The translations under genes were made by a program, and so were the position numbers. Below are positions 1 through 24,773 of a stretch of DNA of 24,773 bases, one piece after another. The notes under the pieces are model-generated. The model did no database searches, was not told where the DNA came from, and saw nothing but the letters and a program-made list of their open reading frames with translations. The stretch is from IMG/VR virus record IMGVR_UViG_3300042691_027439, positions 1-24,773 of that record. One strand, written 5' to 3'. Position 1 is the stretch's first letter; each line of letters opens with the position of its first letter. The stretch comes from a virus.

Positions 1-221
1 AAGTAAAAGCAGAAGGCAATAGTAAAACATCTGGTTATGATGCTCGTACTGGTAAAGTAGTTGATATGATTGAGGCAGGTATTATCGATCCTAAGAAAGT
101 TACAAGAGTTGCATTACAAAATGCCGTATCTGTTGCATCGATGATCTTAATGACTGAATGTGCATTAGTTAATATGCCAGAGGAAAAGAAAGAACAACAA
201 ATGCCAGATTATGGTATGTAA
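1..221 (+). CDS. groEL: GroEL chaperonin, C-terminal end (partial)
   Basis: This is the last 72 codons of a 60 kDa chaperonin (Hsp60), read in the frame that starts at base 3 and ending with TAA at 219-221; the start lies before the window. The visible part matches the GroEL C-terminal equatorial domain: a GYDA segment, then [10 protein letters not shown], then [15 protein letters not shown], then MTEC. In E. coli GroEL the Asp of the GI(L/I)DP motif lines the ATP site, and it is kept here. The usual bacterial Gly-Gly-Met tail is missing; the protein ends in a short charged stretch and PDYGM. The next genes are phage replication genes, so this is probably a phage-carried chaperonin for folding virion or replication proteins. 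Family identity is firm; that it belongs to the phage is inferred from its neighbours. Confidence 0.93.
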
Positions 222-224
222 TTT

Positions 225-232
225 GATAAATA
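225..232 (+). promoter_or_regulatory. Possible T4-type late promoter element (GATAAATA)
   Basis: GATAAATA differs by one base from the T4 late consensus TATAAATA. It lies in the 38-base gap between groEL and the zinc-ribbon gene. Transcription would begin near base 238, giving a leader of about 20 bases before the ATG at 260. AT-rich DNA yields such matches by chance, so this is tentative. Confidence 0.25.
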
Positions 233-259
233 GTTTATATATTAAAACAAAAGAATATT

Positions 260-493
260 ATGGCAAAGAAAGATATATCAGGAACTGGTCCAATGGAAGG
301 TAAGCGTATAAGCGCAGAAGACCTTAAAAATATCACATGTGAAAATTGTGGCGGCAGATTTTTTAGACAGGTACATGCATTTAAGCAAGTGCCTGCTATT
401 TTATCTCAACAAGGAAAGGAAGAAATTATTCCAATACCAACTTTCCGTTGTGATGACTGTGGACATATTAACGAAGAATTTATGCCTATATGA
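260..493 (+). CDS. Small zinc-ribbon protein
   Basis: This 77-residue protein has two CxxC pairs, C27/C30 (CENC) and C64/C67 (CDDC). They are separated by 33 residues that contain beta-strand-like stretches, the pattern of a zinc ribbon. The N-terminal 25 residues are polar and probably flexible. I do not recognise a named family. Zinc ribbons of this size in phages usually bind nucleic acid or a partner protein, and the position next to a clamp-loader gene fits a role in replication or transcription, but that is inference. Its stop overlaps the next start in an ATGA (490-493), so the two genes are probably translationally coupled. There is no strong Shine-Dalgarno sequence ahead of the ATG. 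Confidence 0.8.
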   Translation: MAKKDISGTGPMEGKRISAEDLKNITCENCGGRFFRQVHAFKQVPAILSQQGKEEIIPIPTFRCDDCGHINEEFMPI

Positions 494-939
494 GTACTAA
501 ACCAGCTACTATTTTTGATCACCTTGCCGGTATTACTGATAAAAAGCGTGATTGGAGTAAACTGTCAGAAGCAGATCGCAAATCATTTTCTCCATACATA
601 GTTAATCGTTGGTTATCTATGAATATAGAGTTAATTGAAATCGTTGATATGTTTCAACAGTATACTATTGGTGAGCTGGATACAAAGCATGTATATCAAT
701 TATATCATGATATTCTTCCCAAGCAAAGATTCTTTAGTAAGTATATCAAAGGCAAGTCTGAAGATAAGTTTAATAAAGAATTAATTGAAATTGTAGCATC
801 GCATTACCAGGTATCTCGTCGTGAGGCATTTGAATATATTGCGATGCTGCAAGATTCAAATCCAAAAGCCATTACTGAATTATTACGTAAGTATGGTAAG
901 GATGAAAAAGAAATTAAAAAATTATTAAAACCAGCATAG
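490..939 (+). CDS. 62: Clamp-loader small subunit, T4 gp62-like
   Basis: This 149-residue protein resembles the phage clamp-loader A subunit family (T4 gp62 and marine T4-like counterparts). The recognisable parts are an FDHLAGIT segment near residues 9-16, the SPYIVNRWLSM segment at 34-44, and a mostly helical remainder with a lysine-rich C-terminus. In T4, one gp62 joins four gp44 ATPases to load the gp45 sliding clamp for the DNA polymerase. gp44 is not in this window and would be expected upstream or elsewhere in the genome. The gene starts inside the preceding stop (ATGA) and is followed one base later by the DUF3310 gene. It is the best evidence here for a T4-like phage. The call rests on remembered family motifs, not on a search. 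Confidence 0.75.
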   Translation: MSTKPATIFDHLAGITDKKRDWSKLSEADRKSFSPYIVNRWLSMNIELIEIVDMFQQYTIGELDTKHVYQLYHDILPKQRFFSKYIKGKSEDKFNKELIEIVASHYQVSRREAFEYIAMLQDSNPKAITELLRKYGKDEKEIKKLLKPA

Positions 940-940
940 C

Positions 941-1195
941 ATGGAACAAGAATTATTACGTCATTTATCAAAAACCCAGCCTCATAAAGAAATGGTAAAT
1001 CATCCTACTCATTACGGCGGCGAGAATAGTGTATATGAAGCTATTAAAGTAATTGAAGCGTGGGACTTAGACTTTTGTTTAGGCAACGCTGTTAAGTATA
1101 TTTCTAGAGCTGGTAAAAAAGATCCGGCTAAAGAGTTAGAAGATCTTAATAAAGCAGTTTGGTATCTTAATAGACGTATCCAACAAATTCAATAA
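941..1195 (+). CDS. DUF3310 family protein (SaV-like)
   Basis: This 84-residue protein matches the DUF3310 pattern common in phages and prophages: NHPTHYGG at residues 20-27, then VIEAWDLDFCLGNAVKYISRAGKK at about 37-60 (split here by its key residues W41, N49, K52, R56 and G58), then DP, and a final helix with WYLNRRI. Family members are sometimes labelled nucleotide kinase, but no firm biochemical role is known to me. The first 18 residues come before the conserved region; an in-frame Met at residue 18 is an alternative start. The gene begins one base after the gp62-like stop, so it is probably read from the same transcript. It most likely belongs to the nucleotide or replication group of the phage. 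Confidence 0.85.
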   Translation: MEQELLRHLSKTQPHKEMVNHPTHYGGENSVYEAIKVIEAWDLDFCLGNAVKYISRAGKKDPAKELEDLNKAVWYLNRRIQQIQ

Positions 1196-1200
1196 AACAT

Positions 1201-1229
1201 TTGTTAAATTGAAATCATGTCCTTATATT
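1201..1229 (+). promoter_or_regulatory. Possible sigma70-like promoter
   Basis: TTGTTA at 1201-1206 and TATATT at 1224-1229 are 17 bases apart, a spacing that suits a host sigma70 promoter. They fill the 40-base gap before the nuclease gene. The predicted transcript would start almost on the ATG at 1236, which weakens the case. AAGGT at 1231-1235 sits directly against that ATG and is too close to be a normal ribosome binding site. Confidence 0.2.
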
Positions 1230-1235
1230 TAAGGT

Positions 1236-2174
1236 ATGAAAAATTTCCTACAATTCAATATGCGTGAGCCTAAAGAAGGCGAATGTAAGATATCATATTC
1301 TCAATTCTCCATGTATTCAACATGTCCAAAACATTGGGAATTGGCATATGTAAAGGGTTTAAGAACATTTAATCAAAGTATACATACATTGTTCGGTACA
1401 TGTTTACACGAAACACTGCAAGAGTATTTAACGGTAATGTATACAGAGTCTATTAAGAAAGCAGATAGTATTGATTTCAAAGCTGTATTAAAAGATAAAA
1501 TGTTTACTCAGTATAAAAAAGCCATGGAGCAAATGGGTAAACATTTTTCTAACAAGTTTGAACTCAATGAGTTTTATGATGACGGCGTAGCAATATTAGA
1601 ATGGATACGTAAACGTAGAGCTGAGTATTTTTCATCTAAACATGAAGAGCTTGTAGGTATCGAAGTTCCTATCTATCACCCAGTAGGTCATGAAGGTCGT
1701 CCAGTATTTATGATGGGATTCTTAGACGTTGTTATTCGCAATACCAAGACAAATAGAATAACTATATTAGATATCAAGACTAGCGGTAATGGCTGGAACA
1801 AATATCAAAAAGCAGATAAACTTAAAGCATCTCAATTAGTTTTATATAAAGAGTACTTTGGTGAACAGTTTGGCATTGACAAAGAGAGTATTGATATTAA
1901 ATACTTTATTGTTAAGCGCAAGTTAATCGAAGGTGCCATGTTTCCACAAAAGCGTGTACAAGAGTTTATTCCTGCTAGTGGTAAGCCTACTCGAAAGAAG
2001 TTGTTAACTGAAATTAATGCATTTGTAGAGTCGTCATTTAAAGAAGATGGCAGTTATAATACAGAACGTGAATATCCTGCTATCGCTGGTAAGAATTATA
2101 AACATTGCAAATATTGTGAATTTGCAGAAGATGATGAATTATGTCCAATGAAAAACAGAATAAAATTAAAATAG
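1236..2174 (+). CDS. PD-(D/E)XK nuclease, RecB/AddB/Cas4-like
   Basis: This 312-residue protein has the order of motifs of the RecB-type nuclease superfamily. It opens with YSQFSMYSTCPKHW (21-34), continues with GTCLHE giving H58, then GFLDV with D164, LDIKT with D179 and K181, and a Q200-x3-Y204 segment. These are the expected metal-binding and catalytic positions. C30 plus C291, C294 and C303 near the C-terminus form the split four-cysteine arrangement that holds a 4Fe-4S cluster in AddB, Dna2 and Cas4. It is therefore probably a single-strand DNA exonuclease used in phage recombination, replication or host DNA breakdown. It has no helicase domain. The gene is about 40 bases from its upstream neighbour and its end overlaps the longer possible start of the SLOG gene. 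Family assignment is strong; the phage role is inferred. Confidence 0.88.
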   Translation: MKNFLQFNMREPKEGECKISYSQFSMYSTCPKHWELAYVKGLRTFNQSIHTLFGTCLHETLQEYLTVMYTESIKKADSIDFKAVLKDKMFTQYKKAMEQMGKHFSNKFELNEFYDDGVAILEWIRKRRAEYFSSKHEELVGIEVPIYHPVGHEGRPVFMMGFLDVVIRNTKTNRITILDIKTSGNGWNKYQKADKLKASQLVLYKEYFGEQFGIDKESIDIKYFIVKRKLIEGAMFPQKRVQEFIPASGKPTRKKLLTEINAFVESSFKEDGSYNTEREYPAIAGKNYKHCKYCEFAEDDELCPMKNRIKLK

Positions 2175-2176
2175 GT

Positions 2177-2578
2177 ATGAAGGTAGCTATTATCGGAAGT
2201 CGAGAGTATGAAAACGTACGTAAGATTAAAGATATGTTATCTGAGTTACGTAGAAAGTTTGGCAATGAATTAGTGATAATATCAGGTGGAGCAAAAGACG
2301 GAGCAGATAAATACGCTAGGAAGTTTGCATTGGAGTTTGGAATTAAGTATAAAGAATTTAACCCAGCTCATACTCCTAGGAATTTATATAGTGCCATGTC
2401 AGACGAATATTATAGCAAACCATATCACGTAAGTCAATTTCATCATCGCAATCAATTGATTGCAAGAGATTGTGATATTATGGTTGCATTTGTTCCAAAA
2501 GATATTAAATCAACTGGGACAGTGAGTGCTATCAAATACGCAGAAAAACTAAATAAAAAGGTGGTTATCATATCGTAA
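2177..2578 (+). CDS. SLOG-fold protein (DprA/LOG/YspA-like)
   Basis: From the ATG at 2177 this is a 133-residue Rossmann-like protein. It begins MKVAIIGSRE, with GSR at 7-9. It then has SGGAKDGAD (36-44), an RN-x-LIARDCDIMVAF stretch, and STGT at 112-115. These are the nucleotide-binding signatures of the SLOG superfamily seen in YspA/DUF2493 proteins. Such proteins bind nucleotides or nucleotide-derived ligands; the exact activity here is unknown. An in-frame ATG at 2141 would add 12 residues and overlap the nuclease gene by 34 bases. I prefer 2177 because the fold starts there and it follows the preceding stop by two bases. Neither start has a clear Shine-Dalgarno sequence. It is the last gene before the glycan block. 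Confidence 0.8.
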   Translation: MKVAIIGSREYENVRKIKDMLSELRRKFGNELVIISGGAKDGADKYARKFALEFGIKYKEFNPAHTPRNLYSAMSDEYYSKPYHVSQFHHRNQLIARDCDIMVAFVPKDIKSTGTVSAIKYAEKLNKKVVIIS

Positions 2579-2582
2579 CCCA

Positions 2583-2597
2583 TATTTATAATAAATA
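2583..2597. promoter_or_regulatory. AT-only palindrome with late-promoter-like halves
   Basis: TATTTATAATAAATA is a perfect 7-base inverted repeat around a central A. Its left half reads TATAAATA on the minus strand (2583-2590), a perfect T4 late consensus. Its right half reads AATAAATA on the plus strand (2590-2597), one base off. A plus-strand start near 2603 would give a leader of about 19 bases before the ATG at 2622. It marks the entry to the glycan block. It may also simply be AT-rich spacer. Confidence 0.3.
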
Positions 2598-2611
2598 AAA
2601 AGAACGGTTAT

Positions 2612-2617
2612 AAGGAG
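2612..2617 (+). promoter_or_regulatory. Strong ribosome binding site (AAGGAG)
   Basis: AAGGAG lies four bases before the ATG at 2622. It is one of the few textbook Shine-Dalgarno sites in the window. It fixes the start of the first glycosyltransferase and suggests a high initiation rate for the first gene of the block. Confidence 0.75.
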
Positions 2618-2621
2618 TTTA

Positions 2622-4076
2622 ATGAATCAGTTACAGTTACCAAAATTACGTAAAATCGATCCAAACAGACCTAAGAAAAAGAAAATTCTTTTACTTTCCG
2701 ACGACCTTCGAATGCATTCTGGTATAGCCACAATGTCTCGAGAGTTTGTATTAGGTACCGTAAAAGAGTTTGATTGGGTACAATTAGGAGCAGCGATTAA
2801 TCATCCAGATGCAGGAAAAATGTTAGACTTATCTGCGGATGTTGCTAAAGAAACTGGCGTCGATGATGCCTCGGTTAAATTAATGCCATATAATGGATAT
2901 GGTGATGCGAATGTATTAAATTATTTGATTAATACAGAAAAACCAGATGCTATATTACATTTTACAGATCCTAGATTCTGGGGATGGTTGTATCAATTAG
3001 AACATAGTGTTCGTCAACATATTCCAATAATGTATTATAACATATGGGATGATTTGCCATATCCTCATTGGAATGAACCATTTTATGAGTCATGTGATTT
3101 AATTATGAATATATCACGCCAGACTCAAAACATTGTTAAGAATGTGTTGCGCAAATTTCCTAAAGAAGAATGGGCAGTACAGTATGTACCACATGGTATC
3201 AATGAAACAAAATACTTTCCAATTAACAAAGAACATGAACAGTATACTGAGTTTGAAAAATTTAGTACTGATTTTAAGTCTAAAAATGATATTGACTTTG
3301 TAGTATTCTGGAACAATCGTAATATCAGAAGAAAACAACCAGGTGATTTAATTCTAGCATATAAATCATTCTGTGATAAATTACCAAAAGAAAAAGCCAA
3401 TAAATGTGCTTTGCTAATGCATACTCAGCCCGTAGATGAAAATGGTACGGATTTATTTGCTGTTAAAAATGCTATTTGTCCTAATTATAAAGTAATTTTT
3501 AGTGATCGCGCCGTTGATAATAAAACTATGAACTTTTATTATAACATGGCAGATGTAACTGTTAATATTGCATCTAACGAAGGATTTGGTTTATCAGGCG
3601 CAGAATCATTGATGGCAGGAACACCTATCATTAATAATGTAACTGGTGGTCTGCAAGATCATTGTCGGTTCGAAGATGAGTCAGGTAATTGGATTGCATT
3701 TACGACAGAGTTTCCTAGTAACCATAATGGTAAGTATACTAAATGTGGCCCATGGGCAAAACCAGTATTTCCAACTAATAGATCGCTTCAGGGTTCTATT
3801 CCTACACCATATATCTTTGATGATCGTGTTCGATTTGAAGATGTAGCAGATGCTATTATATATTGGTATGAAATGTCGCCAGACCAAAGAAAAGAAAATG
3901 GATTGAAAGGACATGCGTGGGTAAATGGTAAAGAATCAATGATGTCGGCCCGTCGTATGAGTGAGCGTTTTATTGAATGTATTAATACATGTTTAACAAA
4001 CTGGACTCCAAGAAAACGATTTACATTATTTAAAGTAGAACAAGAACCAAAATTTGATAAAGTAGGAATTATATGA
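2622..4076 (+). CDS. GT-B glycosyltransferase (group 1, GT4-like)
   Basis: This 484-residue protein looks like a retaining GT-B glycosyltransferase. The N-terminal domain begins at about residue 20 with KKILLLSDDLRMHSGIA, where the Gly contributes to the usual acceptor-side loop. The second domain holds the hallmark E-x7-E: E320 and E328 within NEGFGLSGAESLMAGTP, the donor-nucleotide site of GT4-type enzymes. The first 20 residues are an extra basic tail that includes LPKLRKI at 6-12, a peptide found again twice at the C-terminus of the next gene. The start is set by AAGGAG just upstream, and the gene ends in an ATGA overlap with the next glycosyltransferase. Sugar and acceptor cannot be told from sequence. 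The basic tail may dock the enzyme to a partner. Confidence 0.85.
   Translation: MNQLQLPKLRKIDPNRPKKKKILLLSDDLRMHSGIATMSREFVLGTVKEFDWVQLGAAINHPDAGKMLDLSADVAKETGVDDASVKLMPYNGYGDANVLNYLINTEKPDAILHFTDPRFWGWLYQLEHSVRQHIPIMYYNIWDDLPYPHWNEPFYESCDLIMNISRQTQNIVKNVLRKFPKEEWAVQYVPHGINETKYFPINKEHEQYTEFEKFSTDFKSKNDIDFVVFWNNRNIRRKQPGDLILAYKSFCDKLPKEKANKCALLMHTQPVDENGTDLFAVKNAICPNYKVIFSDRAVDNKTMNFYYNMADVTVNIASNEGFGLSGAESLMAGTPIINNVTGGLQDHCRFEDESGNWIAFTTEFPSNHNGKYTKCGPWAKPVFPTNRSLQGSIPTPYIFDDRVRFEDVADAIIYWYEMSPDQRKENGLKGHAWVNGKESMMSARRMSERFIECINTCLTNWTPRKRFTLFKVEQEPKFDKVGII
2637..2657 (+). repeat. LPKL(K/R)K peptide motif, copy 1
   Basis: These codons encode LPKLRKI (residues 6-12 of the first glycosyltransferase), preceded by LQ. 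The same peptide, as LPKLKKV, occurs twice near the end of the next gene. Synonymous codons differ between the copies, so the likeness is at protein level. Confidence 0.7.
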
Positions 4077-5401
4077 AACCATTTGTAGTAGTACAAGGTC
4101 CAGTAGCGACCAGATCTGGTTATGGAAATCACACTCGAGATTTAGTAACTAGTTTAATTAAATCAGATAAGTATGATATTCAGATTGTTTCATTACCATG
4201 GGGAAATACTCCTATGGATGCATTGGAACCTAATAACACTGATCATCAGGAAATAATGAAACGCGTTGCTGTACAAAACATTACACGACAGCCTGATGTA
4301 TTTATACAGATATCTATTCCAAATGAGTTTCAACCGCATGGTAAGTATAATATTGGCGTTACCGCTGGTATTGAAACAGATCAAGTATCAGCTGAGTTCA
4401 TCGAAGGTTGTAATCGTATGAATTTAATTCTTACAACATCTGAACATTCTAAGCAAGGTTTTTTAAATTCAACATATGAGAAACGAGATAAAAATACCAA
4501 TCAATCTTTAGGTACACTTCGTTTAGAAAAACCAATTGAAGTTCTTTTTGAAGGCGTAGATTTGAATCTATATACAAAGACCAATGATGTCAATGAACTA
4601 GTGTTAAATGAACTCAATTCAATAAAAGAAGGGTTCAATTTCTTATTTGTAGGACATTGGTTGAAAGGAGAGTTTGGAGCCGATCGTAAAGATATTGGAA
4701 TGCTTATTAAAACGTTTTGTGAAGCATTTAAAAATAAGTCATCGCAAAACAAACCAGGCCTGGTTATTAAGACTAGTCATGCCACATTTAGTATTATGGA
4801 CCGAGAAGAAATTATGAAAAAGATTAACATAATAACTGCTCCATATGGCAACAATGCTCCAAGTATTTATTTATTACATGGTGACTTAACTGATGATCAG
4901 ATGAATAGTCTATATAACCATCCAAAGGTTAAAGCTATGGTATCATTTACACATGGTGAGGGGTATGGTCGTCCATTATTAGAATTTACATTATCTGAAA
5001 AGCCTGTTATTGCAAGTAACTGGTCTGGTCATATTGATTTCCTAAAGCATGCCACTTTATTACCTGGAGAGATTAAAGAAGTGCATCATTCCGCGACAGA
5101 TAATTGGATTGTCAAAGGAAGTAAATGGTTTACTGTTAACTACGTATATGCTATATCAATATTACGTGACGTCATTGATAACTATAAAACATATCTTAAT
5201 ACAGCGAAGCGTCAAGCATATGTATCTCGTACTGAGTTTAATCTAGATAAAATGGCAGAAAAGTTTTGTGAGTATGTTGATGCAGGCGTTAATAGCGTTC
5301 CTAAGCAAGTACAATTACAATTACCTAAATTAAAGAAAGTTGGAGAGACTACAGAGGTTCCAAAGATTACATTACCAAAACTTAAAAAGGTTGAAGCATG
5401 A
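4073..5401 (+). CDS. GT-B glycosyltransferase with C-terminal LPKLKK tail
   Basis: This 442-residue protein is a second GT-B type glycosyltransferase. Its N-terminal domain opens with FVVVQGPVATRSGYGNHTRD, which carries the Gly-rich loop of group 1 enzymes, and the donor domain has E296 and E304 in the E-x7-E arrangement (THGEGYGRPLLE). The last 30 residues lie outside the fold and contain LPKLKKV twice, at 417-423 and 434-440. The same peptide sits at the N-terminus of the preceding glycosyltransferase, so the two probably share a binding partner or bind each other. It starts in an ATGA overlap with the previous gene and ends in another ATGA. The sugar donor is unknown. The pairing and the shared motif suggest that the two enzymes act as a unit. 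Confidence 0.83.
   Translation: MKPFVVVQGPVATRSGYGNHTRDLVTSLIKSDKYDIQIVSLPWGNTPMDALEPNNTDHQEIMKRVAVQNITRQPDVFIQISIPNEFQPHGKYNIGVTAGIETDQVSAEFIEGCNRMNLILTTSEHSKQGFLNSTYEKRDKNTNQSLGTLRLEKPIEVLFEGVDLNLYTKTNDVNELVLNELNSIKEGFNFLFVGHWLKGEFGADRKDIGMLIKTFCEAFKNKSSQNKPGLVIKTSHATFSIMDREEIMKKINIITAPYGNNAPSIYLLHGDLTDDQMNSLYNHPKVKAMVSFTHGEGYGRPLLEFTLSEKPVIASNWSGHIDFLKHATLLPGEIKEVHHSATDNWIVKGSKWFTVNYVYAISILRDVIDNYKTYLNTAKRQAYVSRTEFNLDKMAEKFCEYVDAGVNSVPKQVQLQLPKLKKVGETTEVPKITLPKLKKVEA
5321..5341 (+). repeat. LPKLKKV peptide motif, copy 2
   Basis: These codons encode LPKLKKV at residues 417-423, preceded by LQ as in copy 1. The codons differ at synonymous positions from the copies at 2637 and 5372. Confidence 0.7.
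5372..5392 (+). repeat. LPKLKKV peptide motif, copy 3
   Basis: These codons encode LPKLKKV at residues 434-440, preceded by IT and followed by the final two residues. It is 51 bases from copy 2, with a Thr/Glu-rich linker between them. Confidence 0.7.
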
Positions 5402-5865
5402 GTTTATTAAAAGCAGAGTATGATGAAGTATCACCAATTACAGGTAATACTTGTGTGTTAGTCGAAGCAATGGATAGCGGCATGAATTCATACATATGTA
5501 TGGAATCGGGTTATGTTAGTAACGAATATTTTAAAGTAGACAGTGAAATAGTCGAACAACATGAGCAAACCTTATCACAATTAATGCGTGATGTAAAATA
5601 TATTGATGAGTCTCGTGGGTTAGTATGGTATCCGGCATATATGCAATTTGAAAATATGGTATTGTATTGTGCTGGTACTAGTAAAGCAGATTTAGAATGG
5701 GATGTTGCATTTATAGTAGCAGTCGAAGCTTCAGAGAAAGAAAAATACCCAGTCCCAGGTAAGCCAGATGAATATTTTCAGTATCGTATTGATGTTGATA
5801 ATGCAGAACGATTTATAACATTTTCGGAAGCCATGGATAAATTATATGCTAATGTTTCGATATAA
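5398..5865 (+). CDS. Conserved-looking phage protein of unknown function
   Basis: I do not recognise a characterised family for this 155-residue acidic protein. It has no signal peptide or membrane segment. The N-terminal part (SPITGNTCVL, then SYICMESGYVSNEYFK) is like short proteins I associate with marine T4-like phages. The middle has WYPAYMQFENMVLYCAG, and a C-terminal half rich in acidic and aromatic residues looks alpha/beta. Its start overlaps the previous glycosyltransferase stop in an ATGA, so it is probably made with that enzyme. It is the only gene between the two motif-bearing glycosyltransferases and the rest of the sugar block without an enzymatic signature, which makes it a candidate partner or adaptor. 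That last point is inference only. Confidence 0.7.
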   Translation: MSLLKAEYDEVSPITGNTCVLVEAMDSGMNSYICMESGYVSNEYFKVDSEIVEQHEQTLSQLMRDVKYIDESRGLVWYPAYMQFENMVLYCAGTSKADLEWDVAFIVAVEASEKEKYPVPGKPDEYFQYRIDVDNAERFITFSEAMDKLYANVSI

Positions 5866-5902
5866 TTTGGAAAATGTATAATTTATTATTATATTAAGAT
5901 AT

Positions 5903-6514
5903 ATGAAAATTAGTTATGCGATAACAGTTTGTAACGAATTGGAGGAAATTAAACGTCTAATTCCTTTTCTTTTAGAACATAAACGTACTGAAGATGAAAT
6001 TGTTGTTTTATGGGATGAAAATGGTGATCTTAAAGTTTGGGAATATGTGATTAGTATTCCTGAACCTAGACATTTTAAAGATTACTTCAATAAAAATTTT
6101 GCAGACTGGAAAAACAAATTATCATTAATTTGTAAAGGTGATTACATCTTCCAAATTGATGCTGATGAAATACCCAATGAGTACCTAATTGAATCATTAC
6201 CCGAAATATTAGAAACAAATTCTCAAGTAGAAGCATATGTTGTACCTAGAGTAAATACAGTAGAAGGTTTAACTCAAGAACATATACAAAAATGGGGATG
6301 GCATGTTAATGAAAATGGATGGATAAATTGGCCAGATTATCAATGGAGGATATATAAAAATACTCCTGATGTTAAATGGAAAAATAAAGTACATGAAGTA
6401 TTAGATGGATATAAAACTATGGCTCAACTTCCAGCATATGAAGATTTATCTTTATATCATCCTAAAACAATAGAAAGACAAGAAAAACAAAACAATTATT
6501 ATAATACATTATGA
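5903..6514 (+). CDS. GT-A glycosyltransferase, GT2-like
   Basis: This 203-residue protein is a short family 2-like glycosyltransferase. It opens with ISYAITVCNELEEI, the usual first strand of the GT-A fold, and has the metal-binding DxD in QIDADE (D86 and D88) following a KGDYIF segment. The C-terminus (YHPKTIERQEKQNNYYNTL) resembles the ends of other phage and bacterial members I recall, so the protein looks complete despite its small size. No membrane segment is present. A 37-base AT-rich gap separates it from the upstream gene, and no Shine-Dalgarno sequence is obvious. The following gene begins 15 bases after its stop. Donor and acceptor are unknown. Confidence 0.82.
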   Translation: MKISYAITVCNELEEIKRLIPFLLEHKRTEDEIVVLWDENGDLKVWEYVISIPEPRHFKDYFNKNFADWKNKLSLICKGDYIFQIDADEIPNEYLIESLPEILETNSQVEAYVVPRVNTVEGLTQEHIQKWGWHVNENGWINWPDYQWRIYKNTPDVKWKNKVHEVLDGYKTMAQLPAYEDLSLYHPKTIERQEKQNNYYNTL

Positions 6515-6529
6515 AATTTAAACAACAAT

Positions 6530-7549
6530 ATGATTAAAATAAAATTATACGAGTCAGAAAAACATCGTAATGAATGTACTTTTCGTCCATTCTTATACGC
6601 GCATAATAGTATACGCGAAATTGGAATTGAGTTTACAACTGGTGATTCATATGACTATGCATGGATAGCTCAGGCCAGTTTTATTAATAAAAAAGTATCA
6701 TTAGAGCAATCAATTAATGATGGACTAGAATTTCTTTCGAAAATTTCTGGTGACTATATGTTAATTGATGGCCAAGACTCGACATCATTAATAGGCGCCT
6801 ATGAAGTATTTAAAGAATCTAACGCCTTGTTATTGCTAAAAAATAGTCTTCTTAAAGATCGTACTTTATATAAACAAGGATGGCAATTAGGTAGATATTA
6901 TTGGGGGTCTGGCGATTATAAATTAGAGGACTTTGATATGTACTCGGATCGTATAGTACTTTCTGGTACAAATTGGTTAATGACTCATTGGGCAGGAATA
7001 CAGCCGAAGTGGTATCAGTTAGAAAAGCAATACGATATATCTGCAATGTTTCAATATCCTACTAAAGAAATGGTATATGAACATGGGCATGAACAAAGTA
7101 TTCATTATGATCGTAATCGTAAAAATGTTATTGATATTATTAATCAGTTGCCATTCAATGTAGCTAAATTAGCTAACGGAGAACGTGTATCTATTGATGA
7201 ATATTATAATCGCATAATGGCATCACGTATTATGTTAGCTCCATATGGGTATGGCGAAATGACCATACGTGATCTAGACGCTGCAATGTTTGGTGCAATA
7301 TTAATTAAACCGGATATGAGTTATATTGATACTATACCTAATATATACATTCCAGACGAAACGTATATTACATGTAAGCATGATTTTAGTGATCTGCGAG
7401 AAAAAATAGAATTAATATTAGGAAATTATAAAGATTATCAATATATTATCGAAAATGCTAGGAAGACATTTTTAGATAAAATGCATCCGCATTATTTAGC
7501 AATACACTTACATAATATTTTTAAAAACTTAACACAAATTTCTATATGA
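6530..7549 (+). CDS. Probable GT-B glycosyltransferase
   Basis: This 339-residue protein has no DxD and no evident membrane segment. The C-terminal third looks like the donor-binding half of a group 1 or exostosin-like GT-B enzyme: from about residue 230, RIMASRIMLAPYGYGE is followed by RDLDAAMFGAILIKPD, in the position where these enzymes bind the nucleotide-sugar. The first 200 residues are diverged and include several Trp-containing stretches (for example GTNWLMTHWAG). The assignment to glycosyltransferases is therefore by fold pattern and context rather than by full family match. The stop overlaps the start of the RfbH-like gene in an ATGA, which ties it to deoxysugar production. Confidence 0.62.
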   Translation: MIKIKLYESEKHRNECTFRPFLYAHNSIREIGIEFTTGDSYDYAWIAQASFINKKVSLEQSINDGLEFLSKISGDYMLIDGQDSTSLIGAYEVFKESNALLLLKNSLLKDRTLYKQGWQLGRYYWGSGDYKLEDFDMYSDRIVLSGTNWLMTHWAGIQPKWYQLEKQYDISAMFQYPTKEMVYEHGHEQSIHYDRNRKNVIDIINQLPFNVAKLANGERVSIDEYYNRIMASRIMLAPYGYGEMTIRDLDAAMFGAILIKPDMSYIDTIPNIYIPDETYITCKHDFSDLREKIELILGNYKDYQYIIENARKTFLDKMHPHYLAIHLHNIFKNLTQISI

Positions 7550-8829
7550 TATTAAATCAAGATATTCATGCACTGATAGGTAACCATGTATCCCCGTATA
7601 TTTACAATGCTAAGTCATTTGTAGCCGGAACGACTCCTATATATTATTCAGGCCCATACTGGGACAATCGAGAAGCTGAGGCTGCAATATATGCATTTTT
7701 AAATGGTAAATGGATTACAACTGGGGAAAATGTATATAAATTTGAAAGATTGTTTGGTAAACGATTCGGTTCTAGATACAATCTTATGGTCAATTCTGGC
7801 TCTTCGGCTAATTTAGTACTAATAGCAGCTTTAAAGAAAAGATTTAATTGGATGGACGATGACGAAATAATTGTATCGCCAGTTGGCTTTGCTACGACAA
7901 TATCGGTTATTCATCAAAATCGATTAAAGCCTGTGTTTATTGATATTGAATGGGAAACATTGAATTTTGATTTGGATCAGTTGGAAGCTAAAATAACCCC
8001 GAAGACAAAGGCTATCTTTGTTTCACCGGTATTAGGTAATCCCCCTAACTTTGATCGATTGTTAGAGATTTGTGAAAAGCATGGATTGAAGCTTGTTGGT
8101 GATAATTGTGATAGCTTGGGAAGCAAATGGGATGGTAAATACCTTAACGAGTACTATGTAGCATTCTCAAACTCATTCTATCCAGCACATCATATTTCAA
8201 CGGGTGAGGGAGGAATGGTCTGTACCAATGATGAAGAATTAAAAAAGCTCATGATGAGTATTGCTTGGTGGGGAAGAGATTGTTACTGCGTGGGAGCTGC
8301 TAATTTAATGTCATGTGGTACATGTGGTAAAAGATTTGATATGTGGTTAGATTCGTATAATGGTATTATTGACCATAAATATGTATTTTCTAATATGGGG
8401 TATAATTTAAAACCGTTAGATTTACAAGGAGCTATTGGTATAGTACAGTTAAGTAAATTAGATGAAATAGAAACGAACAGAAAACATTCTAAAGAACGTC
8501 TAGAAAAAATATTTACAGAAAATATACCAGGTTTAAGAGTACCAGACACTTTAGCTAAATCAGACCCATGTTGGTTTGGAACGCCTTTTATATGTGAGGA
8601 AGAGGGATTAAAACATAGATTAGTTCAATATCTCGAAGATAATAAAATTCAAACTAGAAACTATTTTGCTGGAAATATTTTATTACATCCTGGATATTCA
8701 TTTCTTGATGATGCATCAAAGTATCCCGAAGCAAATAAAGTATTAGATAAAGTATTTTTTATCGGAGCAGCGCCTCATTATAACGAAGAAATATTTAATT
8801 ATATAGAAGAAGTTATTAAAAAGTTTTAA
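7546..8829 (+). CDS. rfbH: RfbH/E1-type sugar 3-dehydratase (DegT family)
   Basis: This 427-residue protein belongs to the DegT/DnrJ/EryC1/StrS fold. The PLP lysine is replaced by histidine: SFYPAHHISTGEGG puts H215 where aminotransferases have Lys. This swap is characteristic of the PMP-dependent dehydratases E1 (RfbH/DdhC/AscC) and ColD. Four nearby cysteines, C245, C247, C257 and C260 in the segment after WWGRD, point to E1, which binds a 2Fe-2S cluster there; ColD lacks it. D186 (GDNCDS) is the expected cofactor-ring partner. E1 removes the 3-hydroxyl of CDP-4-keto-6-deoxyglucose on the way to 3,6-dideoxyhexoses and needs an E3 reductase, which I do not see in the window. The length is typical. 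An RmlD-like reductase follows one base later. The sugar nucleotide actually used is not proven. Confidence 0.86.
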   Translation: MILNQDIHALIGNHVSPYIYNAKSFVAGTTPIYYSGPYWDNREAEAAIYAFLNGKWITTGENVYKFERLFGKRFGSRYNLMVNSGSSANLVLIAALKKRFNWMDDDEIIVSPVGFATTISVIHQNRLKPVFIDIEWETLNFDLDQLEAKITPKTKAIFVSPVLGNPPNFDRLLEICEKHGLKLVGDNCDSLGSKWDGKYLNEYYVAFSNSFYPAHHISTGEGGMVCTNDEELKKLMMSIAWWGRDCYCVGAANLMSCGTCGKRFDMWLDSYNGIIDHKYVFSNMGYNLKPLDLQGAIGIVQLSKLDEIETNRKHSKERLEKIFTENIPGLRVPDTLAKSDPCWFGTPFICEEEGLKHRLVQYLEDNKIQTRNYFAGNILLHPGYSFLDDASKYPEANKVLDKVFFIGAAPHYNEEIFNYIEEVIKKF

Positions 8830-8830
8830 T

Positions 8831-9550
8831 ATGGATAATATAGTTATTTTGGGCGATGGTTTATTAGGAACCGAATTAGTCAAGCAGACGGGTTGGAATT
8901 ATATATCGAGAAAAAAAGATAATTTTGATATTCGGAAGGAAAAAACATATTATGATTTCTTTTTAGAAAATTATGATTCTGTAGCATGGTGGCCAAAATA
9001 TAAAACAATTGTAAATTGTATAGCTAATACAAACACGTATTCTAATAATAAAGAATTACATTGGGATATTAATTTTAAAAGTGTTGTACAGTTAACCAAC
9101 TTTTGTACAAATATGAATATCAAGTTAGTACAAATATCAACCGACTATGTATATACAAACTCAGTTACAAATGCCAGCGAAGACGATATTCCAATACATG
9201 GTAATAATTGGTATAGTTATACTAAACTACTAGGTGATGGGTATGCTCAATTAAATGCAAATAATTTAGTTTTGCGGGGTACTCATAAGCAAACGCCATT
9301 TCCGTATGATAGCGCTTGGGTAGATCAGATAGGTAATTTTGATTACGTTGATATTATTGCAAAATTATACATAGAACTGATTAATAGAAATGCATGTGGA
9401 TTATTCAATGTCGGTACTGATCTAAAGACAATGTTAGATTTAGCTAAACGTACAAATGTAAATTCGTCATATTCATTTATTCCTAATACACAAATACCAT
9501 CTGACGTGTCGATGGATGTTTCAAAACTTAAAACTTTTTTAACTTTATGA
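8831..9550 (+). CDS. RmlD-like NAD(P)-dependent sugar reductase (SDR)
   Basis: This 239-residue protein is an extended short-chain dehydrogenase of the dTDP-4-dehydrorhamnose reductase type. It has the cofactor loop GDGLLG (G8, G10, G13), the STDYVY strand at 103-108, and the catalytic YSYTK (Y128, K132). It is shorter than typical RmlD proteins (about 290 residues), with the loss mainly in the C-terminal substrate half. Placed one base after the RfbH-like gene, it probably reduces the 4-keto (or a related) group of the 3,6-dideoxy product, as the reductases of ascarylose or abequose pathways do. It ends with an ATGA overlap into a glycosyltransferase-like gene. Fold and catalytic residues are seen directly; the substrate is inferred. 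Confidence 0.83.
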   Translation: MDNIVILGDGLLGTELVKQTGWNYISRKKDNFDIRKEKTYYDFFLENYDSVAWWPKYKTIVNCIANTNTYSNNKELHWDINFKSVVQLTNFCTNMNIKLVQISTDYVYTNSVTNASEDDIPIHGNNWYSYTKLLGDGYAQLNANNLVLRGTHKQTPFPYDSAWVDQIGNFDYVDIIAKLYIELINRNACGLFNVGTDLKTMLDLAKRTNVNSSYSFIPNTQIPSDVSMDVSKLKTFLTL

Positions 9551-10512
9551 ATTTTGCGTTAATTGTTGATAAGTGTAAAGTAGAGTCTTATATTGTAAGA
9601 GATAAAAAGGCATACAAATTATCTAATCCAGAGTTACCATACCAATTCCATCATTCAGTAGGCAATGAATGTTTTATTGGATTTTGGGGATATCCATTTG
9701 TATTCGGCGGACATTTTATAAATTGGTCTGAATGGAATACGTTACCTGACTTAAATTTAGATTTAATATTTGTAGCCATTGAATCAGATTTTCAAAGATA
9801 TACTATTGCGGAGTTGAGACGCACATATCCAAATGCCACAATTGTAGCAGTAATAAAAGAGACATGGAATTGGAATCAACAGTGTATGCAACGATTACAA
9901 GTGTATAATCAATGTGATCATGTGTTTTCATGCGTAAGTGAACGACACTTCCAAACGTATTTACCTGAGTTATCGCAATGTACCACGCCAGTATCTTATA
10001 TGCCTCAACCAGTTAATATTAATTATTTGCAGGATCATTTTTATAATGAAATACGTGATGAAGTAATCTTTTCATACTTACCGGTTTGGAACGCTTCGCG
10101 TATTGGACGTACTGAAGAATTTACTAAGTATATAAGTGATAAATATAACATCCCATATATACGTACGCATACTAATAATAATACTAATCAATGGCACGAT
10201 TTTTTAAATTTATGGACTCCATGTACTTTTCATTTTAATTTAGATCCTATGCCAATGTTTCCAGGTCAGCAAGCTATGCAATGTGCTGCACTAGGAGTAA
10301 TACATATAGGGGGGGAAAATGATTCGCATAAAATGTTATGGCCTGAAACTGCTACGAATGATTTTGATCGATTAGAATATTGTTTTAGTACGTATTTAAA
10401 TGATTATAACAAACGCTTAGCAGTAATTCAGTCGGCATTTGATAAACTTAATGATATATACTCGTATAATTCTATAAAAAGTAAAACACTAACTACTTTA
10501 AATTTGCTATGA
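9547..10512 (+). CDS. GT-B-like glycosyltransferase, diverged
   Basis: This 321-residue protein is not a clear member of a named family. It begins with a Rossmann-like strand (FALIVDKC), has an internal strand at about 73-78 (LIFVAI), and near residues 238-256 carries the pattern FPGQQAMQCAALGVIHIGG. This resembles the donor-loop region of group 1 glycosyltransferases and matches the layout of the gene at 20929, which has FPLNCAYLGIPCIG. The two are probably distant paralogues. No membrane segment or DxD is present. It is bracketed by ATGA overlaps with sugar-nucleotide enzymes on both sides, so it may transfer the sugar they make. Confidence in the exact function is moderate. Confidence 0.55.
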   Translation: MNFALIVDKCKVESYIVRDKKAYKLSNPELPYQFHHSVGNECFIGFWGYPFVFGGHFINWSEWNTLPDLNLDLIFVAIESDFQRYTIAELRRTYPNATIVAVIKETWNWNQQCMQRLQVYNQCDHVFSCVSERHFQTYLPELSQCTTPVSYMPQPVNINYLQDHFYNEIRDEVIFSYLPVWNASRIGRTEEFTKYISDKYNIPYIRTHTNNNTNQWHDFLNLWTPCTFHFNLDPMPMFPGQQAMQCAALGVIHIGGENDSHKMLWPETATNDFDRLEYCFSTYLNDYNKRLAVIQSAFDKLNDIYSYNSIKSKTLTTLNLL

Positions 10513-11444
10513 TAACTAATAAAAAAATATTTATAACTGGCGGAGCTGGTTATTTAGGACGTAATTTAATTGAACGTTATTACGATAATAATCATATTAC
10601 AATTTATAGTAGAGATGAATCTAAACATTATTATTTAAAGAAAAAATTTCCTAGAATTAATTGTATTATCGGCGACGTGCGTAACTATGAACTACTAAAA
10701 AGATCTAGTGTCAACCATGATATAGGAATATTTGCAGCTAGTTTAAAACAAATAGAAGCTGTCGATCAAAACGTAACGGAAGGGGTTGATATAATTATCA
10801 ATGGAGCTATTAATTCTCGTAGAATTGCAGAAGAAAATAATTTTAGTTCTGCATGTTTTATTTCTTCGGATAAAAGTAGAGCTGCTACAACTCTATACGG
10901 ATCAATGAAATTTGTAGCTGGAGAATCGTTTATTGTTAATTCAGAAAATTCTAATGTAAAATTATCTACTGCTATATATGGCAATGTATTAAATTCTACC
11001 GGTAGTATTATTCCGTTAATATGGGACGCTATTCATAAAAAATATAAATTAACATTATATTCTCCTAGTATGACACGTTTCATGATTACTATAGATAAAG
11101 CTATTGACTTAATTGAACAATCATTGTTATTATCTGGATATAATGTTATACCTAATATTAAATCATTTAAAGTAATAGATATATTTGAAATTTTTCATGA
11201 AAAATTTGGTTTAATGTACGATATTGGAACTCCAAGGATTTCGGAAAAAATACATGAGATGATGTTTTCCGTAGAAGAGAGTGCTAGAATAAAATCATTA
11301 AATGATAATTTTATCATGCATTATAAAAATACGTATAATGAAAATTTACCTTTCAACGAATTTACAAGTGATAAAGTAGCAGTAACAAAAGATGAATTAG
11401 TTCAATTATTGGAGGCTTATGAATATTTTAATCCTAGGTCATAA
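10509..11444 (+). CDS. FlaA1/PseB/CapE-like sugar 4,6-dehydratase (SDR)
   Basis: This 311-residue protein is an extended SDR of the polysaccharide-biosynthesis type (FlaA1, PseB, CapE/WbjB). It has GGAGYLG (11-17) for NAD(P), IIGDVRN at about 53-59, AASLKQI at 76-82, the SSDK signature at 119-122, and YGSMK (Y130, K134). The SSDK and YxxxK patterns are where these enzymes hold their catalytic Asp, Lys and Tyr. Family members take UDP-GlcNAc to a 4-keto-6-deoxy sugar, in some cases with C5 epimerisation. The next gene is an RmlD-like reductase that overlaps it by 26 bases. A dehydratase followed by a reductase also occurs in L-FucNAc and L-QuiNAc pathways (CapE-CapF, WbjB-WbjC), so a deoxy-amino sugar is a reasonable guess, unproven. 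Confidence 0.82.
   Translation: MITNKKIFITGGAGYLGRNLIERYYDNNHITIYSRDESKHYYLKKKFPRINCIIGDVRNYELLKRSSVNHDIGIFAASLKQIEAVDQNVTEGVDIIINGAINSRRIAEENNFSSACFISSDKSRAATTLYGSMKFVAGESFIVNSENSNVKLSTAIYGNVLNSTGSIIPLIWDAIHKKYKLTLYSPSMTRFMITIDKAIDLIEQSLLLSGYNVIPNIKSFKVIDIFEIFHEKFGLMYDIGTPRISEKIHEMMFSVEESARIKSLNDNFIMHYKNTYNENLPFNEFTSDKVAVTKDELVQLLEAYEYFNPRS
11411..11415 (+). promoter_or_regulatory. Ribosome binding site (GGAGG) inside the upstream gene
   Basis: GGAGG lies three bases before the ATG at 11419, within the end of the preceding dehydratase gene. It supports that start and the 26-base gene overlap, although the spacing is shorter than ideal. Confidence 0.65.
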
Positions 11445-12141
11445 CGGCATGCTAGGCCATATGGTTATGTCATATTTTGACAAACAAAATTTTAACATCA
11501 GTACTACAAATTTAAGATTTCCTGATGAAGAATTCAAACAATTTGTTAGTTCATATACAGGAGATTATATTATAAACTGTATAGGCGCTATACCGCAAAA
11601 AACTAAACAGTTCAAATGTAATACAGACTTACCAATTTGGTTAGATTCTAACTTAACATGTAAGATAATACATCCGGGCACGGACTGTGAAATAGATAAT
11701 GACCCGTACGGAATCTCTAAACGTAATGCTAGTGATTATATTAAACATACAGGTAAAAATACTAAAATTCTTAAAGCTTCTATTATAGGGCCTGAGTTAA
11801 ATTCTAAATTTAGTTTAATGGAATGGTTTTTAAATTCTGATTCGCCCGTGACGGGGTATACAGATGCATTATGGAACGGAGTTACTACGTATGAGTGGGC
11901 TAAACAATGTGAACAATTAATGTTAAATTGGCAATATTATAATACAGAAACTATTATTTCTAGTATTTGTATTTCTAAATATGAACTATTGTCAATAATA
12001 AAAGAAGTTTTTAATAAAAAAATAGAAATTTCAAAAATGACAGGTGTGGGTATAAATAAATGTCAGACTGGATCTATTAATGCTAAAGATATACAAAGTC
12101 AACTAATAGAACTAAAAAAATATATTATTAAGGAGATGTAA
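11419..12141 (+). CDS. RmlD-like SDR reductase with shortened mid-loop
   Basis: This 240-residue protein is an RmlD/CapF-type reductase. It has the GHNGMLG loop (7-13), an NCIGAIPQ strand, HPGTDC at 85-90 in place of the usual STDxVF, and YGISK (Y97, K101). The stretch from TDC to YGxSK is only a few residues long, whereas relatives have about 20 more, so a substrate-side loop has been lost. Later, SIIGPEL and SLMEWFL followed by VTGYTDALWNG fit the conserved second half of this subfamily. It overlaps the dehydratase gene by 26 bases and has its own GGAGG site, so the two are probably made together and act in sequence on one nucleotide-sugar. AAGGAG near its end serves the next gene. Confidence 0.78.
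   Translation: MNILILGHNGMLGHMVMSYFDKQNFNISTTNLRFPDEEFKQFVSSYTGDYIINCIGAIPQKTKQFKCNTDLPIWLDSNLTCKIIHPGTDCEIDNDPYGISKRNASDYIKHTGKNTKILKASIIGPELNSKFSLMEWFLNSDSPVTGYTDALWNGVTTYEWAKQCEQLMLNWQYYNTETIISSICISKYELLSIIKEVFNKKIEISKMTGVGINKCQTGSINAKDIQSQLIELKKYIIKEM
12051..12058 (+). promoter_or_regulatory. TATAAATA match within a gene, possible late promoter
   Basis: This is a perfect match to the T4 late consensus inside the RmlD-like gene. Transcription would start near 12064, about 78 bases before the methyltransferase ATG at 12142. A simple estimate for AT-rich DNA gives several chance matches in a window this size, so it is weak evidence on its own. Confidence 0.2.
12130..12135 (+). promoter_or_regulatory. 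Ribosome binding site (AAGGAG)
   Basis: AAGGAG sits six bases before the ATG at 12142, at the end of the preceding gene. It fixes the methyltransferase start. Confidence 0.75.
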
Positions 12142-12732
12142 ATGGTTTCTAGATTTGAGTTAATTCAATATCTAATTGATACACTTAATTATCAAAGATA
12201 TTTAGAATTAGGATGTCGTATGACTGAATTTAAAAAGCTATCAATTGATAGTGTAAATTGTAAACATAAAGATTCTGTCGATGTTAATCGTAACGGTAAC
12301 AATTACGTTATGACAACAGACGATTTTTTTAAAGGATTGAATGAATCAGATAAATGGGATATTATTTTTATCGATGCTAATCATGACAAAGACTATGTTA
12401 AGCGTGATATAGAAAACTCTCTGAAGCATTTAAGCGCTAATGGCTGTATTATATGCCACGATGTTAGTCCGCCAGAAGAAAAATATCTAGTTAAACGATT
12501 TTGTAGTTCAGCATGGGAAACATGGGCAGATTTAAGAGCAACACGTAATGATCTACAGATGTATGTAATGCCAACATCTGTAGATCCTGTCGGCGTCGGT
12601 GTAATACGATTCGGTTATCAAGCAACGTATGATACTCCGATAGAGTATACATGGAATTTTCTAAATTCTAATAGAACAATCCTATTAAATATAGTTGATA
12701 TTGATACATTTAAAACTACATTAAACAAATGA
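12142..12732 (+). CDS. Class I SAM-dependent methyltransferase
   Basis: This 196-residue protein has the layout of small class I methyltransferases of the Methyltransf_24 kind. YLELGCR at 20-26 is the SAM-binding motif I, the acidic motif II follows as SVDVNRNG, and WDIIFIDANHDKDYVKRDI is the post-motif strand and helix. ICHDVSPP comes next. Relatives linked to sugar clusters often methylate hydroxyl groups on sugars, which would suit the position, but the acceptor is unknown. The start has an AAGGAG site and directly abuts the previous stop. The stop overlaps the next glycosyltransferase in an ATGA. The gene at 15953 has the same motif order and is probably a distant paralogue. Confidence 0.8.
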   Translation: MVSRFELIQYLIDTLNYQRYLELGCRMTEFKKLSIDSVNCKHKDSVDVNRNGNNYVMTTDDFFKGLNESDKWDIIFIDANHDKDYVKRDIENSLKHLSANGCIICHDVSPPEEKYLVKRFCSSAWETWADLRATRNDLQMYVMPTSVDPVGVGVIRFGYQATYDTPIEYTWNFLNSNRTILLNIVDIDTFKTTLNK

Positions 12733-13475
12733 AAATCGGATATACAGTTACATTCCATCACTCGAGTGATATTCGACCTAACGGTAAAAAAGTTTTAGTA
12801 CAAAACATAGAAAGCGTATACTCGAGTATTAAATCGGAATTTTATAGTTACATTATAGATAATCAGTCAATGCCTAGTAGTTCATTTAGTGAAGTTATAG
12901 ATATTTCGGCATATTCTAATATGAATTATACATATGTAAAAAATCAATACGAAAAAGGCATAACAGGTGCATGGAGTATGGGTATTTCACAAGCAATTGC
13001 AGATGGATGTGATATAGTTATTTTGACTACAGATGATGTAATTATTGATACCACGATCAATAATCTTATCGAGTACATATCAAACGATCCGAAACGAGAA
13101 AATTCAATATACGGTCCGGTAGCTAACGGTGTAACCGTGCCATTACAATCATCAAAACATCCTACAAACAAAATTATAGAAATTCCTGGAATTAGTAGTC
13201 CATACCATTTAGGTGGACATATGTATGCATTTACTAAAGAATTTTATCATCGATGGAAAAGTGAAAACGGAGATTTGTTTATCATTAATAATCCGTATAA
13301 TGGAGGAGATGGTAAATGGGGAGGTAATGAGGGTAATGTAATGTATTGGGCAGAACAGGGGGCTCGGTGTGTCATTGTAGGTACATGTTGGATTGATCAT
13401 CAATTAGATACAAGATATTCGTATAGGATAGCTAAAAATAAAGATAAGGAGTTACATGGAAATTCTTTTAATTAA
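12729..13475 (+). CDS. GT-A glycosyltransferase, GT2-like
   Basis: This 248-residue protein resembles family 2 glycosyltransferases. It has a first strand (KIGYTVTFHH), a middle segment with AWSMGISQAIADGCDIVILTTDD (key residues D95, D102, D103), and the aspartate pair in place of a classical DxD. Further on, GGHMYAFTKEFYHRW is the region where these enzymes usually approach the acceptor, and KWGGNEGNVMYWAEQG keeps the acidic residue pattern of the catalytic end. No membrane segment is present. Its start is an ATGA overlap with the methyltransferase and its end overlaps the next gene by 20 bases. The sugar transferred is unknown. Confidence 0.78.
   Translation: MKIGYTVTFHHSSDIRPNGKKVLVQNIESVYSSIKSEFYSYIIDNQSMPSSSFSEVIDISAYSNMNYTYVKNQYEKGITGAWSMGISQAIADGCDIVILTTDDVIIDTTINNLIEYISNDPKRENSIYGPVANGVTVPLQSSKHPTNKIIEIPGISSPYHLGGHMYAFTKEFYHRWKSENGDLFIINNPYNGGDGKWGGNEGNVMYWAEQGARCVIVGTCWIDHQLDTRYSYRIAKNKDKELHGNSFN
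13446..13451 (+). promoter_or_regulatory. Ribosome binding site (AAGGAG) inside the upstream gene
   Basis: AAGGAG lies four bases before the ATG at 13456, inside the end of the GT2-like gene. It supports the 20-base overlap between the two genes. Confidence 0.72.
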
Positions 13476-14349
13476 TCCTTATGATAGCCCAGATTATTTA
13501 TATAGGGATATATTAGAAGGTCTTTTACAACTAGACGTGAAGTTATATTTTACGAATCCTGATAGATTTTGTACTAATTTAGTGTCTGATGATGAAGCTA
13601 TAGCATTATCAAAAACAGTAAATTATATTTTAGTATTCTTTGATAAAGAAAAACTTACACGTCCGCAACCAAAATTTTATTTACTGGATAGAATTAATTT
13701 ACCAGAAAAAACTGCTTATATCGACGGTAGTGAATATAATTGGACAGCATATCCAGGTAAAACTACAGATTTATTGCGACCTGATATGTTATATAAATGT
13801 AAGTTTTATTTTAAACGCGAATGTTTACCACAACATGTCGACATGGGTATTATACCGTTGCCGTTTGCATCAAATCTTTCATATTTTTCAAATAAAACAC
13901 ATGAAAAAGATATCGATGTATTATGTACTTTTGGACAAACATCGACAGGTCAACGAGCTATAGCTATACATGCATGTAACGAATTAAAACAAGAAGGATA
14001 TCATATTTTAACTGATAATGTCACAGATTATTATTCATATATCAATAGATCGTGGATAACAATTGACGCACATGGCGGTGGTGAATGTAATGCACGTACA
14101 TGGCAAATATTAGCAAATCATTCATGTTTATTCGCAGAAAAATATAATATTGTAATGCCAAAATTAGTCGATGGATATCATTATGTATCATGGAATGATA
14201 AAGAAGACTTAAAAAATAAAATACGTATTTATTTAGGAAATAAAGAAAAACTTTCTTATATTATACAAAATAGTTACGATAATGTACTAAAACATCATAC
14301 ATCACGAAAACGTGCAGAATATCTTATAATACATCTAACAAAACAATGA
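13456..14349 (+). CDS. GT-B-like glycosyltransferase (CgeB-like)
   Basis: This 297-residue protein resembles the C-terminal donor half of group 1 glycosyltransferases of the CgeB type. The pattern is IDVLCTFGQTSTGQR (153-167) at the start of the second domain, then GGGECNARTWQILANHSCLFAEK (key residues G209, E210, R214, E228). These sit where CgeB-like proteins have an Arg/Glu-containing donor loop. The last 60 residues (DLKNKIRIYL, then LSYIIQNSYDNVLKHHTSRKRAEYL) are the helical tail common in these enzymes. Start choice is supported by AAGGAG. A 59-base gap follows, the largest within the block. The exact sugar is unknown. Confidence 0.68.
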   Translation: MEILLINPYDSPDYLYRDILEGLLQLDVKLYFTNPDRFCTNLVSDDEAIALSKTVNYILVFFDKEKLTRPQPKFYLLDRINLPEKTAYIDGSEYNWTAYPGKTTDLLRPDMLYKCKFYFKRECLPQHVDMGIIPLPFASNLSYFSNKTHEKDIDVLCTFGQTSTGQRAIAIHACNELKQEGYHILTDNVTDYYSYINRSWITIDAHGGGECNARTWQILANHSCLFAEKYNIVMPKLVDGYHYVSWNDKEDLKNKIRIYLGNKEKLSYIIQNSYDNVLKHHTSRKRAEYLIIHLTKQ

Positions 14350-14396
14350 TCGAAAATAAAAAATCTTGCTCTAATTTTGTAGCTATTAATAAAAAT

Positions 14397-14404
14397 TATA
14401 AATA
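14397..14404 (+). promoter_or_regulatory. TATAAATA in the largest gap of the block
   Basis: This is a perfect match to the T4 late promoter consensus, in the only sizeable gap inside the sugar block. The predicted start would fall at or on the ATG at 14409, giving an essentially leaderless transcript. That makes a role uncertain, although the position in a gap is suggestive. Confidence 0.28.
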
Positions 14405-14408
14405 AAAT

Positions 14409-15209
14409 ATGAAAAAGAGTATCGTATTCTGGCCAGGCGTTCGGTCTGAATCAAGTTTATTACAAACTAAACATGGAGGTTTTGACTATTTAGAATATTC
14501 AAAAATTACATGGCAGCATTTTTGTAACAAGTACGGACATGTGTTTATCGAATATAATAAAACAGCATTGCCTGACACGTTAGCTCATAGAGTAAATTGG
14601 CAGCGTTGGTTTGAATTATTTGATTATGTTGAATCTATTGGAATCGAATATGATAAAATTTTAATGGTTGATGCCTCAACAATGGTAAAGTGGGACTGCC
14701 CAGATTTTTTATCTGACGCGCCAAGTGATAAATTAATAGGCTTTCGTAGTTTAGAAAATATATCATGGGTTAACGAATCGATACAGGGTTATAAGGATAT
14801 ATTTGCTGGACATGAATTAGACTTAAAAAAATATATAAACGTAGGATTCCAAATATTTGGCTCATGGTATAAAGAGTTTTTAGTAGATCTACGAAAGTTT
14901 TATTTTGATAATTATGAAAAAATTAATGAGTTGCAAAACGAAATAGGGCGCGGTACTGATCAGCCAATATTGAATTATTTATTTGATATTAAAAATATAC
15001 CTACCGCGTTTGATAGTTTACCTACTAGTTATTTTTTAATGCATATGAATCGTTTTAATTGGTTTCATTATAATTGGCAACTAAATGATGATCCTACCCC
15101 ATATTTTATCAAATATGCTAATATCTGGGTATTTAGTGGGTTTGACCGTACGCAGCGATATAATCTAATGAGTCAAACATGGAATATTATAAAACACAAT
15201 TATGAGTAA
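14409..15209 (+). CDS. GT-A-like glycosyltransferase with degenerate DxD
   Basis: This 266-residue protein parallels the following gene along much of its length: IEYDKILMVDAST here versus IEYDQVLYVDYDT there, ISWVNESIQGY versus MDWVCRSIENY, and GTDQPILNYLF versus GNDQPVFNFFI. They look like a tandem duplicate pair of a GT-A, GT8-like fold. In this copy the metal-binding DxD is D88-A-S (DAST), so the second aspartate is lost. It may be inactive, use another metal ligand, or serve as a partner of the neighbour. The C-terminal NRFNWFHYNWQLNDDP has many aromatic residues. It has no membrane segment, starts after the 59-base gap, and overlaps the next gene by 8 bases. Confidence 0.7.
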   Translation: MKKSIVFWPGVRSESSLLQTKHGGFDYLEYSKITWQHFCNKYGHVFIEYNKTALPDTLAHRVNWQRWFELFDYVESIGIEYDKILMVDASTMVKWDCPDFLSDAPSDKLIGFRSLENISWVNESIQGYKDIFAGHELDLKKYINVGFQIFGSWYKEFLVDLRKFYFDNYEKINELQNEIGRGTDQPILNYLFDIKNIPTAFDSLPTSYFLMHMNRFNWFHYNWQLNDDPTPYFIKYANIWVFSGFDRTQRYNLMSQTWNIIKHNYE

Positions 15210-15966
15210 AAATATTATTTTTTTAATTAATGTCAAGCATGACAAAAAATTTAAAGGCGGCGGCAACACGTTAAATGGAGCTTTTGAATGGTCATTCAAA
15301 AGTTGGCAGCGCTATGCAGAACGGTGTAATGCAAATATTTTTGTGTTAGATGAGACCTTGTTTGATATAGAATATATGAAACCAAATTGGTATAAAATGT
15401 TTATACTTGATATTTTAGATGCTAATTCAATTGAGTATGATCAAGTATTATATGTTGATTATGATACAATTGTAACGCCAACTGCCCCTAACATTTTTGA
15501 TATCTCAGAGCATAAGTTTTGTGCAGTTCGTAATTTTGGTGATATGGATTGGGTATGTAGGAGTATTGAAAATTATTCAAAGTATGTGTTCGAAGGATTT
15601 ATGTTTCCATATTATAACTATTTTAATTCAGGTGTAATGATTTTCAATAAAAAACATAAACAAATATTTGAATCATTGCAAAATTTTTATTATAATAATA
15701 GAGAGTTATTATTGTATATGCAAGATACATATTGCGTTGGTAATGATCAGCCAGTATTTAACTTTTTTATTAACCGTGATATTCCAGAAGATTTAAAAAT
15801 TTTAAACTATGAATGGAACATGCAGGATATGATGAGGTTTGAAGTATTAAATGAAAATATGTTACATACCCATTATGGCTATATTTCTCATTATAATGCA
15901 GGTACTCCGCCATCATCACAGTATTGGATGGAAAAAACTTATAAGTATTTATATGAAAACAATTGA
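15202..15966 (+). CDS. GT-A-like glycosyltransferase, GT8-like, with DxD
   Basis: This 254-residue protein is the intact-looking partner of the upstream paralogue. The DxD motif is in LYVDYDT (D86 and D88), preceded by IEYDQV, and the sugar-binding end has YFNSGVMIFNKKH and GNDQPVFNFFI, as in GT8-type enzymes. An SGV/GDQP pair like this marks the conserved back half of that fold. The protein is soluble in appearance. The start overlaps the previous gene by 8 bases. Its final codons overlap the methyltransferase gene by 14 bases. The sugar donor and acceptor are unknown. Confidence 0.78.
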   Translation: MSKNIIFLINVKHDKKFKGGGNTLNGAFEWSFKSWQRYAERCNANIFVLDETLFDIEYMKPNWYKMFILDILDANSIEYDQVLYVDYDTIVTPTAPNIFDISEHKFCAVRNFGDMDWVCRSIENYSKYVFEGFMFPYYNYFNSGVMIFNKKHKQIFESLQNFYYNNRELLLYMQDTYCVGNDQPVFNFFINRDIPEDLKILNYEWNMQDMMRFEVLNENMLHTHYGYISHYNAGTPPSSQYWMEKTYKYLYENN

Positions 15967-16558
15967 CGAACTATTATTAGAAATTAAAGAAGATAAGACA
16001 CAAAATTTATCTACTACATCATTTAAGTTTAAGACAGATATATGGAATTTTTTTCAAGGCTGTACAGATAAAATTGCAGTTGAGTTTGGAACTCATAAAG
16101 GGCAAACTACTCGTATACTTTCTTTTTTATTTAAAACGGTATATACAATTAATAATAACGAAAATGAGTCAGCTAAACAATTAAACGCTGATAGAGATAA
16201 TATTATTTATTTAAACTTTGATTTGTATTCTAACCAAAAACTTAATATATTAGATAACATTGATGTATTTTTAGTTGATGCTGGACATGAGTATATGCAA
16301 GTTATTAGTGATATTAATAGAGTATTTTCCATGAATTGTAATGAAGATTGTCTTATTATATTCGATGACTATGGAGCAGAATGTCATGAAAAGACCGTTA
16401 AACGTGCGATTGATGAAGCTGTACAGCAACAATACATATCTGTAATTAAAACTATAGGGCATGCTCCTGGATATAATTTTGGTAATGCTGGAAAGGGTGG
16501 CAATGATAGAATTTTAAACGATTTTGAGGGATTAATAACAAAAATAAATTGGAAATAA
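15953..16558 (+). CDS. Class I SAM-dependent methyltransferase
   Basis: Using the ATG at 15953, this is a 201-residue protein with VEFGTHKGQTTR (motif I, 43-54), a DVFLVDAGHEY strand and helix, and LIIFDDYG, the order seen in small Methyltransf_24-type enzymes. An ATG at 15851 gives a longer reading frame, but its extra 34 residues lie wholly within the preceding glycosyltransferase and look like out-of-frame sequence, so I reject it. The 15953 start overlaps the upstream gene by 14 bases. It is probably a sugar O- or N-methyltransferase given its position. The similar layout of the gene at 12142 suggests a common origin. Confidence 0.77.
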   Translation: MKTIDELLLEIKEDKTQNLSTTSFKFKTDIWNFFQGCTDKIAVEFGTHKGQTTRILSFLFKTVYTINNNENESAKQLNADRDNIIYLNFDLYSNQKLNILDNIDVFLVDAGHEYMQVISDINRVFSMNCNEDCLIIFDDYGAECHEKTVKRAIDEAVQQQYISVIKTIGHAPGYNFGNAGKGGNDRILNDFEGLITKINWK

Positions 16559-16559
16559 T

Positions 16560-17078
16560 ATGACTAAAAATGATTTTGGCGGTTGGGCCATTCAAGAATC
16601 TTGTTTTAATTTTATTAAACAAATTTTACCAGAAGGATCAACTATATTAGAACTTGGTAGTGGTATAGGTACATATCACCTTAGTAAACATTTTAAAATG
16701 TACTCTATAGAAAATTATACAGATTGGTTAGATAAATACGAATCTACATATATTTACGCTCCAATTAAATACTATAACCAAAGCTGGCCAGCACCAGATG
16801 TACCTGGGGAGCATGGTAGTTTGCAGAGCGGATGGTATGATCCTGATTTAGTTAAAAAGGGACTGCCGACAGAGTATGATTTAATTTTAGTTGATGGACC
16901 AAATGGATCATTTGGGCGCGGCGGATTTTTAAAACATATAGACCTTTTTAATCACAATGTGCCTATCGTGTTTGATGATATAAATCGAGAACCCGAATAT
17001 ACGCTAATGGTTAAAGTGTCTGAATATTTAGGTAAGCCATATAATCATGTCGATCAATTTACTGGATATATTCTATGA
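16560..17078 (+). CDS. Small class I methyltransferase
   Basis: This 172-residue protein has a classical SAM loop, ILELGSGIGTYHLS (29-42), an acidic loop after it (MYSIENY), and YDLILVDGPNGSFGRGGFL in the place of the post-motif region. VFDDINREPEY follows. It resembles compact methyltransferases found beside glycosyltransferases, but is shorter than most, and I cannot name its target. It starts one base after the previous stop and ends in an ATGA overlap with the next gene, so the two methyltransferases and the following GT2-like gene are probably one translation unit. Confidence 0.72.
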   Translation: MTKNDFGGWAIQESCFNFIKQILPEGSTILELGSGIGTYHLSKHFKMYSIENYTDWLDKYESTYIYAPIKYYNQSWPAPDVPGEHGSLQSGWYDPDLVKKGLPTEYDLILVDGPNGSFGRGGFLKHIDLFNHNVPIVFDDINREPEYTLMVKVSEYLGKPYNHVDQFTGYIL

Positions 17079-18085
17079 GATTAACCAATAACTATATCAT
17101 AGGCGTACATGTCATGTTCTATGAAATCGAAATGTTACCAGAATATATTGATGCATGTATAGGAATGGTAAATGCTATTAGTAATAAAGAAAACATAACA
17201 TTTCATTTCACATGGAACGTGTCAGAATATTTTGAAAGTATTGACACCTCAATTATTTCACTACAAGAGTTAAATAATAGATTTTATCAACAAGTAGATC
17301 GTATAGAACGTATTGGATGTAACTTAATAGTCGATGTAAAAAATAACGACATGCCAGTATATAATATTGCTGATTATAGACGAGATCTTAATTACAATTA
17401 TTGTACTCAATTTGATTTTATATTATGGGGGGAAACAGATTCATTATGGCCACGTGAGACATTACAGATCATTGAAAATATTAATGAATATGCAATATCA
17501 CACATGATACATAAATATATACTATTTTTCAGTGAACGTAAAATGTGGGATCCGTCATGGCAGGTAATTGAACATAATGATTTTACAAATGAGCAATTTA
17601 TTGATACACCTGAATGGAATATAAACCATTGGGCATCAAGTAAATCATATATGACATTGGACCAGATGTATGATATAAATGATAGGGCAGATGATTTGGA
17701 TATACATATACTAAAAACACCTAAATTTGATGGGTCATGTTTAGTAATTAAATCAGATCTGATTAAATCAGGTGTAAATATTCCGCAATCATTATTATGT
17801 TCGGGTGAAGATACTAGTTTTGCGGATATGGCAAAACTATTGTTGGGAGACCAATTTGTACAGTTTGTAATTAAAAATATATTACGTGTACATAATCGTC
17901 GACATCCTAAAAAACGTTTATATATTAGTAATGAAAATAATCCACGTGGATTTTGTGGTATTGAAAAAGGAAACTGGTGGAACATATTACATGATATGTC
18001 TAAAGAAAATCTAGCATCGTTAAGGTATCAGTATAAACCCTATACCATGAATGATGTATTTAATAAAATAAAACAAGGAAAATAG
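17075..18085 (+). CDS. Diverged GT-A-like glycosyltransferase
   Basis: This 336-residue protein has weak family 2 signatures. It opens with NNYIIGVHVMFYEIEMLPEY, a first strand followed by a helix, then NIADYRRDLNYNYCTQFDFILWGETDSLWP, where E120 and D122 (GETDS) sit in the position of the usual DxD. A later stretch, GSCLVIKSDLIKSG with CSGEDTSF after it, matches the catalytic-acid area of these enzymes. The C-terminal part is basic and contains HNRRHPKKRLYIS. It appears soluble. It begins with an ATGA overlap. The next gene follows after two bases. The function is inferred from fold pattern and context, so I hold it at moderate confidence. Confidence 0.6.
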   Translation: MRLTNNYIIGVHVMFYEIEMLPEYIDACIGMVNAISNKENITFHFTWNVSEYFESIDTSIISLQELNNRFYQQVDRIERIGCNLIVDVKNNDMPVYNIADYRRDLNYNYCTQFDFILWGETDSLWPRETLQIIENINEYAISHMIHKYILFFSERKMWDPSWQVIEHNDFTNEQFIDTPEWNINHWASSKSYMTLDQMYDINDRADDLDIHILKTPKFDGSCLVIKSDLIKSGVNIPQSLLCSGEDTSFADMAKLLLGDQFVQFVIKNILRVHNRRHPKKRLYISNENNPRGFCGIEKGNWWNILHDMSKENLASLRYQYKPYTMNDVFNKIKQGK

Positions 18086-18087
18086 TT

Positions 18088-18438
18088 ATGAAAATGCCAA
18101 TTAGTGAAATTGCAGATCGTTATTCAATTGCATTGCTAAAACGAGATAGAGCTAATGCAGATAATCAGGTAGAACTTGATACATTATATACAGAGTTAGA
18201 TAATTATGCTAGTTCCATGGAATTTGTACATAAGCTTAAAGAAGTTAATGGTAAAATTTGGGACTTAGAATCTGATATTAGAAAAGGAAAAGAAGCCGAA
18301 TTAGGATTAGAAGAAGTAGGTCGACGTGCAATTGCAATTCGTGAACTTAATAAAATTCGTGTAGGTTATAAAAATGAAATGGTTAAAATCTACAATGAAG
18401 GGTTTGAAGATATAAAGATGAATCATGCCAGTGCCTAA
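18088..18438 (+). CDS. DUF6165-like helical protein
   Basis: This 116-residue protein is almost entirely helical and charged, and follows the layout of DUF6165: an ISEIADRYSIALLKRDR opening, a KLKEVNGKIWDLESDIRKG middle, and an IRELNKIRVGYKNEMVKIYN end. Members are found in bacterial LPS and capsule gene clusters and in phages; no activity is established that I know of. It may form a helical-bundle scaffold for sugar enzymes, though this is a guess. AAGGAAA lies ahead of the ATG. Its end overlaps the deacetylase gene by 14 bases. No signal peptide or membrane segment is present. Confidence 0.65.
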   Translation: MKMPISEIADRYSIALLKRDRANADNQVELDTLYTELDNYASSMEFVHKLKEVNGKIWDLESDIRKGKEAELGLEEVGRRAIAIRELNKIRVGYKNEMVKIYNEGFEDIKMNHASA

Positions 18439-19081
18439 AAATATTTTAGCTATCGGAGCACACCCAGATGATATTGAATTTGGGTGTTCTGGTACACTTA
18501 AACGACATATTAACGACGGCGACTGTGTTATTATGTTAGTTATGACAAGTAGTGACGTACTGGATGCATATACTCATGAAATTACACGTAATTCTGATAT
18601 TAGTTTATCAGAAGCTAAATGTAGCGCAAAATATTTAGGAGCTGAATTAATAATTGGACCATTTCGTGACACCGAAGTACCGTTTAACGGAGAATCGGTT
18701 GCATTTATTGAACGAATTATAAAAAAATATAATATTGATACGGTGTATACTCACTGGGGCGGTGATACACATCAAGATCATATTAATACACTATCGTCTA
18801 CAATGGCCGCGGCTCGTTTAGTAAAAAATGTTTTATGCTATGAACAAGTACCATTGCCTAGGATAACAACAACATATCCTATAGCAAATTATATTGTAGA
18901 TATTACTGAAACCATGTTAGATAAATTACATGTATGTAAATGTCATACAAGTCAAATTGATAAGTTTTATAAACATGGGTTTAGTATGATAGATAATATT
19001 GAAACACTTGCAAAATATCGAGGTATACAATCAGGCACAACATATGCAGAAGCTTTTAATATATTAAAAATGGTTGTGTAA
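18425..19081 (+). CDS. PIG-L/LmbE-family deacetylase
   Basis: This 218-residue protein is a zinc-dependent N-deacetylase of the PIG-L family. The hallmark AHPDD is at 12-16 (H13 and D16 as zinc ligands, D15 as the general base) and the third ligand is H119 in THQDH, giving the full catalytic set. YTHWGGDTHQDH and the FRDTEVPFNG segment are typical. Such enzymes remove an N-acetyl group from GlcNAc-type sugars. Here it could expose an amine on a sugar or sugar nucleotide so that neighbouring enzymes can modify it. It overlaps the DUF6165-like gene by 14 bases and its stop shares a base with the start of the compact aminotransferase gene. No membrane anchor is seen, unlike eukaryotic PIG-L. Confidence 0.88.
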   Translation: MPVPKNILAIGAHPDDIEFGCSGTLKRHINDGDCVIMLVMTSSDVLDAYTHEITRNSDISLSEAKCSAKYLGAELIIGPFRDTEVPFNGESVAFIERIIKKYNIDTVYTHWGGDTHQDHINTLSSTMAAARLVKNVLCYEQVPLPRITTTYPIANYIVDITETMLDKLHVCKCHTSQIDKFYKHGFSMIDNIETLAKYRGIQSGTTYAEAFNILKMVV

Positions 19082-19773
19082 TGTATAAAAAATATACATA
19101 TGAAATATCATCTGGTACAGATGCATTAATACTTGCAATGAATCAGTTAAATACTAAAAAAGTAATCATACCTACATATACATGCACAGATATTTTACGG
19201 GCCGTACAAACATATGGATGTGAATATTTGATAGTAGATTGTAATTTAGAACTTCAAATAGATACTGATGAGGTTATTAAATATGCTAAAGACTATGACA
19301 CTGTTATAATTCCTCATATGTTTGGCATACGTGCAGATGTTAAAAAAATTAAAAAAAATACAAACTTAAAAATAATTGAAGATTTAAGTCAGTGTCATGG
19401 ATTATCTAATTTAGGTAAATATGCTGATATAGTAGTATCATCAACAAATAAGAGCAAATGGATTGATAAGAACGGCGGCGGACTTATATTTAGTGATATG
19501 CCAATACAAAATTTATTAAGTTATGATTTTTCGGTGCATATAGAAACAATTAATAAAAACTTAATTCGTAGAACTGAACTAGCTAACGAAATAAAAGAGT
19601 CCGGACTGAAATTAATTGGAAGTGAAAGTTCTTGGTTACGTGCAATGTATTATACTAAAAAAATATCAACTCGTATGCCATATGTACCATTACATATTTT
19701 AGATAATACATTAGGAAATTTCAAAATTAATCAATATATTAACAACATCAATTGGATATCAATTATAGTATGA
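19081..19773 (+). CDS. Compact DegT-type aminotransferase (230 residues)
   Basis: This protein keeps the core of a sugar aminotransferase of the DegT/DnrJ/EryC1/StrS family in only 230 residues, against about 370 in usual members. It has SGTDALI (11-17), the IPTYTC segment (30-35), HMFG (79-82), the IIEDLSQCHG loop with D101 and Q104, and SSTNKSKWIDKNGGG, in which K126 fits the PLP lysine by its distance to the glycines. The N-terminal arm of about 40 residues and most of the C-terminal domain are missing. There is no leftover fragment upstream or downstream, so it is a shortened protein rather than an obvious pseudogene. Its start shares one base with the deacetylase stop. Whether it is active is not known. 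It may need a partner for its missing domain. Confidence 0.72.
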   Translation: MYKKYTYEISSGTDALILAMNQLNTKKVIIPTYTCTDILRAVQTYGCEYLIVDCNLELQIDTDEVIKYAKDYDTVIIPHMFGIRADVKKIKKNTNLKIIEDLSQCHGLSNLGKYADIVVSSTNKSKWIDKNGGGLIFSDMPIQNLLSYDFSVHIETINKNLIRRTELANEIKESGLKLIGSESSWLRAMYYTKKISTRMPYVPLHILDNTLGNFKINQYINNINWISIIV

Positions 19774-20363
19774 ATAATCAACAAAAAATGATGGATTGGT
19801 ATAACAATTCATTGAACACATATGGAGAAACCGATTTTAGATCACTAACATGGGGATCTGAGGATGGTGGGTCTGCTAGGCAACGATATGAACAAATGAA
19901 TGATGAAATATCGTTTAAAGATAACTCTATTATAGAATTTGGGTGTGGCTGGGGATCTTTTTTTGATTTTGGATTTACATGTAAAGAATATACGGGGCTA
20001 GATATAAATACTCGATTTATACAGTTAGCTTCAAAAAAACATCCGTTTATAAATTTTATCGAATCAGATGTTTTATTATATAATACCAATAAACAGTTTG
20101 ATTTGGCTATATCATCTGGCGTAGCTGGTAATCAAGGAGGCCCAGCAGATCATCCAACCAAGTTAAAGCAATATCTAACTTTAATGATCAATCATGCTAA
20201 TAACGTGTTAGTTAACTTTCCTAGTACATGGGCTACTATACGATCACATAATATAGAATATTTTTCTCCAGCATCGACACTTGAAATTGCTCTTCAAGTT
20301 ACTAATAATGTAACATTGATACATAAAAGTAATAAAGATTTTTTATTAAAATTACAGCGATGA
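19770..20363 (+). CDS. Class I SAM-dependent methyltransferase
   Basis: From the ATG at 19770, this is a 197-residue protein. It has IIEFGCGWGSFF (54-65) as the SAM motif, GLDINTRFIQLA with an acidic residue at the second strand, and a later VLVNFPST strand. An ATG at 19752 is in frame and would add six residues; I prefer 19770 because it makes the ATGA overlap seen across the block. It sits between the compact aminotransferase and the WbqC gene. It may methylate an amino sugar nitrogen or a hydroxyl of the sugar, but the target is unknown. The stop overlaps the next start in an ATGA. Confidence 0.77.
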   Translation: MNNQQKMMDWYNNSLNTYGETDFRSLTWGSEDGGSARQRYEQMNDEISFKDNSIIEFGCGWGSFFDFGFTCKEYTGLDINTRFIQLASKKHPFINFIESDVLLYNTNKQFDLAISSGVAGNQGGPADHPTKLKQYLTLMINHANNVLVNFPSTWATIRSHNIEYFSPASTLEIALQVTNNVTLIHKSNKDFLLKLQR

Positions 20364-20932
20364 AAATAGCAATACATCAACCAGAACATTTTCCATATTT
20401 AGGATTCTTTCAGAAAATGCAAGCAGCTGACTTGTTTGTAATTCTCGATGATGTGCAATATACAAAGGGTAATTTTCAAAATAGAAATAAATTTTTAAAT
20501 AGTAATGGAATAGAAGAGTGGTTTACGGTTGAGTTAGAGCGTCATGCTAATAAAAAACTAATTAATGAGATATATGTTAGTGACAATATGCAATGGAAAA
20601 TAAAGATAATAAAAAAATTACAGCAAAATTTTCATGTTGACATGTCAAAAATATATCAATATGAAAAATTAATCGATATTAATATTGCTTCAATACAGTA
20701 CTGTAAAGATAAATTGAATATAACGACACCTATAGTTTATAGTTCTAGTTTAAATATCAATAGTGTATCATCACAGCGATTAGCCGAAATATGTAAACAA
20801 TTAAACGCGACGGAGTATATATCTGGCATTGGCGGTAAACAATATTTAGATGAAAATATTTTCACATGTCCAGTTACATATTTTGTCCCAGATGTTAAAA
20901 ATTATTATACAACACTACAATATATTTTATGA
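20360..20932 (+). CDS. WbqC family protein
   Basis: This 190-residue protein matches the WbqC-like family, first seen in O-antigen clusters. The opening MKIAIHQPEHFPYLGFFQKM, followed by ADLFVILDDVQYTKGNFQNRN, is the family signature. The remainder has a YISGIGGKQYL segment near the end. WbqC proteins commonly sit beside DegT aminotransferases and glycosyltransferases, and are suspected to take part in aminosugar or acyl-group modification, but I know of no confirmed reaction. It begins in an ATGA overlap with a methyltransferase and ends in another ATGA. Being three genes from the deacetylase fits a four-gene amino-sugar decoration module. Confidence 0.85.
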   Translation: MKIAIHQPEHFPYLGFFQKMQAADLFVILDDVQYTKGNFQNRNKFLNSNGIEEWFTVELERHANKKLINEIYVSDNMQWKIKIIKKLQQNFHVDMSKIYQYEKLIDINIASIQYCKDKLNITTPIVYSSSLNINSVSSQRLAEICKQLNATEYISGIGGKQYLDENIFTCPVTYFVPDVKNYYTTLQYIL

Positions 20933-21861
20933 AAATAGCATTTTTTACAGAAGCTGGTTATAACGGTAATGTGCCTAGGACAAATACTAATATGCGTACT
21001 GACCAAGCTTGGATTTGCGCATTAGATGCCATACATTTTAATGTAATGCATACACCATCAGAACAATTCGATATTGGCATTATTATTATTCCTAAAGAAC
21101 ACAATCGAGAAAAATTAGCTAATCAAAATTATCCATTGATATCAAATCTACGTAAGGTATGTAACAAAATAGCTATAATGCAAGAAGGTACACATTGGGA
21201 CTGGATGGAAGATTCAGTGAATACAATGTGTTGGTTTTATAATCAATTACTAGAAGCAGATTTGTTATTATGTCATAATGATATTGATGTTAAGTATTAT
21301 ACTGGACTTACTAATAAGCCGTGTTATGTAATGCCAACTTTAATGATAGAAGATAATATAAAAATATCTGAACATAAACATGATCAAGTATTTGTAGCGG
21401 GTAACTGGCATCAAACATATAGAGGTTTCGATGCTTGGATTATAGGACAAGAGTTTGGATTGCCAATGAATAGTTTTAAAGCTGGTAAATATCGTCACGG
21501 CGAACAAGAAGTTACTGGTATGACGTATCTCCCATGGATGGATTGGTCAGCTTTTATGTTTGAATTATCAAAATGTAAATATGGGGTGCAGACATATGAG
21601 ACATCAGCAGGACAATTTCCATTAAACTGTGCATATCTAGGAATACCATGTATAGGTTATAATCAAGTTAATACACAAAGACTATTACACCCCAATTTAT
21701 CAGTTGATGTAGGCGATGTTTATTCAGCACGGATGTTAGCACAACAATTAACTACTGATATTGATTTTTATAATCAGTGTAGTTTAGAATGTAAGCAATT
21801 ATATAATGCACTATACAGTGAAACTGTTTTTATTAAAAACATTAAAGAAATTTTAAAATGA
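20929..21861 (+). CDS. GT-B-like glycosyltransferase, diverged
   Basis: This 310-residue protein has a Rossmann-like opening (MKIAFFTEAGYNG), an internal strand DIGIIIIPK, and a donor-loop-like region at 229-243 (QFPLNCAYLGIPCIG). That region matches the layout of the gene at 9547 (FPGQQAMQCAALGVIHIG), so I treat the two as distant paralogues. It has QEGTHWDWMEDS near residue 90 and VFVAGNWHQTYRG at 155-167 at the start of the second domain. No membrane segment is visible. It lies between ATGA overlaps with WbqC and the large GT2-like gene. The function is inferred by fold and context. Confidence 0.58.
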   Translation: MKIAFFTEAGYNGNVPRTNTNMRTDQAWICALDAIHFNVMHTPSEQFDIGIIIIPKEHNREKLANQNYPLISNLRKVCNKIAIMQEGTHWDWMEDSVNTMCWFYNQLLEADLLLCHNDIDVKYYTGLTNKPCYVMPTLMIEDNIKISEHKHDQVFVAGNWHQTYRGFDAWIIGQEFGLPMNSFKAGKYRHGEQEVTGMTYLPWMDWSAFMFELSKCKYGVQTYETSAGQFPLNCAYLGIPCIGYNQVNTQRLLHPNLSVDVGDVYSARMLAQQLTTDIDFYNQCSLECKQLYNALYSETVFIKNIKEILK

Positions 21862-23051
21862 AAAAAATAACATTTGTCATACCGAGTAGAAATAACTTAG
21901 AATTTTTAAAACTATCATATCGTTCTATACGAAATCTTGTTAATACACATGATATACTAATATTAGATGATTATAGCATTGATGGTACAAGAGAATGGCT
22001 AGAATCATTAAATGATGATAATCTAATTACATACTACAACCCAGGGCCAGACCGTATTGGAATTGTCGGAATGTTTGATAAGGGTATTGAAATGGCACGT
22101 ACGGAAATTATATTTGCATTTCATGCTGATATGATAGCTGGCCCTAATTTAGATGTTAATATACTTAAACATCTTAAACAAGGTACAGTAGTATGTGCGA
22201 CACGAATTGAACCGCCGCTCCATCCACCTGGGCCAGAAAAAATTACTCAAAATTGGGGAAATGAAGCTAACGACATTAATATTGACTCTATAATAAGTTC
22301 AATTGCTATTTTTGAAGATAAACATAAAGATAAAACGACAGAAGGAATATTTGCACCATGGTGCATGTATAAATCAGATTATTTAGCAGTAGGCGGACAT
22401 GATGAGTTATTTGCGCCACAGAGTAAAGAGGATTCTGACTTATTCAATCGATTTGTATTAGCTGGATATAATGTTATTCAGTCATGGGATGGCCTAGTTT
22501 ATCATTTTACTAGTCGCGGCAGTAGATTTAATAAATACGCCGGTGGTGATACTGGTAAAAATAGTAATGAATGGATTTACACGACTACACGTAACGGCAA
22601 AGAATTTATACGTAAATGGGGACACTTTGTTAAACATGATGAATTAATGAAACCTATTATACCACATAAACGTAATATTGCATTTGTAGTCAAGAATTGT
22701 AATTTACCTTTACTCGAAGCTTTAGAACCATGGTGTGACCGTATTTATGTTGATGAAGTATTTAGTATAGGAAGAGCACATGACTATATAGAACAAGAAC
22801 AATCTAATACTAAATTTGATTTACGTAAAAGAGTTTTATATATTGGAAACAATTATCCAGAAGGAGAAAATGATGTGGTTGTGGTATTTGATGCAAATAG
22901 AGTTACAGAACAAACATTTTATATGATACAGAATATATCTGATATCGTAACGGATACAAATGACGTTGGGGAATTTGAAGTTGATTGTTTAACTATAATA
23001 ATCAATAGTTTAGAAACATATGAACATAATTTAATTAAAATAAAAAAGTAA
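21858..23051 (+). CDS. GT2 glycosyltransferase with extra C-terminal domain
   Basis: The first 250 residues of this 397-residue protein are a GT-A family 2 domain: ITFVIPSRNN, then DILILDDYSIDGT (D37/D38 as the nucleotide-binding acidics), RIGIVGMFDKGIEMA, and FHADM at 88-92 where a DxD would be. A catalytic-acid region follows (PQSKEDSDLFNRF, E196-D197-D199), then W-D-G with YHFTSRGSR. About 125 residues after that form a second, unrecognised domain with alternating strands (NIAFVVKNC, RVLYIGNN, DVVVVFDAN, CLTIIINS). It may be another Rossmann-like unit that positions the acceptor. The gene is the last glycosyltransferase in the block and is followed one base later by the GalE-like gene. Confidence 0.78.
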   Translation: MKKITFVIPSRNNLEFLKLSYRSIRNLVNTHDILILDDYSIDGTREWLESLNDDNLITYYNPGPDRIGIVGMFDKGIEMARTEIIFAFHADMIAGPNLDVNILKHLKQGTVVCATRIEPPLHPPGPEKITQNWGNEANDINIDSIISSIAIFEDKHKDKTTEGIFAPWCMYKSDYLAVGGHDELFAPQSKEDSDLFNRFVLAGYNVIQSWDGLVYHFTSRGSRFNKYAGGDTGKNSNEWIYTTTRNGKEFIRKWGHFVKHDELMKPIIPHKRNIAFVVKNCNLPLLEALEPWCDRIYVDEVFSIGRAHDYIEQEQSNTKFDLRKRVLYIGNNYPEGENDVVVVFDANRVTEQTFYMIQNISDIVTDTNDVGEFEVDCLTIIINSLETYEHNLIKIKK

Positions 23052-23052
23052 A

Positions 23053-23964
23053 ATGAAACATGCAGTTATTGGCGGTGCCGGATTTATTGGGCATCATATT
23101 GTTAACAAATTAATTGAACGTGGCGATGACGTCATCGTGATTGATAATTTAAGTACAGGTACATGTGAAAATGTAAATGAAAAAGCTAAGTTCCATCAGT
23201 TTGATATTACAGATTCTGTGGCTGTTAAAGTTATATCAGATTTATTATATGGCGTTGATACGGTATATCTTACGGCGGCCTTAGCTAGGGTTCAGCCTTC
23301 GATGGTCGACCCAGTGACGTTTAATAAGGTCAATGTTAACGGCGTACTTAATGTATTAGAGGCATGTCGTAAAGTAAAAGTACGACGTGTGGTATATTCA
23401 GCCTCGAGTAGTGCATATGGCGATACTAATGTATTCCCAACACCAGAAGAAGGTACGGAAAAAAATCCATTGAGTCCATACGGATTACAAAAATATATCG
23501 GAGAACAGTATTGTAAATTATATAGCCAGATATTTGATTTGGATACGGTGTCGCTTCGTTATTTTAATGTATATGGAGAAGGAATGCCATTGGAAGGCGC
23601 ATACCGTACTGTTATTAGTATTTTTGGAGAACAATATAAACTAGACAAACCTTTAACATATACAAATGATGGTGAACAGCGTAGAGATTTTACATATGTA
23701 ATGGACGTAGTAGCTGCTAACATATTAGCAGGTGATAATTTATATCCATTAAATGGCGATGTATTTAATGTAGGTAATGGTGATAACTTCTCGGTAAATG
23801 AAGTTATGGATATGTTTGGTGGACCGAGAGAATTTTTAGAGAATAGAATTGAACCTAACTGTACATTGGCAGATAATAGTAAATTACGTGAAAAGTTTGG
23901 CTGGGAACCTAAAGGTGATTTACCAACCTTTATCGAACGGTATAAGAAAGATCTAAAGTCATAA
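23053..23964 (+). CDS. GalE-like NAD-dependent sugar epimerase/dehydratase
   Basis: This 303-residue protein is an extended SDR close to the UDP-glucose 4-epimerase group. GGAGFIG (7-13) binds NAD, DNLSTG at 31-36 is the next segment, YSASSSAYGD carries the catalytic Ser area, and YGLQK (Y143, K147) is the catalytic pair. RYFNVYGEGMP and RRDFTYVMDVVAA match the substrate end of the family. It is probably an epimerase or a 4,6-dehydratase that supplies a nucleotide-sugar to the block; which reaction is not settled by these motifs. Its codon composition looks less AT-rich than the middle of the block. It is the last sugar gene here. Confidence 0.85.
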   Translation: MKHAVIGGAGFIGHHIVNKLIERGDDVIVIDNLSTGTCENVNEKAKFHQFDITDSVAVKVISDLLYGVDTVYLTAALARVQPSMVDPVTFNKVNVNGVLNVLEACRKVKVRRVVYSASSSAYGDTNVFPTPEEGTEKNPLSPYGLQKYIGEQYCKLYSQIFDLDTVSLRYFNVYGEGMPLEGAYRTVISIFGEQYKLDKPLTYTNDGEQRRDFTYVMDVVAANILAGDNLYPLNGDVFNVGNGDNFSVNEVMDMFGGPREFLENRIEPNCTLADNSKLREKFGWEPKGDLPTFIERYKKDLKS

Positions 23965-23982
23965 GTAATATATATTAATAGA

Positions 23983-24231
23983 ATGAACTACTACATTTTA
24001 TATCCAGGTGATACCTCGGATGATGTTATAAAAGATACCAATCAGTTAGGCGAAGATAATGGGTTTGGAGTTTTCTGGGCTGGATCCGGCTATCGTATCT
24101 TAAGTAAACTAATCAATGAACAACATGATATCGTAAACCATTTTACCATTGTAACAGACCGTGGCAAGTATATAACAGTAGAAGATTTTCTAGATAAAAT
24201 ATCAAAACTTAAAATCAGGATTCCGAATTAA
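23983..24231 (+). CDS. Small phage protein of unknown function
   Basis: This 82-residue protein starts with MNYYILYPGDTSDD and has an internal FGVFWAGSGYRILSKLI stretch, then FTIVTDRGKYITVEDFLDKI. It is alpha/beta in appearance with no membrane segment. It resembles short proteins I associate with marine T4-like phages, but I can give no function. It follows the GalE-like gene after 18 AT-rich bases and precedes a 45-residue gene by three. The sequence change from sugar enzymes to such short proteins marks the end of the glycan block. Confidence 0.72.
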   Translation: MNYYILYPGDTSDDVIKDTNQLGEDNGFGVFWAGSGYRILSKLINEQHDIVNHFTIVTDRGKYITVEDFLDKISKLKIRIPN

Positions 24232-24234
24232 CAT

Positions 24235-24372
24235 ATGGGCAAGATTAATATCTATCATCTCGACGAGTTCGAAGAAGAAACTATCAATCATCAAAAGATC
24301 AAGAAACGTAAAAAACCAGATACAGATGATCAAAACACTGAAAAAACTAGTAAAACTAACCCTAAGAAGTAA
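24235..24372 (+). CDS. Short charged protein of unknown function
   Basis: This 45-residue reading frame begins with ATG at 24235 and ends with TAA at 24370-24372. The N-terminal third has acidic residues (LDEFEEET), and the rest is lysine-rich and polar (IKKRKKPDTDDQ, then TNPKK at the end), so it is probably disordered. It begins three bases after the previous stop, in a region that would otherwise be a 163-base gap, which argues that it is real. No Shine-Dalgarno sequence is clear. I do not recognise it. Confidence 0.55.
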   Translation: MGKINIYHLDEFEEETINHQKIKKRKKPDTDDQNTEKTSKTNPKK

Positions 24373-24383
24373 TATTTATTTCA

Positions 24384-24389
24384 AAAGGA
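24384..24389 (+). promoter_or_regulatory. Ribosome binding site (AAAGGA)
   Basis: AAAGGA lies five bases before the ATG at 24395 and supports that start for the last, partial gene. Confidence 0.6.
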
Positions 24390-24394
24390 TTAGA

Positions 24395-24773
24395 ATGAAT
24401 TACTCTAAGGACAAAATTGAGGCAGCTGTAAAATCAAAAGGATATGTTTGGTTTGAAGATGCTGGAAATAAAGGTTTTGATGTTAATATCGTAGGTGTTC
24501 GTAACTCTGCTACCGGCAATGCAGTAACAAATGTATTTGATGATCGTATTACTGTATCATATAAAGAGAATGGTAATTGGGTTTTTCAGGAATGGATCAT
24601 TACAACTGACCCAGGAACTAAAGGTGTTAAACAATTTCATAACGCTGCTGGAGTAGCTCGTTTGGTAGAAGGTCAATATCGTGGTTCACATCACTTAGGT
24701 TTGCACCAAGGTAAGTATGAGGCTTTAAAGCAAAAAGCAAATGTTAAAGTTTATCGCGATGCTAACCGTGACA
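24395..24773 (+). CDS. Conserved phage protein of unknown function (partial)
   Basis: The first 126 codons are present and the gene continues beyond the window. After a polar N-terminus with GYVWFEDAGNKGFDVNIVGVRN, a repeated beta-strand pattern follows, then WIITTDPGTKGV, ARLVEGQYRGSHHLG, LHQGKYEAL and VKVYRDANRD. I recall the QYRG, LHxGKYxAL and VxVYRDxNRD signature from phage and prophage proteins of unclear activity, sometimes near lysis genes. It could be a cell-wall-linked or virion protein, but that is a guess. The ATG at 24395 has a reasonable AAAGGA site. Confidence 0.68.
   Translation, partial: MNYSKDKIEAAVKSKGYVWFEDAGNKGFDVNIVGVRNSATGNAVTNVFDDRITVSYKENGNWVFQEWIITTDPGTKGVKQFHNAAGVARLVEGQYRGSHHLGLHQGKYEALKQKANVKVYRDANRD

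Follow-up and report, generated by a model that had tools for sequence, protein, structure and literature searches.

The window, meaning the whole 24.8-kb viral fragment analysed here, carries at positions 2622–23964 an island of 26 plus-strand ORFs arranged back to back (Table 1), the same run of consecutive plus-strand genes described in an earlier note on this DNA. Neighbouring genes overlap at 17 of the 25 junctions, and the summed coding length amounts to ~100% of the span. From the gp43/gp44/gp45/gp62 replication set of the T4-like superfamily, gp62 lies in the window itself, while gp44 and gp45 (PHROG) and a polymerase B cluster (gp43) lie upstream of the island in relatives; the description of the virus as T4-like rests on these genes. 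The gp23 capsid gene is present in immuto, Mel-JY01, RM378, G002 and G010, and was not found in the window or in incomplete contigs of its clade (G001 among them). No portal gene (PF07230) was detected in the window, a fragment of 24.8 kb only, and megablast matches no phage to it.

Table 1. Genes of the window island and its flanks. Fractions give the number of islands, out of 13, that carry the gene.
Gene	Assignment	Coordinates	Strand	Evidence	Islands
g1	phage GroEL-like gene, 3' end (context)	3..221	+	phage GroEL cluster c12 match, E 7e-27	
g3	T4 gp62-like clamp loader A subunit (context)	490..939	+	PF16790; phrog_225 E 3e-21; 78 loci	
g5	PD-(D/E)XK nuclease (context)	1236..2174	+	PF12705; 83 loci	
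g6	SLOG-fold protein, left border (context)	2141..2578	+	PF10686; 77 loci	
i01	GT4-type glycosyltransferase, opens conserved 5' module	2622..4076	+	PF00534 1e-5; phrog_2170 3e-14; best PDB profile match chlorovirus B736L 1e-14	13/13
i02	GT4-type glycosyltransferase with LPKLKK-motif tail	4073..5401	+	phrog_2170 4e-19; B736L 1e-4	13/13
i03	conserved protein, partner of 5' module	5398..5865	+	model pLDDT 92; no PDB match; one uncultured-phage match	13/13
i04	GT2 glycosyltransferase, GmaR-like	5903..6514	+	PF00535; PDB GmaR 2e-13	13/13
i05	glycosyltransferase (Glyco_trans_1_2)	6530..7549	+	PF13524 4e-5; POGLUT2 1e-3	10/13
i06	RfbH-like DegT-family 3-dehydratase (probable)	7546..8829	+	PF01041; NF011936 RfbH 3e-110; His for Lys and Cys motif	
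i07	RmlD-like reductase	8831..9550	+	PF04321	
i08	possibly GT-B-like	9547..10512	+	no Pfam or PDB profile match	5/13
i09	UDP-GlcNAc 4,6-dehydratase-like (PseB/FnlA type)	10509..11444	+	PF02719 2e-40; PseB 1e-47	
i10	weakly RmlD-like reductase, after i09 in relatives	11419..12141	+	E 0.03; i09-i10 pair in 5 islands	
i11	methyltransferase	12142..12732	+	PF13578	
i12	GT2 glycosyltransferase	12729..13475	+	PF00535	
i13	glycosyltransferase	13456..14349	+	PF13524	
i14	GT8-like glycosyltransferase	14409..15209	+	same cluster as GT8 protein i15	12/13
i15	GT8 glycosyltransferase	15202..15966	+	PF01501	12/13
i16	methyltransferase	15956..16558	+	PF13578	7/13
i17	methyltransferase-like by eye	16560..17078	+	no Pfam match	
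i18	GT-A-fold glycosyltransferase	17075..18085	+	Foldseek COLGALT1 7e-9; VIA Z 17 to LH3	13/13
i19		18088..18438	+	no family match	
i20	PIG-L/BshB1-like deacetylase	18425..19081	+	PF02585 5e-20	
i21	truncated DegT aminotransferase-like protein	19081..19773	+	PF01041, profile 40-189 of 360	
i22	methyltransferase	19752..20363	+	PF08241 9e-5	
i23	WbqC	20360..20932	+	PF08889 8e-44	
i24	GT-B-like glycosyltransferase	20929..21861	+	PDB profile match, BshA-type GT 7e-5	10/13
i25	GT2 glycosyltransferase, conserved 3' module	21858..23051	+	PF00535 3e-12	13/13
i26	GalE-type epimerase, conserved 3' module	23053..23964	+	PF01370 4e-59	12/13
p1	82-aa right border gene	23983..24231	+	right border	13/13

Twelve glycosyltransferases (GTs) had been proposed by eye, and eleven are supported, eight of them (i01, i02, i04, i05, i12, i13, i15 and i25) by Pfam or PHROG; i08 is the one that matches neither Pfam nor any PDB profile. 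The nearest solved relatives of the 5' genes are chlorovirus B736L for i01 and i02, where the match covers the C-terminal GT domain only, the flagellin transferase GmaR for i04 and, weakly, POGLUT2 for i05. These resemblances to protein glycosyltransferases lie at the level of family or fold, which does not by itself fix the acceptor. A hydroxylysine acceptor suggested by the i18 match to COLGALT1/LH3 was rejected, as many other GT-A enzymes score within ~2 Z units.

The accompanying enzymes largely follow the earlier assignments. Specifically, the deacetylase (i20) and WbqC (i23) are recovered, as are five of six proposed nucleotide-sugar enzymes (i06, i07, i09, i21 and i26), the sixth, i10, being RmlD-like only at E 0.03. 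Three of four proposed methyltransferases (i11, i16 and i22) match Pfam and i17 does not, while the DUF6165-like label given to i19 finds no match up to E 0.5. Closest to the RfbH family, with its PLP lysine replaced by His and a Cys motif of Fe-S-like type, i06 is probably a 3-dehydratase and not an aminotransferase. For i03, searches with Foldseek, BFVD and VIA return a single uncultured-phage homologue and otherwise no fold relative.

Comparison of 14 complete islands, that of the window and those of related viral contigs, reveals fixed ends and a swappable middle, a feature that the earlier note missed. The islands span 16–27 kb with 20–32 genes each, and occur always at one position in a large T4-like virus group, most of whose members are uncultured. 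The left end i01-i02-i03-i04 and the right end formed by i25 and p1 are present in 14/14, as is the internal gene i18, with i14 and i15 in nearly all. Between these ends, 105 of 152 gene families are private to a single island and 12 are present in at least 10. Median identity among relatives is 69% for i01, matching the replication-linked genes (gp62 61%, nuclease 66%), and 48–50% for i03–i05.

The island proteins lack membrane features. In the window, the highest 19-residue Kyte-Doolittle mean is 1.34 and no membrane helix is predicted, in agreement with the earlier reading; across the 14 islands, no protein out of 375 has more than one hydrophobic segment and 11 have a single borderline one, so that none is polytopic. 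An N-terminal anchor on i16, created by extending the ORF to 15851 and thereby adding a hydrophobic stretch, was rejected, since relatives of 183–204 aa back the start at 15956. Pfam and direct searches of the window detect no Wzx, initiating transferase, nucleotidyltransferase (PF00483 or PF12804), Wzy_C or Glycos_transf_4, which bears out the absence of Wzx, Wzy, WaaL and initiating transferase noted before. The reported absence of nucleotidyltransferases holds for the window and not for the group, PF12804 exceeding the cut-off in G011 and G014. Beyond the window, PF01943, PF04932 and PF02397 are absent from 13–20 related records, three complete genomes included, in searches run with positive controls; flippase, polymerase and initiating phosphoglycosyltransferase, the components of a Wzx/Wzy-dependent locus, are therefore missing from these records. 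WecA-type PF00953 likewise yields nothing over the cut-off there, with one sub-threshold frame containing stops.

Bacterial O-antigen and capsule loci of the Wzx/Wzy type share with all 14 islands conserved ends around variable GT and nucleotide-sugar genes, whereas the island has no Wzx, Wzy, initiating transferase or export genes; by analogy, it resembles a capsule locus minus its membrane half. To our knowledge, mycobacteriophages have no comparable swappable multi-gene island. They do encode GTs that glycosylate capsid and tail tube, according to Freeman et al. 2023 as cited in PMC12619734. Chloroviruses and mimivirus glycosylate their virions autonomously with virus-encoded sugar pathways and GTs, although these are eukaryotic viruses, and in Mimivirus a GT-hydroxylase fusion acts on a collagen-like protein (PMC4691112). 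Among T4-like marine phages, the hypervariable host recognition cluster of pelagimyophages and cyanomyophages is also a large variable region with GTs and sugar enzymes, but is located in the VrlC–gp14 interval and includes tail fibres (PMC7029224); the present island follows gp62 and the PD-(D/E)XK/SLOG genes, has a fixed frame and, in the window, contains no fibre genes. P-SSM2 similarly carries many sugar genes in its LPS clusters, yet these are 24 genes in two clusters of one genome, and the text consulted on them reports no conserved frame.

A close named counterpart is found in Flavobacterium phage vB_FspM_immuto (Immutovirus; MW353175), whose island likewise follows DUF3310/PD-(D/E)XK genes and reads i01-i02-i03-i04-DegT through to epimerase-i25. 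It differs in its size (~11 kb, 13 genes) and family A polymerase, and i05, i14, i15 and i18 were not found in it; the record names its products, and no text found reports a functional test. More widely, the i01-i02-i04 module is kept in Flavobacterium, Microcystis and, in divergent form, Rhodothermus phages whose replication genes differ. The module is restricted to phages: every occurrence of i01 found in a cellular genome lies on a phage contig that was binned there by mistake.

The best explanation for the island, with a probability of roughly 0.6, is that structural proteins of the phage receive, in the cytoplasm, a glycan that varies between lineages. Virus-encoded GTs and nucleotide-sugar enzymes are both present, all cytoplasmic, as in viral protein glycosylation. 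The absence of membrane machinery together with the interchangeable middle makes a virus-specific sugar coat on the virus's own particles most likely, and a module shared by phages of differing hosts points to the virion, since these hosts have no obvious common surface glycan and the phages share virion proteins. The soluble, probably virion acceptor put forward in the earlier note came through the searches for flippase and polymerase genes and for membrane helices and is partly, though indirectly, supported, gaining further from the solved proteins closest to the conserved module and from GT genes in or near structural modules of relatives. Specifically, in the distant relatives G002 and G010 a gene for a 759-aa GT4-GT25-2OG-hydroxylase protein sits within the capsid module, flanked by gp23/PhoH on one side and head-completion/tail-sheath genes on the other; G002 also encodes collagen-like proteins, and in Mel-JY01 a 1226-aa GT4 and GT9/TibC-like protein directly follows a collagen-like fibre gene and a structural gene. 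These GTs are other than the island genes and occur outside the window's own clade, in which a PF13640 search finds no hydroxylase; the same search missed the weak domain in G002 and G010.

We infer a route in which the whole island would act as a single, tightly packed transcription unit that follows the replication genes. Through i06, i07, i09, i10, i20, i21, i23 and i26, host UDP-, dTDP-, GDP- and CDP-sugars would first become rare sugars, some of them of deoxy-amino or dideoxy type. After this, i01-i02-(i03)-i04-i05 would begin the glycan by attaching it straight to an acceptor in the cytoplasm, the likeliest being at least one structural protein, of capsid or fibre, that all these phages have in common. 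The near-universal GTs i14, i15 and i18 and the exchangeable middle genes would then extend and methylate the chain, and i24-i25-i26 may add outer parts or caps. The product would be a lineage-specific sugar coat made without lipid carrier, flippase or polymerase, and its benefit could be a changeable surface that counters recognition by the host or in the environment, or a shift in adsorption. A broader formulation, held tentatively at a little less than even odds, is that a widespread group of T4-like phages builds serotype-like, lineage-specific virion glycan coats wholly in the cytoplasm from a capsule-locus-like cassette of fixed priming and capping genes around an exchangeable middle, with hydroxylysine-type glycosylation of collagen-like fibres in some relatives.

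Against a virion product stand the RfbH, PseB, WbqC, GT8 and GT25 types, typical of LPS and O-antigen loci, and the position of the island after replication rather than late structural genes. The same O-antigen-like content favours the main rival, itself unlikely: remodelling of the infected cell's surface (lipid A-core, O-chain or another lipid-linked glycan) by the island, which might, for example, serve superinfection exclusion. The soluble enzymes would then use host intermediates at the inner leaflet as substrates, with export of the product left to the host's own transporters. Comparable pelagimyophage and P-SSM2 genes have been interpreted in this manner. Soluble GTs are also able to use lipid A-core or host lipid-linked glycans as acceptors; lipid A-core assembly uses soluble or peripheral GTs and needs no phage flippase. 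Hosts with different surface glycans (Bacteroidota, Rhodothermota and a cyanobacterium) are infected by phages that all retain i01-i02-i04, which argues against this rival, as do the conservation of i01 on a par with replication genes and the failure to find, in any of the records searched, a ligase, an initiating transferase or a GT linked to the membrane.

Glycosylation of modified bases in phage DNA is less likely still. The island adjoins replication genes, and the window clade has a TGT/DpdA-like protein (c11) with a neighbouring GT and FolE, QueD and QueE homologues, from which its DNA probably carries 7-deazaguanines; the TGT identity of c11 is based on a DSGGFQL motif and homology to ACP17 gp123, its profile having no match in the PDB. 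However, the i01 module occurs in Mel-JY01, RM378 and G002, where neither TGT/DpdA, QueD and FolE nor a PF00303 hydroxymethylase-type gene was found, so that module and modified-base pathway do not travel together, and L132, L134 and L135 have i01 and i02 but no c11, c20 or c22 in the stretch compared. Moreover, a separate dedicated GT (c20/c22) is already paired with the TGT, and some 26 variable genes exceed what a DNA modification would be expected to need. A TET/JBP search gave no match, its controls being equally silent. That the interior is mainly a dumping ground for host-derived auxiliary metabolic genes (AMGs) with no joint product, as its high turnover (105/152 families in one island only) might suggest, is very improbable given the dominance of sugar-related families, the tight packing and the same framing genes in 14/14.

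Should the glycan reside on the virion, bacterial viruses would own a modular surface-variation locus comparable to bacterial capsule loci, implying strong selection on marine phage particle surfaces through adsorption, grazing, decoys or antiphage surface recognition. The comparison also supplies a frame and names for marine-virome 'LPS genes' usually classed as host-surface AMGs. Both immuto and Mel-JY01 are cultured relatives, which makes the question testable now.

The window, at 24,773 bases, is the whole viral record and represents a genome fragment. The packed plus-strand sugar block recognised in the earlier note is borne out, its 26 genes overlapping or abutting one another, and the island itself is an observation in which we have high confidence. 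Family searches back eleven of the 12 glycosyltransferases claimed, leaving one without support, together with three of the four methyltransferases, the fourth being assigned by eye alone, and five clear members of the six nucleotide-sugar enzymes, the sixth being weak; the PIG-L deacetylase and WbqC were both matched. These searches found no family for i03, i08 or i19, and for i03, a conserved protein, a confident model has no known fold relative. Because i06 is closest to RfbH and shares its His-for-Lys and cysteine features, its product is probably a 3-deoxy sugar intermediate. As read by eye in the earlier note, no island protein in the window (0/26) has a predicted membrane helix.

Coordinates of the island, its flanks and related features
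Feature	Coordinates	Size	Context
GroEL-like gene end, gp62-type clamp loader gene, PD-(D/E)XK nuclease, SLOG protein			window, left flank, in order
i01 to i26	2622-23964, plus	26 genes	window island
LPKL(K/R)K, i01 N-terminus	2622-2670		window
LPKL(K/R)K, i02 C-terminus	5300-5400	two copies	window
i03	5398-5865	155 aa	window
p1		82 aa	directly behind i26
GT4-GT25-2OG oxygenase protein	L138:2-2278 (G010 11898-14177); L139:4051-6201 (G002)	759 aa	distant relatives
Collagen-like protein	L127:12655-17262	1536 aa	G002
Collagen-like fibre, structural protein, GT4+GT9/TibC-like fusion	L116:2-8427	fusion 1226 aa	Mel-JY01, in order
Distinct 2OG hydroxylase	146829-147140		Mel-JY01
GT4-like + TGT/DpdA-like pair	L024:1583-3978; L018:1665-3915; similar loci		relatives, upstream of window left end

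Querying with i01 recovered 80 IMG/VR loci at 58–98% identity, and clustering revealed a recurrent order in which syntenic upstream replication genes precede i01-i02-i03-i04(-i05), followed by sugar genes that differ at nearly every locus. Downstream extension of fourteen loci reached the right border in thirteen, which with the window form a set of 14 complete islands (i01 through p1) spanning 16–27 kb and 20–32 genes. The left end i01-i02-i03-i04, the GT-A fold protein i18 in mid-island, and i25 (GT2) with p1 at the right are present in 14/14, while homologues of the GT8-type i14 and i15 each occur in 12 of 13. At 35% identity and 60% coverage, the proteins form 152 families, 105 confined to one island and 12 found in ten or more; epimerases/dehydratases, methyltransferases, DegT enzymes and glycosyltransferases are commonest among the 144 variable proteins tallied. 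Bacterial loci for capsule or O-antigen synthesis have this same architecture; in the phage islands, however, none of the 375 proteins has two or more hydrophobic segments. Our confidence in this fixed-frame architecture is high. In most relatives, LPKL(K/R)K occurs at the i01 N-terminus and twice at the i02 C-terminus, and in no other clustered protein; it may possibly be a docking motif for a common partner, for example i03.

The search beyond the window for flippase and polymerase genes, proposed in the earlier note, returned no Wzx, Wzy_C or initiating transferase in 13–20 related records, including three complete genomes, and the sole WecA-type match was one sub-threshold frame with stops, positive controls being included throughout. 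The claimed lack of nucleotidyltransferases holds for PF00483 and is not general, PF12804 members exceeding the cut-off in two relatives. Soluble cytoplasmic assembly of the glycan is held with high confidence.

Profile searches located i01, i02 and i04 homologues, order kept, in the complete genomes of immuto (Flavobacterium phage), Mel-JY01 (Microcystis phage) and RM378 (Rhodothermus phage, more distant) and in the 143-kb contig G002; i03 was found in immuto and G002 and not in Mel-JY01 or RM378. These phages are unlike in replication genes and host phylum, and the evolutionary rate of i01 is as low as that of replication genes. Scanning 84,980 prokaryote genomes with exact peptide patterns, which distant cellular homologues could escape, yielded six contigs, all from metagenome-assembled bins; in five, the match is surrounded by the i01-i02 module together with phage genes, for replication or otherwise, and the sixth contains just a fragment. 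As far as tested, then, the module is viral. Loci L132-L136 are module-bearing phage contigs mis-binned in public MAGs of bacteria and archaea (Pelagibacter, Euryarchaeota, Gammaproteobacteria), and constitute contamination.

Four indirect lines favour phage structural proteins as the putative acceptor, a reading of moderate confidence (roughly 0.6). First, the conserved core recurs in phages that infect hosts with dissimilar surfaces. Second, in profile searches the nearest solved relatives are the chlorovirus enzyme B736L for i01 and i02, the flagellin transferase GmaR for i04 and, weakly, a protein O-glucosyltransferase for i05; chloroviruses glycosylate their capsid protein, the substrate of B736L itself not being settled (PMC4691112). 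Third, the tri-domain protein of G002 and G010, flanked by gp23-PhoH and head-completion/tail-sheath genes, resembles LH3 and the mimivirus hydroxylase-glucosyltransferase, which modify collagen-like proteins, and G002 encodes collagen-like proteins. Fourth, the Mel-JY01 fusion, annotated as FkbM methyltransferase, lies behind a collagen-like fibre with 149 Gly-X-Y repeats. In the tabulated collagen-like protein of G002, an S74 chaperone domain occurs together with a splicing domain of intein-like type. Any biological benefit of a variable glycan is speculative.

Host-surface modification is how the 24 sugar genes of P-SSM2, in two clusters, and the glycosyltransferase-bearing hypervariable regions of pelagimyophages (PMC7029224) have been interpreted. 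Virion glycosylation is known in mycobacteriophages, as cited in PMC12619734. Among open-licence texts, a partial coverage of the literature, none was found to describe a fixed-frame, exchangeable, membrane-free island.

Action on phage DNA ranks below both virion and host surface, because the i01 module exists without TGT-like, FolE and QueD genes and without PF00303 in Mel-JY01, RM378 and G002, although DNA of the window clade probably bears 7-deazaguanine, judging from a TGT-like gene, FolE/QueD/QueE homologues and a dedicated adjoining glycosyltransferase. The stretch separating DNA polymerase B from gp45 contains this GT4-like gene, in c20 or c22 form, beside the TGT/DpdA-like gene; the TGT/DpdA-like gene, with DSGGFQL, is present in 39 loci. 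The c20/c22-type enzyme, which phages X1, ACP17 and BUCT-ZZ01 also encode next to TGT, FolE, QueD or QueE, is a candidate glycosyltransferase for DNA 7-deazaguanine.

Follow-up and report, generated by a model that had tools for sequence, protein, structure and literature searches.

A short peptide at the termini of neighbouring phage glycosyltransferases as a probable protein-docking tag

Introduction

Why do two adjacent glycosyltransferase genes, located within a sugar-synthesis and transfer operon of an uncultured T4-like phage, encode proteins that carry nearly the same heptapeptide at opposite ends of the chain? In a preliminary description of this DNA, the copies were taken as docking tags, possibly for a shared scaffold, with the gene starting at 5398 and a DUF6165-like protein as possible partners. 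The window examined here is the entire stretch of 24,773 nucleotides, and the genes described below between 2622 and 6514 are on its plus strand.

Results

The two glycosyltransferases and the tag copies

The first enzyme (GT1; positions 2622-4076; 484 aa) and the second enzyme (GT2; 4073-5401; 442 aa) are both GT4-like glycosyltransferases matching PHROG 2170 (E 2.7e-14 and 4.2e-19, respectively), and their PF00534 scores of 25.2 bits (GT1) and 19.8 bits (GT2) are below the gathering cut-off of 26.4. The start of GT1 is sound, because the ATG at 2622 is preceded by the Shine-Dalgarno-like sequence AAGGAG. The EX7E motif of GT4 glycosyltransferases is present in both, as E320 and E328 in GT1 (both invariant in 73 sequences) and as E296 (invariant) and E304 (at least 90%) in 89 sequences of GT2. 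The AlphaFold model of GT2 (mean pLDDT 91.6; core above 90) has a predicted GT-B fold, and its best Foldseek match is 3oy2 (E 3.8e-18), with MshA, BshA and HepE also matched; the GT-B fold and EX7E are thus common to GT2 and to viral GT4 enzymes such as the PBCV NY2A enzyme 3oy2. The final helix of this model stops at residue 408, and residues 409-442 (5297-5398) form a C-terminal tail predicted to be disordered (pLDDT 65, 44, 46 and 46 over the last four blocks), which is without a helix in the monomer model, where the confidence for the tail is low. The terminal position and the predicted disorder are features expected of a linear motif.

The peptide copies agree to the base with the preliminary description, viz. 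LPKLRKI in GT1 (residues 6-12; 2637-2657) and LPKLKKV twice in GT2 (residues 417-423, 5321-5341, and residues 434-440, 5372-5392). Missed in that description was the residue at position -2, which is hydrophobic each time (L4, L415 and I432), and the fuller consensus, as read from the sequences, is phi-x-[LM]-P-K-[LM]-K-x-phi. For the strict motif [LI]P[KR]L[KR]K[VILM], within-protein shuffling expects 0.0 occurrences in the window, against 3 observed in 2 of its 34 ORFs (GT1 and GT2). In ten sets consisting of the window, 8 large contigs and the Flavobacterium phage immuto (1,566 ORFs), it is found 20 times in 13 ORFs, each of them a GT1 or a GT2, and the random scatter over unrelated proteins of these phages that would have spoken against a tag is therefore not seen. 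A relaxed motif matched 2 further ORFs, internally in an ORF of locus L211 (LPKINKV) and in a 99-aa protein of immuto, close to its end (VPSIKKV), and these matches were taken as chance. The synonymous codons differ between the copies, as had been pointed out. In 91 relatives with at least two exact LPKLKK copies, the first and the last differ at a mean of 1.97 of 6 codons, the expectation for codons drawn independently being 2.96, and 195 copies are written in 65 different DNA spellings.

Conservation of the tail of GT2

The tagged related phages number about a hundred. GT2 relatives were also sampled without reference to the tail, with scan peptides taken from the enzyme core, which yielded 36 non-redundant sequences whose ends are complete. 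The tail core [LM]Px[LIM] is kept in 35 of these, at identities down to 42%, so that the absence from homologous glycosyltransferases which had been set as a refutation is not observed. In the tail-blind alignment of 26 sequences L417 and P418 are invariant, and L434, P435, K436, L437 and K439 are each conserved at 90% or more in an alignment of 89 sequences. The pN/pS ratios for 36 pairs, which are rough as pS is near saturation, are 0.151 for the motif, 0.346 for the enzyme core and 0.679 for the 17 codons preceding the motif. The motif is thus more conserved at the protein level than its surroundings, as is characteristic of a linear motif, and purifying selection acts more strongly on the tail core than on the enzyme. 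Loci chosen by the tandem-motif scan were excluded from the tail-core count and from the pN/pS statistics, and the conservation rests on the alignments of 26 and 89 sequences and on the 36 GT2 rather than on a sequence logo, which is partly circular because its pattern requires L/M/I, P and L/I/M.

The tandem-motif scan of DNA found GT2 only (80/80 among the matches listed, of at least 119 stretches), and in 129 loci the strict motif is present in 135 of 1,803 ORFs, comprising 107 GT2, 27 GT1 and 1 zinc-ribbon protein. In Microcystis phage Mel-JY01, the sole cultured relative with a non-Bacteroidota host and hence a single case, the tail of GT2 is degenerate (MPSLSN, FPALKKH).

The tag on GT1 and on the neighbouring zinc-ribbon protein

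All 71 loci that reach 2.5 kb upstream of GT2 contain the GT1 gene. Of the full-length GT1 recovered by the tail-blind scan, 20 of 21 keep the tag, as do 25 of the 74 GT1 of the tree set, and among tandem-selected loci the strict motif is found in 12 of 62 readable N-termini. On the tree, from whose rows the N-terminal part was removed, the GT1 tag is explained by 3 changes (one main clade and two sporadic cases). The GT1 of L060 resembles the main clade over its whole N-terminus, a similarity likely due to recombination, and the tag of L242 may have been gained independently. The conserved block in GT1 extends beyond the tag (DPNKPKKKK), and its conservation is thus not confined to the tag. 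An intron splitting GT1 was also considered and rejected: Rfam at the gathering threshold detected nothing in 7 loci, and a split gene is likelier since the halves have their own starts.

The gene at 5398-5865 encodes a 155-aa orphan of a zinc-ribbon family which is untagged in the window. This family is found in 81/95 loci, and in 70 of the 78 loci with enough flank; the 8 loci where it is missing are all from tagged phages. However, in another clade the orphan itself is C-terminally tagged (L061, its near-copies L144, L148 and L255-L257, and L389), and variant tags are seen in L122, L254 and L249. This gene, suggested earlier as a partner, is a conserved neighbour, yet with its own tag in one clade and its absence elsewhere it looks like a fellow client and not a receptor. 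Its AlphaFold model has a pLDDT of 93.7, and comparisons with the PDB gave nothing significant (best Foldseek E 0.56; best Z 3.6 over 43 residues in a second structure comparison; best E 0.2 in a profile search of PDB sequences), so that its function cannot be read from the fold. Pfam searches with 74 members gave only weak zinc-ribbon-like matches, the commonest being Lar (12/74; best E 1.6e-5), and the tagged form has no match in the phages collection. The next gene, an untagged GT family 2 glycosyltransferase (5903-6514; Pfam PF00535, E 8.1e-8), is an invariable neighbour, as all 40 loci that reach 3.5 kb downstream of GT2 contain it. The other suggested partner, the DUF6165-like ORF at 18088, has no relative in loci L001-L041, most of which are too short to reach its position but which include the whole genome of the tagged phage immuto, and it is therefore not a conserved partner.

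An unrelated small protein with the same tag

A phi-x-[LM]PK[LM]K-type tag also ends a small orphan protein of 80-100 residues, unrelated to the tagged glycosyltransferases, in unrelated small phages. In a scan made with the protein body only, [LM]P[KE][LMI]K was present at 47 of 48 distinct C-ends; position 6 varies, whereas L-P-K-L-K is constant. ORFs with a terminal tag number 53 in the small phages (1,036 ORFs) and 7 in the T4-like set (1,674 ORFs), where shuffled tails expect 0.0 and 0.05, respectively. The conserved neighbourhood of the tagged orphan lacks a glycosyltransferase, and no gene was seen to be present in all loci of both phage groups. The terminase of the small phages is 37-38% identical to those of Bacteroides/Phocaeicola phages and, judged from this, they probably infect Bacteroidota. 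The family has no match in the phages collection; none was found in 395 Bacteroidota genomes either, a result that shows little because the search was without a positive control. Among proteins ending in phi-x-LPKLK-x-phi-K, there are also two similar ORFs of another kind (in L538 and one other locus).

On the host side, [LF]x[LF]PK[LF]KK[VIM] gave 16 matches (15 genomes) in 299 Flavobacteriaceae genomes, fewer than the 29 obtained with the reversed control pattern, and none of the 16 terminates a genuine ORF. A host receptor would thus be without an evident host ligand of this sequence in these genomes. The assignment of hosts is based on one cultured Flavobacterium phage, the terminase comparison and unreliable MAG bins.

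Discussion

The conservation of the peptide in a disordered tail, its duplication, and its occurrence at the termini of three neighbours and of an unrelated protein support the earlier idea of a docking tag, and based on the sequences we consider a protein-docking role of some kind probable for it (about 0.8). Its carriers (glycosyltransferases, a zinc-ribbon orphan and a small orphan family) are unrelated proteins. A cause at the nucleotide level, e.g. a Shine-Dalgarno sequence serving the next gene, which overlaps GT2 (ATGA at 5398), could be suggested by the last copy, which encodes AAAAAGG just 5' of the next ATG and in which K6 prefers AAG (46/73). However, this location is not shared by copy 1, the N-terminal copy of GT1 or the small-family copies, both GT2 copies vary in their synonymous codons, and pS is equal in motif (0.67) and core (0.66); as a general cause it is refuted and its probability is very slight. 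Slighter still is that of shared ancestry of GT1 and GT2, or chance: although both enzymes match one PHROG, the tag precedes the fold in GT1 and follows it in GT2, 49 of the 74 GT1 in the tree lack the tag, and shuffling does not reproduce it, by which these sources are likewise refuted. An amphipathic basic peptide that binds an anionic membrane or nucleic acid, and not a protein, would agree with the three basic and three hydrophobic residues of the motif, and GT4 enzymes often bind membranes via basic-hydrophobic patches. It is nevertheless improbable, as the order and identity of the residues are fixed, including the invariant P418, of which a membrane patch needs neither, and as position 6, but not L-P-K-L-K, varies in the small family.

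If the tag binds a protein, which protein must be asked. That it binds a glycosylated structural protein of the phage is rather more doubtful than binding to a membrane: the operon is one of sugar synthesis and transfer, and virion glycosylation by phage enzymes has precedent, but the tagged small phages have other structural genes, with only two structural-region ORFs weakly similar. A scaffold within the operon, i.e. a phage-encoded partner (best candidates: the family 2 glycosyltransferase or GT1 itself) holding GT1, GT2 and the zinc-ribbon protein as a glycosylation complex, is unlikely but deserves more weight than the alternatives above. It accords with the constant company of GT1, the family 2 gene and, in most loci, the zinc-ribbon gene, with the restriction of the tag within T4-like phages to the products of these adjacent genes, and with its 3 changes on the GT1 tree and gain by the zinc-ribbon gene in another clade. 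The shared scaffold of the preliminary description is thus possible within the operon, but it is weakened because small phages that share no operon, and lack a glycosyltransferase in the conserved neighbourhood, tag an unrelated protein. The chances are about even that the tag instead binds one common partner, probably encoded by the host. The flexible terminal tails would be bound as peptides by one specific partner protein, with two or three copies on GT2 giving avidity. If the same partner is read in both phage groups, a host protein, probably of Bacteroidota, would be likelier than an operon product; the glycosyltransferases would then be gathered in one place, and the sugar chain of GT1, GT2 and the family 2 enzyme made at the location of the partner. 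In a more tentative reading, less likely than not, unrelated Bacteroidota phages would have converged on, or exchanged, a phi-x-LPKLK address tag read by one host receptor. They would append it in 1-3 copies to enzymes and small effectors to bring these to the receptor, and it would decay where the host lacks the receptor (Mel-JY01). The tail may have been acquired by recombination transfer between the phage groups.

Encapsulation peptides of bacterial microcompartments are described as similarly short, terminal and flexibly linked, and they direct enzymes of a single gene cluster to one place (PMC11157265, PMC12339742, PMC7221423); the present tag resembles them as a short terminal peptide on enzymes of one gene cluster. 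However, it is a fixed motif of 7-9 residues in a tail predicted, at low confidence, to be without structure, whereas those peptides form short helices and bind to shell proteins; a shell is not known from the present phages. The cargo-loading peptides of encapsulins are likewise short, C-terminal and recognised by one partner, but their sequence differs and an encapsulin is not implied here; microcompartment peptides, for their part, occur at either terminus. As with short linear docking motifs in general, the tag has few fixed positions in a disordered setting, is repeated and is borne by unrelated proteins, though we know of no linear-motif class with this consensus and of no characterised GT4 enzyme with such a tag. 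No paper on LPKLKKV, LPKLKK or LPKLRK was found in the open-access PMC literature.

Phage proteins whose role is unknown are usually studied by their fold, whereas the conserved tail peptide can itself serve as bait. As it marks glycosyltransferases in one phage group and an orphan protein in another, unrelated group, a single pull-down could disclose a target shared by many uncultured phages, and could explain where in the infected cell phage sugar transfer takes place. The docking idea is testable now with the cultured Flavobacterium phage immuto, whose GT2 has retained three copies of the tag, one of them imperfect.

Conservation of the tag at the end of GT2

The two neighbouring GT4-like glycosyltransferases of the window, GT1 (2622-4076) and GT2 (4073-5401), carry copies of LPKL(K/R)K(V/I) exactly where the preliminary description placed them, viz. 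LPKLRKI at residues 6-12 of GT1 and LPKLKKV at residues 417-423 and 434-440 of GT2, and position -2 of all three copies is also hydrophobic (L4, L415 and I432). Queries with peptides from the GT2 core, none of them from the tail, yielded 34 relatives from viral contigs and 15 further relatives from genome contigs, the latter all within metagenome-assembled bins. Inclusive of the window, 44 GT2 sequences have a complete C-terminal end and 36 are non-redundant, with identity to the window's protein down to 42%. In 35 of these 36, one to three copies of an [LM]Px[LIM] core, mostly LPKLKK[VIL], are present at the end. The lone exception (L003, 3885-5186) has the tail LPKHKYKYKYKYKYKF, in which KYKYKYKY replaces the sequence after the first LPK, a change to simple repeats at the gene end. 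In an alignment of 26 sequences, chosen irrespective of the tail, L417 and P418 never vary, and conservation reaches 90% at K419, L420 and K439. The spacer between the copies varies in sequence and length, and the copies recur at 8-residue intervals both in the most distant clade (LPKLKKLELPTLKKIELPTLKKV) and in Flavobacterium phage immuto (LPTLKKIELPQTKKVEIPRLKKL).

For 10 close non-redundant GT2 relatives (36 usable pairs), pN/pS was 0.151 in the motif, 0.346 in the enzyme core and 0.679 in the 17 codons preceding the motif, and when motif-selected loci were included (20 sequences, 171 pairs) the corresponding values were 0.142, 0.351 and 0.652; with pS at about 0.6-0.7, near saturation, the ratios are only approximate, yet the order among them is clear. 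Based on this order and on the 65 DNA spellings seen among 195 LPKLKK copies, it is the peptide and not the DNA that is kept. The AlphaFold model of GT2 (89 sequences; mean pLDDT 91.6) has a GT-B fold, and its nearest solved structures are GT4 enzymes, the top one being a chlorella-virus glycosyltransferase (3oy2). The final helix of the model stops at residue 408 and the tail has a pLDDT of 44-65. Strong conservation together with predicted disorder is what a docking motif would look like.

Specificity of the tag

The strict motif, [LI]P[KR]L[KR]K[VILM], occurs 20 times in the 1,566 ORFs of a set made up of the window, the immuto genome and eight large phage contigs of 85-174 kb, and all 13 ORFs concerned are GT1 or GT2; shuffled window proteins gave no match. 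Among the 1,803 ORFs of 129 loci, 135 carry it (107 GT2, 27 GT1 and one other). Viral contigs were also scanned, without regard to the protein, for paired copies at the tail spacing; at least 119 stretches matched, and all 80 among the matches listed are GT2 tails. For the N-terminal form, 100 stretches were found, and the 80 listed comprise 61 GT1, one classed as GT2 and 18 in no or a short ORF. The pattern LxLPKLKK[VI]x-stop matched 84 stretches, of which the 80 analysed are 66 GT2, four zinc-ribbon proteins, one classed as GT1, two short ORFs and seven members of a family of small orphan proteins. With phi-x-LPKLK-x-phi-K-stop (phi, hydrophobic), 48 of the 80 analysed belong to this small orphan family, 20 are GT2, 10 are short and two are others. 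A 79-aa protein ending in VLLPKLKKLK (L538), one of two such in the scan, lies outside both families and is either a chance match or an additional carrier.

Matches to the tag in 299 Flavobacteriaceae genomes numbered 16, versus 29 for the reversed pattern, and none of the 16 is at a protein end; the tag, in the form tested, is no common host signal. Cultured phages with GT2 are of two kinds, viz. immuto, with three copies, one imperfect, and Mel-JY01, a phage of the cyanobacterium Microcystis, whose tail is degenerate (MPSLSN, FPALKKH). Two contigs of one Pelagibacter MAG (L479 and L481) each carry a tagged GT2 gene, and the two genes differ; they probably come from two phages, which shows that such bins are unreliable for host assignment.

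An unrelated carrier and the interpretation of the tag

The small orphan proteins (about 80-100 residues; L354, L356, L405 and L426-L478) are unrelated to the GT1, GT2 and zinc-ribbon carriers and have no match among 50,697 phage records. In four members, whose bodies share 38-45% identity with the first, the C-terminus is in each case LPKLKK[VI] plus one residue. Searches confined to their bodies (residues 1-65) recovered 57 loci. Of the 48 distinct C-terminal ends among them, 47 finish in an [LM]P[KE][LMI]K core (LPKLKK or LPKLKR in seven), preceded by a proline/glutamine-rich linker. Instead of glycosyltransferases, the neighbouring genes encode a small cysteine protein, a sigma-like factor and a zinc protein. 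The terminase of these phages is closest to those of Bacteroides and Phocaeicola phages, and only scattered genes are common to them and the T4-like phages, the window's group.

The simplest account is that the tag would be a short linear docking motif read by a specific partner. The earlier proposal of docking tags thus stands, as the GT2 tail is conserved yet predicted to be disordered and the same tag is present on unrelated proteins. The other part of that proposal, a shared scaffold, was the natural reading before the small orphan family was found, and a scaffold within the glycosylation operon remains a rival; however, it is weakened because phages that lack this operon carry the same tag at the end of a different protein. 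For this reason a partner shared by the T4-like and small-orphan phages has become the likelier reading, and the easiest such partner would be a host protein. LPKLKKV, LPKLKK and LPKLRK do not occur in the open-access literature searched, which comprised 5.39 million papers. By function, the closest kinds of peptide are microcompartment encapsulation peptides and encapsulin cargo peptides; the tag is not claimed to belong to either.

Other genes of the operon

Where the flank is long enough, GT1 (71 of 71 loci) and the family-2 glycosyltransferase (40 of 40; 5903-6514 in the window) are always present, and the zinc-ribbon gene directly after GT2 is present in 70 of 78 loci. The DUF6165-like ORF, also suggested earlier as a partner, is not a conserved one, since no other locus compared, including the whole immuto genome, has it, most of the other loci being too short to tell; the name is that of the preliminary description, and Pfam gave no match.

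The tagged GT1 proteins form 25 of 74 rows in a tree built without the N-terminal part, and their distribution on it requires three changes, one for a clade of 23 rows and one each for L060 and L242. In the L060 protein (1754-3187), the first 45 residues, tag included, look like those of another clade, and on this sequence likeness they were likely acquired by recombination.

The sole strict-motif carrier in the 129 loci that is not a glycosyltransferase is a homologue of the window's 5398-5865 gene, directly after GT2. This zinc-ribbon protein of L061 (166 aa) ends in IELKLPKLKKVD and has near-copies in L144, L148 and L255-L257. The gene after GT2 in L389 is tagged too, and variants are seen in L122 (LELPKLKKTN), L254 (EIKFPKLKKRK) and L249 (SALPKLNLDDIDG). 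Across its 74 aligned members, which have a mean column identity of 31%, the orphan family mostly retains CxxC...CxxC, part of which is lost in the window's member and its clade. The fold of the window's product is predicted confidently, and a search of the PDB gave no clear match.

In L021-L033 and L040 (Mel-JY01), separate ORFs encode the two GT-B halves of GT1 (residues about 1-176 and 181-484), and several lineages share the position of the split; the halves are separated by about 850 bases with three small ORFs in L030 and by one ORF in L031. Directly upstream of GT1 in the window lies a SLOG/YspA-like nucleotide-sensing ORF (2141-2578), whose family is present in 52 of 95 loci.
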